A DNA stretch of 64,000 nt from Marasmius tenuissimus (lineage: Eukaryota > Basidiomycota > Agaricomycetes > Agaricales > Marasmiaceae), in the NCBI GenBank assembly GCA_029532415.1, contig JAQOTA010000058.1, positions 1,364,001-1,428,000 of the forward strand. Reading direction: 5' to 3'. Below the pieces are notes generated by a model. That model was not told the DNA's origin and ran no database searches. It was given only the letters and a program-made list of their open reading frames with translations. Position numbers and translations under genes: made by a program. Shown one piece after another: positions 1 through 64,000 of the stretch. Numbering within the stretch: position 1 is the first letter of the stretch; the number at the start of each line of letters is the position of its first letter.

Positions 1-206
1 ACAACAACATGCTACAGCACATCAACACCGGCACCAATACTAGCTGCCGCTGCTACCCCCTCCCCCTCCTCCATCACGTCACGCCCGACGTCGTCTCTCT
101 TGCCAACACACTCTCCATTCATCTTCGTTTAGTCGAGCCCACGATTTATCATCAACTAACTGGGACATAGACTCCAGTCTGGCGCCCCTGCGAGTCGAGG
201 ACAGCC
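1..206 (+). promoter_or_regulatory. Upstream flank of the NACHT gene
   Basis: No coding frame is convincing. The stretch is C/T-rich (CCCCTCCCCCTCCTCC near 56-71), as basidiomycete promoters and 5' leaders often are. No clear TATA box is visible. The ATG at 207 sits in a good context (ACAGCCATGG). Confidence 0.35.
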
Positions 207-3200
207 ATGGAAAACACGCAAACAGGCTCAGGTACACAGAACAACCACCATGCGCAGGTGCAGTACATCAACTATGGAGGAGATCAGAACATTGCGGGAG
301 GGGAAGCTGTCGATCTAGGTCGCCATTTCTTCAGGAGCTTTACTACGGCGGCCATTGACCGTGAGTCAGCGTCTTGCTCGGTTGAAGACGAAACTAAACG
401 GTTTGATACGCTGGCAGCGCACCAAAGCCTTTGGTACGCAGTGTCAGAAATTGGAGCTTCTCATACCCACAAGCAACAAATTGAACGAGGAGATTGTTTC
501 CCGGGAACCCGTGAGAGCGCTCTCGAGAACATTCGTGAATGGGCACTAGCAGGAGACCAGGAGCCCCCGATTTGCTTACTTACAGGGCCTGTGGGAGTTG
601 GGAAGTCCACCATTGCTATGACTGTCGCCAAGTCGTGGCAGGGGGAAGGTCTCCTTGTTTCCTCGTTCTTTTTCCTTCGATCTGACCCGAAACGTAACAA
701 CCCCTCCGCCCTCGTACCAACTATTGCCTACGGTCTCGTCTCAACAACACCACTCTTACGAAGTCACATTGAGGAGAGGATCTCGAAGGATCCGACGGTT
801 CTGGAAGCCGGACTGGAAGTGCAATTCCGAGAGCTGGTCTTCGACCCCTTATTGATCTATAAGAGGCTCTTGGACTTGTTTCCATCCGAGCGGAAAATCC
901 CCAGAATTGTCATCATTGACGGATTGGACGAATGCGGCGACGAGGAAACCCAGTTGCGCATTCTCTCCGCCATCCGGTCCGTGGTTGAACATACCCCTCA
1001 CCTCCCACTACGGTTTCTTATCTGCAGTCGTCCAGAGTCCTGGATTCAGGAGGCATTCGCTCCTAAAGCTCTTGGTCGGCTCATGAGGACTGTTGCTCTG
1101 GGCGATTCACACGAGTCCGACGGAGACATCACGAAATACTACCTACACCACTTTCAGAATATCGTCAGCAATCCGAAATATAGCCAAGTCCAGTTTACTG
1201 ATCCGTGGCCTTCGAAAGAGGTTTTCGAAACTGTGGTCGGGAGGACCTGCGGCCAATTCGTCTATGCAGTGACTTTCGTCAAGTTCATCAAGTCTGGCCA
1301 TCCGATTAAGCAACTCGATTACATGTTTAAACACACTCCAAACCGTCGACAAGAAATGGCGCCGTACCGCGAACTCGATGCATTATACCATTCCATCCTC
1401 TGCGCCAATTCCGATCACGAGACATTCCTGTCCATTCTTGCAGCTGTTTTTGTCCTTGAGCATCATCTCACGATATCCCCGGCATTTATCGAGTTGCTGC
1501 TTGGGCTACCGTCGGGACAAGTGGCCCTGTCTTTACGGGGGATGCATTCTGTACTGGAGGTTCGCGGCTGGGGGGATAGGATTCGCACGTTCCACACCTC
1601 ATTCAGGGAGTTTCTGTTTGATCGGGACAGGTCGGGTGGTTTTCATGTTGATATGTACTCCCAGAAGCATAACATCATGCGACGGTGGCTCTGGAACCTC
1701 TCAACCACGAACATGGGCATGTATAGGTGGGAAACTATTCATATTTTTCTTTGGGGTCCATCGCTGAGCGTGAATCTCCCTCATGCATCTGCAGCACCGA
1801 ACAACTTTACAGCGACGAAACTAGGCTGTTTTTCACGCAATGGATCTACGTGCTCGCCGCCCCGGCTCCCCAAGTCGGTCCGACCAGGGCTTTATTGGAT
1901 GCATTGCAGGGTGTTGACCTTGCCTCTGTGTTCTTTTGCGAGCAAGCGTCAACTTTCCACATCTATGACACGCCCACGGCTCTTGGGCCGACACGTGTGG
2001 ATATACGTGGTCCAGGTTGGTATAGAACATTTAGGCAGTTAGTCTGGTGGGTCGGAACATATGTGAGTATGGAGTTCGTTGGTCCTGTGACGAGTTGTGA
2101 GTGGCGCACATTGATGATTTGCGATTGCTAGTATGACGATGACGAGGACCTCCGAAGTAAAGGTAGCGATAGTAAAACTTTGGACGAGGGAGCGGCTGGC
2201 AAGGATAATGTCGGGTCCACATCCGCAGACCAAGATCGAGGGACACCCGATGATTGGGACAGCTCTGATCTTGTGGACAGTCTCGTGGACAGGCTTTCCA
2301 TACGTCCTATGCATTTCCATCTCAAACCCCCTCCGGGCACTTCACTCGAAGATGACATCGTTTACTGGACGGTCTTGCTCGCCACTGCATGTACAAATCG
2401 CACTCGCCTGACATCCCGGGCACACAGCGCTGGCGAACGTCAAGCCCCTGCTCAGCTCACAGACTGTCACTGTGATTTTTCCGGAGGGAACCAGCCAGAT
2501 GACCCAAACCACCTTGCGTACCAGGAAGCTTGTATGCACCTTGTCAAGGCTTTCATCTCGGATTTCAAGTGGCTTATTGACAATGGTCCTGAAGAGGAAA
2601 ATATGGTCGAGTTGAGTGGAATCTTTGGGAATCTGGTGGACTCATCCCTCCTCCGACATTGCCGCCTTGAGATGGAGCTCCTTTCCCTCTGTGAGACCCT
2701 TTTCGAACTCGCAGTAAATCCCACGCTCTTGCGAGTGAGACATAGAGACCGGGAGGCACGTAGGGCGGAGTTGCTCAAGTGGATCGGGGTGCGTATTGTT
2801 TTGTGGCTCCTCCACACCAATAACTGCCAGCTACCAACTGACAATCTTCATTCATGCAAGACCTTCCCAGAAGATTATGTTGACAAGGCCGAAAACTTGA
2901 AGTCACGGGTCATGGATCTGTTTCCAGAGGAAGGTCGAGGCAAGATGTTGAGCTCGAGACCTTTAGGAGGGATCTTATTCAAGAATGTTTTCATAACATT
3001 TTGGTCACTGTACCGGAGGGTGTGGTCTTGCTCAATTGGGGAGGTCAGTATGTCCAATAGTTATTGCTTCGCCGCAGCTTGTAACCCACTTCTCAGTCAA
3101 TTTCGATGGGGATAGTACCACACACGGGAACTGGGACCATCTATTTGCTGAGAAAGAGTGGACAGAACCCAGGCTCAAGACCTTCAGGAGCCAGCGTCCC

Positions 3201-3276
3201 AACCGGATATATGTCTGCGAGAGTCCACGGCCACCCTCTATATTCATTGGATTTTCAAGGGATGTGGTTATCTCTA
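207..3276 (+). CDS. NACHT-domain NLR-type STAND NTPase (spliced; probably continues into the downstream kinase region)
   Basis: Predicted signalling NTPase of the fungal NLR type, which detects a cue and oligomerises on nucleotide binding. Residues 6-31 are Gly/Asn/Gln-rich (GTQNN..VQYINYGGDQN). Walker A is GPVGVGKST (about residues 129-137) and Walker B is IVIIDGLDECGD (about 233-244), followed by FLICSRPE, matching NACHT order. The 611-codon uninterrupted frame overruns an intron. Exon 1 is 207-1726. GTGGGA at 1727 to CAG at 1794 removes 68 bp and restores a coding frame. A second intron spans 2063-2131. Exon 3 starts at 2132. A frame change between about 2884 and 2941 needs either a roughly 44-bp intron (2917-2960) or is a lesion. 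Another intron spans 3044-3094. The following frame runs to a GTATGT donor at 3277. No WD40, ankyrin or TPR repeats were recognised; the C-terminal half is unassigned. NACHT identity is firm; internal exon ends are approximate. Confidence 0.8.
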
Positions 3277-3363
3277 GTATGTCACCATTCTACTTCCTTG
3301 AGACTGTCACCCCCTAATGCCTTCAAGCTTACGCTCTAAATGGCCCCCAACATCTTTCTACAG

Positions 3364-4523
3364 AGAGACTTCAGATGGAGCTTAGGGCATTCAGACATCG
3401 GTACTCTTTGCTCAACACAAATGAAGTCAGGAAAATAGACAGCCAGGAGTACTTGGACCGATGGCAGAGTGTATGTTTGACAATTTGTGATGTTGAAGAC
3501 AGGATTAAGATGATGATTTTCAGATGATTGTCAGCGACCTTCCTGGCAAGATAATACCTCCATGCGATAAGACCGCAATCTTGAATGCCATGATCCAACT
3601 CTCGCATGCTTCCGGTATCGCTCCAACGTGTTTACGGATCCAGGATGTTGGCATCAAAGATCTTGTTTATGTTCCAGGTGCGCAATGTGAAATGGCACAA
3701 GTCTTCACAGGGAAGGTGGGACCCCTAGATGTAATGGTGAAACTACTGTGTAAACCACTTAGCGAGGATGATCTGAAGGTAGGTCACCAGGTAGTCAAAG
3801 CATGTAGCTCAGAATTACCACTGATCTTCTTTACTTTGGAGGTTGGCTCGCGGCAAGCCCTGTACTGGCACAAACTAGAACATGCAAATATTTTACCCTT
3901 CTTGGGTTTGTATTACTTCGACAGTTCTCGCACACGAGTTTGCCTTCTCTACCCATGGACGGGACAGGGTGACCTCCTTAAATGTGTGAGTACATACTAT
4001 CTTGCCCCCTTGGGCTATCAGACCTGTCATAACACTTGGTATTATACAGGCCAATCTCCAGGGTGTTGCTGATGGCCTTGGTTATCTTCATGGTGAGAAT
4101 GTCACTCATGGTCGACTGAAAATGGTCAGTCAATTTTGCACTCCATGATTCCCAGAGTCTCTCTTATGCCAGTTGAATTGCGAGCAGTTCAACGTTCTAG
4201 TCGATTCAGCCGGTATTCCTCGTATCGGCGACTTGGGACTTGCGACACTCAGTGGCGACCTAGCAGGAGACAAAAACGAGGACCTTGGTCAGCTCGGACG
4301 TATGGTCTACGAGGTAAGGATCTTGTCACTGGCTATTGTGTCCAACCCATGGGCTCCTCAACCTTCACTAGGTGTATGCAAGTGAATTGCAGTTAGGCTC
4401 GTCGGATGAACTTCAACATTCCCTCGCTATGGCCTGCAGGTTATGGAGCGGGATTGAGAAGTGCTTGAGAGCCAATTCGTCGAAATCCTCGACTTCCATA
4501 GGTTGCACACTTGAGCGTCTAAG
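3364..4523 (+). CDS. TKL-like pseudokinase module (unit A), in frame with the NACHT exons
   Basis: Begins after a CTACAG acceptor with a helical segment (KIDSQEYLDRWQ) that also precedes the pseudokinase at 24.6 kb. After an intron (3471-3523) comes the N-lobe with GKVGPLDVMVKLL (VAIK-type Lys kept), then EHANILPFLGLYYF and a hinge (LLYPWTGQGDL). The catalytic loop reads THGRLKM: the HRD-type Asp is Arg. The DFG position reads GDLGLA, so the metal-binding Asp is kept. No APE motif follows; the segment jumps to LGQLGRMVYE, and the C-lobe is very short. Catalysis is therefore unlikely and a nucleotide-binding or regulatory role is plausible (inference). Further introns lie at about 3779-3840, 3988-4050, 4125-4170 and 4314-4371. 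The module ends at CTAAG|GTATGA (4524), and the frame continues into the next kinase, so it looks like part of one long gene. Confidence 0.6.
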
Positions 4524-4581
4524 GTATGATTGCCGCAACCCAATTCATATCTCGTACTCATTACTCGTTATTCGTCTGCCA

Positions 4582-6404
4582 GTCCCAAACGACTCCACGA
4601 GGTGCAAGATACCAATGCGGGGAGAGACTTTGCTATTAACATTAGTGAGTATCTTTGCCTATCTATACCTGTGTGCTTACGAGCCGGCATATCACAGTGG
4701 GGGAATGGACTCCCACACTAGTGTGCTCTCTGCTGGACGACTACAAGAATATAACCGGACAGACTCAGAGAGATGGGCTCAGGGGAGGCCACAAAGTCTA
4801 CCACGGCGCCGTTAACCTCAGAATCATCCACGGTGAGTCCGATTGTCGCTCATTATAATATGTGTGCTCATCAGGGCACCCGGGCCGTCGTAGGTGAAAG
4901 AACCAAAGGAGCCACTCTATCTACGCCTCAAGCTCTTCTCAGATATCTCGAACAAAGGGAACGGCGCGACCCTGCCCGTTCGCTTGGCCCGAGTGTTGGC
5001 ATACCCAATGCTAGGCCGTCAAGTGGCAAGCCTCTCAAACCCAAAGAACTGGCGAGAAAGGAAAATGGGTTCAGACAGCTGCTTGAGGATCGGGAACAAT
5101 ACGACGAGGTTGTGGGACTTGAGGGCGACGAAGCCCAAGATGTCTTGGACCAATGGCAACGGGTGAGACTACGAATATTTACTTTCCTAGCAATCACTTA
5201 CAAAGGCACCTCGCGATAGCTGAGCGAGTGCACCGAGAATGCAGACCTCCGATCACATGTCATTCAGGCGTCCATTCAGCTTTCTGAACGTTCAGGTCTA
5301 TCTCCTTGGTATCTGCAAATCGACGAAGTGGAAGATCTCAGCGAGCATCCCATCGAATATGGTGATTTCGGGGACATCTGGATAGGAAGCACCCATGGGG
5401 TGAGGGTGGCTGTGAAAGTTTCCCGGCATACACTCCATTCTCAGAAGCATGAACAAATGATCAGAGTGCGTTCAACGCCCGGACTTAAACACCTAGAATT
5501 AATCACGATCTCAAGGCATTCACGCGGGAGGCGCTAATCTGGCGAAATCTGATACATCCCAACATCCTGCCATTCACGGGCATGTATTGGTTCAACGAAG
5601 AACAAACGCAGTTGTGTCTAGTGTCACCGTGGATGGAGAATGGAAACCTTGTCCAGTTCTTAAAAGACTATCCGGAAGTTGATCGCTATACTCAACAACG
5701 ATTGGCAAGTGGTTCGTATGACCACATCCTCCAACCCTATCTCACATTTGACAAACAGGCCGAAGATGTCGCGCAGGGCCTTGCCTATCTTCACGACCTC
5801 CGGATCACGCACGGAGACTTAAAAGGCGTATGTTGATTCGGTACATGTTACGTTTTACTGTCTGCTTAAAGGTTGCATGGTCATCGCAGCACAACGTCCT
5901 CATTACCTCTGAGCACACTGCGTGCATAACCGACTTTGGATTCGCGCGGGTCATCGACAATCAGAGTTTGGCAGCACTCTCTGACACGTCAATTCATCAA
6001 TCTACATCAGTACGTTGGTTTGCTCCCGAACTTTTCAAGAGCGGAACAAAGGCCGCGATGTCTCCAGACAGCGACATCTACTCCTTCGGTTGCGTGTGCT
6101 ACGAGGTTTGTTTTGTAGTGACTTCCTTCTGTGCAGCGGTCCATTGACTAGTTCTACGTAGATCTATGCAAAACGACCACCTTTCTGCGACATCAAGGGG
6201 AACGGAATATATTACATGGTCGTGGTTCAGAACCACCGTCCTGAACTTCCGCGACAAGTGCCAGACGGGATGCGGCGATTAATAGAGAACTGCTGGCGTT
6301 CGGAGCCAAGTTCTCGCCCAAAGGCAGCGAGCATAGTCGAAATGATAGGCGATATGCAGGCAGACTATGCAGATTCGGATGTGTCTAAAGGGGACGTCGT
6401 GTAG
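4582..6404 (+). CDS. Protein kinase, tyrosine-kinase-like group (unit A, catalytically competent by motif)
   Basis: Opens with a degenerate copy of the shared Gly/Asn motif (VQDTNAGRDFAINI, 4602-4644) that ends at a GTGAGT donor. A conserved helical segment follows (KPKELARKENGFRQLL..DVLDQWQ, about 5037-5160), then the kinase domain: glycine loop YGDFGDIWIG, VRVAVKV (VAIK Lys), REALIWRNL (alpha-C Glu), hinge LVSPWMENGNL, catalytic loop ITHGDLKG, then after an intron NVLI, TDFGFAR, RWFAPEL and DIYSFGCVCYE, ending with CWRSEPSSRPKAA. All catalytic residues are present. The stop is TAG at 6402-6404. At least six short introns are needed, for example 5161-5220, 5828-5890 and 6104-6162. The HGDLKGxN loop is characteristic of Agaricomycete TKL kinases. 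No membrane segment is visible, so a soluble signalling kinase is likely. Confidence 0.75.
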
Positions 6405-7089
6405 TCGTAATCAAGGTCTTCACGACAGGTATATCTTCTGAAGTGGAATTATACACGTTCAACACGACAGAAAAGTTCGTGTCTGATTTCTCCACTAGTC
6501 CCTGGACCACATGTGTTCAGTGTCTTCCACTTGGAAGCATGGGAGAGGCTGCACGTACTCTGTTAGGTCAACGCTTCTCATTGACCATTAGAGTCGTCGA
6601 TGCCCGCATCGAGGACATCTTCCACCGAATCTGAAAAGATGCGGACGTGAACTTGAGATTTTGGGAGGCGGTTGCCGTGTTACTGGTGGTGGTAAGTCAC
6701 CGGTTCACGTTTCTGGTGAGGTCGGTTTCTCAGATTGCGCTGCGGAAGCTGGCAGCTGTCTCGTCTAACTCAGTACCAGTAGCACCGAATCTGCGGATTT
6801 TGAGGCCGTGGTAGGATCAGTTTGGTGTGTTGGATCCCGTTGGCGCGACGATGGCCATTGAGTTGAAGATCTAAGCGATCGGTGCTTTGCCTTTCGCAAG
6901 GACAATGCCACCTCGATGGATCGTCTTCTTGCCGGTGCTGCTCGCATGATAAGCGCACTGCAGTCTCGTCAATCAATTCCTGGGCGTACGCCATAGTTCC
7001 TTGAGATTTTCTCCCACTCTTCCCCAACGATCCTTCCTCCTCACAAGCAGCAGATCTGCAGGCCTTTGGTATCGCGTCATAGCCTCTCT
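6405..7089. other. No intact gene; degenerate duplicated sequence
   Basis: No continuous coding frame above about 85 codons. Around 6690-6720 a GGTGGTGG run resembles sequence downstream of the kinase at 19.0 kb. The minus strand near 7003-7020 resembles a shattered piece of the VPS54-like 5' region found next door. Confidence 0.35.
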
Positions 7090-8128
7090 TCAGAATCGTA
7101 GCCCGCGAATTCGAGTTGTAAGATCTGGATGGCTTCTGAGGAAAGCTGTGACGCGATTTCCAGGGTCAACGTGCGAAGGTGGCTTAGCGATGGGGTCAAT
7201 GAAGACAGGAGAAGTGCCATATCGAAATTGAAAGCCGCGTTCGGTGTTTCCAGGTGTTTCCTCCTCTTCCGCTGTAACTCTCTCTTCCACCTTTGAAATT
7301 CCTCGCGCTCTTTGCCCCAACCGGATGACTTCCAGTAATTCTCTCATCCGCCCGAACCATCCCACATAACTGCGTTATTTGGCTTGGACGTGTCGTACTC
7401 CGAATGTAGCCGGTTGTAGGTTTGACAGTGTCGTGAGAAAACTGGACGAGCGGAGGGAAATTTCATGCGATAGGTGGATCTCTAGCGCGTTCAGGGAACG
7501 TGAAAACTTCTCTTGTAACGGGAGTGAATGCGAGAGTGACGTGGGATGGTCAGATTTTAGGGTCTGATAGATCGAAGGAAGTGTCGAAGAACATAGAGGG
7601 GATCGTTTCCGGTGGAGGGAGGTTCCCCGGTAACGGCGTTGGTTGGTCAGAGTCGTCTGTGGTAGTCGTAGTCGTAGGCCCCACGGAATTTCTCCCACTC
7701 GTCCCCAACAGCTCGTAGATACCCATCGAAATCTTTTCTCCTCACACGCGGAAGGTCCGCCGGCCCAACCACAGCCCCGCCCAGAGAGCTGTGTGCTTTG
7801 GGAGGCGCCTGTTTCTTGTGTGGGTTATTCATTACCGTCGAGATGGCATAGAATCCGTCTACGCCGAAAGGGTCTCCGGTACAACCAACAACGAAGGAGC
7901 CTACGTGACTGCGGGAAACAATCCACCTCTCAATCTATATTTCGATGCGAGTGCTCTCGGGCTGGGTTTCGGTGACGGTGACGGAGAAGGAGTGTGATGA
8001 AGAAAGAACGGAGGAGCTCTAGAACGAAATCGGTAGTTGTTGTTGGTGACGGCGATGGGGGTGATAGCGTCTAGAGTTGCTGTGCCGGTGGGTGAGAGAG
8101 GTCGGGAGGAGGTCGGTGTTGATGACAT
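7090..8128 (-). pseudogene. VPS54-like 5'-half pseudogene fragment (copy 1)
   Basis: Read on the minus strand from 8128, the pieces come in the order expected for a fungal VPS54, the GARP subunit for endosome-to-Golgi tethering. First is an N-terminus MSSTPTSSRPLSPTGTAT. Then comes FYAISTVMNNPHKKQAPPKAH (about 7850-7790), then DLPRVRRKDFDGYLRAVGDEW (about 7745-7690). Next is LQEKFSRSLNALEIHLSHEIS with LRSSSFLTTLSNLQ (about 7540-7410), and finally a diverged tail. The pieces lie in different frames with stops between them, so this is not an intact gene. The family call rests on the HYLDTVE..EISLRSxxFF-type segment and the DLPRVRRKDF block; I recall these from fungal Vps54 but did not search. 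It is the best preserved of about nine copies here. Confidence 0.55.
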
Positions 8129-8705
8129 GACATTCGAGAGGTGAGAGAGGTGTGGGCGGCTAAACCGTGATGTTGATGCGGTGGGCTTACGGGATGACGT
8201 GAGCGCTTGTAGGTGTATGGTGGCAGTCTTTGCCGGGCCACAGCCGACTCCGAGCGTCTTGTGTCTGGACCACTACCGTGCAATTTCTCATCCGTCCTCT
8301 CACAAACTATTCAATACTTGAAACATCCTTTTGGAGCCCAATCAACTGGTCACTGACTTCAACTGTCACCAGATAGTCAGGTCCCCAATCTCGTTCAGGT
8401 TCGAGAATCGACACTGGGTCCGATTTCATAGTCCGTGTTGGCTCGACTGTCTGAACACACGGATACAAAAAGTCGAACGTGGTTCAAGCTTCGGATGGAT
8501 TGGAATGCTCGTCGGTGCGTGTCACTTCACCTGATAACAGAACATCGGGCTGATGCTTTTGATGTTGTCGTCGGGAAAACGCAGGACTACAAGTGATACC
8601 AATATATCCAGTTTCAAGCCGAGTTCCGGGTCCGTGTCCTTAGAGTTGTAATCGATTTTATAACCTGGCTTCCTTCATATTCTCTCATATGCAACAATCT
8701 CTCCG
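8129..8705. other. No intact gene; duplicated spacer
   Basis: Only short frames. The sequence near 8490-8525 (GGTGCGTGTC context) resembles 16205-16235, suggesting shared duplicated flank. No regulatory element could be assigned. Confidence 0.3.
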
Positions 8706-9075
8706 ATGGTAGGCTTAACTCCCTTTAGCTGTCGGATTTACAGCCTTTCACCTTGCATGTCTAGGCCTGCCAATTCTCCTTTGGACTCGACGAATTCCAA
8801 TCTTATTGCTGATGCCGATGACCTCCTCAGACCCGGTAATAAGTCATATCTACAGGAACGCGATGGTGCGCTCCAGTCGAAGCCTGAAGGTGCAGATGAC
8901 GAACCCGAGGCCAATAACAGTGCGTTCAATATCTCTTGCAACTCTCAATTATTGACCATCTCCAACCGTCCAACGTGTCGTCTAATAGTCGATTTGGGTC
9001 AAAGGTATCGCCACCAGCCTCGCTTATCTTCACGACCAGAAGGTTGTCCATGGTGATTTGAGTCTCGTCAGCCCG
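8706..9075 (+). pseudogene. Pseudokinase fragment (catalytic-loop region only)
   Basis: Positions 9000-9072 translate as VKGIATSLAYLHDQKVVHGDLS, nearly identical to VKGIADGLAYLHDQKVVHGHLS of the pseudokinase at 25.26 kb. Upstream is an acidic segment (EGADDEPEANN) resembling the linker before that loop. There is no N-lobe and no DLG segment, so it is a truncated remnant. It abuts an opposite-strand kinase fragment at about 9080. Confidence 0.5.
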
Positions 9076-9088
9076 GTACAACCGTTTG

Positions 9089-9530
9089 CTATCTTATCTT
9101 ATCTAATCTCATACATATGTAAACGCCCTGGTAACAACCAGAGACCCGCAAACAAATATTGTACGTTTCCATGTCTAGGGCGTCCTGAACCGCGCAATCT
9201 ACCTGCATACCTCTGATTTTATCTACTATGTCCATTGCCTTTGGACGAGAACTTGCCAGAATTCTGCACTCCAGCACGACTACCAGTTGCCACATTGCAT
9301 GTGGCGCAAGTTGCGGCAGAGGTTCGGGATGTTGTTTCTGGACCCTGACGACACAGTAAGTTCGGGAATTTATAACATCTTTGAAGGCAAAACTTTTCAG
9401 CGGCAATCTGTAGGCATGGTTTGCTAGCACTCGTCGTAGCTCGAGAGGACGGAAGACTGACCTCGTAGCAAATCAAGGCATAGATCTCACTCACAGCCGG
9501 AGAGATGTTCGGCCTCCCGCCGCTCCTCAA
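9089..9530 (-). pseudogene. Kinase C-lobe fragment
   Basis: Minus-strand frames give SEIYALICYEV and then TYCVVRVQKQH, APHAM and SSRPKAMDIVDKIRGMQ. This is a diverged duplicate of the last two exons of the kinase immediately upstream on the same strand (IYAFGCICYE, VVGVQNQH, ASRPKAVDIVDKIGR). N-lobe and catalytic loop are absent and frames are broken. It is a tandem partial duplication of the 9.7-11.6 kb gene. Confidence 0.6.
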
Positions 9531-9730
9531 TCATTCAGGGGGAAGTCAATGCACTAGCCGTGAACGAGTAGAAAAGGCTCCTTAGAGTCGGTGACTCGCG
9601 GTAGCTAAAGCGCTGTGTGGCAGGGTGTAATGAAAACATTGTACCTTGGGAGGCGCGGCTATTAGCCACACGAGGCAGAAATGATATTAAGTTATATTAA
9701 TTGACCGATCAAACATACACTATGTAACCG

Positions 9731-11595
9731 TCAAAGCAAGGACATGAACCATCTTAGTAGCCAATTATAGAGTGTCCCAAACAAACCTTGCACATTACCA
9801 AGTCTAGGGGAGTTTTCAGGTATAATCAGACCTGGGAGAGCTGTCTGGAAACGCCCGATTTTATCTACTATGTCCACTGCCTTTGGACGAGAAGCCGGTT
9901 CTGGATTGCAGCACGACTCCATCAATCGCCGCATCGCATGTGGCGCAAGTCGGGATGGAAGTTTGAGGTGTTGATTCTGGACCCCAACGACGTAGTAAAT
10001 TTTGTGTTCCTCGATGTTTTCGAAGGGAACACTTCTGGCGTAAATCTGCTGGCATGGTTTACTGCCCGTCGCGGCTCGAGAAAATCGAAGTAAGACCGAC
10101 CTCATAGCAAATACAACCAAAGGCATAAATGTCACCCTCCGGAGAGATGATAGACCTTGCGCCACCCCTCAATCGCTCAGGAGCAAGCCAACGTACTGGC
10201 CGCAAGCAACCTGATGTGGTAGAAAGCCCCGTTGCTCCCAAGGTGACGAAGACTCGCGACAATCCGAGGTCGGTTATGCACGCTCTGCGGTCGGGTGTGA
10301 TGAGAACGTTGTACTTTTCTTTGGGTGAGGATTTAATACCCGAAAACACGCATTGACCGTACTTACGCTTTTCAAGTCGCCGTGTGTGATCTTGCGATCA
10401 TGAAGGTAAGCGAGGCCGTGAGCCACGTCTTTCGTCTACGGAGGCTTGTCAGATGGCACTAAACGGTGTTATTAGACAAACCCCTTGCCAATGTTAGTTG
10501 TGTTTCAAGTCCGAGTTCCGGGTGAGCCCTCAAAAATTGGAGAAGGTTCCCATTCTCCATCCACGGCATTACCAAGCATATTTGCTCTTGATTGCCATTC
10601 AGAAAATCTATCCCAGTGAGTGGCAAGATACTGGGGTGATCTAGATTCCTCCAAACCATTGCCTCTCGTATCAACGCCTTGCAAGGGTTGTCAACTGTGG
10701 GGTGCAAAAGTGATGAATTGAGAGCTGCACCTTTACCACCTGTTTGTGTTTCTGTGTATCAGATTGATACCGCATCACTTTCACGGCCATCTTCACACCA
10801 TTCGTATCTCCCGTCCAAATGTCCGCGAAAACGCCAACTTTCACTGGGTGTTGACTGAGATTCTTCATTTCCCCGATCCGTAGACACTCAGGAAATAGGC
10901 CCCTGGCGTTGAAGAGCTTGATGCTTGTATGCACAATTTGCATTTGGAGCCCTGTATCATTGATATATTTGCTCAACTATGGGAAAGTTCGTGTTAGCCA
11001 GCCACCCAGATACCGGAAAGTCCACCAAAGCCGTGACGTACCCATTGCAAATCATCACTTGCTTCTTGTGCATCCTCACCGGCGATTGTCAATAGGTCGT
11101 CATACTGCTCCGAATTGCCAAGTGACTGTAGGAAGGGACTTTCTTCACATCCGAGTTTCTCGGGGGTGGACTGCCTGCCGCTAGATGGCCTGGGACTGGC
11201 GATACGTGTCCTTGGTCTAGTAGACAAACCAGCGGGTGCACGCCGTTCTCTCCCATTAGTACTATCATCTTCAGCGACGTATTTCGATGAGTACAGCGAG
11301 AGAAATCTGATGAACGAGTATAAAGCTCACCGTTGCTCATCGCAAAAGCACCAGAACCGGGACTGTCAAGACCAGGAGGCTGGCGGGGCACCGCTGGGAC
11401 GATATTCAACGTACTGTTGATGATCAGGTCCGCATACCGATGGTTGTTGACGGTCATTGGCCCAGAACCACTGTTGTAGTTTTGGTCCCTCCTGTGGCTC
11501 GGATTTTGCGTCCCAGAAGCACTATTGTTGGCATTTGGGTTGTGAGAGAAGTCGGGATGGTCCCCTCCGTAGAAATTTCTCCGACGTCCGAGCAT
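9731..11595 (-). CDS. Protein kinase, TKL group, with Gly/Asn-rich N-terminal segment
   Basis: Start chosen at the ATG at 11595 (MLGRRRNFYGGD), just upstream of the shared segment SGTQNPSHRRDQNYNSGSG, which runs into MTVNNH and a GTATGC donor (about 11443). A short linker and helical segment follow, then GVFADIWTG (glycine loop), GVKMAVKVM (VAIK Lys), REAMVWRNLDHPSILPLTG, hinge VMPWMENGNL and KDVAHGLAYLHDRKITHGDLKS. Next come NVLITPDRRACITDLGLSR (DFG is DLG, Asp kept), RWLAPERL, GDIYAFGCICYE and SRPKAVDIVDKIGR. All catalytic residues are present. The stop is near 9731. An upstream in-frame ATG at 11706 exists but adds a cysteine-rich stretch not shared with paralogues. It is the only full kinase of the family on the minus strand. 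Confidence 0.7.
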
Positions 11596-11706
11596 CTCGT
11601 TGGCTTTGGTGCGGAGGTTCTGATAGAGGCTAGAGGTCAAGCAGTGAGCGCAGAACAAGTCTCGAGAAGCAGTGGATATATCAACGCATTGTGGCTCATT
11701 GATCAT

Positions 11707-13508
11707 TATCGAGTGTCTGGTTAGGAGTATCGTAGCAAGGTCGTTTTGGTCAGCACAATGCTGATATGAACTCTACCATCCTGGCTTGTTGTTTGCAGCT
11801 TTTGCGGTGTCTATGCACCAATTGATAGAGTCCAGCAGAGATTTCTTGGGGCGGTCATTGAGTTTCAGCTTCAAGTTTTACAGGCGAACCTGGTTGGAAC
11901 CTGGGATACTCTCCCTGGTCAGTGTTGAGTCTGTGATCACTGGAGTGCCTGCAACTTACAAGATTTTTCTGAAGGCCCAGTGAGAACCCCGGCTATTTTT
12001 TCTTTGCCGGACACTTGTTTCGCTTCTCAGGTTGCCTCAGGGTACGAGGAGAGGGAGAAACCCGAGGCATATTGCAACTGAGCAGCAGTTGTTGTTCTGA
12101 AAAGACAACGAACTCATGGAGTCCTGGCAGAGGGAATGCGCAAGGCCACTGCCTCTGCCAAATAAAGGCATGCGACAGCCGCATCCGCTTTGCAGCATCG
12201 CGTCTACGGCATGTCTACTTGAGCTTGTTCTAGCGATTCGGAGGAAAAGTAAGGGGAATTGGACGGATGAGGCAATAAAGGGCGGTAATCACCTCCGTCG
12301 ATTGCGGCTATGACTGTCACTGGGACCCCTGATACTCGAAAGTCACGACCGAGCACTGATCTCCGGACAGGGTGCATCTTTTGGCGCCCAACATATCCGG
12401 ATTTGCACCCACGTCCGGACGATGGACCAGCCCTTGTCAATGTAGGTCAAAAATTTCAGTAGCCCTACCGAGTAAAACCAAATGTTGGCATTGCATCGCA
12501 CGCATTCAAACGAAGGTACAAAAATCCTGAATTGAACTGTGAACCTCAATTCGACCTCCCGTGAAGTTTCCGGACCAGCCACCTTTGGTCTAAGTCAGGA
12601 CGTTGACTGTCAGGGGTCCTCCGTTACTAGACGCCCATTCGAAAATCCCCGAACATTCCGCTAGTCACTTTCGCATCTTCCGACTGCAAACCACTCTCAT
12701 CATATGTGGTTCATTGATCCCACCTTGAAGCCATTCCTGTACCTGAGTATAGAGTCCTAATAGCGTGAAGGAGAAAAGGATGTCATAGACGGGAGAGGCA
12801 GGGATTGTGGCAGTAGCTGCATCGGGAAGATCACAAAAAACCGGTCTTGGCCGTTCCTGGCCGTTTTACGCTAAGGATCAGGGTCCTGACCGGCTATGTC
12901 TGTTTTTCCGCAGGCTGGGTCTTCAGCACACAAACCCGGCCATACAGCCCATTTCCCGAGGCAAAATGTAGGCTCACAATAATTTTCGGTCTGGATAGAC
13001 CATGCTGATGGTATTTATCTTTCCATTAGCATTACATATGGTTCTCTGAGTGCGGTATTTGTGTAGCTTTTTTGGACCTTTGAGCCTGTCAGCCTGCGAG
13101 AATGGCTGAAAAGCCAAGAACTGCCGAAACCGGCCGCCGGAAAATTACTCGTCTTCCTGATGTGTCATTAAGGATGCCGTGGCTGACCCCCTGGATAGGT
13201 GCGGGGACTTCCCCGTTGAGGTGGACATCCTCACAGCCAGCACTGCCTACTGGAACCGTTGCATTGAATACTACAACGTTTCTTGTACGCAAAGGCCGTC
13301 GTGAAGGTTGCCATGAGTGCAGTGTGTGGTAGCCAACAACAGCGACACTATTTTCAGTATATTCGATACGTTCTCGTGTCCCCGATACGGAGGCGTGGCA
13401 GATGTTCCAAATTGGACGAGAAGTTTTTCGCTACACGGCGTAAGGCTGTAAGATCTGAGGTCAATCAACAGAAAAAGACGCCTGAACGTTGAATCGCACC
13501 CCAACGAA
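11707..13508. other. 1.8 kb with no recognisable gene
   Basis: Only short scattered frames, none with a recognised motif. Around 12840-12960 there is a GC-rich patch with repeated GGCCGTT and CCGGTC words. It includes the likely promoter of the minus-strand kinase, but no TATA box like that of the paralogues was found. Confidence 0.35.
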
Positions 13509-14351
13509 CTACTTCAGCTGACGTGCCTTCGTTGCACGTAATATACCCCAATTCAATCTGCTCATACGTCCTGAGCAACACACATGGTTTCGGACGAGCT
13601 CTGAAGGGAGTCGAGATGTGATGCCATGGTCAACATGCGAGAGGTGGCTGGGCGACGCGCCCATCGAGGACAAGGGCAGATTCGATCTGAACCCATGTTT
13701 CGAATCTGACGTTCTCAACGCGCTTTGACATCTCCTGTAGAATATATCTTTGGCGAGTCCAGATAATGCGACATGTTTTTCCTGCATTGGTAGCAAATGT
13801 AAGAGGGATACTCGATCGTATTTCTATGAAAACAAATGCACATTGCCTTGAGATCTGACAAGTCAGAACCAGACTCGAGAGAATATCGATAGAATCGTGT
13901 CCGGAGATGATGACCCTACAGAGGACTGTGTCGGCTGGTCGGCATCTCGAGATGTAGTTCCTGCTTCCAGCCCTGTTTCGATTACCGTCCCAGGTCCAGG
14001 TAACGAGCCGTTTGCTTTGGCTCAGCTTGCTTCTCATCGGGGTCATTCAAGGGTGCAGTCGAGCTACTTCATTCTTCCGTATGGACCCTATGCTCCGTGC
14101 CCACCCCCACCCAAATCGAGTCCCAAAGAACTCGCATTGGAATCCAGATTGATGGATGAGTTGATCCTGCCGTTACGTGTAAAATACGCTGCCAAATGTT
14201 TTACCAGCAAATGCAGTTGAGATCGTGAGGGCGATGGGGGGTACCTTAAACACCATACCTGTGGGTAATGGAGGTCAAAAGGAGGTTGGAATTGACGATA
14301 CAACATTCGAAATACCAAGTACATCATTTCCTGCGCTAGCATGAGGCCCAA
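13509..14351 (-). pseudogene. Possible VPS54-like fragment (copy 2, heavily decayed)
   Basis: The plus-strand text around 14085-14160 (PPPPKSSPKELALES in translation) is the counterpart of 7940-7990 in copy 1, and the flanks show the same order of words. The minus frames are short and broken. The assignment rests on similarity to copy 1 rather than on a readable domain. Confidence 0.3.
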
Positions 14352-14549
14352 TCAGCGCTTTACTCCGATCCGAAACGGCATTCAGTGTTCCCTCCTCCTT
14401 GGTCTACGTCTCATTTCAACAACTCCCTCGACAGCTTTTGATCCCTCTGCTCCATCCTTTTTCATCCCTCGCACTTTTTCGCTTCAATCAGGCGATTCCC
14501 AATCCGTCGTGTAATTCTCGCGTCTATGTGGAGCATCTCATTGACTGTA

Positions 14550-15243
14550 TCAATGGTACTGCCCGAATGCAAAAGCCGCAGATTCGAAAGTGCTGCGAAA
14601 GGACTGGATGATCGGAGAGGAATCTAAAGCGACAGGTGTATCTTCAGCATATCCAGGCAATACAAAAGGTTCTCTTGTGGCGGGATTCGATACGATAGCG
14701 AAGTGGGATCGTTCGTACAGGCGTTTAGACGCGACAAGTCGAGGGAAGAGGATAGGAGAGGATATATTGAGGGCGGTACACGCGCTGATTACTGCGTTCG
14801 TGTCGGGCGGTGGTAGACACGTCATTGATGGCGGGCCTTCAGAGTCTCCCATTCTCTCCTCGTAGGTACCCATCAAAGTTCTTCCTTCAAACGCGCGGAG
14901 GCTCAACTGGTTCGGCCCATTTCCGGATTACGCACTGTGTGCTTCGAGAAGTGCTTGATTCTCCTGTGAGGCTTATAGTAACCCTTGACAGAATTCGTAT
15001 CAGAAGTTGGGTTGTTTCTCGCTGTCACATACGTCCCTTCGTGAACAGTTATACTGGAGACTCTCGGCGTAACGGAGTCGGTGGATGTGGGATTATCGGG
15101 TTTGGCGAGGGAGAATAGGGGGTGGTGACGTCCAGCGTTGCTGTACCAGCGGGTGAAGGATGGATCATGTCGGGTAGTGGGCGTTGATGACATGAAATTC
15201 GAGGTGAGAGGTAAGGGAATCGACGTTTTGGTCCGCTTCTCAA
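14550..15243 (-). pseudogene. VPS54-like 5' fragment (copy 3)
   Basis: Minus-strand reading near 14890-14850 gives KNFDGYLRGE, matching RRKDFDGYLRAV of copy 1. Further along, IIQSFRSTFESAAFAFGQ matches VVQSFCDTFESTIVHLG of the copy at 41.0 kb. Frames are interrupted throughout. The segment aligns with 40.4-41.5 kb over most of its length, including the ATACTGGAGACxCT block at 15051 and 41476, so the two arose by duplication. Confidence 0.5.
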
Positions 15244-15249
15244 TCCAAC

Positions 15250-15928
15250 ATGTACAACTACCAGCTCGATTTTCCATTTGTCTTTCTATGATGCCTTGGA
15301 TCTTTGGCTCCAACCTAACGTCTTTCAATCCCCTACGTGCCGTTCTCTCGCCTGCGTCCCAAAGCATTCCGGGTGCCGGGGTAACGAGTGTGGTAATCGT
15401 AGATTGGACAGTACTGTGTAAAATCGAAGATCGGGCGCTCAGGTACTGAGAAAGTTTCTGTTGTAGCGGCGGTAAGCGTGAGACATCTTCGGATCCGAGT
15501 ACTCGAAAGGGCCGTAGAACTTGAAGATTGAGGCGTTCGTGTCGAGGGCGTTCGTAGTGCCCATCGAACTCTTTCCCCTCATGTCCGGTAACTAAGCTGG
15601 TCCGACTCCAATGCTATGTCGAAATAACGCGTTGTGAGCTCTAGCAGGAGCTTGTTTCTTTTGGGGTTGTTGAGAGCAGGAGACGACACTTGCGTCGAGA
15701 TGCACTAGGTTATTTCCCGCTGTCCATACGTTCCTTTTGTGATATTTGTTTATCTATACCGAAGGCGGTTTCGGCGTAGCGGAATCGGTAGTTGTTTGTG
15801 AGAGCGATGGAGGAGGATGGAGGCGATAGCGTGTTCTGGTGATCCGGTCCAGGAGGAGGTGGGGTTGACCGATGATGACAGGTGGGAAAGGTGTGGGCGG
15901 CTAAATCTTCATGGACGCGGTATGACAT
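15250..15928 (-). pseudogene. VPS54-like 5' fragment (copy 4)
   Basis: Minus strand: QPQKKQAPARAHNALF (about 15670-15625), then MRGKEFDGHYE (about 15585-15550), then LPPLQQKLSQYLSA (about 15465-15425). These match in order the NNPHKKQAPPKAH, VRRKDFDGYL and LPLQEKFSRSLNA blocks of copy 1. Stops and shifts separate them. It lies directly behind copy 3 in the same orientation, giving a small tandem array. Confidence 0.5.
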
Positions 15929-16140
15929 GGGCGCTTGTAGGTGCAGGGGACAAACATCTCGAAATCTAAACCATCACTGGCCATCACGATCCCTTGTCGC
16001 TCGATCTTCTTTATTTCTACAAGACACTCAAATGACAAGTCAGTACCTTTATATATCGCATCGTCGCGACTGAACCAAGGGTACTCATTTCTATCTCATA
16101 GCTCATCTAGAAGCGACCATACAGTTGGCTTGACCTAGGA
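15929..16140. repeat. Duplicated segment, paralogous to 41640-41861
   Basis: Shared words in the same order at both sites include GCGCTTGTAGGTGC, TCGCTCGATCTTC, ATGACAAGTCAGTA, GACTGAACCAAGGGTACT and AAGCGACCATACAGTTGGCT. No coding frame is evident. With the adjoining VPS54-like copies it defines a duplicated block of roughly 1.5 kb. Confidence 0.7.
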
Positions 16141-16589
16141 GTGCTACTTAAGCCCACCAGTCAGCCTCGATTCTGTTCCAAATCAAGTCGAATCTTACAA
16201 AGATGGGTGTTGGTCGACGGTGCGTGTCGTGACTCCTCGTGAAAAAACGTTTGGCTGAAGTTTTTCGGACGCACAAAGTAGAATGTCCAGTCGCGACTCG
16301 TCGGTACCTAGAGGAACCGAATCCATACGGTCTATCATCAAATTAGGTCGACACACACGTCTCACACCCAAGAGATCTAGAGTCTCTTGTTTTTACAAAA
16401 GGCCGAAGCATAGGAGATCGAAGGCCGATCGTCACCAACTCTTCCCCCCCCCACCAAAGCGTGAAGCGTGGAACACTAAACTACTCCCATCTCATTGTCG
16501 GGTGCCCCTCGCAACCCTGAGATGCCCCCGTCCGATGCCACAGGATTTTGTATGCCACAATGGGACCTGTTGGGTTTCGACAAGACCAC

Positions 16590-16780
16590 TGCCACAAACT
16601 GAACACAATGGGAATCCGAGGGCCAGGCGGTCATTTGCATGAACCAAACAAGGTTTCCGGCGAGACAGCTTGGGCCTCTGATGCTATAGTTGTTGTGTTG
16701 GACATAATAAAAGATACATTGTGGGCCCCCACAGGAGATATATAAACCCTCGGCACTCTCAGTTCCTCCACACAAATACG
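16590..16780 (+). promoter_or_regulatory. Promoter block shared by kinase and pseudokinase genes (copy at kinase 2)
   Basis: Contains CACAAACTGAACACAATGGG, CTTGGGCCTC, ATAATAAAAGATACA, TGGGCCCCCACAGG and a TATA-like ATATATAAACCCTCGGC about 80 bp upstream of the ATG at 16821. The same ordered words occur upstream of the pseudokinase at 23980 and in the split promoter at 43.2 and 46.75 kb. Confidence 0.6.
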
Positions 16781-16820
16781 CTCCCTCTCTCCCTCTCTTC
16801 TACGCGTGCGTTGAATATCC

Positions 16821-18720
16821 ATGGGCAAATTCTACGATTCAAAAGACCCGAAAGGTTTCGACGACGTCAACGGTGATAATCGTCAAGCCCTGGACAGTCT
16901 TTCCGGCGGCAACTCCCACATTCACAATCTCCACACCGGCACTGGCGTACAGAACAACAATGATGGAGGCGGGCAGCAGAATGTGAACTATTGGACTCAC
17001 GGTGGCATTGGACCCAACAACGGTTAGTCGAGTATCCTGGTCTCTTCAAAGTATCTGTATGGTAACGAGTCGTCGCCACATCGTAGATGACCCCCCGCCG
17101 TACGCTTTTAAGGCAGACGTTGGTTCGAGCAACAGCAGTCGAGGCGGATTTCGGGAACAGCACGTCAACAGTGAGGTTTAATCTTGACCCGTTGGATTTT
17201 CGTGTGCTCACCTGCAGCGTGTATGCTCTCTCTCCAGACGACTCATCACCTCGTGCCCATGCTCCTGCAAGAGACTGGGAAACAAAGGAACGGCGCGAGC
17301 TTATGACCCTTCCACCACTACCAAACGCTGGCCAGCCCCTCAGCCCGAAGGAACTCGCAAGAAAAGAGACCGTGTTCAAGCAGCTGATCGACGACCCAGT
17401 GCATTATGAACAAGTTATGAGATGCGAGGGCTACGACGCGCAACGTGTTCTAGACAACTGGCAATTGGTGAGATTCAAATCAAATCCCTTCGTGTCGTGG
17501 ACCAGACACTCAACAAGAGCTTCTTCTCGACAGATGATCGAGTGCACCAGGGATAGGGGTGTTCGCACTCACCTCATGCGTTCAATGCTCGAGCTCTCGA
17601 ACAATTCAGGTCTTTTCCCGCAGTGTTTGGAGATCGAGCAAGTGAAGGATCTCAGCAAAGGCTCCGCATACGGCGGCTATGCGGATATCTGGACGGGGAA
17701 GATTGGTGGCATGAAGGTGGCGGTGAAAGTGGTCCATGGAAGTCGCGATTTTCTGAAGCGTGAACGAGCGATCAAGGTGCATTTCAACGTCTGTGTACAG
17801 GGCTTATCAGGGCTGACGCACAATCTCACAAAGGCCTTCATGCGAGAAGCGATAATCTGGCGAAATTTGAACCACCCAAACGTCGTACCGTTCACGGGCA
17901 TGTATTGGTTCAACAAGGACCAGAAGGAGATTTGCCTAGTATCGCCGTGGATGGAAAATGGAACCCTTCCAGAGTTTTTGAAAAGCCATCCCGAAGTCGA
18001 TCATGCCACTCAACGACGACTGGCAAGTGATTCATCTGACTCTATCATTCAACGCTATCTCATACTCTTGAACAGGCGAAAGGTATTGCTCAAGGCATCG
18101 CCTATCTTCACGACCTCCAAATCACGCACGGAGACATGAAAGGCGTAAGTCGATTGAGTACATGTTATAGATTACCGACCGCTCAAAGTTACACGATCAT
18201 TGTAGGCCAATGTCCTCATCACCCCCGAGCACACTGCCTGCATAACCGACTTTGGGCTCTCGCGGATCACCGACAGTCAGAAGTCGAGAGGACTTTCCAA
18301 CACGACACATGAATTGGGACCAGCACGTTGGCGTGCTCCTGAACTTTTGAAATATGGGAGGTCGGCAATGTCTCCCGCAAGCGACGTGTACGCCTTTGGT
18401 TGTGTGTGCTACGAGGTACGCTTCTTCAACTACTCCTTCGCTGTGGAACGGGAAGCTGAAGAGAAGTCCGTAGATCTACGCGAAACGCATTCCTTTCGTA
18501 GACTTTACGGAATATGGGGTGTATAACTTTGTCGTAATGGAAAAGCGAACCCCGAGCCCCCGCCAGAAACGCCATATGAGATGCGGCAGTTGATGGAGGA
18601 ATGCTGGGGCGCGGAACCGGGTGGTCGCCCGAAGGCAGCGAGGATAGTGGAAAGGATAGGTGGTATGGAGGCAGATCGCCCGGGTTTGTATGTGCCTGAA
18701 GGGATTTTGGTGGATATATA
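16821..18720 (+). CDS. Protein kinase, TKL group, with Gly/Asn-rich N-terminus (C-lobe frameshift)
   Basis: The N-terminus MGKFYDS..KGFDDVNGDN matches that of the pseudokinase at 23980 (KGFDRNGDN). The shared segment is TGTGVQNNNDGGGQQNVNYW, ending GPNN at a GTTAGT donor (17024). Then come a helical segment (SPKELARKETVFKQL..RVLDNWQ), YGGYADIWTG, MKVAVKV (VAIK Lys), REAIIWRNLNHPNVVPFTG, hinge VSPWMENGTL, ITHGDMKG, NVLITPEHTACITDFGLSR, ARWRAPELL and DVYAFGCVCYE. At about 18550-18556 the frame breaks by one base: the C-terminal helices (MRQLMEECWGAEPGGRPKAA) lie in another frame and stop at TAA 18718-18720. A one-base lesion or a sequencing error would explain this. As written, the protein would end about 20 codons past the break, lacking the last C-lobe helices. 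The promoter is of the shared type. Confidence 0.7.
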
Positions 18721-19149
18721 AAACTCGGTGGACGTCGTCCAGCCAAGTGCTTGTATGTACAGGGAGGTGTGAATGTCCTGCCAATGCATGCTTCGAGGAC
18801 TCCGATGTACGCACCCGCACGACGGTATGATTTGCGTCTTCATTCCCTGGAACGTACGTATTCAGTCCTGAGACTATCGCTTGGAAGCACGGTACGGGCC
18901 CTACCTGACATATTGATTTTCCGTTTCTCGTCGACCATTGTGGTCGTTAACGTCAGCATCGAGAGTATCATTTCGAGAAGATGTGGGCGCGAATTCGAAA
19001 GTTCGAGAAGGGCAGACGTGTTGCTAGTGGTGGTGGATCGCCACAGTTGAATCGCAGTACAACGTTCGATTGATTCATCCGCCGTACGAAGTTTCTTCCC
19101 CTCGAAACCCTTCCTCCTAGTCCGTCTCTGTTGCTACTCAATTTCTGCG
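18721..19149. other. Kinase 3' flank; no gene seen
   Basis: Only short frames. Words near 19010-19045 resemble the flank downstream of the first kinase at about 6680, consistent with a shared duplicated 3' flank. Confidence 0.3.
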
Positions 19150-19560
19150 CTACCACACCATCTCCTCTCGACGTAACGTGTAAAGTTGTATTGAAGGGCT
19201 TGAACGAGCTTCAAGGACGGTCCAGAGGCATTTTTCGTCACCACCTTCGTGCAGCAACGCTAAGTGGGCTCGACATGTTGATAGGAGAAGCCCTGCAGCA
19301 AGATTCAAACCCAAGTTGACGTTTCCTCCTCGTTCTAGTCGATGTCGGTGTTGATTGTTTGAATTCTCCGCCGCAACTCCCGCGCCCAACAACATTCCCT
19401 CGACACCTTTCACTCCCTCTTTGACCTTTCCGATACCTCGCATCTTTTTCTCCTACCGGACGACTTTCGAGCCCCTATGAGAATTCTCCCGTCTACATCC
19501 TGAAGCATCTCGGAGGAGGTGGGTGTTGACATGACATTCGGGAGGAGATGGGCGGCTAGA
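19150..19560 (-). pseudogene. VPS54-like fragment (copy 5)
   Basis: The minus strand gives RGIGKVKEGVKGVEGMLLGAG, which corresponds to the RIEKVEDGLKGIEGAVGVMG segment of the copy at 42.45 kb. In VPS54 this coiled-coil part follows the EISxRSxxFF block. Around 19520 the ACATGACATTC words match the 5' end of other copies. There is no continuous frame. Confidence 0.45.
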
Positions 19561-20392
19561 ATATTGTGACGAGCGCCTTGAACGGTCTGTCCGGAGCGTG
19601 ACCACCAACTCGATCTTCGCGATTTGCGATTCAAGCTACGTAATCCATAGCGCCGCCCTAGGCGACAAGTTCCCTCTTGGAGCAAGTACTGTACGTGCAA
19701 TCCTCCTACATGCTTATCCTTCACCTGAAATCCTTACTCAAGTGATTTTCAGGCCTGGGACTCGGAACGAGCTGAGATGCTAGTCAATTGAAGTGCCTGA
19801 AGTGCCTGATATGTCAAGTGTAGTCGAAAAAGGTGGGAACGGCGATCCTCCAGCACTCAGGTCGACTGACTTTGCTAGATACTAATAGGGCGTAACGATG
19901 GAAATCATTGCACTGGAAGACGGTGCATCATAATCATAGGTACTAGAAGGTACGAATCATGAAGCTCACCCTGGAGCACTGATATGTGCATGGTCGAGGT
20001 GCTGTGTGATCAATCTGGGCTGGACAGGTCCGGAAGATTATTTTTCGTCGCGTCCGGAGTCGTGCGGTAGTGTCCATTGGATAAAGATGCGGTCTGCTTC
20101 GTTTGCATCATTGCGAATGTTATCATTTCATTGGAGCCAATATTCTCACCCCCTCTATTACTTTCATCAAAGATGGTCGCCCTTTCGGCATAATCTCCGT
20201 CACCTGCAGATGTGAGAGATATGTCACTGGACAAGATTTGTGTGATAGTACCGCCCGAGCGTGCTGTATAAACACACACGATGCATCCTGATGCATCTCC
20301 CGTTTCTCCAGTACCATCGCTTCACGACTTCAAACGTCTTATCTCCATTCCAAATCCCTCCGGCCCCGACCTAATCTAGTCTGGTACGCCTC
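19561..20392 (+). promoter_or_regulatory. Intergenic region and promoter of the GNAT gene
   Basis: No convincing gene. A TATA-like TGCTGTATAAACACAC sits at about 20259-20274, some 120 bp upstream of the ATG at 20393. The C/T-rich TCCATTCCAAATCCCTCC stretch just before the ATG is a usual basidiomycete leader. Confidence 0.4.
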
Positions 20393-21427
20393 ATGTTACC
20401 CGTTACCTCTTCATTCAGCACTACCGTGTATTTCAAGCCTTCACAGGTTCCCAACGACGTCTGGGATGTCTTGAAGGCTCATGAGGTTGACGCTAATTGC
20501 GTCCTTCCCGTCATGATCGAGGAGCTTCCCAACATGATCAAGGAGCTAGCTCTGGAGCATTCTGGCGCCGTCCCCCGCGGCGCCAGCCAATTCTGGATTG
20601 TGTGCCGCAGTGGACAGGTTGTTGAACTTGTCCTATCTTGCACAAACAACGCAATGGGCGCCTACCCAATTTTCATCGTCGCCCTCTGTCAGCTTTCGGT
20701 GAACCATCTGCAGTCCCGAATCCAGGTCATGGCCGAAAAGCTGTTAGATGCATCCTCCCTCGAAAGAGTGTTCAGTGTCTTTGCTCCCGATGACATTGCC
20801 TCTATCTTTGCCCAGAAGTGGTCCCGCCTCACCGGAGTCAGCATCCTACCTGAACCGTACTATGCCACCAAACTTTCCTACTGCACTAAAGACACTTTCA
20901 ATCGAAGAGGCCTCACCCAAAATCCGGCATGGGATCTCCGTCCCGCGAGTGACGAGGACCTGCCTGGCGTCGCCGAGCTGTGCCGTCAGTTCGCTGCCAC
21001 GTCCGAGCCCTTCATCCTCGATGAAGAGGGAGCCTTTAAAGAGGCCCAGTACCTCATTCAGAGCACCCAAGTTTGGGTTCACACCGTCTCCACTACCCAC
21101 TACACCGATATCGCCTCCATTGTCGCGTTCACGCGTAACAGTGAAAACAACGCAACGTTAACGAAGGTGTTCACCAATCCCGAATGGCGGGGATATAAAT
21201 GCGCTCAGCGACTGGTTGCTCGCGTGTGCAGGGAGCTCTTGTTCCACCAAGGCAAGAAGAGCGTAGCAATATTCGTCGCTCATGATAATGGAGCCGCTTC
21301 CAAGGTGTATCACAACGTCGGATTTGGTGGGCTGTATCCGTCGAGTCATGGCCTCTCTTCCGCCTCTGGCTGGACCGAGCTTGGCTTCGACCCTGCAAAA
21401 GTTCAGCTTGGACACTGGTCCAGATAA
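20393..21427 (+). CDS. GNAT-family N-acetyltransferase (acyl-CoA N-acyltransferase fold), 344 aa
   Basis: Intact single-exon gene. The C-terminal 150 residues look like a GNAT domain: LRPASDEDLPGVAELCRQFA at its start, a beta strand TLTKVFTNPEWRGYKCAQRL as the acetyl-CoA binding motif A (classic Q/RxxGxG/A loop as WRGYKCA), and FVAHDNGAASKVYHNVGF as motif B. The N-terminal half (about 1-170) contains no recognised motif; in many fungal proteins of this type it is a second diverged GNAT-like fold. The substrate is unknown. Neighbours are pseudogene fragments, so context gives no functional clue. Its clean frame contrasts with the decay around it. Confidence 0.8.
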   Translation: MLPVTSSFSTTVYFKPSQVPNDVWDVLKAHEVDANCVLPVMIEELPNMIKELALEHSGAVPRGASQFWIVCRSGQVVELVLSCTNNAMGAYPIFIVALCQLSVNHLQSRIQVMAEKLLDASSLERVFSVFAPDDIASIFAQKWSRLTGVSILPEPYYATKLSYCTKDTFNRRGLTQNPAWDLRPASDEDLPGVAELCRQFAATSEPFILDEEGAFKEAQYLIQSTQVWVHTVSTTHYTDIASIVAFTRNSENNATLTKVFTNPEWRGYKCAQRLVARVCRELLFHQGKKSVAIFVAHDNGAASKVYHNVGFGGLYPSSHGLSSASGWTELGFDPAKVQLGHWSR

Positions 21428-21838
21428 ATGCGATGCGGTGATTACCAGAGGACTCATTTTCTACTCAGTTGATCGCTGTATTTATCTGTAAACAAGGCTG
21501 GGAACGAATTCTGTTCAACTTGATGATAATTACCTGGATCAACCTGTATAATATTCGTGCATGACGATTTTATCGTGCTCAGTACCGATCGACTTCGTCT
21601 CCATGTTCTGCACTATTCAATCCAGATCCAAACATGTCAACTTCACGGAGGCCAATATCCTACCAAGTAGTAAGTATGGTATGTTTCACGCTGAGAAGTA
21701 TCTCGGGACGACGTGTGGACACCGACTCGTCATCGTATCGCGACATGGTGGCGACCACAGTATTCGTGAGAGTCAGCCTAGGAGATCCAGAGACTAGCTC
21801 ACGTCCGCCCCGAGAGGTGGCAAGTAGCAAGCTTCATC

Positions 21839-22159
21839 TTAACCTCCAACATCATATATGAATTTCCTCCCCCAGTCGTAGTCATCAGCGTCAATCACTC
21901 TCCATCCCCAAAGACAGCTATCGATTCCGTGGTAGTCCGAAGAGCCGCGAACATGAATGTTGAACGAGACCGGGTGGGTGTATGTGAGGAAACGATCTGC
22001 CTCCTGGACCTTGGATAGGACCAGCGGAATTGCCGTGGATTTCAATGGATACTTGGGACTCAGGGCTATCGTGGATGGGGCGAAGGAGCGGCAGAGAGAT
22101 AAATCCCGTTGATACTGTGCAGGCACCCACACCTTGACATCATATCCAAAGATATTCAT
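21839..22159 (-). CDS. Hypothetical protein, 106 aa
   Basis: Uninterrupted minus-strand frame, MNIFGYDVKVWVPAQYQRDL at the start, then SFNIHVRGSSDYHG and IDSCLWGWRVIDADDYDWG, ending TAA at 21839-21841. The composition is ordinary globular protein (Trp, Tyr, alternating hydrophobics), unlike shadow frames. No family recognised, no signal peptide or membrane segment. It converges on the GNAT gene and abuts a VPS54-like remnant at its 5' side, so it could be an exon of a larger lost gene. Confidence 0.35.
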   Translation of the reverse strand: MNIFGYDVKVWVPAQYQRDLSLCRSFAPSTIALSPKYPLKSTAIPLVLSKVQEADRFLTYTHPVSFNIHVRGSSDYHGIDSCLWGWRVIDADDYDWGRKFIYDVGG

Positions 22160-22660
22160 GCCCGTCTCGGAATCCGACGACCCGACTCCATTTTCACGTT
22201 CAATTCTGCTACAAGAGAAGCTTTCACATTATCTGAACATGCTGGGAGTCACGGGACAGGCGAGGAAGAAAATTAGCCAAGGGGAATGGGAATCGGCGTT
22301 GGACGTGTTGGGTGTTTGGGATGTGGGAGGGGAAGACTAATGGCAAAACGCCGGTGTCGAGCGGAGGCGGATTGGAGACGTTCTATGAGGAGGAGGCTTT
22401 GGGTTTCAATATCACCCTTCCGCTGTCTTCGTTGAACGCGTTCAGTGCGTTGCTGCGAGTCAATATATCTCCCAATATCTCTCGAATCGAAACCCGTTCC
22501 TCCACAGTCGCAGCAGCTCAGCCGGCTCTCCCCTAAGCCTAGCCAAAGCACTGTGTGCTTTTTACAGGTGGTCCAGCGCAGTGGAGTTGGTGTGGAGATG
22601 GGAGCTTGGGAGGCCGTTGATGATAATCATGAATGCTTGATGCTCGAGGAACGAAGGAAA
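22160..22660 (+). pseudogene. VPS54-like fragment (copy 6)
   Basis: Plus-strand pieces: LLQEKLSHYLNMLGV (about 22207-22250), QARKKISQGEWESALDVLG (about 22257-22310), then after a frame change FNITLPLSSLNAFSALLRV (about 22405-22465). They correspond in order to the QEKLSHYLDTLE block, the V/QGxWxxAL helix and the PLSSLxAFSALPxHLR block expected in the N-terminal half of fungal VPS54. The EISLRSxxFF segment between the first two is deleted. Confidence 0.55.
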
Positions 22661-22699
22661 GTGTTGTGGGCGTCTAGATGGACGCGATGTATAGCGTAG

Positions 22700-23700
22700 G
22701 GTTACGTAGGCGCTTGTAGATCCTTTTACATAATTCGGATCTCGTTCGTCACCATGACATACATTTCGTTTGTTTTCATCGTGCTTACCCCATAGCCCAT
22801 CCAGTCTCCCTCATTCCCATCACGATTCGCCGTCTACCGATGCCTGTGCTATCGCCATTATTGTACTGATCTCTCCTTCGGTCAGCCAACCTGGCAGCCC
22901 TTGGTAGTCCAACAGAACGCTCCCAACGCGAATGAAGGAACTCAGGAATCGAACAATCTCAATATCAAAGGGCGGAGAAAATTCGTCAGATGTTCTCAAC
23001 TGGATGGAGGTAAGACTTTCGTGTATCTATCTCTCCTACCATAACTTCAGCGAACTGAATTGCCTGTCGTACCATTCCAGAACTTTTTGCTGAACGCTGA
23101 AACGCTGAAGTGCTCGTTTCACCCGTAGTAGAAGGTGGGTCTGCAAGCCATTTACTCTTCATCCTCCGGTGCTCACGACCGTTTTTGCTACAATCTTAGC
23201 CAATCCATCTTCCAGGGCCACGGGGCTGTGATTAGGTGTAACGCCAGCTCCTGAGAGATCAACCTTAGCTGAAGTCCGAGATGAATCGAAGGCTATTTTC
23301 ACTACACCGCCGGGATTGGTCGAATCATTTCTTGTTTCCAGACCGAAACGGCAGGCTCGCTTCTCGAGGGAAATTTTCGTGAACGTGTTTCTTAATTCCT
23401 TTCCGCCATCTCTCTCTCCCCTCTGTCTCCATTCTACAAGTTTCCACGAGAGCCGCTAAAAAAACGGTGGAAATTCCGAGCTCAATATTCAAGTCGTTGG
23501 TGGCAATTACCCTGCCAGATGTTACCATACAGTGTGGAGTATGCGAGAGAGGAAGGAAACGTTACCTAGGACCAACGGTATGTCAAAGCGTCTCCTTTGT
23601 ACTGCCTGACTCACCCTGATTCACGCCTGACTGCAGTTGTTTGTCAATGAAATTAAGAGAGCGGTCACTGCGAATCCGGTGGCTCCGGCGCAGGGCCCCA
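22700..23700. repeat. Duplicated flank, paralogous to about 42660-43200
   Basis: From 23380 on it parallels 42850-43200: CGCCATCTCTC..CCC, CGAGCTCAA..TTCAAGT, GTGGCAA, GTGCGAGAGAGG..CCTAGGACCAA and a CTGACTGCAGT-type block occur in the same order. No intact reading frame. Between 22720 and 23300 nothing recognisable was found. Confidence 0.55.
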
Positions 23701-23714
23701 TTCATGCATTACGT

Positions 23715-23930
23715 CGACTCTAAACCCCACAAAGCAGCACGACTGAACACAATGGGGATCGAAGAGGGTAGTGTTATTTACACCAATATCCAAGCAACGT
23801 TGCCGGCCAAACAGCTAGGGCCTCCGATCACGAACCCAAAGCTGTCGTATAGGTATAACAAAAAGATGCGCTGTGGCCCCTTCAGGGAACAGATATAAAC
23901 CCTCAGCCCACTCGATCCTTTCTTCGCACC
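23715..23930 (+). promoter_or_regulatory. Promoter block shared by kinase and pseudokinase genes (copy at pseudokinase 24 kb)
   Basis: Ordered words: ACCCCACAAAGCA..GAACACAATGGGG, AGCTAGGGCCTCC, ATAACAAAAAGATGCGCTG, GGCCCCTTCAGGG and a TATA-like CAGATATAAACCCTCAGCC at about 23890-23908. A C/T-rich leader (CCCTCTCCCTCTCTTTTACG) follows to the ATG at 23980. Confidence 0.6.
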
Positions 23931-23979
23931 ACTACACACCCACACACCCTCTCCCTCTCTTTTACGCTCGCGAACACTC

Positions 23980-25722
23980 ATGGTCGAATTCCGCAACGAG
24001 TTACACGGTTCGAAAGGTTTCGATCGTAACGGCGATAACGGCGTCAGCAATCTCGGGGGCGAGGGTCGTGGCGCTGTTCGGACAGACGATCCTGTGCTTG
24101 CCACTCGGGATATCCGCGCAGACGTCGAACAGTCTGCTCCTGTATCACCTCCGGATTACGATCTTTATGGTCTTCCACCAGTCATACGAGTCGGTCTAGT
24201 ACCATCTGAATACTCTCTGCTCACCTCGAGCGGTGGCCACCGTGGCTCCGATTCTGATCCTATGAATGCGTTCCCGAACTCAATCACCACCCCAGCCCTT
24301 CACCTCGTCAGCAGCTTCACCGGAGGAAAGAATAACAACAACTTCTTCTGGGGTACCCAGAACATCCATAAAGGTCGAGATATGAATCTGAATACGGGTA
24401 CTCGGACCATGGTCGTCAACAGTGCGTTCGATTACCTCCTTCAGTTCTTGATAATTGTGTCTGACTGCCTTCAAGATTATATGAGCAGTGCAAATGAGGA
24501 GGGGGATGAAGACGACGACGACGAAGACAAGCCTTTCTCCGAGAAGATGCTCAAGATACAGATAAGAGCGTTTAACCGCCAACGTTCCAAGATCAACGAA
24601 ACCGAACTCCAGAAAATAGACGGTCAGGAGTACTTGGACAGGTGGCAGCGAGTAAGTCGGATCCCACTACCTATGCGAACGATTGGAACTCATAGTACAC
24701 TGTGCTTAGATGATCATTAGCGATCTCTTTGGAAAGATTATCTTGCCGGCTGACAGAACTGCGCTTCTCGATGCTATGATCCAGTTCTCTCGTATTTCCG
24801 GCTTCGCTCCGAAGTGTCTTCGCATTCAAGATGTTGGCATTCAAGATCTAATTCCTATTCCGGAGTATCAGTCTGCGGACGTCGAACTCTACAGAGGGAA
24901 AATAGGACACGCGGATGTAGCCGTGAAGGTGCTGAAGGAACATCCTAGACCTGACGACAAGCGACTAGAGGTCAGTTGCCGCGTATTTCTGACTCGCTGT
25001 GCTTCATACTCACCCTTTGGATCTTCTATTCTTGAAGACATACTTGCAACAAGCTGTAGTGTGGCGAAAGCTGGAACATCAGAACATCTTGCCCTTCCTG
25101 GGTTTGTACTACTTTAATCACGCTCGCTCGCGGGTTTGCTTGGTCTCTCCCTGGATAGAAAACAGTGCTGCTCAAGACGAGATCGACTCTGAAGATTGTG
25201 TAGGTCCTCTTTCGACTTCGGCTGTCTCCAACGTGTCGGGTAACAAGTTGATTTAGGTCAAGGGTATCGCTGACGGCCTCGCATATCTGCACGACCAAAA
25301 GGTCGTTCATGGTCATCTGAGTGCTGTTAGTCGGTCTTCCACAGTACCATTCTCGATATCATTCTCATGATCCTCTTTTGAACAGCCCAGTATTCTCATC
25401 GATTCAGACGGCAATCCTCGCATCGGCGACCTGGGGCTTGCACAACTCCTTGGACAGGCAGGAGACTTAAGTGAAGATGTGTTTGAACTCGGACGTCTGT
25501 CCTTCGAGGTGAGCCGCTGCTCTTGTCATGGCATCTCAATCGTTTCCTGAGCATTGCTCTTATATATGCCAGCTCTTCGGGGGTACATCAATGAAAGACA
25601 AAGATGGGCCTCGCCAACCTGAGGGCATGCCTAACCCCGTGTGGGACGTGGTCAAGAAATGTTTGAGCACCAGTCCATCCTCCCGGCCTGGCGCGTCTGA
25701 GATATGTGGAGCCCTGAACTAG
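23980..25722 (+). CDS. TKL-like pseudokinase, stand-alone, apparently intact
   Basis: The N-terminus shares KGFDRNGDN with kinase 2. The shared segment is WGTQNIHKGRDMNLNTGTR then MVVN, ending at a GTGCGT donor; the intron 24422-24475 joins it to an acidic linker (EEGDEDDDDED). Next is the helical segment (KIQIRAFNRQRSKINETEL, GQEYLDRWQR), an intron (about 24653-24709) and the N-lobe: GKIGHADVAVKVL keeps the VAIK Lys. The alpha-C Glu is lost (LQQAVVWRKLEHQNILPFLG). The hinge is VSPWIENS. The catalytic loop is VVHGHLSAV: Asp, Lys and Asn are all replaced. RIGDLGLAQLL keeps the DFG Asp. The activation segment and APE motif are absent, and the C-lobe is short (WDVVKKCLSTSPSSRPGASE). The stop is TAG 25720-25722. 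A non-catalytic nucleotide-binding or scaffolding partner of the kinases is the best inference. Confidence 0.65.
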
Positions 25723-26359
25723 ACGCGTAAGTACCTGCCGGGGTTGATTGTAACTCAGTACGAAAGTACCCATTCGCGGGTACATCGGGTCTGAGTGATT
25801 TACTCTAAGTTATTGTGTACTATTCGATACCTATATACTGTACATAAGGTAGACTTAAAACCTCAAGAGTCACGAAGAAGGGCCTTTAGATCTGAGACGT
25901 AAATCTGCGCGAGTGCCGACAGCCACGGTGAGAGTATGGCCACTGCGAAGGGGAGACTGCCGAAATTCCGTAGTCCCTGAGTCTTCAGCTTCCGCTCTCG
26001 GTGTGACGATAAAACTTTGGATCCGACTTTCGTTTTCGTTTTCTTACAGGGTGTGCCGCTGGTCGTCGTCTGAGATAGTGCCGACAGAATCTTCATTGGA
26101 CTTGGGCGCTTGAGCTTCGATCGTTCACAAAATTAAAATACCCACGACCCGATCCGATATCGCTTTCGCTTTCAGGGTCTGGAAAGACTCTCCACAACCT
26201 TGAGGAGGTCGGTCGTTTTCTTTTTCACAACACCTTCGAAGTCGCAATTATCACACTCGGAGAACACGACATGCCTCGGTCTAAAAATGCCAGTTACGTG
26301 GGATGCTGCAGCATGTAGTGGACTGGAATTGGCAACACGGGGAATTTGAACTCGTTCGG
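25723..26359. repeat. Duplicated 3' flank, paralogous to about 57430-58060
   Basis: TACCCATTCGCGGG, AATTAAAATACCCAC..CCCGATCCGAT and TCACACTCGGAG..CG occur at both sites in the same order. The minus strand of 26270-26210 reads SECDNCDFE, the counterpart of SECDTCEFED in the small frame at 57801-58067. It looks like a duplicated gene tail; no intact frame at this copy. Confidence 0.5.
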
Positions 26360-26700
26360 TTGAAGGGAAAGATGTGAGGATTTCGATGCGACGCTCCCAC
26401 TGTCTTCATTTTAAACGTGTTCAGCGTGTTACCCAATCACCTACACTCGTTGCTGATGGAGATCGCGTCTCGACACTCTTGCAGCTCGTACAGAATCTTT
26501 ATGTGGATTAGAGGCGAGGGGTGGAAGGCTTTCGCGGTTAGAAACTACGGTCAGAACGACTTGATCGAGCACGAGACCTGCCATCTCACTCGGCGGACAT
26601 CCAGGCGAGCAGGAATGCCGGAACCATGCAGGCCATTATCACTACAAGCGCCGCCGGAATTAGTGCGTAACGCCGCAACGCGTTCATCCTGAGCGCTTTT
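26360..26700 (+). pseudogene. VPS54-like fragment (copy 7)
   Basis: Positions 26424-26478 read VLPNHLHSLLMEIASRHSC, matching the AFSALPxHLRxLTxEIAxSL block that follows the PLSS..FSAL piece in VPS54. The preceding codons (TLPLSS then a stop) confirm decay. Only this block remains. Confidence 0.45.
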
Positions 26701-27340
26701 CATCGCTAGGCTAATTCAGCGTGAGTTCAGGAAGAACCCGGTGAATAGGAACAGAAACGCTTCACGACTGTCGGCCTCAACTGCCGTTATCAGTGGCCCA
26801 ATCGCTCAAGATTTCGTTCGGTTCTCAGGCCTCAGGAATTGCAAGACATCTGAGACAGTCCTGGTCAACCGTACTGCAAGCACTGTAGAGTTGCGTCAAA
26901 CTCGCACAACTTGGGCGCTTGTGGGGCTCATTCACATTCACGAAACCACGTTTCCTTTCACCACCTTGATCTTCTCCGCACCACGACTCCCCGCGACCCC
27001 AAATTCTTTTATCTGTTCCTGGCATACTCTTCTAGCGCCCAGGTTCACCTCACCGATTCCGCCTGTCTACATCACACTTTAGCTTCCGGTTATTTGAAGC
27101 AGAACTATTAACACGTCCATCTGCCGTTGAAAAAGCCACCAATGCCCCGGTAATACCGTATAAAGGCGCCTACAGACTCGAGGTTCCACTCACGAACGTT
27201 TTTCTTGCTTCCTTTTCACCCCACCCCCCTTTCAGTCCGCCTCAGTCAAGCAGACAGGACCGAACCCAACCTGATACGACGGTCAAGCTCCCCACTTGAG
27301 TCATCTCAACAGTTTTTGCTTGCTAGTAGCAACCTGCACC
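26701..27340 (+). promoter_or_regulatory. Intergenic region and promoter of the bestrophin gene
   Basis: No gene recognised. A TATA-like CCGTATAAAGGCG sits at about 27157-27169, followed by a C/T-rich leader (TTCTTGCTTCCTTTTCACC) up to the ATG at 27341. Confidence 0.4.
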
Positions 27341-29588
27341 ATGTCCGTCGCTATACAAAGTGAAGAACACGTGCCAGAGAGGGAACGGGCCCCAGAACAC
27401 AAGGTAGGTGAAGCATCTGAATGTCGTTCCCTTTTTCCTGACTGCAACGGCACCGATTCTAGGGAGGAGCGATCAAGGACTTTCAACTCATATCGTCTCT
27501 TCTGTGCGTAACCGTCAACTCCGACTTTAAGCAAGTGCTCACCCTGCCCCACAGCTTAGCATCCTGCCGTCATACACTACACTCATTGTTTAGCGGGTGC
27601 TGGCACATTCTCCTCTTCTTCGGTGCCTGGGCTACCCTTATCACTGTTCTCAACCATCACGGACATAATCTCGTTCTTGAACCCACGGTGCTGACGGTGA
27701 TCGGTACCGTTTTAGGGTTCGTTATCTCGTACCGGACGACGGCGTCGTTTGAACGATATAACGAGGGGAGGAATTTGTGGTCGCAGATCATTTCTGCGAC
27801 GAGGACTTTTGCTCGGACGGTGTGGTTTCATATTCCGGGTTGGCTTTCCCTTTTGATCTTTGTGTATTCGACCAACTGATTTTGATCGGCTTCTGGTATA
27901 GATTCACACTGCGATGGGAAGGTACAAGTGACGATAGAGAAGAAGACCGTGATCGATCTGTTGGAGGCGTTCGGTGTCGCGGTGAAACATCATCTCAGAG
28001 ACGAGGAAGGAATTTATTACAAGTTGAGCAAACTCACTCTCCCTCCCTTCCCTTGATATTCAAGCTTTTTCTGTTCCATAGGGACCTATATCACCTTGTC
28101 AAATTTCTACCAGCATATAACTTGCCCTCGGGTATGCCCCCCCAAAGGTTCAATGGAGCGAATCATGGGAAAGAATGCTCTGCCATCTCGACCGAAACCC
28201 AGATATCTCGAGGTGGTGACAGCACAGCTGTTCATTCAAGAATCCCGACACACGAGTCCAAACAAGAACCCGCTCAATCCACAGCGGTTCAGTTTCAGCT
28301 TCCACCTCCTGTCACTGCCGCAGGGTCGAGGACGACGTTGACCCCACCGAATACTCAAAGTATGGGTGCTCGCGCCTATGAACAGTACTTGCGGCCATCG
28401 GAGCTACCTCCAAAAATGCAGCCATCGGAGCTGCCTCCCAAATACCACTATTTTGATATCTTCCCGTTCTCTCTGTTGGTGAAATCGTTAATCGATGGAG
28501 GGAAGAAAGTGGAGGGGCAGAAAGCCGCGAAGGTACGGGCGAGGTTGCTGAACAAGGTGAGAGAGCATAATCTTCCTTTGAAGATCTCATTGTATCTGGT
28601 GGGCGTTATGCTTCAATCCATGGCGTTGAGTCTATTGTCGTTGACATCCAAGTGAATCTAGAGCTCGTATATAGCCGCTTTGCAAAAGAGTGTAATCAAA
28701 AACGACCCGCCGACTGCGAGTAAGTCCCAATGTTATGGATGCCTTTGCGCGACGACCTCATTGCTGCTGGCAGACACACTATTGCTTTCGCTCAATCAAT
28801 TGGTTGAAAGTCTTACAGGCCTGGAACGTATTCTTGCGACTCCGATCCCCTTTTCGTACGTTCTTCGCTCACATCGACGGAACCATCATTGACTTCAATC
28901 GTCACTTTACCGTCAGGTACTCGATCCATCTCCGGGTAATCACTCTTATATACTGTTTCACTCTCGTAAGGACCCATTTTCTCTTTACCCGACGTCGTCT
29001 ACTTACTATCTCCTATCGTTTCTTGACACTGGGCCGTGATAGCCCCCGCAAATTTGGGTGGCACTTGGATGGTTAACGATACCGGCCACGGTGATCTTGA
29101 CGTTCATATTCTTCGGGTTTCTCGTAGCCGGAGAGGAGATTGAGAGTGAGTGCTACAACACCTTCTACAGGGCAGCACCCCCTTCTTTGATGAACGATGG
29201 ACAACTGATGCTTTCGGTTTATCTACTTAGATCCTTTTGGGTACGACAGGAACGATCTGGTGAGTGAGCTCAGGTTGTTCTTTCGCAATGAATTCCGAGT
29301 TAAGCCTACCATTTACTCGTCAATCAATGCGTAGGATTTGTATCACTTCACGCACAACATCATTCGTGAGTTCATGACTCTTTCCATGTCTATGGACGGC
29401 GACTTACTATCCCGGTAGGCAACGATCTTCGTGCTATTACATCCACCTCAGCACCGGATCCCGCTGGATGGGTATTCGCTTCCGAAAGGAGAAAGGACGA
29501 ACAGACGACTCCGCAGGAAGGAATTAGCAAGGACTATGACGCGATGCAGGGAACGCTGAGAGATCAGCCCACAGGAGTGGACGAATAA
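27341..29588 (+). CDS. Bestrophin-family (UPF0187/RFP-TM) anion channel, multi-exon
   Basis: Predicted membrane chloride/anion channel. Starts MSVAIQSEEHVPE at 27341 with a GTAGGT donor after codon 21. Diagnostic segments appear in order: transmembrane 1 (GCWHILLFFGAWATLITVL), then TVLGFVISYRTTASFERYNE and GRNLWSQIISATRTFART. Next come LLEAFGVAVKHHLRDEEGIYY and DLYHLVKFLPAYNLPSG. After several introns follow HNLPLKISLYL joined to SSYIAALQKS, then LVESLTGLERILATPIPFSY and PATVILTFIFFGFLVAGEEIE. DPFGYDRNDL (29230-29262) ends at GTGAGT and is followed by LYHFTHNIIREF. The tail is hydrophilic, ending at TAA 29586-29588. At least eight introns are needed. The RTTASFERYNEGRxLW and NP/DPFGxDxNDL motifs are family hallmarks. 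No disabling lesions seen. Confidence 0.85.
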
Positions 29589-32500
29589 GGGTGATCCGAG
29601 GTGAGGATTTGAAGCTTTAATAGCGTTGAAAGTAGTGTTACCCCGCCGACCTCAAAATGGCCGACAGAATCCAGTTTCACTGCTGCTTTTGTGTAATGTT
29701 AAATTTTCAGCTCGTGTATGTAGCCTCTAGTATTTCTCCTTCGCTATCCGGTAACGTATGCGGTGCTTTAACTAAGCACACGGTCTCTACGTGTGAGAGT
29801 CCCTCGTTTGTTTTGTGCTAGTCTCACAGTCCTGTAAAAATCACTTTCCATCAGATTTTCGTTCTTTCAGTGCACCCATTCGCTGCGTCCCGTTCCACTG
29901 GCTTCGGTTTCCACGACTGGTACATAACTACACATATCGGCCAGGTTGAACAACGAGTATCAATGGTCCCATTGTTTCACGCCTGTCCTCGTCAATCTCG
30001 AGGACGTCGTCGATGTGACGCCGAGGTAACACCCTTGTTGCAAATTCCTCCAACTCCTTCGCCTTTAAAACCTCCTCAAGGTGGAGTTCATCTACTTCGC
30101 TAAGATCCTGAGGCTGTTATCGATTCGAATGGGAGCATCAGAACAATGGAAGAGAGACAACTTATTCGCAAATACGCACCTTGTAAATATGCATAAGTTC
30201 TCCCTTCTCAACGGGACAACGTTCGTCGTGGAGGAACCTTTCCGCTACGTCGAGAAGCGAGTCGTTGAGCCTGTGATGGCTAGACCGGATGTAAATTCGA
30301 AGCGAGGAGGCGTTTTCTCTCGTTGGGTGACCTCGATGGCTTGATATGATGATAGACCAAACTTTAACGCTTGTGCTGGACACGATAGAGATGGTGATGA
30401 GTGAGAAGCAGCGGGAGGCCTAAGGGAGGTCCCCCGTTTGCAACTGTCGGTTTTAAGACGCGCAGGTACCCATGAATATGATGGCTGTCATTGTCAAACT
30501 TCAACTTGAGTACGACGTCGGGTCGAGCTCAACTCCGTCCATCGTACAGCCAGTATCACAGGCTCGCCGCTCAATGCTTCAATGGCCATTGGGGCTCGTT
30601 TTGTACTCCGCCGGTGCTGGATTTAAACGTCGGGTTGTTGAATCTTCTGCACGTATTGTGGCCTCCTCGAGAGGGCCTGAGAGAATCTATCCCTTTATTT
30701 TGGACTTTTCTGAGATTTGACAAGCCAGACTCGTGCTGGGCGCTCTCAGAAATTGGGAATGCGCGTTGGAGAGAAGGTGGTTGTGCATTATGGGTCACAG
30801 TGGGTGCCTGTGTGGGGCCATATTATGGCACCATGGCACCCGTGGTCGAGTTTGCCGGCCGCCGGACGGAGGGTGTGCTTTGACCTGACCCAACTTCATC
30901 TCAAATCATCTTCACCACTCTGCACTCAATCAAAGATACGCGAGAACGAGCGCCTTTCTCCGGGTTTCCTTCAAACACAGGCGACAAGTTGATACATATT
31001 CTGATACAATATGGTCGATGGAATCCGCTGGGACTTCGACAGGTCTGTGAGTCAATGTCCATACGACCTGAACCCCCACTGAATGTTTTTTCTCCAGAGT
31101 CCGACATCCAAACGTTCATCCAGCAATTGACTCAAGATGATTTGTACCTCTAGCTTTTGCTATCTAGACCTCAGGTTCTGCCGGCTTTCTCAGATTGCGC
31201 AAATAGTGGTATTTCGACCGCCCCCGAGTCCTGAAAGTCACGGGTATCGGATATAGCGATAGGTGATTTGATAGTGAACTCAAGCAAACTCGCGTGAAAG
31301 ATTGGGTGCGTTTTATCTCTCCCGTTACTCGAAAGAGTGTTCGTCTCAAGTTTGAACACTGGGGATTGAGCCCCAGGCTACAGGCCCAAAGGTTTTTCAC
31401 GCGTCGGATTATCCCCTTGAGGCATCGCCATCTTCGCATTGGCGTGCTCCTTGTAGCCCCAAGCACCATATTTGGGGCTCTTTGGCTTCGTGAGACAGGA
31501 CAAGCGAGGGAGAAAGTTAGCGAGGGGATTGGAAGAGACGTTGGGCGTGGCAGTGGGCATGGACCGGACGTGGGAGGGGAAACGTGAAGACTAAAATATT
31601 GGCATATACATACTCCAGGGGTTGGAGACGTTGACTTTGAACGCGGGTGTACTTTTCTTGCTTCATCAAACGCTCGGCCACTTTTGCACATCAGCTTCTG
31701 GAAATCGCTCCTCGACGAGCTTCAGAGCTTGTGACCTTCTGTCAATCCAACTTTATGCTGCCTAACGCATTTATCGTCACGTCACATCTAGTCTCACCTT
31801 ACTGAAGACCTTCCCTCCTCACTCTATCCACTTCCCTCGCGCATACATGATTAGCTTCCCACCTTACTGCGAATCGATCATAGCAGCGAGCACGTCCCTC
31901 GGCGACACTGTGATAGCCAAATCGGCACAAAGATGGTCGTCCAATGAGGTGCACCATAGTGAGGTGTAGATACACCCATAGCGGCTCGAGCGCTCGACGT
32001 ATCCCATTGGTTCCGGTTCAATCAACAACCCAAGGCAACTCCGTGGCGGAGTTTGTAATACAGTCCAGGTGGCCAATGTCACGTAGCGTGTTTTTGAAGT
32101 TACAATTGACCGCTTTTCTTTTCGTTTTCTCCCTGCCTCTGTTCGGAGAAACGTTCGGGTTCGGAGGCTCTTTGGTCGACCTTCAACCGGAAGAAACACT
32201 CCCCTGTGAGTTCCATCAGATGTTCGAGCGCTCTATCGAAGTGTGGCACTCATGAAAGCCTGAATACTTAGGTCGTGCTCTCGTATTCGGCCAAGCGCTG
32301 CAGTGCCCTACGGAGGTTTCAAAACTCCACTGGGTAATTGCTCTCCCTCAGACAGTCGCCAGATTTATCGGAACGTAAAGCTGTAAGTGACCTCCTATCC
32401 ATCGTATTGAAGTCTCCAAGTAATCTGAAATCTGATTGGGCATCTACAGGATGTTATGTCCAGTCTTGGTGCTGGAATCACAAGTCTATCAAGAGTGTTC

Positions 32501-34252
32501 TAGTGTGGGATGGAAATCCGTGGTGATGCCGTGTGCGTGTAGCGTGTGTTTCATGATCAACGGACGTCACAAATTTATTCTCTTCGACTTGTAAAACAGG
32601 AACCCTCGACCAATCAGTAGTGTAGGAGTATAGTCAGATCGATCGTCCAGGCATGCGAGCAGCGAAATGGGGTGCATTCACGATTAACAATTGCGTTAAC
32701 GTTTCTAATATACTCATCCGGGTCTTTTCCCTTAGCTCCTCTCGACACGAAACACCTCCACTTTGGACTTTCGGCGCTCATGAGCGTGGGTATTGGAGAA
32801 GAGGGTACCTTCGCTTCGTTTTCGATGAGTGCGCCGGTGCCGTTGAGAATCCGCTGGCGGCGAGTCCAAGGCAGTGTAGGGCAGTAGACGACCCGGGTGA
32901 TTCTCGACGACCATTTTTAGGACGACGAGCGCCGAGTTGAGCCTTCTGAGGGCTTGTTGAACATAATCAGTGGGTGATCCCCCAATTTCGAAAGGCCGAA
33001 ACAGTTCCTATTGCGTGCTGATCGAGCCCGCTTCAAGTCGAGGCATGTGCCAGTATGAGGCCAGAACACTCTATTTGTGCGAAAGGCTCACCACAAGTGA
33101 GAGCAACCCAGTATTCGGTACTACTCTGAACCTACCATTAATTTCCGCTGCAGACTAATCATCGTACTTGTGTCAGCGCTTGGTCAACTTGATTTGGATT
33201 CATTGCGAAGACTGGCAGTTGGGGTCATTCTCCACCTGCCTGAGGTCTCCAGCTCAATGGTTGGGGAACTCTCGCTTTTTCAAGGCTCTGCAACTCCGTC
33301 CCCCCAATTCCCTCGAGGACAAGGCTAGCTGCAATCTGGACTACCATATAGGCCTAAAATAAACGAAGTGCAATATGTTCCAGAAGAAATGTGAACGAGC
33401 TCTCGGACAACTGCCCCGGTAGACCGATGGTGGTTCTCATCGAGCGCCCATCCCCCAGTCATACAGCGCTGGCTATGGGCAAGTGACCCCTTCCCAGGGC
33501 CTGATGTGCTTGCAAACCTAATAACTTAGAATCTACTAAGAAACGCTGGAGCCACATTCTGATCAATCACTCATCAACAGTATTGGGTCTGCAAGTCACG
33601 TATTTGCAGGGTTCAACCTAATATTCAGAAAGCACTGAAGATCACTTTTTCTGCGCTACCGCCTTACTCAACCCACTCGCCGTGTTCGACTCTCCGTCAG
33701 GCCCTTATAGTAAAACATTCCGACAGCTGGAACGACTGCATTGCACGTATCAAACACGAGTAGCGGTTCTTCCTCGCGGTCAATACTGGGATCTTGAGAT
33801 GCCCGTTAAAACATGACTCCCCAGACGAGCTCCTAATTCAGATTTAGCGTCACTTTCCGTGGTCGACTTAACGGATTAAAAAAGGAGTTGGAGGATTAGG
33901 TGGCAGGAAGGACTCTTCCTGTTACTGATGTTCCCTTCACTTCTGTATACCAAGTTTTGTCGAGGTTACACTCCAAAGGACTCGGTCCGGACGGTTTCTA
34001 AGACTGGGGTCTCTAGAGATCCAGCAGGTGGTCAAAGACACCCAACCAATCAAAACACTACCAAGGTCCTCTAACTGTCCACCGCAGTGATCGGTGACCG
34101 GCACTCGCCGAAACTGAGCGCCTCTTGAACTTCGAACTATCAAACTCTACAGCAAGAATCAATTCCCTCTCAAAGCCCCGAGACACTAAAAATATCTGAA
34201 CCTGTCTTCTAGTCCAGTCAAATTAGGTCAAGCTTCTCACGGAACACTGTTA
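29589..34252. other. 4.7 kb with no confident gene; relics only
   Basis: Only frames of 60-175 codons, none with a recognised domain. At 31490-31590 the plus strand reads TGQAREKVSEGIG, a faint echo of the VPS54-like ARxxVSxGxW helix seen at 22.26 and 42.5 kb. The minus-strand frame 31864-32199 (111 codons, ending VSPRDVLAAMIDSQ) has protein-like composition but no known family. ATATCAAACACGAGTA-type words recur near 33745 and 34275. The region may be decayed duplicate sequence. Confidence 0.3.
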
Positions 34253-34995
34253 CTACATTAACGATCTCGCGCGACATATCAAACACGAGTACAGGTAGCT
34301 CGTAATTCCTGAACCTCTTAGACGCTCAATGGAACATAAAATGAACACGAATGAGCCGGGAAATTGGTTTTCGGAGTCAATGATATGGCCCACAAATCCG
34401 ATAGGGCTCCATACACATATCCCGCCCAACAAGGGCCAACAAACAACATTCAAGACGGCAAGAACAGCAACTTCGGCAATGCCATTCAGAACTTCAATCA
34501 TGGAAGAGATCTTGTTCAAAATAATGCCAGGGGACGAATCACTATCAACAGTACGCCCGATGCTTCCTTTCCGTTTATCGCTTCCCGGTCCTGACTGCTT
34601 TCTTTGAGATGGCGGTAGAGATGATTTGGACAACGAGGACGACAACGAAGACCAACCTCTTGACGCAGTGATGTTCAAGAAGGAGCTCAAGGCTTTCAAA
34701 CGCCAATACCCTCTCAATGAAGATGAGCTCAAGAAGCTGGACGGCCAAAATTACTTGAACAGGTGGCAGCGCGTAAGTTAGCACACTTCCGAGTCTTGAG
34801 GAAGGTCTTTGACCATGTGCATCGTGCTCAGCTTATTATCACTACTCTATCTGGTGAATTGTCCCTGGGCAGTAGCAAGGCCGATATTCTGAATGCCATG
34901 GTTAAATTGTCCAATGTTTGCGGTCTCACTCCAAAGTGTCTTTGAATCCAGGATGTTGGCATCAAAGTTGGTGATCCTATTCTGGATGCCCAGTC

Positions 34996-35523
34996 TGTCA
35001 CAGATTTTCTCTCTCTACATCTAATCTCCCTATATCTTATCTGTGCCATATGGTTATCATATCATTCAATCCAATCCAACATCTTATCAGTAGATATCTG
35101 ATCTCTTGTTCTATAGATTCAGTCTGGACTCATCTAGATAGATCTGTAACTAAAGGGGATACACATAGGTCTAGATCTGCCACACCATGACTACGGCGAG
35201 TCATGTGCTGTGTGGACAGCTCGAACACTTGAGTTGACTCTTATGACTCACTCAACTCATACTTACATCTTGATTGCACCATTGCGACTCATAGTAGACT
35301 CATCCTGACGAGTGCATCAGTCAGCTTAGGTATCATAGGTCTTAGATAGTGTCTGGGGTCCTGTAGAATCCATGTATATAAGCTAGATTGTCTGAGGCAT
35401 AAACCTCAGACTAAAGAACGTCTTCTGTCCTTTGACAACATCTCCTCTGCTCTCTGCATTTACATCAGTTATTCCCTTATCATCAAAACCACATCTGAAC
35501 AGGTGAGTAGTGGATTTGTGATA
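34996..35523 (+). mobile_element. Solo LTR (528 bp), 5-bp target duplication CAGTC
   Basis: The insert starts TGTCACAGAT and ends TTTGTGATA, imperfect inverted termini. It is flanked by CAGTC on both sides (34991-34995 and 35524-35528) exactly where the pseudokinase coding sequence is split. It contains TATATAAGC at about 35376-35384, a plausible LTR promoter. No coding sequence. The family is not assignable; the TGTCACA end is Copia-like (tentative). Confidence 0.65.
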
Positions 35524-35876
35524 CAGTCTACGGGCATGGAAGTCTTTGAAGGCAAGGTTGGAACTCAAGATGTTCTCGTGAAAGCATTGAAGAAACAGCC
35601 TGACAATGGTGATCTGAAGGTAAGTGTTTTGCTAGGCTTGCTACTCACAATGCCAAGAACCCAACTTCTTATTGTGCTAGCTGCTCTCGAAATGCACCCT
35701 AATTCTACAGACACTGGAGCATTCAAATATTCTACCCTTCTTGGGTTTATACTACTTCAATGAGTTGAGTGAGCAACTTTGCGCTGTTTATCCATGGATG
35801 GAACGGCACAATTTTGATGAAATCGACGCAGCCGAGGTCAGTACTCGTAGCTCTCTCGACCGTGAATGTCTGACGT

Positions 35877-36243
35877 TGTCATGAATTTCCCTCCTATCTT
35901 ATATTATCATTTTCCATCTTATCTATATCTTATCCCTCACATGACTCATATCTTATCATATAGACACATGGTAGATACATGAAGGGACCCACATGCTGTA
36001 GACACATGTTGGTCCTGTTTCAGATACTGTTTCACGATGTCATACCTTGATGTCACACCTCACCGTAGACACACGCCATAGTCCTCTCAGTAGTATATAA
36101 GAAGTAGATACTCTGCATGTATTCCCCAGTCTTGAGCTGGTTTATTCCTCACCAGTATAGAGTTCTCTATTCTTTGCCTCATTCCCTCTTGTCTGAAAGC
36201 TTAGTGCGATGCATCACCATGTCAGATCTGGTGATTGCTGACA
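35877..36243 (+). mobile_element. Probable solo LTR (367 bp) in an intron of the unit B pseudokinase
   Basis: Begins TGTCATGAATTTC and ends TTGCTGACA, flanked by GACGT (35872-35876) and GACAT (36244-36248), one mismatch. It contains a TATATAAGAAG promoter-like site at about 36094. Paralogous introns elsewhere are about 55 bp, so this material is extra. The boundaries are inferred. Confidence 0.45.
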
Positions 36244-36836
36244 GACATGTCCAATGCTTGATATATGCAAAGGTGGCCTCAGAGACCTTGAACCAACTCG
36301 TAGGTAACATCCAACTCTAAGCGACTTCAACACATCTTACAGTATTTAATTCAGGCTCAAGGTGCGGTCGACAGACTCAAATATATCCACAATCAGAAAG
36401 TCATTCATGGTGACTTGTGAGTGATCAGTCAGTCTTTTGCATTACCAATTTTGTTACCATTCTCATAGCCTTCCTCAAATAGTTGACCTTTCTGACCGAT
36501 CTGTCTGATGTCGCTCGCATAGCTGATTTGGGACTCACCCAACTCCTTGGCAAGGCCGCTGACAAGAGTGAAGATTCAGATAAGTATAACTGTGCATATG
36601 CATTGCACAAGGTAAGTCTGATACTGTCTGTCAGCAAGGTTATCACTGTACCTTTTCTATTTGTCTTTTTTTTGTCAGCTATACAGAGGTAGTGCGCCAT
36701 TGGAGAGGCTTCCCTCCCGACCTCCGCACGTGTCAGATGAGATATGGGGTGTACTCCAGGGATGGTTGATGAAGGCCAACAACAGTACGTTCTATCTCCA
36801 CTCATTGACCCCTGTGCGCTTATCACAAACGTCCCC

Positions 36837-39800
36837 AGGGCCCGAAGGCAAAAGTAATACAAAAGACTCTCCACCTTCGACCCAAACTCCTGTCCCAGAT
36901 CCGCAAAGAAAAGGATTGCAAGATTACACCCATTTGCCCATCGTCGCTCAAAACCATGATGTGCTGTCCCATGCAAGTCACTTCAACAACAGCAACAATG
37001 CTCATTTCTCTGCCATCGGTGGCAACCAGCTCAACAGTAACGCAAACAGGACACAGAATATCAATTGTGGGAGGGATCATAACCTCAACATCAGTGAAAC
37101 GGGAAATGCATGGAGGTATGGATCCATGCGGTTCCATGCGGTTCCATACCTCCGGCATACCGGTATGAAGCAGGGGGGGCATGCATGGAGTGAATAATCT
37201 GGCCTATGCCATCCATGTGTCCATACCAGCCATGATTGCGGCTGGTTTTGTGCGATCCTTCCATGCATCTCCATACATTGATGCCGGCTAGGACAGAAGA
37301 AAATAAATGAATTCATTCCATACTATATACGGGTACAAAACTACACTACACAAAGAGAGAATACCACTACACCAGCTGAGCAGATACCATCAGTGTCTGA
37401 TTCACCTACAAGACCATAGCTGGTTTCCTGTCTTCATGCTCACACCCATATATCTTAATCATCGGAAATCAATGGTCCATTGACTTGAATAATCAAGATA
37501 AAATGAACACACTTACCATGTGCCTTGACGGCGCAATTTGACGACGCAAATGCAGTTGAGTTCATAACCTTGGGGCCGATTGAGCACAGATGCTGTCAAA
37601 ACCTGTTATCTTTAGTGAATCATCAGCATCGAAAAAGGAATGTGAATAACAATTGCGCACCATCAATCTTTGACTCGTACTACTCGTGAACTCTGTGGTT
37701 TGACCGTTTGAGCTGCCCCTTCAGCCAAGATTGACATGTGTTGAAACACTGACATCCCTGTATTAGCAAAATCAATAAACAGATATCCAAGTAAATATCG
37801 AGACACGTACTTTGGGCGTATATAGATAAAATAAATGTCAAGTTTGATGGTTTCTTGTAGACATGAGATTTGTGGGATTGAAGAAAAAGTGCCTGCAACT
37901 GGCAATAGATTGATTGGTCTGTGATGTCCTGACAAGCCACTCGTAATTTCCCAAGAAACTGTACAGTTTCTCACGGGATCCTATAACTGACGCGGAGAGA
38001 CTGTTTTTTATATGGGTGCAATGTCCCTTTGTGCTTCGTTCGTAAGTAAAACACCATATGTATTGTATCCTAGAGACTACTGAACCAATAATAAAATTTG
38101 TGAGCTTTGAGTGAGCAGACTGAGTATCCATACCTCCATACCTTCCATACTCCCTCAGAGGTATGGACATTTTTGGCAGGAATTGGTATGGGCTGCATGG
38201 AGGAGGTAAACTATCCATGCCTCCATGCGCCCCATACCTCTCATGTATTTCCCGTTTCACTGATGAACAATGGCTCGGGACCCTTAACTGTTAACAACAG
38301 TGAGCTCGTTCGCCTATTCGTATCTTAATGCTCACAAGTTGGCACTACGTAGAGGGGCAACAGGTGCTGAATTCAGTAGCGTACCCCCTGCCATCCATCT
38401 CTGCGGGGTATGACAAAGATTCAGGTGAAGGGACACAGAACGTTGACGCAGGGAGGGATCAGGATGCCAACCACGGCGGTGGTGCTTTCATGACTGACAA
38501 CGGTAGGTCCCAACTTCACTCGCCAATCAAAGCTTGCTGATTGTGGCACATCGCTGAAGATAACAGGAACGTAAGAGGCTCTTCAGCTACTGCCCAAGCG
38601 CCTATGGATGAAATGGAGCAGCGTGAACCAGCCCATTTGCCCAGTCCAACTGTCCAAGTGATGGCATACCCAATGCTAGGCCACCAAGCGGCAAGCTTCT
38701 CAGCTCCAAGGATCTCATCAGGAAAGAAGATGCGTTCAGAAATCTGCTTACCGATCAAGAAGAATATGAAGTTGTCCTGGGACTTGACGGCGATGATGCC
38801 CAGAGTGTCTTGGACAATTGGCAACAGGTAAGGTTCAACAAGATTTCTTCCTCATAGTAATCATTTATGAAGAATTCTCAATAGCTGAGCGAGCACACCC
38901 AGGATGTGAATCTCCGATCGCGTATCATACATGCGATCATCAAGCTCTCCAAAAGCTCACGCCTATTTCCTCAGTGTCTGTGGATCGGAGGAGTGGAAGG
39001 TGTCAGCGAGTATCCCGTTGAATATGGTGGTTTCGCAGATATCTGGACAGGGAGCGTTGGTGGCGTCAGGGTCGCCCTAAAGGTTGTCTGGTACAGATTC
39101 CATTCTCAGGAGAAGCATGAACCAATGATAAAGGTGCGGTAAATCCTATACCTGTATAATGCCTTCAGAACCTGAAGCTGCCGACTCCGATTTCAAGGCA
39201 TTCGTGCGGGAAGCAATGATCTGGCAAAATTTGATTCACCCCAATGTTTTGCCATTCACAGGCATGTCTTGGTTCAATCCAGCCCAAGGCCAGCTATGCC
39301 TGGTATCACTGTGGATGGATAATGGCAACCTTCACCAGTTCTTAACTGACAATCCGGACGTTGATTGTGCCACTCAGCAAGGATTGGTGAGTGTTTTTTT
39401 TTTGGTTGGCTACGCTATTCCACGCCATCTCACACGTTCAAATAGGTGAAAGATGTCGCACAGGGACTAGCATACCTTCACAACCTCAAGATTACTCACG
39501 GCGACTTGAAAGGCATGAGTGCTCCTAGTCCATGTTCTGTAACGTTCTCCAAACACTCATACCATTAACATAGTACAGTGTTCTCGTTTGTGACAACCAG
39601 ACTGCGCGTATAACCGACTTTGGACTTTCTTGGGTCATCGACGATCAGAAGTTGACAAGCCTGTCTAACATGGCGGGCCGTCAAGGACCAATGTGTTGGC
39701 TTGCTCCCGAACTTCTGGAGAATAGAAGGGGTATGGTTTCTTAAGCGAGTGAAATTTATGCCTTTGGCTGCGTGTGCTATGAGGTGTGTTTCACATTAAC

Positions 39801-40037
39801 ATCTTCCTATATAATGGCCAGTTGAGCAGAGATATGAAGATTTACGCAAAATGCATACCTTTTGAAGAACATGAAGAGTACAGTTTATATCATATCGTCA
39901 TGGTCCTGGAGCAACGTCCTAAACTCCCACAAGGCATACCAAACAGAATGCGTCAAATGGTAGAGAAATGCTGGCATGCGGAGCCAGGTTCTCATCCAAA
40001 GGCAGCAGCCCTAGTACAAGAGATAGGCCGAATGTAG
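36837..40037 (+). pseudogene. TKL protein kinase, unit B (kept motifs, but stop and lost splice donor)
   Basis: After a CCCCAG acceptor (36838) comes a Ser/Pro linker, then shared segment 1 (RTQNINCGRDHNLN), split by a 1.17-kb inverted-repeat element and resuming as NNGSGPLTVNN to a GTGAGC donor (38302). A second copy (GEGTQNVDAGRDQDANHGGG, then MTDN) ends at a GTAGGT donor (38503). Then come a helical segment (LIRKEDAFRNLLTDQEEYE, VLDNWQQ), YGGFADIWTG, VRVALKVV, REAMIWQNLIHPNVLPFTG, hinge VSLWMDNGNL, KDVAQGLAYLHNLKITHGDLKG, VLVCDNQTARITDFGLSW, WLAPELL, SEIYAFGCVCYE and a C-lobe ending at TAG 40035-40037. Two lesions suggest inactivation. TAA at 39742-39744 lies just before SEIYAFG. The intron after HGDLKG begins AT instead of GT (GGCATGAGT; paralogues GGCGTATGT/GGCGTAAGT). 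Shared-segment copies number two here rather than one. Confidence 0.65.
37092..38262. mobile_element. 1.17-kb inverted-repeat DNA element without transposase, 2-bp AT duplication
   Basis: The left end is CAGTGAAACGGGAAATGCAT and the right end is its complement (ATTTCCCGTTTCACTG), flanked by AT on both sides. Beyond the termini, both ends are packed with CCATAC/GGTATGG and CCATGC/GCATGG words. No transposase-like frame inside, so it is non-autonomous. It splits the shared Gly/Asn segment of the unit B kinase; removing it with one AT rejoins GRDHNLN to MNNGSGPLTVNN in frame. CAGTG termini occur in several DNA-transposon groups; I do not assign one. Confidence 0.75.
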
Positions 40038-40414
40038 ACGGGCCCACCCTGTTGGAATGTGCCTGCAGGGCGTACCGACCTCCCTAACTGTTGAAACTTT
40101 ATAGTTCCCCCATTATCCGGTGCTTTGAGCTTGAAGGTCAATATTTAGCCTTGTGCATGTTTACTCTAGATTTTCCGACCATGTATATGCATATCCACAA
40201 TGATTGATTCCATGAATTTGTTTGATGCCTGGTACTTACTCAGAAGCATGGCAAAGGCTGCCCTTACGCCTCTTTGTTGCTCTTCCTCCTCACGGTATAC
40301 CTCTGCCTTCCAACTTCATGGGCGTAATATCCTGAACAATGGATAGTGTTGTATAAGATGCTTTCAGTGGCGTTGTTGAGGTGGATTCATGATTTTTTTA
40401 TTGAGTCACATCAT
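40038..40414. other. Kinase 3' flank; no gene seen
   Basis: AT-rich, only short frames. No recognisable element between the kinase stop and the next VPS54-like remnant. Confidence 0.3.
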
Positions 40415-41620
40415 TCAGTACTCATGACAATGAATTGTTGGAGGATTGATATATTGTCCGAGTGTGGGTGCAAAGATGGTCCACGAAACGCTTTCTTCTC
40501 CATTTTCCCTCCCTTTCTCGATAACTTCCTTTCTTTCCATCCCTCTCCTTCTTCCACCTACAACCCCCGCCGAGCCTCTAGATGCGAGTGCTGATGCAGA
40601 ATACCGTGGTTTCCAGTGCTCAACACAGTCAAAGGTTTCTTCATCGGCACATTCGTAGGCCCAGCAGAGGGATTGCAGACGCTGTTCGAGTAGCATCCAC
40701 GGGTTGAATATAGTGTGTTGTTAGCTACTGTGACTGGGTCGACCCTCATCATCCCGCTACAATTTTCTGACCCCAAACCTCGGTGAGGGATACGTGACAG
40801 AGGTCAAGAGGAGGTTGAAGGCAAGGTTGTAGTCAACGATATGGCATTTGAGGTACCATGAGCATCATTCCCCATGCCAGCTTGAGCCTCGGTCAGCATT
40901 TTCTCAATCCTCTGACCTTTTTTATCCCGAGCAACTTCCAATCCCTTCTGCACAGTCCTCATGTCTAGATTGCCTGAAGCATCCCACACAATGGCATTGG
41001 TCGTACTCCCCAAATGTACAATTGTAGATTCGAAAGTGTCACAAAAAGACTGGACGACAGGAGAGAAATGTGACAGGTGAGTCTCCAGCATCTCCAGGTG
41101 ATGCAAAAGTTGTTTTTGACGGCAGTGAATGTGATCGCGAAGTGTGATCGTCTGATCCCGAGACATGAGCAAAAGTCTTTTGATGTAACAAGTCAAGGGA
41201 AGAGAGAGTATCAAGTGCAGTAGATGCATTGAAGGATGTGTCAGGCAGTGGTAGACTTGTTGTTCATGGTGGGCCTTCGAGATCTCCTGCAGCTTGTGGG
41301 TACCTATCAAAATCCTTTTGCCAGATATGCGGTCACTCCACTGGTTCAACCCATGTCTGGACAGTGTGCTGTACGTTTTGAGAAGAGCTTGATGTTCTTG
41401 AGGGTCATCAAGGACCCGAGATGACTCTTATGACCGTATTTGGATTATAAGATGGGTTGTTTTTTGCCAACGCATATACTGGAGACGCTGTTGGCATAAC
41501 AGAATGGTAGCTGTAATGTGGTTTGATGACGGGAGTGGTAGCATCTAGAGCTGCTGCGCTAGTGGGTGAGGGAAGTCAGGAGAGGAGGTGGGTGTTGACA
41601 AGACAACTGTAATGGACGTG
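40415..41620 (-). pseudogene. VPS54-like 5' fragment (copy 8)
   Basis: Minus-strand text near 41315-41280 gives KDFDRYPQAAG in one frame, the counterpart of RRKDFDGYLRAV. Then QKQLLHHLEMLETHLSHFSP and VVQSFCDTFE (about 41135-41030) parallel QEKLSHYLDTLEIHLS. The longest frame (181 codons, 40804-41349) continues to QKGLEVARDKKGQRIEKML, the expected next helix. Frames still switch between blocks, so it is a remnant. It aligns with the copy at 14.55-15.24 kb. Confidence 0.5.
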
Positions 41621-41639
41621 TTGGATGATGCAGGCGCTT

Positions 41640-41861
41640 GTAGGTGCCGGGACAAATATTTTGAGACTTAACAGGTCTTAACCTGAACCATTACTCAAGC
41701 TCGATCCCTCGTCGCTCGATCTTCACTATTTCTACAAAACACTTAAATGACAAGTCAGTATTTTTATGATTTGTATCGTCGTGACTGAACCAAGGGTACT
41801 AATTTTTCATTTCATAGTTCATCTGGAAGCGACCATACAGTTGGCTTGACCTAAATTAATC
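41640..41861. repeat. Duplicated segment, paralogous to 15929-16140
   Basis: Carries the same ordered words as its partner (TCGCTCGATCTTC, ATGACAAGTCAGTA, GACTGAACCAAGGGTACT, AAGCGACCATACAGTTGGCT), with substitutions. It lies next to a VPS54-like remnant, as its partner does. Confidence 0.7.
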
Positions 41862-42169
41862 GTTTCACCAATCAGCTTGGAGCTGCTGGGACATACCCAT
41901 TTTGAATGTCAATACCCATTGGCACAGTAACTTTCAATGCAACCACACCCACACCCATCGCCCAACAACTCAAACTGCATTGGTTGATTTCATTACACCG
42001 AGAACGTCCCTGTTACAACCAGCAATGACAACAAGGTGTCCGTGACAACAGGAAATAATCCACCTCACAGTGAGCTGGGGGCGTGTATGGAGGAAGTGAT
42101 GGGTACCTGTTGGGGACGAGTGGGGGTGATTTTGAGAACCTATAAACAACTCAACTATTTCTGCTCGGC
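41862..42169 (-). pseudogene. VPS54-like 5' terminal remnant (very short)
   Basis: 42005-42075 carries TACAACCAGCAATGACAAC and GAAATAATCCACCTC, matching 7880-7930 in copy 1 in the same strand orientation. It is therefore a minus-oriented 5' scrap. It abuts the plus-oriented copy 9, implying an inversion breakpoint near 42150. Confidence 0.35.
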
Positions 42170-42640
42170 ATGATTCCCCCAATCTTCTTCATCTCGTCCT
42201 TTGGCTTGTCAGGTCTCAAGGTCGCAAAGCTTAAGATGTTTGTGCTTGTCTCAGAGACAGACGATTCGACTTGGCTTTTACATTCCCCCTGTTACAAGAG
42301 AAGCTGTCGCATTACCCGGACACACTGGAGATCTGTCTTTCGCATGAAATCTCTCCAGGTCGCCTATTTTATTCTATTTTTCACGGCACTGTCGAATTCA
42401 CAATCATTACACTCAGACAGTACGAGACATGGGATATTTCCAAAGGTGCGAGAATTGAAAAAGTGGAAGATGGATTGAAAGGCATCGAAGGAGCTGTTGG
42501 AGTGATGGGACAGATGAGGGAGAAAGTCAGCCAAGGAGGATGGAAACAGAAGACGGAAACACCGACATCAGATAGAGGGGTGTTAGAGATGTTGAATGAG
42601 GAGGATCGCCTTTGGATTTGATTTGCTTCGTTGAACACAG
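42170..42640 (+). pseudogene. VPS54-like fragment (copy 9)
   Basis: A plus-strand frame of 116 codons from 42271: FPLLQEKLSHYPDTLEICLS then HEISPGRLFYSIFHG (a decayed EISLRSxxFFxxL block), RIEKVEDGLKGIEGAVGVMG and QMREKVSQGGWK, ending RGVLEMLNEEDRLWI and a stop. This is the clearest run linking the QEKLSHY block to the coiled-coil and WxxAL helices. It is homologous to copy 6 at 22.2 kb. It is only a part of a gene about 900 codons or longer in fungi. Confidence 0.55.
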
Positions 42641-43297
42641 CATGCCGCCTGGTTATCTACACTCGAGCTTAATGACTATGGAAAATGCACCGAGTCTCAG
42701 TGAGTAACAGTTTGGAAATCCCTTCAATCACATTAGCTGAAGTCCGAAGTCACAGAAATTCCGGATTGTCGGAAGTGGTCATTATACCACTGGCATCGGT
42801 TCATCCAAAACATTTTTGATCACTGGAACGGCAGCCTTTTTCTCAGGGCAATTTTCCTGAAAGTGTTTTGACCTTTCTTCCTGCCATCTCCCCCCGTCCT
42901 TCCCAATCCACAAGGTTTGGACGAGAGTTGTTGAAACGCATGGTGAAAACCCCGAGCTCAAGCTTCAAGTTGGCGCTTTTTGACGCTTTCTCATTATTGG
43001 TGGCAAGGTGTTACTATGTAGAGTGCGGTGTGTGTACGAGAGATAGAACACTCCTTAGGACCAATAGTATGTCCAAGTGTTTCCTTTACCATACTCGACT
43101 CATGCCTGACTACAGTCGTTTGCAATGATCTAGAGAACGGGAATTGTCCACAATGAATCCGGTGGACAAGTGGCTTCGGCATCTGAGGGTCCAATCCGTA
43201 TGTTACGTCGACTTCGAACCCCACAAAACATTAGAACTGAACACAATGGGGCTTCAAGAGCCTGGTGGTATCTTTACCAATCAACCAACACTGCCGG
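42641..43297. repeat. Duplicated flank and first half of a shared promoter block
   Basis: Parallels 23380-23820. 43215-43297 carries CGAACCCCACAAAACA..GAACACAATGGGG, TTTACCAATCAACCAACACT and GCCGG, the front half of the kinase/pseudokinase promoter. The block stops at CCGG, where the next insertion begins; its remainder resumes at 46725. Confidence 0.6.
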
Positions 43298-44833
43298 TGT
43301 AAAGAGCCACTCGCGGTGTATAATAAAATCTAACTCGTAGGTCAAATCCTCCCAACACTCAAGAGTGTTACTGAAGGGTGCAGGAATCGGGGATCAGCGT
43401 TGATCGTAGGTTCCACTCTCAGCCAGACTGCAATAGTAGGCTGAAGGAAATCTGACTCAAGAAACTATCCAACTAAGGTAGCTTTGCCTCTGAAACCAGT
43501 TCGGAGGTCAAAAGTGGGGTTCGGAAGAGAGGTCTATAGGTTGTTTCGGGGAGTATAGAGTTTGTTTGGTGCTTCGGAAGTGCATTCTTGGGCTTCAACT
43601 AGCTTCAGAACCACTCGAACAGCGAGGGGCAACAAGACAATCAAATCAAACAATGGCAATAAGACTCCAATCAAGTCTGTCAATAACCAAAGACCAACTG
43701 TCAATGGTGAACAATATTCTCAGCCCAATTAGCTTCAGAAGTTCAACAACAGCTCAGCCAGTCAAGTTGGCATCGCAGACAAACAATGCAAAGTCAAGGT
43801 CAAGCAAATGTTCAATGGATTTTCTAGGTTTGGGCAAACAAAGTTCTATTCCGTTCTAATGTCTCTCCAGAAGCGCTCCTGAGTCAACTAACTACCCAAC
43901 AAGTGGAATAGCTTCGTATCCTCTGAATACTAATTGTACAGATTGCTTGGGGATTCTTGATGAAAACCCCACTGCTTATATACTCTAGGATGCGCTAATT
44001 CTACTGAATCATACAAATATCAAATAAACCATGCCTCAGAGGCACAAAATACCTACTTTGGAATATACTTGGAGAGTTTTTGTGTTTAATCTATGCTTTT
44101 GAACCCCAAAGTCAAAACCAACAATTTGCTTTGGAAGTATCATCAGCCTCGAACATTCTCTAACATTCTCTTCTTTCGGGTCTCTCCTATCGATGGTTCC
44201 CTTCTGCCTATCTGCCTCTGCAGCATTGATTCTCCGGTTCTAGACTTTTCACTCGTCATAGGTCATCTTGTTCTGTCTGCCTCCGAAGCATATACTCCCT
44301 TCGTCTGAAGCAAAGTACTTGCCTCTGAAGTGCTACTAGATGCCTATATTCATGGAGTTACCCAGCTGTCCATAGCCAGGTCGATATCCTTTCTGTAGCT
44401 CGGATAATTCTGACTTCCTGCCATCCATATGGCCGCCCCACTATATCCAATCTTGGTACCTTGGATACCGGGTAATAGTTCAATGGTTCAGCCAGAACTC
44501 CTACTTGATTCTTTGGTACACCATTCCTTTCTTTCTTAGTCCCTTGCCTTCTAGTGCAGTTGAGCACTGTGTTTTGCTACTAGCGCCAACTATGCCCTTA
44601 GTACCGTCAATATCTCCATGTACGAGTACAAGGGAGGTACGTCGACGGTACAACTCCTTTGATCACTTCTTGATCATTGTTTAGCGCCCAGTGCCTGGTT
44701 CGGATCCACGCCTCCGAAGCGCTAATTTCCTAGTTTCCGAAGTAAAATTTCCACTTCAGCGGCAAGTCCAGAGGTCAGTATAAGCAAATACTAGGTTGTC
44801 CCAATTCCTTGCTTACTTTCCCCCGAGCACACT

Positions 44834-46249
44834 ATGGCACGCTTGCACAATATTGAAGATCACTTCCGCAACTTGCTCTATAGTAAGTCTTTTGATTTTC
44901 TAAATTCCGAGGTGACCTTCTGACTTCCTCTTCAGAGTTGTATAAGCTCTGGTGGTATCCAGAAGATTACTCTGATAAGATCAAGGAGCACCGCATCATC
45001 CTACCCATTCCACTCGACGCAGAACAAGAGGCTATCCTCGGAATCATCTTCCAGCAGTTCTTCTTCAGTCGCCACAGATCCATCTACTGGGGCTACGTGA
45101 TTCGTTATGACATGATCCAGGACGAAATCTATCTCTGCAAGGACACCTTTGACCACTTCATTCCTCACGACGCCAGGTCTGTCATCGACATGGTTGCCGA
45201 GTCCATTGCTCGAGTTGGTTTCCTCGACTTCAAAACCGCTCATACTCCTGGAGCCGTCAATGCTTGGATCGACGCCGTCGTCAGTTGTGCTGAGTGCCCA
45301 GCACCTCCGAAGCTTGATGTTACATCCATGCCGTTTCCAGGGTTTCCGAAGGCTTCTATCCACCTTCCGGAGATTCCGACACTCGGAATTTACTTTATGT
45401 TTCTCTTTCCTTCACGATCCTTTCCGGAACATGATCTCGGATTCTGACGTCATGTCCCTGGTACTTACGGATCGGAGATACATATACACCGTTCATTTCC
45501 GAGTAGTACGTATACTCTACATTCCGACATTCCGCTCTCCATTCTATCATGACTCATCCCGTACATTCCATTCTGACACTTCATTTCCGATTCATCTCCG
45601 ACTCCGGGACTTCACCCTCCGTCTCGGATTCCGTATCGTACATACATTCTCTCCCGCTCCTGACTCACCTTCGGTACTACGATCGCCGGAACCCCTTCGG
45701 AGGTCTCGGAGATCGATATATATATAAGCTAGATACTTCACGACTTGTATTCCTCAGAATTAAAATCAACTTGGTTTCCGTCTTATCTCATTCGTCTCAT
45801 TCTGTCTCTTTATCTCTATCTCCTCTTCATCTTTATCTTCCTTTCCTTCCGGTCAAGGACAACTCAACTCAACGGTGTTGTTGGCGAAACCTTCGACTAT
45901 TGTCCAGCCATCCGTTCGGCCTTCCGGTCGTCGGAATCTATCTCCAACTCCGACTGGTCCATTCCGGCACATCGGCTTCCGTCACTTCCGCTTGGACTTC
46001 CGTCCGGGCTGTCATATCTGCACGATCCTAACACTTGACTATACCAAGCTCTCGTTCTTCAAGTACTCCCCTGTCATGGGTCGTTGGCTCTCTCGATCCT
46101 TTTCTTTCTATAATCCTATTTTATGTGATCCATTCTATACCGATTATCTAGATCATGACACCTTCATTGATTCTTATTATCCTGAAGACTCTGACGTAGA
46201 TAATTACTTTGGTTGGGATGAGGTAGCTCTAGCCAATATGGATGACTAG
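44834..46249 (+). pseudogene. Two-exon hypothetical ORF split by a solo LTR
   Basis: Exon 1 is 44834-44882 (MARLHNIEDHFRNLLY) with a GTAAGT donor and intron 44883-44935; exon 2 starts at 44936 (KLYKLWWYPEDY). The frame runs to the LTR at 45318 (ending APPKL) and resumes in frame after it (DYTKLSFFKYSP) to TAG 46247-46249. Without the LTR and one CTTGA copy the exons total 642 nt, an exact multiple of three (213 residues). The C-terminus is acidic and Tyr-rich. No family recognised. As it stands the reading frame is disrupted. Confidence 0.5.
45318..46033 (+). mobile_element. Solo LTR of the Ty3 family (716 bp), target duplication CTTGA
   Basis: Starts TGTTACATCCATGCC and ends GATCCTAACA, closely matching the two LTRs of the complete element at 46860-55674 but with scattered substitutions, so it is an older insertion. 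CTTGA flanks both sides (45313-45317 and 46034-46038). It arose by LTR-LTR recombination after insertion into the ORF above. Confidence 0.9.
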
Positions 46250-46734
46250 CGTAACCTGTAGTATACCTAGTATACTGGAATCAATCATGCCTCCAAAGCG
46301 AGGCCTCGACCTTATACCAAGCTTCTGAGGCTCGACTTAGTCTCGCTTTCCGACCATCCATGCTTCCGCGGCGTCTTCCTCTGTCTAGCTCTACTAGTAC
46401 GGGTCTTCATCAAGTCTGATTATATTATTCTAATCCTTAGTACGATGCCTCCAAGCCACTGGAGATATTCCCTTGATATGACTACAGGTCCTAGTCGTGC
46501 CTCGGAAGTGATACTTTCTTCAGTTATACGACTCCTACAGTTTTCAGAGATAAGGAGAGATGCCTCCGAGGTGCTATTCTCTCCTTATGCTAGGATCTCA
46601 GCCTTTTACTAGCTGCCCGGGACTCGCTCTAGTACTCGTATTACCTAGTCATTTCTTATCTGTTTTATGCTAAAATCACACAAAAACAAGGCTCCAAAGC
46701 TGCTTTTTAATAGCAGGCGCTACACCGGCCTCCA

Positions 46735-46859
46735 CTCACAAAGATGTTGTATTAGGCATAACAAAAAGATACGCTGGGGCCCCCACCGGGGCTAGATATC
46801 AACCCTCAGCCCTCTCAATCCTTTTCCCTCACCCACTACGCAGACCTACACGCTCTTCC
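46735..46859 (+). promoter_or_regulatory. Second half of the shared promoter block, cut off from its gene
   Basis: ATAACAAAAAGATACGCTGG, GGCCCCCACCGGGG and AGATATCAACCCTCAGCC match the 23.85-23.91 kb promoter, followed by a C/T-rich leader up to CTCTTCC. The TATA core reads GATATCAA rather than GATATAAA. The Ty3 element inserted here; the gene's ATG is now at 55704, 8.8 kb away. Confidence 0.6.
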
Positions 46860-47574
46860 TGTTACATCCATGCCGGTTCCAGGGTTTCCGAAGGCCTCTA
46901 TCCACCTTCCGGAGATTCCGATACTCGGAATCTACTTTATGTTTTCTCTTCCTTCACGATCCTATCCGGAACATGACTTCGGATTCCGACGTCGTGTCCC
47001 CGGTACTTACGGATCGGAGATACATATTCACCGTTCATCTCCGAGTAGTACGTATACTCTACATTCCGACATTCCGCTCTCCATTCTATCATGACTCATC
47101 CCGTACATTCCATTCTGACACTTCATTTCCGATTCATCTCCGACTCCGGGACTTCACCCTCCGTCTCGGATTCCGTACTGTACATACATTCTCTCCCGCT
47201 CTTGACTCACCTTCAGTACTACGATCGCCGGAACCCCTTCGGAGGTCTCGGAGATCGATACATATATAAGCTAGATACTTCACGACTTGTATTCCTCAGA
47301 ATTAAAATCAACTTGGTTTCCGTTTTATCTCATTCGTCTCATTCCGTCTCTTTATCTCTATCTCCTCTTCATCTTTATCTTCCTTTCCTTCCGGTCAAGG
47401 ACAACTCAACTCAACAGTGTCGTTGGCAAAACCTTCGACTATTGTCCAGCCATCCGTTTGGCCTTCCGGTCGTCGGAATCTCTCCAACTCCGACTAGTCC
47501 ATTCCGGCACGTCGGCTTCCACTCTCTTCCGCTCGGACCTCCGTCCGGGCTGTCTTATCCGCACGATCCTAACA
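46860..47574 (+). repeat. 5' LTR (715 bp)
   Basis: Contains TATATAAG at 47263-47270. The likely transcription start is the AGAATTAAAAT at 47298-47308, about 35 bp downstream, because that 11-mer pairs with the primer site. Frames seen across the LTR are not genes. Confidence 0.95.
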
Positions 47575-47576
47575 GT

Positions 47577-47587
47577 ATTTTAATTCT
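47577..47587 (+). other. Primer-binding site for self-priming
   Basis: ATTTTAATTCT, two bases after the LTR end, is the exact reverse complement of AGAATTAAAAT (47298-47308) at the presumed 5' end of the RNA. In Tf1/sushi-type elements an 11-nt self-complementarity primes minus-strand DNA. No obvious tRNA 3'-end complement was seen. Confidence 0.7.
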
Positions 47588-47611
47588 CGAACCTTGAGTT
47601 GAAATTACTGA

Positions 47612-49540
47612 ATGTCCAGACAAGTCAATCCTGAATTCCCTGGACACTTCGACGAAGATCCACCCAACCAATTCGTAGGAAGTATCTCCGCTTCTGAATC
47701 TATCTCAACCAACCGTTACGGTCGACGTAAAGAACGACAAGCGGTTTTCGGTAGCAGCGTCCGTGCTTCCGAATATCAAATCGACGTACAATCAACTCCA
47801 CGTATCGGCACACTTAATACCGTCGCACCACTTCCGCCTAGCAAACTCCGACGTCCTACAACAATGGCTTCGAAATACAGGACACTTGAGGACGGCAGAA
47901 CAGTCTATGTAGGGGACAAGGTACCCGAAACTCCTAGTCGTCCTCCTCCACCTCCGAAACCCGCATCCCGTCAAGTTTTCTCTCCAGCTACTATCGAAGA
48001 TCCTCGGGGGGTGCTTGATCCTGCAAAACTAGCACTAGCACTTGACAAGGCTCATAACGAACCGCCTCCGAAAACAGCTAAGGGGAAAAACAAAGCCGAT
48101 GAGGGAATAATTGATGACTTTACTTTCGATGCCGCCGTTGACAAAGAACATCCATCCACTCATCCAGTTACAGCTCCGGTTATGCCCCGGGATACTGAAC
48201 TACCAACAGAGACAGCGTTACCCGAGGGATCCGATCCACATAAACAGGTCGATGAACCCAAGGGCTCTCGAGGTGGCAGTAGGGGTGGATCCCGAGCAGG
48301 TAGTAGAAGGGGTGGAGACACGGATACGGAGCCGGAAGGTGACGACGGATCCGATCACGAGCCCGGTGATTCCGGACCACCCGGACCCCCTGGACCACCA
48401 GGTGGTGGACCTCCTGGCGGAGGACCCTCCGGTGGACGAGGTGGGGGACCTGGATTCCCTAGAGGTCCCGGAAACGATCTCTACCAATTCAATATGATGG
48501 CACTCGTACAATCCATGCTTGAGCACAACAAAATCATCGCCCAGCTCCTTGGGAAGAAGCCGGAAAAGAAGGGGAACGTCAAGGAACCTGATACCTTCGA
48601 CGGAACTCAACCCGACAAACTTCCGAGCTTCATAGTGTCATGTATGATCGTCTTTAATCACCGTCCCTCCGACTTTCCTACCGATGCCGATAAAATCCAC
48701 TACATCATTTCCTACCTACGTGGCATGTGCCTTGAATATTTCCAACCCGAAATCCTATCCTACGAAACCGATTCCGATCCGCCTGCTTGGATGTTCAGCC
48801 TCCGAGCATTCCTCGATGAACTCAAAATGTTCTTCGGACAGGTGGATACGATAGAGGAAGCCGAAGACAAGTTCGACAACCTCCGGATGGGAGAAGGGGA
48901 GAAAATCGGAAAGTTCGAGGTTCGTTTCAACACTCTCGCAGCCAAGATTGGTTACGGTGAGAACGCTCTCCGTCATGCCTATTATCGCGCTATGCCAAAG
49001 CGTATCAAAGATTTACTTCCGAACATTGGTGCTCGTCCTTCGACTCTCAAACAGTTGCGTGTAGTGTGCCGGGAATACGACCGGACGCACTGGGTACGCG
49101 AAGGGGAGAAATCCCGAGAGGGCCGAGCGGCAAAACGAGCCAACAACAACAATTCGAATTCCAACTCCCGATCCAACAACAACTCCGGAAATCGTTCCAA
49201 CAACTCTTCCGGAAGTTCCGGTAGTTCCGGTGGCTCTAACAAGAGTTCCGGCAACTCTTCCAGCAACTCTTCCGGCAACAAGTCCAACGCCAACAACAAC
49301 TCTGGGTCGAATCCAACTTCCAACACTACCAACCCGGTTGCCCAGTATCTTGGTAAGGACGGAAAGTTGAAGCCGGAAGAGAAGGAACGTCGGAAGAAGA
49401 ACAACTTGTGCATGTTCTGTGGCGGAAAGCACAAGACAGATGATTGTAGGAAGCGACCTGCGGCCGGTTCTCAGGCTAAAGGTCGTGCTGCGGCTACTTC
49501 GGACGCCTCCACATCCAAACCGGATGAGGCGAAAAAATAG
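47612..49540 (+). CDS. Retrotransposon Gag, 642 aa
   Basis: Structural capsid protein of the element. Disordered N-terminal third, a GPPGPPGPPGGGPP low-complexity stretch (about residues 251-290), then a helical capsid-like region (YLRGMCLEYFQPEI, FLDELKMFFGQVDTIEEAED, LRHAYYRAMPKRIKDLLP). An Asn/Ser-rich tract follows (about 510-570). A zinc knuckle CMFCGGKHKTDDC (CX2CX3HX4C) lies near residue 605. Ends EAKK-stop at 49538-49540. A slippery A run and hairpin at the stop suggest frameshifting into pol. Confidence 0.9.
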   Translation: MSRQVNPEFPGHFDEDPPNQFVGSISASESISTNRYGRRKERQAVFGSSVRASEYQIDVQSTPRIGTLNTVAPLPPSKLRRPTTMASKYRTLEDGRTVYVGDKVPETPSRPPPPPKPASRQVFSPATIEDPRGVLDPAKLALALDKAHNEPPPKTAKGKNKADEGIIDDFTFDAAVDKEHPSTHPVTAPVMPRDTELPTETALPEGSDPHKQVDEPKGSRGGSRGGSRAGSRRGGDTDTEPEGDDGSDHEPGDSGPPGPPGPPGGGPPGGGPSGGRGGGPGFPRGPGNDLYQFNMMALVQSMLEHNKIIAQLLGKKPEKKGNVKEPDTFDGTQPDKLPSFIVSCMIVFNHRPSDFPTDADKIHYIISYLRGMCLEYFQPEILSYETDSDPPAWMFSLRAFLDELKMFFGQVDTIEEAEDKFDNLRMGEGEKIGKFEVRFNTLAAKIGYGENALRHAYYRAMPKRIKDLLPNIGARPSTLKQLRVVCREYDRTHWVREGEKSREGRAAKRANNNNSNSNSRSNNNSGNRSNNSSGSSGSSGGSNKSSGNSSSNSSGNKSNANNNSGSNPTSNTTNPVAQYLGKDGKLKPEEKERRKKNNLCMFCGGKHKTDDCRKRPAAGSQAKGRAAATSDASTSKPDEAKK

Positions 49541-49579
49541 TCCGCAACTCCGAACCCTCGGAACGAGTTCGGAGTTGCG
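49531..49579 (+). promoter_or_regulatory. Candidate -1 ribosomal frameshift signal between gag and pol
   Basis: GCGAAAAAATAG contains an A6 run directly before the gag stop. After 5 nt comes a perfect 13-bp hairpin: CGCAACTCCGAAC (49543-49555) pairs with GTTCGGAGTTGCG (49567-49579), loop 11 nt. The -1 frame is open from the A run through to pol with no stop. The heptamer is G AAA AAA, not the strict XXXYYYZ form, so recoding is a hypothesis. Confidence 0.5.
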
Positions 49580-49665
49580 TTGAGCCGGATTGTTCCACCG
49601 AGGTAACTCTCAACGCAGCCACTCTTTCTTCGCCTAATTCTCTTACTCTTACTCTTTCTTCAAAT

Positions 49666-51759
49666 ATGTCTATTTCTTCCGATACACACGAACAGTCATC
49701 TACTACTGTACCATTATCTTTTTCTGCTCTCGTTGATTCCGGTTCGTCCCACTGCTTTATAGATACAAAGTACGTGGAACGTAACCAAGTACCTACCATT
49801 CCAATACCACCTATTTCTCTTCGCCTTCTCAATGGTTCTCATGGTTCCACTATTTCGCGCATGGCCTCTTTACCTATCATTTTTTCTTCTGGAGACATCC
49901 TTCCGATTGACTTTTATGTCACTCACCTTGATTCGGCTTGCAGCCTAGTTTTAGGATATAACTGGCTTCACCGCTACAACCCGTTGGTTGACTGGTCGAA
50001 CAACAGTATCGAATTCCGGACAAAGCCTATTCCGTCTCAGCCGGCCCTTCCGACTCGCTTTTCCGAGCTCTCGGAAGTCTCTCCTCAGCCTAGTACGCCT
50101 CGGCGCAAGGCTAAGTCTCCATCTTATCCATTCGAGCCCATCTATTCCTACGCTGATCTTCTCTCAGCTCCGTCTGCTATAGCTCCGGGGGTTTCCCTCA
50201 TATCTGCTGGCGCTTACCTCCGAGCGAAGTCCGAATCCGGTGCTCGGGCGTTCACCATCCAGATGACGCCTTCCGACACGGCTTCCGGACGTGCGGCGGA
50301 ACTTTCCGAGGAAGATTTGGCAATCATTCCGCCTGATTATCATGAATTCACTGACGTCTTCAGTCCAGAAATGTCGAAACAGCTTCCGTCGCATCGGGGA
50401 GAAGACGACATGAAGATTCAGTTAGAGGAAGGAACGGAACCACCTCTTGGTCCGATCTATTCCCTTTCTCAAACGGAGATCACAGCTCTCCGAGAATTCA
50501 TCGATGAACATCTCCAGGCCGGGCTCATCACTCCATCCAAATCTCCTTTCGGCGCTCCCGTTCTCTTCGTCAAGAAGAAGAGTGGTGATCTTAGACTCTG
50601 CGTCGACTTCCGGGGTCTCAACAAGATTACCAAAAAGGATCGCTATCCGCTCCCTCTCATCTCCGACCTTCTCGACGCTCCGCGGAAGGCTCGGATCTAT
50701 ACCAAGCTTGACCTCCGTCACGCTTATCACCTTGTGCGTATCGCCGACGGTGATGAATACAAGACCGCTTTCCGGACCCGTTACGGCTCATTCGAGTGGC
50801 GGGTTATGCCAGAAGGACTATCCAACGCACCTGCAGTCTTCCAACGCTTCGTCAACAACATTTTCTCCGATATGCTTGATGTTAACGTTTTAGTTTACCT
50901 AGACGACATCCTCATCTATTCCGACAATATTTCCTCTCACAAGAAGCATGTCCGGGAGGTTCTCAAACGCCTCCGGGCAAATGGATTGTACTGCAAAGCC
51001 TCCAAGTGCGAATTCCATACCGATACTATCGAATACCTCGGCTACATTCTTTCGCCGGATGGTCTTCGAATGGATATGTCCAAAGTGGATATCATTACCA
51101 AGTGGCCTACGCCGCGCAAAGTTAAGGATATTCAATCTTTCCTTGGCTTTTGCAACTTCTATCGGTGTTTTATCTTCAACTACAGCGCCATTACCGTTCC
51201 TTTAACCCGCCTCACTCAGAAAGACATTCGTTGGAACTTCAGCCCGGAATGCCAGGCTGCCTTCGATACTCTGAAAGAGGCATTCACTCATGCTCCTATC
51301 CTCACGCACTGGATTCCTGACCGAGAAATCATTGTGGAAACCGACGCATCCGACTATGCGTTGGCGGCTATCCTCTCTATACGGACCGACGACGGTGAGA
51401 TCCATCCTATTGCATTCCACTCCCGGACCTTCACTCCTCCGGAACTTAACTACGATGTGCACGACAAAGAGCTACTCGCCATCTTCGAGGCGTTCAAACG
51501 TTGGCGGCACTACTTGGAAGGTTCCGAGAATCCGGTCGACGTGGTAACGGATCACAAAAATCTTGAATATTTCACCACTACGAAGATTCTCACCCGACGA
51601 CAAGTACGCTGGTCCGAGTACCTCTCTCACTTTAACATGGTAATCCGTTTCCGTCCTGGCAAGCTCGGTGCAAAACCGGACGCTTTGACTAGACGATGGG
51701 ACGTCTATCCTAAAGAGGGGGATACGCCTTACGCCCATCTTAATCCACACAACTTCTGA
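49666..51759 (+). CDS. Pol, N-terminal part: protease, reverse transcriptase, RNase H
   Basis: First ATG at 49666, but the frame is open upstream to the gag stop, so translation as a Gag-Pol fusion is likely. Aspartic protease motif ALVDSGSSHCFID (residues about 21-33). RT: LRLCVDFRGLNKIT, RYPLPLISDLLD, FQRFVNNIFSD and the catalytic VLVYLDDILIYSD near residue 410. RNase H: IVETDASDYALAAILS (about 557) and VVTDHKNLEYF. TGA at 51757-51759 interrupts the frame between RNase H and integrase; the downstream integrase is in the same frame. Confidence 0.92.
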   Translation: MSISSDTHEQSSTTVPLSFSALVDSGSSHCFIDTKYVERNQVPTIPIPPISLRLLNGSHGSTISRMASLPIIFSSGDILPIDFYVTHLDSACSLVLGYNWLHRYNPLVDWSNNSIEFRTKPIPSQPALPTRFSELSEVSPQPSTPRRKAKSPSYPFEPIYSYADLLSAPSAIAPGVSLISAGAYLRAKSESGARAFTIQMTPSDTASGRAAELSEEDLAIIPPDYHEFTDVFSPEMSKQLPSHRGEDDMKIQLEEGTEPPLGPIYSLSQTEITALREFIDEHLQAGLITPSKSPFGAPVLFVKKKSGDLRLCVDFRGLNKITKKDRYPLPLISDLLDAPRKARIYTKLDLRHAYHLVRIADGDEYKTAFRTRYGSFEWRVMPEGLSNAPAVFQRFVNNIFSDMLDVNVLVYLDDILIYSDNISSHKKHVREVLKRLRANGLYCKASKCEFHTDTIEYLGYILSPDGLRMDMSKVDIITKWPTPRKVKDIQSFLGFCNFYRCFIFNYSAITVPLTRLTQKDIRWNFSPECQAAFDTLKEAFTHAPILTHWIPDREIIVETDASDYALAAILSIRTDDGEIHPIAFHSRTFTPPELNYDVHDKELLAIFEAFKRWRHYLEGSENPVDVVTDHKNLEYFTTTKILTRRQVRWSEYLSHFNMVIRFRPGKLGAKPDALTRRWDVYPKEGDTPYAHLNPHNF

Positions 51760-53328
51760 CCTGTATTCACTCAGGAACAACTCACTGCTTCCCTCCGCGC
51801 TACATTCCTTGAAGGTCCAGTTCTTCGCGCAAGCGTTATCATGGACGTCGAGCAGCTCCATGAAGACATCCGAACTGCTCAGACAGAAGATTCCTCCCTC
51901 ATCCAACACTTCCGATCCGCCTCCGACACTTCCGACGAGACTAGATGGACTGTCGACGAGACAGGTTTCCTCCGTTTAGATGACAGAATCTACGTTCCCG
52001 AAGCCAACAACCTCCGACTTAGAATCCTTCAACAATATCACGATCATATCATATCTGGTCACTTTGGACAGAACCGGACTCTAGAAACCATCCGACGTCA
52101 ATATACATGGCCCCTCATCCGAGAGTTCGTGCGAGACTACGTTCGCTCCTGTGTAACTTGTGCACGGAACAAGACTCCACGACATCGGCCATACGGACTT
52201 CTACGACCTCTTCCGGTTCCTGCACGACCATGGGACTCTATCTCTATGGACTTCATCGAGGAACTTCCGAACTCTAACGGTTTCAATTCCATCCTAGTTA
52301 TCATCGACCGCGCTTCGAAACAAGCAATCTTCATTCCTACAGACATCCATATCACTTCCGAACAACTCGCTCGACTCTTCGTTATCCATGTGTTCTCTAA
52401 GCATGGAGTTCCTCAGCACGTCACCTCCGACCGTGGTTCCGAATTCGTTTCCCACTTCATGCGTTCCCTCGGGAAAGCCCTTGACATGAATCTTCATTAC
52501 ACTTCCGGTTATCATCCTTCCGCCGACGGACAGACTGAACGGGCGAATCAGACGCTTGAGCAGTATATCCGAGTCTACTGTTCTTACCAGCAGGACAACT
52601 GGGATGAACTCCTGCCTCTTGCCGAGTTCGCTTACAACAATGCTCCGAACGCTTCCACCGGAATCTCACCATTCTTTGCCAACAAGGGTTATCATCCGAA
52701 CATCACCATCCACCCGGAACGAGACATGGCTTCCGCCCGTGCACGAGAGTTTGTGGTTGATTTAGATGAGCTTCATTCCATGCTCCGAGAAGAACTTACT
52801 CACGCCCAAACCCGTATGAAGGAACAGAAGGATCGACATCTCCAGCCTCAGCCGGAATGGAAGATTGGCGATAAAGTTATGGTCTCCGCTAAGTACATCA
52901 AAACGACCAGACCTACCGCTAAATTCTCCGAGAAATTCCTAGGTCCTTTCGAGATCATTGCTACACCATCTCCAGTTGCTTATACCCTCCGACTTCCGAC
53001 CGAATTCCGTACCATCCATCCAACTTTCCACGTTTCCCAACTCGAATCCATCCTTCCGAACAACATTCCGAATCGTGTCCAGCCTCCTCCGGGTCCTGTC
53101 GAACTTGACACCGGAGAAGAAGATCATTACGAGATTTCCGAGATCCTAGACTCCAAGATCGACCGTCGTTTCAAGTGCAAGTTACAATATCGCATCCGAT
53201 GGCTCGGATACGAAGGCACTGACGAGGAGTTTTCTTGGGTCACAGCAGACAACTTCAACGCTCCGGACCTTCTCCGAGCATTCCATGAACGTTATCCTCA
53301 CAAGCCTGGACCTATCGATTCTATCTAA
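51760..53328 (+). CDS. Pol, C-terminal part: integrase with chromodomain
   Basis: Same frame as the upstream part, separated only by the TGA; the first ATG is at 51841. The HHCC zinc domain is visible (HDHIISGHFGQNRTLETIRR, then CVTCARNK). The DDE core has SMDFIEELP, VTSDRGSEFVSHF and PSADGQTERANQTLEQ. The C-terminus has a chromodomain (YEISEILDSKID, LQYRIRWLGYEGTDEEFSW), which in chromoviruses steers integration to marked chromatin. Ends TAA 53326-53328. Without readthrough or restart the integrase would not be made from this copy. Confidence 0.92.
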   Translation, partial: PVFTQEQLTASLRATFLEGPVLRASVIMDVEQLHEDIRTAQTEDSSLIQHFRSASDTSDETRWTVDETGFLRLDDRIYVPEANNLRLRILQQYHDHIISGHFGQNRTLETIRRQYTWPLIREFVRDYVRSCVTCARNKTPRHRPYGLLRPLPVPARPWDSISMDFIEELPNSNGFNSILVIIDRASKQAIFIPTDIHITSEQLARLFVIHVFSKHGVPQHVTSDRGSEFVSHFMRSLGKALDMNLHYTSGYHPSADGQTERANQTLEQYIRVYCSYQQDNWDELLPLAEFAYNNAPNASTGISPFFANKGYHPNITIHPERDMASARAREFVVDLDELHSMLREELTHAQTRMKEQKDRHLQPQPEWKIGDKVMVSAKYIKTTRPTAKFSEKFLGPFEIIATPSPVAYTLRLPTEFRTIHPTFHVSQLESILPNNIPNRVQPPPGPVELDTGEEDHYEISEILDSKIDRRFKCKLQYRIRWLGYEGTDEEFSWVTADNFNAPDLLRAFHERYPHKPGPIDSI

Positions 53329-53474
53329 GTTCATTTCATTGTTCCGGTTCCGCTTCCGATTATCTTACGATCACTCATGATTCCGAGAAAGGCCTTTCGG
53401 CCGGGCGACGTTTCAAGAATAATCTACAAATATACAAAAACAAGAAATTGTCCGCGTTCCGGACGTTCCGTCCT

Positions 53475-54719
53475 TCACTCTTCCATCCTATCCTTGTCCG
53501 CTTCCTCTTCTTTCTCCTCCGGGATCGTTTCCGTGCTCCTCATCTTCTTCCGAAGGTTTTTCGGAGATTGCGATGCGGGCCTCTTGCTCGGCCTCGACGA
53601 TGGTCCCTCCTCCCGATCCTCTTCCTCTTCCTCATCCGCTTCCGCGTCCGCTTCGCCTTCATCCGAGCTATCCGGGAAGTCCACTCCCCAGACACCCAAC
53701 AGGAGTTGGATCCCGCGATTGATTTGGCGCAAGTCCTTTTCCACTGTTGGCGCCAAGTGGACCGGCTTCCCGACCGCAGCCTTCCGTTTCCCCTCCGAAC
53801 TCTTCGATTTCATCGACCCGGCTTCCGATCGATTTCCGTCACCGCTTCCGTCGGGGAACACGCATTTCACCTTTCTCTTCCGACACCGGAAGCAGGCGTT
53901 GTTCTTTCCGCGAAAATTCGTAGCGGCGTTGAGGTTGATCCGACACTCCGCGTCCTGCGCAGAACATCGGTTGCAAGCTGTCATGGACTTAGACAAATTT
54001 ACCATTCAAAAGGAATGGAACTCACATGTCGGAAGAAGCGGTCCTAATCCGACCTCCTCCGGATCCGTAATCTCCCTTCCGGAATCCTTCGCCTTTCCTT
54101 TCTTCCTCGCACCTCCGCCTCCGGTTGACATCTTCTCCGCGCTCTTCTTCCCCGCAGCGAATCCAGACTGAAAAATCATTTGTTGAGGTTGCGTCAGCGA
54201 TAAGTAGAACTAAGGAAGAGTTAAAAAATTCAGAATAAAGAAATCCGATCCGGTCGGACACACCGAATCCCAGTCCATATCAATAGACTGCTTGTCGGCG
54301 TCGGAGAAGTAAAATTCGAAAGGCTCGGACTTCACCTCTTCCGGAACCATCGTCTCTCTTCGAATTTCCTCCTCTTCCGTCTCCCTCTGCTTCCGCCTCG
54401 CTTCCGTTCGACCATCCCGCTCCGCTCGCCATTCCGCCAGTCTTCGTTCGGTATCCGCTTTCTCTTTTTCCCAATCCGCAATCCTTCCATCTATTCCCTC
54501 CTGCTGCTCCGCATTCCATTTGTTCCGATTCCTCGTCCAAGCCTCTACGTCGGACTTGAACTCCGCCGTTGCTTTCTCTTCCTCGTCTTCCGAGTACCGG
54601 CCGAGATATTCGAGCACCTTGGGTTTCTTCGTAATATACTCCGGAAGTGTCTCATCCGGTCGCGGAGTGGTGAACAGGAGATCGGAGGGAGTTGGTGAAC
54701 AAGAGGGGGTGGGAGACAT
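53475..54719 (-). CDS. Antisense gene inside the retrotransposon: coiled-coil protein with Zn-binding cysteines
   Basis: Lies between integrase and 3' LTR on the opposite strand. Exon 1 is 54719-54264, exon 2 is 54167-54026, exon 3 is 53977-53475. Both introns (96 and 48 nt) have GT-AG ends (GTGTGT..CAG, GTGAGT..CAG). The spliced length is 1101 nt, exactly 367 codons with stop. The N-terminal part is a charged coiled coil (WEKEKADTERRLAEWRAERD), the middle is basic, and then come two CX2CX6C modules: CNRCSAQDAEC and CFRCRKRKVKC. The latter has the CxxCRxRKxKC look of a fungal Zn2Cys6 finger. The C-terminus is acidic with SRPSKRPASQSPKNLRKK. Function unknown; nucleic-acid binding is plausible. 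Plus-strand frames here are shadows. Confidence 0.65.
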
Positions 54720-54943
54720 AATTGATGAGTCGGGGAAATGAAGTTGGGATTCGCTTGGTGCGCTTCTTATATATCTTTTTCTATTTGTTCCTTGTTTGGA
54801 TTTCCAGAATATTCTTTCATGTTCCAGAACGTTCTATTGACTCATCACGTTTCTATTGTTTTATGTCTTCTTTCCGAATGCTTCCGAACTTTTACGTCTT
54901 ACGATTTTCTTCTTACTTCCTCCGCGGCTCTCGAGGCAAGAGC

Positions 54944-54959
54944 CTTAAGAGGGGGATAC
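54944..54959 (+). other. Polypurine tract of the Ty3 element
   Basis: AAGAGGGGGATAC lies directly before the 3' LTR (TGTTACATCC at 54960), the expected place for plus-strand priming. Confidence 0.7.
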
Positions 54960-55674
54960 TGTTACATCCATGCCGGTTCCAGGGTTTCCGAAGGCCTCTA
55001 TCCACCTTCCGGAGATTCCGATACTCGGAATCTACTTTATGTTTTCTCTTCCTTCACGATCCTATCCGGAACATGACTTCGGATTCCGACGTCGTGTCCC
55101 CGGTACTTACGGATCGGAGATACATATTCACCGTTCATCTCCGAGTAGTACGTATACTCTACATTCCGACATTCCGCTCTCCATTCTATCATGACTCATC
55201 CCGTACATTCCATTCTGACACTTCATTTCCGATTCATCTCCGACTCCGGGACTTCACCCTCCGTCTCGGATTCCGTACTGTACATACATTCTCTCCCGCT
55301 CTTGACTCACCTTCAGTACTACGATCGCCGGAACCCCTTCGGAGGTCTCGGAGATCGATACATATATAAGCTAGATACTTCACGACTTGTATTCCTCAGA
55401 ATTAAAATCAACTTGGTTTCCGTTTTATCTCATTCGTCTCATTCCGTCTCTTTATCTCTATCTCCTCTTCATCTTTATCTTCCTTTCCTTCCGGTCAAGG
55501 ACAACTCAACTCAACAGTGTCGTTGGCAAAACCTTCGACTATTGTCCAGCCATCCGTTTGGCCTTCCGGTCGTCGGAATCTCTCCAACTCCGACTAGTCC
55601 ATTCCGGCACGTCGGCTTCCACTCTCTTCCGCTCGGACCTCCGTCCGGGCTGTCTTATCTGCACGATCCTAACA
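54960..55674 (+). repeat. 3' LTR (715 bp)
   Basis: Identical to the 5' LTR except for T at 55660 (C at 47560) by direct line-by-line comparison. Ends GATCCTAACA, followed by target duplication CTTCC. Confidence 0.95.
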
Positions 55675-55703
55675 CTTCCTCTCTTCTACGCCCGCGAACA
55701 TCC

Positions 55704-57456
55704 ATGGTAAATTCCGCAACAAGTTACACCATCCAAAAGGTCTCCGCCACAACGGTGATAATGGCGTTAGCAATTTCGTTGGTGAGAGGCATGGCGCCAT
55801 CCCAACAGACTGTACGATCCTGTACCTGCAGCTCGGAATATCTGTACAGGCATCCAACAGTCCGCTCCTGCAACACCTCTGAGTTACAATCGTTATGGTC
55901 GCCCACTCGTGAAGGACTATCTGGACGCTCTTTACTCACATCGAGCAGTGGCTCTCGCGGCTCCGATTCTGGCCTCATGAATGTGTTCCCCAACTCAACT
56001 GCCACCTCATCCCTTCACTTTAACAACAGTTTTACCAGAGGAAAGAACCCCTTCTACGGTACCTAGAACATCCATAATGGTCGAGATATGAATCTGAATA
56101 TAGGTGCCTCGACCACAGTTGTCAACAGTGCATTCCATTCTCTCCTTCAGTCCTTTTTTTCATTGACCGACTTCAAGATTATGTGAACTGCGCAGAGGAT
56201 CAGGGTGATGAAGATGACGACGAAGACAAGCCTTTCTCCAAAAAGATGCTGAAGATACAGATAAGAGCATTCAACCGCCAACATTCCAAGATAAACAGAA
56301 CCGAACTCAAAAAAATAGATGGTTAGGAGTACTTGGACAGGTGGCAGCGAGTAAGTTGGATTTCACTAGCCATGCGAATGATTGGAACTCATCAGTATGC
56401 CACGCTCAGATAATCATCAGCGATCTTTTTGGAGAGATTATTCCGCCAGCTGACGGAACTGCCCTTCTTGATGCCATGATCCAGCTCTCTTGTATCTCCG
56501 GCCTCGCTCCGAAGTGTCTTTGCATTCAGGATGTTGGCATTCAAGGGCTGGCCCCTATTTCTGAGCATCAGTCTGTGGACGTTGAACTCTATAGAGGGAA
56601 GACTGGAGACGTGGATGTAGCCATGAAGGTGCCAAAGGAACATCCTAGAGCCAACGACAAGCAACTAGAGGTCAGTTTCTGTGTGTTTGACTCACTGCAA
56701 TTCATGCTCACCCTTTGGGTTATCTGGTTCCATAGATATACTTGCAACAAGCTGTAGTGTGGTGAAAGCTGGAACATCAAAACATCTTGCCCTTCCTGGG
56801 TTTGTACTACTTTGATTACGCTCACTCACAGGTTTGCTCAGTCTCTCCCTGGATAGAAAACACTTCCGCGCAGGACGAGATTGACCCGAAGATTGTGTAG
56901 GTCCTCTTTTGACTTCAGCTGTCTTTAACCTGCTGGTTAACAGTTCATTTAGGCTAAGGATATTGCTGACGGCCTCGTTTATCTCCACAAACAAAAGCTC
57001 ATTCATGGCCATTCAAGTGCTGTCAGTCGGTCATTTACGGTCTCTACCATTTTTGAAATCATTCTCATGACCCTCTTTCGAACAGTCCAGTGTCATTGTT
57101 GATTCAGACGGGAATGCTCGCATCAGCGACATAGGACTTGCGCAGCTCCTCAGCAAGACAGTAGACCGAAGTGAAGATGTGTTTCAATTTGGGCGTTTGT
57201 CCTTCGAGGTAAGCCGCTTGTCTTGTCGCGGCATCTCAATTGTTCCCTGAGCGTTGCTCCTCTGCCAGCTCTTCGGGGTACATTAACGAAAGACATCGAT
57301 GGGCTTCGCCAACCTGTGGGCATGCCTGACCCAATGTGGGACGTAGTCAAAAAATGCTTGAGCACCGGTTCATCCGAGTGGCCAAGCGCGTTTGAGATAT
57401 CTGGAGCCCTGTACCAGAACACGTATGTGGAGCCTAAGGGATTGATTGTAACTTAA
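55704..57456 (+). pseudogene. TKL-like pseudokinase, broken paralogue of the 24 kb gene
   Basis: Aligns along its length with 23980-25722. The ATG at 55704 is followed by a one-base deletion relative to the intact copy (ATGGTAAATTCC versus ATGGTCGAATTCC). TAG at 56064-56066 interrupts the shared segment (NIHNGRDMNLNIGAS, TTVVN), and TAG at 56324-56326 hits the GQEYLDRWQ helix. The N-lobe still reads GKTGDVDVAMKV; the catalytic loop is LIHGHSSAV and the DFG site is RISDIGLAQLL. The Ty3 element sits between this gene and its promoter at 46.7 kb. Clearly non-functional. Confidence 0.8.
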
Positions 57457-57800
57457 CATGCAAGTACCCATTCGCGGGCCTGTCAGGTTTGATTAGTTTA
57501 CTTTATTGTGTACTATCTGATACCGACATATGAGGTAGACCTGAAACAACTAGGAGGGCCCCTGAGACGTATATTTGACGCGAGTGCCCGCAGCCGTGAG
57601 AGTAAGTATAGTCACTGTGACTAGGGGAAACTAACGAACTTCCGCTCTCACCGTGATGGTAAAACTCAGTCGGGTCTAACTTTCGCTTTTGGGCATGCCA
57701 CTGGTTCATCGTCCAACTTGACATCGACGACTATGAGCTGGTACTGACGTCCTAGTTCACGCCCGATAGCGCCAACAGAATTTTCATTGGGCTTGATCGC

Positions 57801-58067
57801 TCACAAAATTAAAATACCCACAACCCGATCCGATTCGCTTTCGCTTCCAGAGTCCTTTCTCGTCCACCACTTGATCATCGGTCGTTTTCTTTCCATAGCA
57901 TCTTCGAATTCGCAAGTATCACACTCGGAGGAAACGGCACATCTATAATTTGGGTCGAAAAACGTGGTTACGTTGTACGCTTCACTGCTCAGAATGTAGT
58001 ACGCGTAGCGGGCTGGAAGCCGGATAGCCGTTCCTGTCGAAGACGTTGACACATGGTGCGCCATCAC
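57801..58067 (-). CDS. Small hypothetical protein or gene tail, 88 aa
   Basis: A continuous minus-strand frame from ATG 58067 (MMAHHVSTSSTGTAIRLP) through SSECDTCEFEDAMERKRP to a stop at 57801-57803. It has a paralogous, broken counterpart at about 26110-26330 (SECDNCDFE). Two close cysteines (CDTC) are the only motif. It may be the last exon of a longer duplicated gene. Function unknown. Confidence 0.3.
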   Translation of the reverse strand: MMAHHVSTSSTGTAIRLPARYAYYILSSEAYNVTTFFDPNYRCAVSSECDTCEFEDAMERKRPMIKWWTRKDSGSESESDRVVGILIL

Positions 58068-58261
58068 TGCACAAGAGGGGTGAGCCGGGACGTAAAATTA
58101 GAGGGGCTTGCTCTTATTTGTACACTCACACTCTATATAGTAACACGCACATGGTTGTTCTCTCTCCACCACTAGCTCCAGAAAACCTGATGAATCAATA
58201 CTGAGATACTCACAGTAGGGTTCCCCAGAACTTGAGAAAAAGATACCTGTAGAATGGGGTG

Positions 58262-58830
58262 CTCGGGTTGCAGGGTTTCGAGGAGCTCGACAATTCAAGG
58301 TGAGCGGTCGAGTTCTCGAGAACTGGAGTAGTACTTATGGCGCCTTTGGCTCCCCAGAGCCCGATGAGCAAGGAGGAGACCTGTAGTGCCGGAGAACTGG
58401 ACGGGCCTGGCTCTGAGGAGCTGGATGTCTCGGGATAACCTCTACAGTTCCGTGGAGCTGGATACGTGCTAGCCAACAGCTCAGTTCTGTAGAGCTCCAG
58501 CGTCCATTAACAGCCGCTGTTGGTAATCGAGGGTAGAGTTCCGAGGAGCTGAATGTCTCAAGGTGAGCAATCGAGTTCTCGAGAACTGGAGTAGTACTTA
58601 CGGTGCTTTTGGCTCCCCAGAGCCCGACGAGCAAGGAGGAGACCTGTAGTGCCGGAGAACTGGATGGGTCTGGCTCTGAGGAGCTGGATGCCTCGGGATA
58701 ACCACTATGGCTCCATGGAGCTGGACATGTACTAACCAACACCCCAGTTCCGCAGAACCCGAGAGCGTAGGGATAAGGTAGAGAGATAATCGGCTGCCAG
58801 GAGCAGGCCCTGCGGATTGGGCGAAGCTGC
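58262..58830. repeat. Tandem duplication, about 263-bp unit, two copies
   Basis: GGTGAGCxxTCGAGTTCTCG starts at about 58299 and again at about 58562. The following GAACTGGAGTAGTACTTA, GGCTCCCCAGAGCCCGA, GAGCAAGGAGGAGACCTG and GAGGAGCTGGATG words recur with the same spacing. Both strands give repeated frames (minus: SSSPALQVSSLLxGLWGAK), which reflect the repeat rather than a gene I can support. GAGCTGGA/GAACTGGA words recur within each unit. Confidence 0.75.
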
Positions 58831-59276
58831 ATCCAACCCGACTCACTCTCCAGCTCATGTAGAACTCAATTTACATTGACAATGTGTGTTCGTCTGGTGC
58901 GAGAACGGTTCTGTTTCCTGGCGGGTAGACAATTGGTTGGCCTTGGCAAGCCGCGTATTGTTTGTGTATTGCTGGTCCACTCATTAGTGTAATGAGGATC
59001 GTACTAATCCCCCCCTCAAGAGCTCAAATGATAATTATACTGCTCACTTACCTATGTAGGATAGTTTGAATCAACCGTTGTCAATCATACGACTTGTTAC
59101 AGCTTGTTGCAGTTTGCTCATGTGATACTCGTCACATTGTGACTGGACGCGACTCTATTTATTCCCACCATGCGCCATTCAACGCGACCATCAACTCAAC
59201 CATTTCGACGACGGCCTCATCCTCAGTATCTATCCGCTGGTCCCCACTTTCATTAAAAAAGCCTGTTGACAGCTCG
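58831..59276 (+). promoter_or_regulatory. Intergenic flank upstream of the small 59.3 kb gene
   Basis: No gene seen. Contains pyrimidine/AT-rich patches and no clear TATA box. Confidence 0.25.
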
Positions 59277-59935
59277 ATGCCCAAAGAGCAACAAAACATG
59301 TAAGACCTTCTTGTTGTTCCGTTGTTCAAGCACACTTATATCGCCACGTTCAAATTTCTCCAGGCGCTCGAAATCTCAAAGATCTACCAAACTTCCTCAG
59401 GATGTGAGGCCTCACGCAGAACCAGACCTGTAAGTCTTCTCTTTCACTCTCATCTAAGCATACTCATCCAGTCGAATTCCAATTTCTAGTTTTACACAAG
59501 TTCAAGACCCCTCGCCCCCCCGCTACATTGTCAAAGATTACCAGTGGATGCTGGATCATTACGAACATTTCAAGTGTTGGGACCCTGTTGTACAGGATGT
59601 CATTCATATTGGGAAGCCCGTGCCACCACAATTTGAAGGTGATGTGCGTGTCAAAGTGTATGTGTGCCCACATTCATCTCAACCTTCGTTACTCATTGCT
59701 CCTACCTTGAATCATAGAATCAATTACGACCCGGAGACGCAGAAATTCCTGGAACAGACCATATATGTTGATATCCCTCTGCCAACTGCGCGTCTACGTC
59801 TACCTCGATCGGTGTGTGGTATTCCATCGCTCCCTTCAATGTCCTCCACTCATTCACCCTAATACAAAGCTGCTTGCCTTCCACGAAGAGGTTTACGTAT
59901 GGCTACTAGCCCAGGAACAATACTCTCGTCCTTGA
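59277..59935 (+). CDS. Hypothetical protein of about 135 aa, five exons
   Basis: Starts MPKEQQNM at 59277. Donors and acceptors keep one frame throughout: exon 1 59277-59299, exon 2 59364-59429 (RSKSQRSTKLPQDV), exon 3 from 59490 (FTQVQDPSPPRYIVKDYQWM, CWDPVVQDVIHIGKP). Exon 4 runs from about 59719 (INYDPETQKFLEQTIYVDIP). Exon 5 (LLAFHEEVYVWLLAQEQYSR) ends at TGA 59933-59935. All introns are GT-AG and 50-70 nt. No known domain, signal peptide or membrane helix; mildly acidic with many aromatics. The consistent splicing argues for a real gene. Confidence 0.5.
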
Positions 59936-60159
59936 GGTGAAGCAATAGTGAGCCTCTCGCGCAACAACCAAAACTTCAAACCCGGTTTTTCTTGTATTTA
60001 GTAGTACTGTAATCTGAGTATGTATTTTCAGTTTCTATCTTCATCTTGCGTCTGTACAGTACATGTAGACATCTCCATCCATGTTTTCATAGTGTAGCTC
60101 CGAAAAATTCTCTTACCCTTGACACGCTATACACTTCTATACTAGTAAGATTAAGGACT
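59936..60159. other. 3' flank, no gene seen
   Basis: AT-rich with scattered TGTA words as in fungal 3' ends. Nothing else supported. Confidence 0.25.
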
Positions 60160-60165
60160 TAACCG

Positions 60166-60247
60166 TCGGGCGTATAGCTAATCGGTATAGCGCCCTTTGG
60201 GCGGTCATGCGCATTACGGGCCGGAGTTCGATCCCCGCATTGGCGCC
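60166..60247 (+). tRNA. tRNA-like sequence, probably a degenerate tRNA or tRNA-derived relic
   Basis: TAGCTAATCGGTATAGC fits an A box/D arm (GCTA/TAGC stem) and GAGTTCGATCCCC fits a B box/T loop at tRNA-like spacing. The acceptor ends (GGGCGTA and TGGCGCC) do not pair well. The anticodon arm CGCCCTTTGGGCG cannot give a 7-nt loop, and the T stem has a mismatch. A functional tRNA is therefore unlikely and no isotype is assigned. Confidence 0.3.
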
Positions 60248-60347
60248 TTCCTCGGACAAGTTTATTTTACCTCGGGTGTGACCACGTGTAACGTTGAACA
60301 TTTTAGTTCTTTGTTCTCGAACTACGATCTACAGCATACATCAAATT

Positions 60348-63300
60348 TCAAACTCGGCTGCCCTTCTTCAATAATCCCCTGATTCGCTCGCGATTCCACA
60401 CCGACAGAAAAACTCTGGTATACAAAATAGCCCTGTTCTGTCGCATATAACTCACTGACTTCCGAATTCTCCCCAGGCCACTGTTCCCGCACTCGGCAGC
60501 ACTGCTATTGATAGAGGATAATGAAGAGTTGGTTCCCGTGTAATTCTTGAGGAAACATGCCGGTGAGCATTTCGTATGACCTTTGGCATGAAAGTGATCG
60601 ATGAGGAATAGAGTGTCCTTGAAGAATTCCGGCTCTCGGGTCATGCAATAAGGTGCTAGGGCACATGCAAAGTCGTAGATCAAGTACCGCGGGGCACGCT
60701 TCCAACGAGTAACAATCGCGGAGAAGACATCGTTTCGACCTTCGCTCTTCGGTATGCAATGAAAACCATAACACACACTGTGCGTGCACCATGCACACAT
60801 TATTCCACCTGTTAACCGCTTTTGTCCATAGGTTGAATAGAACTTCCCGCAGTTACCCGACCTCTCTTTCTCTGATGATTGAAACACATCACTATCATAT
60901 TTCAAGCCCGGATACTTTGGGCGAACCCGAATTTGTGGCAGGCTGTAGTAACAACCAGTCTACACACACCAAGTGAGTTCCGATTCTGAGCACGCAAACG
61001 TCAAACTCACCTCTCTCCAGTCTTCAGTATCCTTTCTGTTCGCCAGAGGAAGATTGCCCACTCCATGTCGAGTAAGCGAAGAAAATACTACCCGGGCCCG
61101 TTCGCACATCCATCTACATACCTCAACCGTGTCTTGCGGGTACATTCGGTTCACCTTCCACTCCTCCTCCAGAACCTTCCACACCGCCGGTATCACTGTC
61201 AACTGTGTCGCCGTGTCCCTGGTCGGATTTATGACAAACCCCTCCAAACGCTGCAGTGCACTCCAGTTCACCATTTGTACCGCTGATTCCTTGGCCGCCA
61301 ACTGTTCACCCGGCGTACAAATCAGAATCCTTTCAATTCCATGGGACGTATAGCACCTACCTGAACAAACAGCGAGTGATATAGTCGCTTCAGACCGCTT
61401 TCAGGCACTCTTGACTGTAAGGAGAAGATTCGCACGAACAGGACCCTCAACCATTTCGATACCTTCTCCAATCGTTCGCAGATCGTCCCATAACCCGATA
61501 AGTCAACTTGAGGAACCCCTTCGTCTTCACTCTCTCCATCCTTCTTCTGTCCTTTCGGCTTGGTGCTCTCTACCCAACGCCTCAACAACCGCCGAGTGGG
61601 TTCCTTCCTTGTGTCCGGGATCAACTGTGGCTTCTCCGGGTAGTCCCTCCTCCGAATTGGCGCGCTGACCTCAAGATGCGTGGGTGGCTTGAGAACGTCA
61701 GTGAGGTGCTCCTTCCCGTATGCCAGTGTTATACCATCCCAGATAACACAGTCCGGCTCTTCTCTACACTCCAGACAATGCATATCACCTGAAAAGTCCT
61801 GGAGACCCGCGTACGCGAACCATGCAGACCGAAATAGATCCTCCTTCAGGAACGAGAACCCCTGCCCGGAGTAAACCCTTGACATACTCTCCACGAATGA
61901 CGCAAAAGGGGTGACAGTGCTGGTAAACCTGCTGGTATATTCGTCAAGAAGCTCGTGTGATAACAGAACCGAGTTGTTGAAGTTGAACAACCCGAAGACT
62001 CATGCATCGGGACCAATGAAGCAGTTTTTGCGAGGGTGGCATGTCGGGCAATGAACGACCTCGATGTGCCAGTGTAGTTCCTCTGTCACTGTGTACACCT
62101 TGCATTCCTTTAGGATCCTCTCCGTTCCTTCCAACGCTGGGGAGAGCCTCGTGTTACACCCGCTTCGCCCTCCTCCTCGCAAGTCGATGGTGTTGGGCAC
62201 GCTATTCTTCGGACTCGTTCTAGGATAGTGAGCAGTGTCCGATTGGAGAGAAATCCACTCCGGCGGACGGATAGGAAGGTAAGATATTGACCTCTCTAGC
62301 CCTTGGTTTCCATTGACTGGTTCCACTGATAGTTATGCATCAGTATCCACGGCCACCATAACCTGATAAACATTGACTCACCGACGGCCATCTCCACCCT
62401 GTCTCCGATAGCATCACCATCTCCAAAGTTCTCCAGCGTGTCGTCCCAGTCGCTGTTAACATCCCCAAAGTCGCTGCCCTCCGCCGTTACCCGTGCATTG
62501 AACATCCGAAACGATTTTATCGCCATTTTACGGTGCTCGCAGCTGCTCCACTTCGCATGTCTGTTCGATGAGCACCTCCAATCTCCTCGACCATCATCTG
62601 TACTGATGAACAAAACCACAGCTCGTTTATCCAGCTCGCTTTCATGACTTTTCTCTTCCTGCACCGAAAACATATTCAACCACAGGGTCGCCTCAGCGTT
62701 CAGCTCGCTTACGCGTTCTCTTCGAAAGAGGACGACGAGGCTCTCTGGAGATCATTCAGCTCGCATACAACGGAACTCTCAGGTAAGAACATACCAGCAC
62801 TAGTGTCAGACTCCAGTCGACTGAAATACTCCTTTCTGAACTCCCTATAGCAGTCTTTGTGTACGCATGTCCTTGCGCGGCGACCATCAGGGCAGCGGCA
62901 GTCGAGGTCCACATCGCTTCCAACCTTCTGGGCACGGAAGTGATACCAATTGTCCTTCGTATTGTCTGGTACTCAGCACGTTGAAAACGCAACGAGTCAC
63001 TAGTCATGATCACTCACTGTCGGCGCCATTTGCCTTTTATCCCATCCTTGCACGATAAAAACGAATGTTCCAATATGATAAAAACCGGCTCTTCCTTCCT
63101 GAAACTCCTGTAGATATCGCTCCACCTCTTCCTCGCTGCTCCCTTCCGTCGGCGTAGGGGAATGCCCGAAACCTCCCATATCATCTACGAAGTCGCCCGA
63201 CCCTCCCCCCAAGCCCAGGTCCGAAGTCATCTCGCAACTTGCGGTCGGCACCATCTGAGCTTGCTCAGCCCTCATCGACCCCTGAGGCGGTCTCTCTTTC

Positions 63301-63527
63301 CCTGCTGCACACTTGCGTTGTGACGACGTTTTCATGCTGGACTTCTTGGATGGGCTCTGGTCCTGCCACCCTTTCTTCCTTCGCTTGACATTGAACTTCT
63401 CCACCTCTAATCCATCCAACGACAAAGCCGTGCTCCTTTTTACCCCCCAACTGTCAATTTCTGAATCTGCCTGTGTTTCATCAAGCTTTTTCGACCAAAG
63501 CGCTTGTTTCTGGGATTTCGAGGACAT
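60348..63527 (-). CDS. KDZ-transposase-associated cysteine-cluster (CxC5/CxC6-like) protein
   Basis: Multi-exon minus-strand gene starting at ATG 63527 (MSSKSQKQALWSKKLDE). The N-terminus is charged with an acidic Gly-rich stretch. After a GTGAGT intron (about 63018-62965) comes WYHFRAQKVGSDVDLDCRCP with TCVHKDCYREF. Then come a CPTCHPRKNC cluster, FNFNNSVLLSHELLDEYTSRF and FRSAWFAYAGLQDFSGDMHC. Next is CLECREEPDCVIWDGITLAY, a charged linker and a helical region. The C-terminal block reads GFHCIPKSEGRNDVFSAI, YLIYDFACALAPYCMTREPE, LFLIDHFHAKGHTKCSPACF, NSSAAECGNSGLGRIRKSVS and LSVWNRERIR. This motif set is that of Agaricomycete proteins linked to Kyakuja-Dileera-Zisupton transposons (YDFAC and HxxxHxxC-type metal/catalytic residues). 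No disabling lesion identified, though exon ends are approximate. Confidence 0.75.
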
Positions 63528-63660
63528 GATCGTTGCGACCCGGCCAGGCGCTATTTACCCATGCTGGACGGGATTGATATTCTGCTCACGCCGGACCGAT
63601 CCAAATTTTTGGCTGACATATCCTTTTTCCTCTTCCCAAACCTCCCACTTTCCAACACCC

Positions 63661-64000
63661 ATGGCCACCCGGAGGTCACCGCGCAAAGCTGTTCCTGATG
63701 CCCATGCCCCCGCTCGACAGAAAGCCTCCGAACGTCGCTGTCGGCGATGTCCTGATCACCCCCTTCTTAGGGATTGCAAGGTGAAGCACCCACGACAGGC
63801 CAAGAAGGACGCTAGCACAACTGCCGCTGCCGACTCGACATCCTTGTCACTGTCAGGTATGTACCCCCTCACCTTGTTGTTGTTCAGCAATCGACTTCTA
63901 ACCCAATCTTAACCAGGTGCGAGCGCTACGTCTGTAGTGTTGACTTTAGACCGGGATCTGAATGGCCAACAATCGTTGTCTTCATTGCCGCCGGCGTATC
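63661..64000 (+). CDS. Partial gene, small basic Cys-containing protein (runs off the window)
   Basis: ATG at 63661 in a good context (CACCCATGG). The N-terminus is basic: MATRRSPRKAVPDAHAPARQ, then RRCRRCPDHPLLRDCKVKHP with a CX2C plus a further Cys/His that could bind zinc. A GTATGT donor at about 63857 and CCAG acceptor at about 63917 define intron 1. Its start is 133 bp from the divergent KDZ-type gene, suggesting a shared promoter or one mobile unit. The product is unknown. Confidence 0.45.

What the first reader, a model, noticed from the sequence alone, without database searches (positions are those of the whole stretch)
207..57456. Candidate NLR-kinase signalling family linked by a shared Gly/Asn/Gln exon
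Nine segments share a core like [T/I/V]QN[I/V/F]xxGRDxNxN: NACHT gene (222-285, diverged: GTQNN..VQYINYGGDQN), 4602-4644, about 11520-11443 (minus), 16930-17023, 24345-24421, 34449-34550, 37036-37091 plus 38265-38301, 38420-38502 and 56055-56118. In the kinases and pseudokinases the segment usually ends in (V/I)xNN exactly at a splice donor. Fungal NLRs are known to pass signals to partner proteins through short shared amyloid motifs (HET-s, sigma, PP types), and animal RIPK kinases use RHIM motifs with a short Q-centred core. Here the shared motif would connect a NACHT NTPase to protein kinases and pseudokinases. That is an inference, but it could be a basidiomycete kinase-based amyloid signalosome not described to my knowledge.
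Basis: partly seen in the sequence, partly recalled or inferred. Interest (0 to 1): 0.92.

Follow-up and report, generated by a model that had tools for sequence, protein, structure and literature searches.

The report
Mushroom immune receptors and kinases share motif
In a Marasmius mushroom, many NACHT immune-receptor-like proteins begin with the same short, asparagine-rich tag that starts a family of protein kinases and dead kinases, which suggests that receptor and kinase may be wired together by that tag, although nobody has yet tested whether the tags bind.

Summary
The NACHT N-terminus scores 16.5 bits (E 9e-4). One place (4602) is inconclusive, two (37036, 38265) are one copy split by a 1.18-kb inverted-repeat element, one (56055) carries an in-frame stop. 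The sharing is genome-wide: a 61-residue kinase N-terminus gives 97 matches in the window's own genome (inferred Marasmius tenuissimus), 51 of them upstream of a NACHT domain; coordinate shifts give a mean of 1.6, maximum 8, one shuffled query gives 0. In a motif-blind random sample 14 of 20 NACHT loci carry it. Other families and four stand-alone genes carry it too. Of 120 kinases, 18 have it, in one Marasmius clade of 21. Most likely it is a homotypic, amyloid-like NLR signalling motif with kinases and pseudokinases as partners. Binding, amyloid and function are untested. No curated amyloid-motif profile is passed where scanned, and the motif is N-terminal on both sides, unlike known effectors.

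The parts
207..1900 (+). NACHT/NPHP3_N-type STAND NTPase gene (first large exon, end approximate)
   Evidence: ORF 171-2042; PF24883 E 1.3e-23 and PF05729 E 4.4e-9; ATG at 207
225..302 (+). shared motif at the N-terminus of the NACHT protein
   Evidence: 16.5 bits, E 9e-4, with a profile that contains no NACHT sequence
3509..4400 (+). pseudokinase K1 next to the NACHT gene (catalytic loop HGR; extent approximate); no motif found upstream
   Evidence: translations, DLG at 4218; no motif hit there
4602..4646 (+). weak motif-like segment in front of kinase K2 (about 4.6-6.4 kb)
   Evidence: 7.7 bits, E 0.47: inconclusive; kinase exon PF07714
9731..11772 (-). kinase K3 (HGD, DLG; extent approximate)
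   Evidence: translations and catalytic-residue scan
11443..11529 (-). shared motif of K3
   Evidence: 34.2 bits
16821..18721 (+). kinase K4, 7-exon model (HGD, DFG); the deposited homologue P0001 has another second exon
   Evidence: splice model; P0001 91% identical over 83% of the model
16938..17022 (+). shared motif of K4, ending at a GT donor at 17023
   Evidence: 17.3 bits for 16938-16991; donor
23980..25550 (+). pseudokinase K5 (HGH, DLG), 6-exon model, 3' end uncertain
   Evidence: splice model
24325..24421 (+). shared motif of K5, ending at a GT donor at 24422
   Evidence: 27.3 bits
34463..34550 (+). shared motif of kinase-like gene K6 (about 34.4-36.6 kb), donor at 34551
   Evidence: 12.6 bits; DLG at 36513; HGD seen, activity unclear
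37021..37088 (+). first half of the first motif copy of kinase K8
   Evidence: 23.0 bits for 37021-37098
37089..38265 (+). 1.18-kb element with 24-nt terminal inverted repeats that splits the motif exon
   Evidence: arms 37089-37112 and 38242-38265, 96% complementary
38263..38299 (+). second half of the first motif copy of K8, donor at 38300
   Evidence: 9.6 bits, E 0.12 on its own
38421..38502 (+). second motif copy of kinase K8 (HGD, DFG; kinase exons to about 39.9 kb), donor at 38503
   Evidence: 37.2 bits, best in the window
56040..56127 (+). motif of pseudokinase K9 (HGH; to about 57.4 kb) with an in-frame TAG; donor at 56128
   Evidence: 15.5 bits for 56067-56126; TAG

Best explanation
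The segment is a homotypic recruitment motif of the NLR-associated, amyloid-like kind. SHOWN: a roughly 25-35-residue N/Q/G-rich motif (G-S-G-T-Q-N-N-N-N ... T-Q-N-[IV]-N-x-G-R-D-Q-N-x-N-x-G-x-G-x-[MF]-x-V-N-N in its kinase form) stands at the N-terminus of many NACHT proteins in this genome and of one clade of kinases. INFERRED: when a NACHT receptor oligomerises on its ligand, its clustered motifs template the same motif on kinases and pseudokinases, concentrating the kinase so that it phosphorylates itself or a neighbour; pseudokinases and the other motif-bearing families would be scaffold, substrate or executioner, and the stand-alone motif proteins amplifier or brake. It would thus work like an NLR-to-effector amyloid relay whose output is a kinase, as in the RIPK1/RIPK3 necrosome.
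For: Kinase-only profile finds the window NACHT and the listed places, next best 3.1 bits. Kinase query in the own genome: 97 matches, 51 within 3 kb upstream of a NACHT on the same strand, against a mean of 1.6 and a maximum of 8 in 1,000 coordinate shifts and 0 matches for one composition-exact shuffle. Reciprocal query joined from two NACHT loci: 45 matches, 38 NACHT, 6 at C20 kinases, 1 other. Motif-blind random sample: 14 of 20 NACHT loci; loci taken by NACHT score 3 of 8; loci taken by kinase score 0 of 8; reversed control 0 hits in 11,693 fragments. Among 21 distinct DNA cores the recurrent residues use several synonymous codons (Arg AGG, CGA, AGA, CGG) and nonsynonymous differences are scarcer than synonymous ones (pN/pS 0.14 between kinase and NACHT cores, 0.34 at the four free positions), so the protein is what is kept. 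The only sigma-profile matches in the genome, all four sub-threshold, lie upstream of NACHT domains, two of them at motif matches. AlphaFold2 finds the motif region of P0016 disordered (pLDDT about 33) in front of a confident helical segment and a kinase domain, as expected for a latent polymerising tag; it is equally expected for any disordered tail.
Against: No direct evidence of binding, amyloid or co-regulation. No curated amyloid-motif profile is passed. Known fungal partners carry the motif at the C-terminus of the effector (PMC9815663, sections 19 and 28 read), here it is N-terminal on both sides. The nearest gene to the window NACHT (K1) has no detectable motif. 102 of 120 related kinases give no motif match. 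Six of 20 random NACHT loci and 5 of 8 top-scoring ones had no hit. The search of the large protein collection with the P0016 N-terminus found kinases only, three of them with itself.
Confidence: 0.58

Rival explanations
1. The motif is a disordered N/Q/G-rich localisation, condensate or regulatory tag that several fast-evolving families carry; it brings them to the same place or under the same control but does not template an amyloid, and NACHT and kinase need not touch.
For: AlphaFold2 leaves the region disordered; several kinds of protein carry it, including large families without a recognised domain, more than a one-to-one receptor-effector relay needs.
Against: Low-complexity tags tolerate drift, whereas here the Q-N and G-R-D-x-N positions recur across families while codons differ (the cores were picked by a pattern that favours this); one shuffled tag of the same composition matches nothing.
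Confidence: 0.27
2. Exon shuffling or gene conversion has spread a first exon among gene families in dynamic clusters; the shared segment is a by-product with no signalling role.
For: In the kinases the motif is usually on exon 1 and ends at a donor; the kinases seem to have acquired it once; the region is rich in transposons and the genome has large tandem arrays.
Against: Synonymous differences are near saturation while the residues are kept, which copying alone does not explain; the carriers are not a random set: of 97 matches, 51 are NACHT, 13 lie at 10 genes of the C20 kinase clusters, and most of the rest fall in a few families.
Confidence: 0.1
3. Chance similarity of compositionally biased N-termini.
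For: The segments are N/Q/G-rich.
Against: Reversed-sequence controls: best 3.2 bits in the window, 0 of 11,693 fragments at E<1 in all loci; shuffled query 0 matches against 97.
Confidence: 0.01

Closest known systems
Agaricomycete NLR05/08/22/29/44 amyloid-like motif metafamily (Wojciechowski et al. 2022, PMC9815663)
   Same: Short N-termini of mushroom NACHT proteins, many copies per genome; Table 1 lists no neighbouring and no established effector partner for these five motifs (#nei. 0, #eff. 0; sections 19 and 28 read).
   Different: That survey looked for partners at C-termini; it does propose, in two species, pairs between C-termini of MLKL-like (BaMLKL) proteins and NACHT N-termini (Moniliophthora roreri, Fibularhizoctonia, some of the latter with NLR20 or NLR22 instances). 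Here the partner is a kinase with the motif at its N-terminus. Identity with those motifs could not be tested: logos and profiles are in figures and supplements that were not readable.
Sigma motif (Pfam PF17106 NACHT_sigma)
   Same: On NACHT N-termini; the only four matches in the genome lie upstream of NACHT domains.
   Different: All four are below the curated cut-off (best 19.8 against 27.6 bits); the window segments that I scanned (NACHT, K3, K4, K5, first half at 37 kb) do not match.
HET-s/NWD2 (HRAM) and PP relays of ascomycetes
   Same: A short motif shared by an NLR N-terminus and a second protein.
   Different: There the second protein is a HeLo, HeLo-like or enzymatic effector with the motif at its C-terminus; no HET-s profile match in the sequences scanned here.
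RIPK1/RIPK3 necrosome (described in PMC12881547 and PMC10197012, passages seen)
   Same: Kinases and a pseudokinase substrate brought together by a short motif would be the animal analogue of the proposed mechanism.
   Different: RHIM core (recalled) absent; the fungal motif is N-terminal and shared directly with NACHT proteins. Works-like only; no homology shown.
FslK, fungal kinases close to tyrosine kinases, expanded in Agaricomycetes (PMC3937382, passages seen)
   Same: The kinase domain of P0016 matches PK_Tyr_Ser-Thr best and solved tyrosine kinases (EGFR, Src, Lyn, Lck) in sequence and fold; Agaricomycete expansion.
   Different: FslK membership was not tested by phylogeny; the word 'N-terminal' does not occur in the paper's main text.

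Membership tests
NLR-associated amyloid signalling motif | same short motif at the N-terminus of an NLR and in a separate partner protein | tested here: met
NLR-associated amyloid signalling motif | partner motif at the C-terminus of the effector, usually in a neighbouring gene | tested here: not met
   motif is on the first exon of the kinases; the NACHT's nearest gene K1 has none
NLR-associated amyloid signalling motif | forms amyloid and cross-seeds | not testable with these tools
   needs peptides or fusions
Sigma motif (PF17106) | match above the curated profile cut-off | tested here: not met
   0 of 4 genome matches over the cut-off; class D 14.2 bits against 27.6
HET-s prion-forming motif (PF11558) | match to the Pfam profile | tested here: not met
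   no match in Pfam-A scans of 10 window ORFs, 5 proteins and 8 segments; the exons of K6, K8 and K9 were not scanned
Agaricomycete NLR05/08/22/29/44 metafamily | match to the published motif profiles | not testable with these tools
   profiles and logos are in figures and supplements, not held
Agaricomycete NLR05/08/22/29/44 metafamily | dozens of NACHT N-termini with the motif in one mushroom genome | tested here: met
   65 of 191 merged NACHT loci by BLAST-type matches; 14 of 20 in a random sample
RHIM | [IV]-Q-[IV]-G core (recalled) | tested here: not met
   cores read QN[IV]N-x-G
Protein kinase (PK_Tyr_Ser-Thr / TKL-TK type) | profile match and catalytic residues | tested here: met
   P0016 183.5 bits; HGD in K2, K3, K4, K8, but HGH in K5 and K9 and HGR in K1, which should be pseudokinases; K6 unclear
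FslK | position in the FslK clade of a kinase tree | not tested
   no reference FslK sequences were fetched

The most novel reading that the evidence does not exclude
Marasmius has a modular mushroom signalosome in which one homotypic motif is the common currency of most NACHT receptors, active tyrosine-kinase-like kinases, their pseudokinase relatives, two further expanded families (53 loci, and up to about 97) and stand-alone motif proteins: a fungal counterpart of the necrosome, with a kinase rather than a pore protein as the first effector, and a role for part of the expanded mushroom kinase families.
Probability: 0.35. Interest if true: 0.93.

Novelty: new variant of a known kind. Interest (0 to 1): 0.8.

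Why it matters
The published survey of fungal NLRs reports a large Agaricomycete motif group on NACHT N-termini for which it lists no neighbouring or established effector partner, apart from proposed pairs with MLKL-like proteins in two species (PMC9815663), and the functions of the expanded mushroom kinases close to tyrosine kinases are stated as still to be determined (PMC3937382). If the shared motif is a relay, both gaps narrow at once and can be tested with short fusions: NLR signalling in mushrooms would run through kinases, as in some plant and animal pathways (recalled), instead of only through pore formers. In ten searches of open-licence PMC papers, no preprints, I saw no report of such a link in the listings and in the passages and sections that I opened.

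Tried and rejected
Chance or composition: the reversed and shuffled controls speak against it. DNA repeat: codons differ. Membership in sigma or HET-s families: no profile passed. RHIM: core absent. Kinship of the unassigned family D to kinases: inconclusive (one usable sequence). A mating-type context: the open frame at 40804-41427 (minus) has a sub-threshold Mating_N match (17.7 against 21.4 bits), but no Homeobox_KN match lies on contig C20 (3 in the genome, on C28 and C5), so I dropped it. A search of the large protein collection with the first 140 residues of P0016 gave 3 kinases including itself; it missed even known carriers such as P0012, so it says little about other genera. The stand-alone protein found only its M. 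tenuissimus counterpart. Rfam: no match at the gathering thresholds.
Full report
WHAT THE WINDOW IS. The window is contig C20, 1364001-1428000, of a 71-Mb, 70-contig assembly. The kinase at 16.8-18.7 kb is 91% identical over 83% of its model to a deposited Marasmius tenuissimus protein whose contig length, 1,730,079, equals that of C20, so I infer that species. The window holds a NACHT gene, kinase and pseudokinase genes, and transposons.

THE OBSERVATION. I built a profile from 14 motif copies of eight deposited Marasmius kinases, with no window and no NACHT sequence, and ran it on all six frames of the window. The NACHT N-terminus scores 16.5 bits (E 9e-4). The place at 4602 is not significant (E 0.47). 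The places at 37036 and 38265 flank a 1.18-kb element with 24-nt terminal inverted repeats and together look like the first motif copy of the kinase whose second copy is at 38421, by comparison with P0006, which carries two copies in a row. The 56-kb copy has an in-frame stop. Six of the places end one base before a GT donor after the final N.

THE MOTIF BEYOND THE WINDOW. A 61-residue N-terminus of a kinase from another Marasmius (P0016) was run against the own genome: 97 matches at E<=10. Of these, 51 lie within 3 kb upstream, same strand, of a NACHT/NPHP3_N domain, at 51 distinct loci, 13 lie in the C20 kinase clusters and 33 elsewhere. NACHT list: the 150 listed hits and the 150 listed, merged into 191 loci; both lists were cut off by the tool and only the best candidates are scored, so counts are lower bounds. 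The 13 C20 matches are at 10 genes, three of them window genes (K3, K5, K8); for one (C20:1519748) I did not see the kinase domain, it is placed there by its pseudokinase-like N-terminus. Shifting coordinates gives a mean of 1.6 and at most 8 in 1,000 trials. One shuffle with exactly the same composition gives no match. A query joined from two NACHT loci returns 45 matches, 38 NACHT, 6 at C20 kinases, 1 other. Both queries together mark 65 of 191 NACHT loci.

AN UNBIASED SAMPLE. I drew 20 of the 150 NACHT hits at random, blind to the motif, and read 1.1 kb upstream. With the kinase profile 14 of 20 have a hit at E<1 over all 11,693 fragments; of the eight loci taken by NACHT score 3 have one, of the eight loci taken by kinase score none; the reversed control has no hit at all. 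Part of the C20 kinase loci are the genes behind the training set and match by construction.

OTHER CARRIERS. Of the 33 other matches I fetched DNA for 23 (20 stretches). By DNA they are: family D (10 matches; motif, then a protein of no Pfam family with conserved stretches such as LWMDxRRGVFCRGP), family E (4 matches; the first half of the kinase N-terminus, FSNAxxxxxGDHANFxxIAGN, then a protein of no Pfam family), four matches in two genes on C29, four stand-alone genes on C59 with open frames of 94, 95, 113 and 114 residues that end soon after the motif (one is close to the deposited hypothetical protein PM082_023744), and one on C39 that resembles NACHT copies. Of the ten not fetched, one (C9) is next to a family D match, eight coincide with full-length matches of the family E query and one (C3:3913975) with a weak one. 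The family D exon gives 53 matches in the genome; 9 of 53 have a motif match within 1 kb upstream. The family E N-terminus gives 99 matches, two of which are C20 kinases; only four of the others were checked in DNA.

THE KINASES. Of the 120 relatives listed (793 were found), 18 carry the motif at E<0.05; eight of these are in the training set. The 18 are from M. tenuissimus, Marasmius sp. AFHP31 or M. crinis-equi. In a kinase-domain tree they sit in one clade of 21 (support 0.98; 0.91 when K5 is added); the other three, P0002, P0007 and P0011, have by my reading a degenerate, a shifted and a missing N-terminus. The window pseudokinase K5 joins as sister of that clade (support 0.77). This fits one acquisition. 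K2, K3, K4 and K8 keep HGD; K5 and K9 have HGH and K1 HGR, so these three should be inactive; K6 is unclear. The kinase domain of P0016 is closest to tyrosine kinases in sequence and fold. AlphaFold2 shows disorder over residues 1-157, a four-helix segment at 168-233 and the kinase fold. A deposited AFHP31 protein, P0047, joins such a kinase to a NACHT domain in one chain, which may be a true fusion or a merged gene model.

HOW IT PROBABLY WORKS. The sequence is conserved as protein: among 21 distinct DNA cores the recurrent Arg uses four codons and pN/pS between kinase and NACHT cores is 0.14, 0.34 at the four free positions (cores were chosen by a pattern, which favours conservation at the fixed positions, and synonymous differences are near saturation). 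A short, repeated Q-N motif at the N-terminus of an oligomerising NTPase and of other proteins is the anatomy of an NLR signalling motif. I therefore think that receptor oligomers template co-assembly of kinases and pseudokinases. Binding, amyloid state, direction of signalling and output are inference. The disordered-tag rival remains open.

COMPARISON. Known relays: HET-s/NWD2, sigma, PP, PUASM (PMC9815663: outline, passages, sections 19 and 28). That paper lists no neighbouring or established effector for the Agaricomycete motifs NLR05/08/22/29/44; it searched C-termini and proposes pairs with MLKL-like C-termini in Moniliophthora roreri and Fibularhizoctonia. I could not compare the profiles. 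Sigma (PF17106) is approached but not passed: four sub-threshold matches in the genome, all upstream of NACHT domains, two at motif matches (C23:1146058, C34:136564). PMC12881547, PMC10197012 and PMC4986451 (passages) mention kinase domains among fungal NLR N-terminal domains or joined to HeLo-like domains; in the passages seen there is no motif shared with separate kinases. I saw no report of the link in ten searches of open-licence PMC.

VERDICT. I rate it a new variant of a known kind, interest 0.8.

Noticed in passing
own genome, contig C59 (L050-L053): Four stand-alone open frames of 94-114 residues end soon after the motif; possible adaptors or brakes of the proposed relay. P0121, a deposited hypothetical protein on a contig of the same length as C59, is 93% identical to one.
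   Followed up: partly
own genome, C3 2.80-2.99 Mb, C7, C25, C26: Family E: up to about 97 places with the N-terminus FSNAxxxxxGDHANFxxIAGN, which is also the first part of two C20 kinases; four checked in DNA; no Pfam family.
   Followed up: partly
own genome, C59, C9, C7, C10: Family D: 53 matches of a protein without Pfam match, several with the motif at the N-terminus.
   Followed up: partly
window 37089-38265: Element of 1.18 kb with 24-nt terminal inverted repeats inserted in the motif exon of a kinase.
   Followed up: partly
window about 45-56 kb: Ty3/gypsy-type LTR element (capsid-like, RT, RNase H, integrase, chromodomain), ending just upstream of pseudokinase K9.
   Followed up: no
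window 60348-61999, minus: KDZ transposase fragment (just below cut-off) and CxC4 cysteine cluster.
   Followed up: no
window 40804-41427, minus; frames that look similar near 7.4-8.0 and 14.9-15.6 kb: Minus-strand frames between the kinases with similar-looking stretches (by eye); one has a sub-threshold match to Mating_N, but no Homeobox_KN match lies on C20.
   Followed up: partly
window 20375-21427 and 27463-27879: A GNAT acetyltransferase and a bestrophin-like channel fragment.
   Followed up: no
P0047, P0040, P0065 (deposited proteins): Related kinases joined to a NACHT domain (P0047) or to a homeodomain (P0040, P0065) in single deposited proteins; fusions or merged gene models.
   Followed up: no
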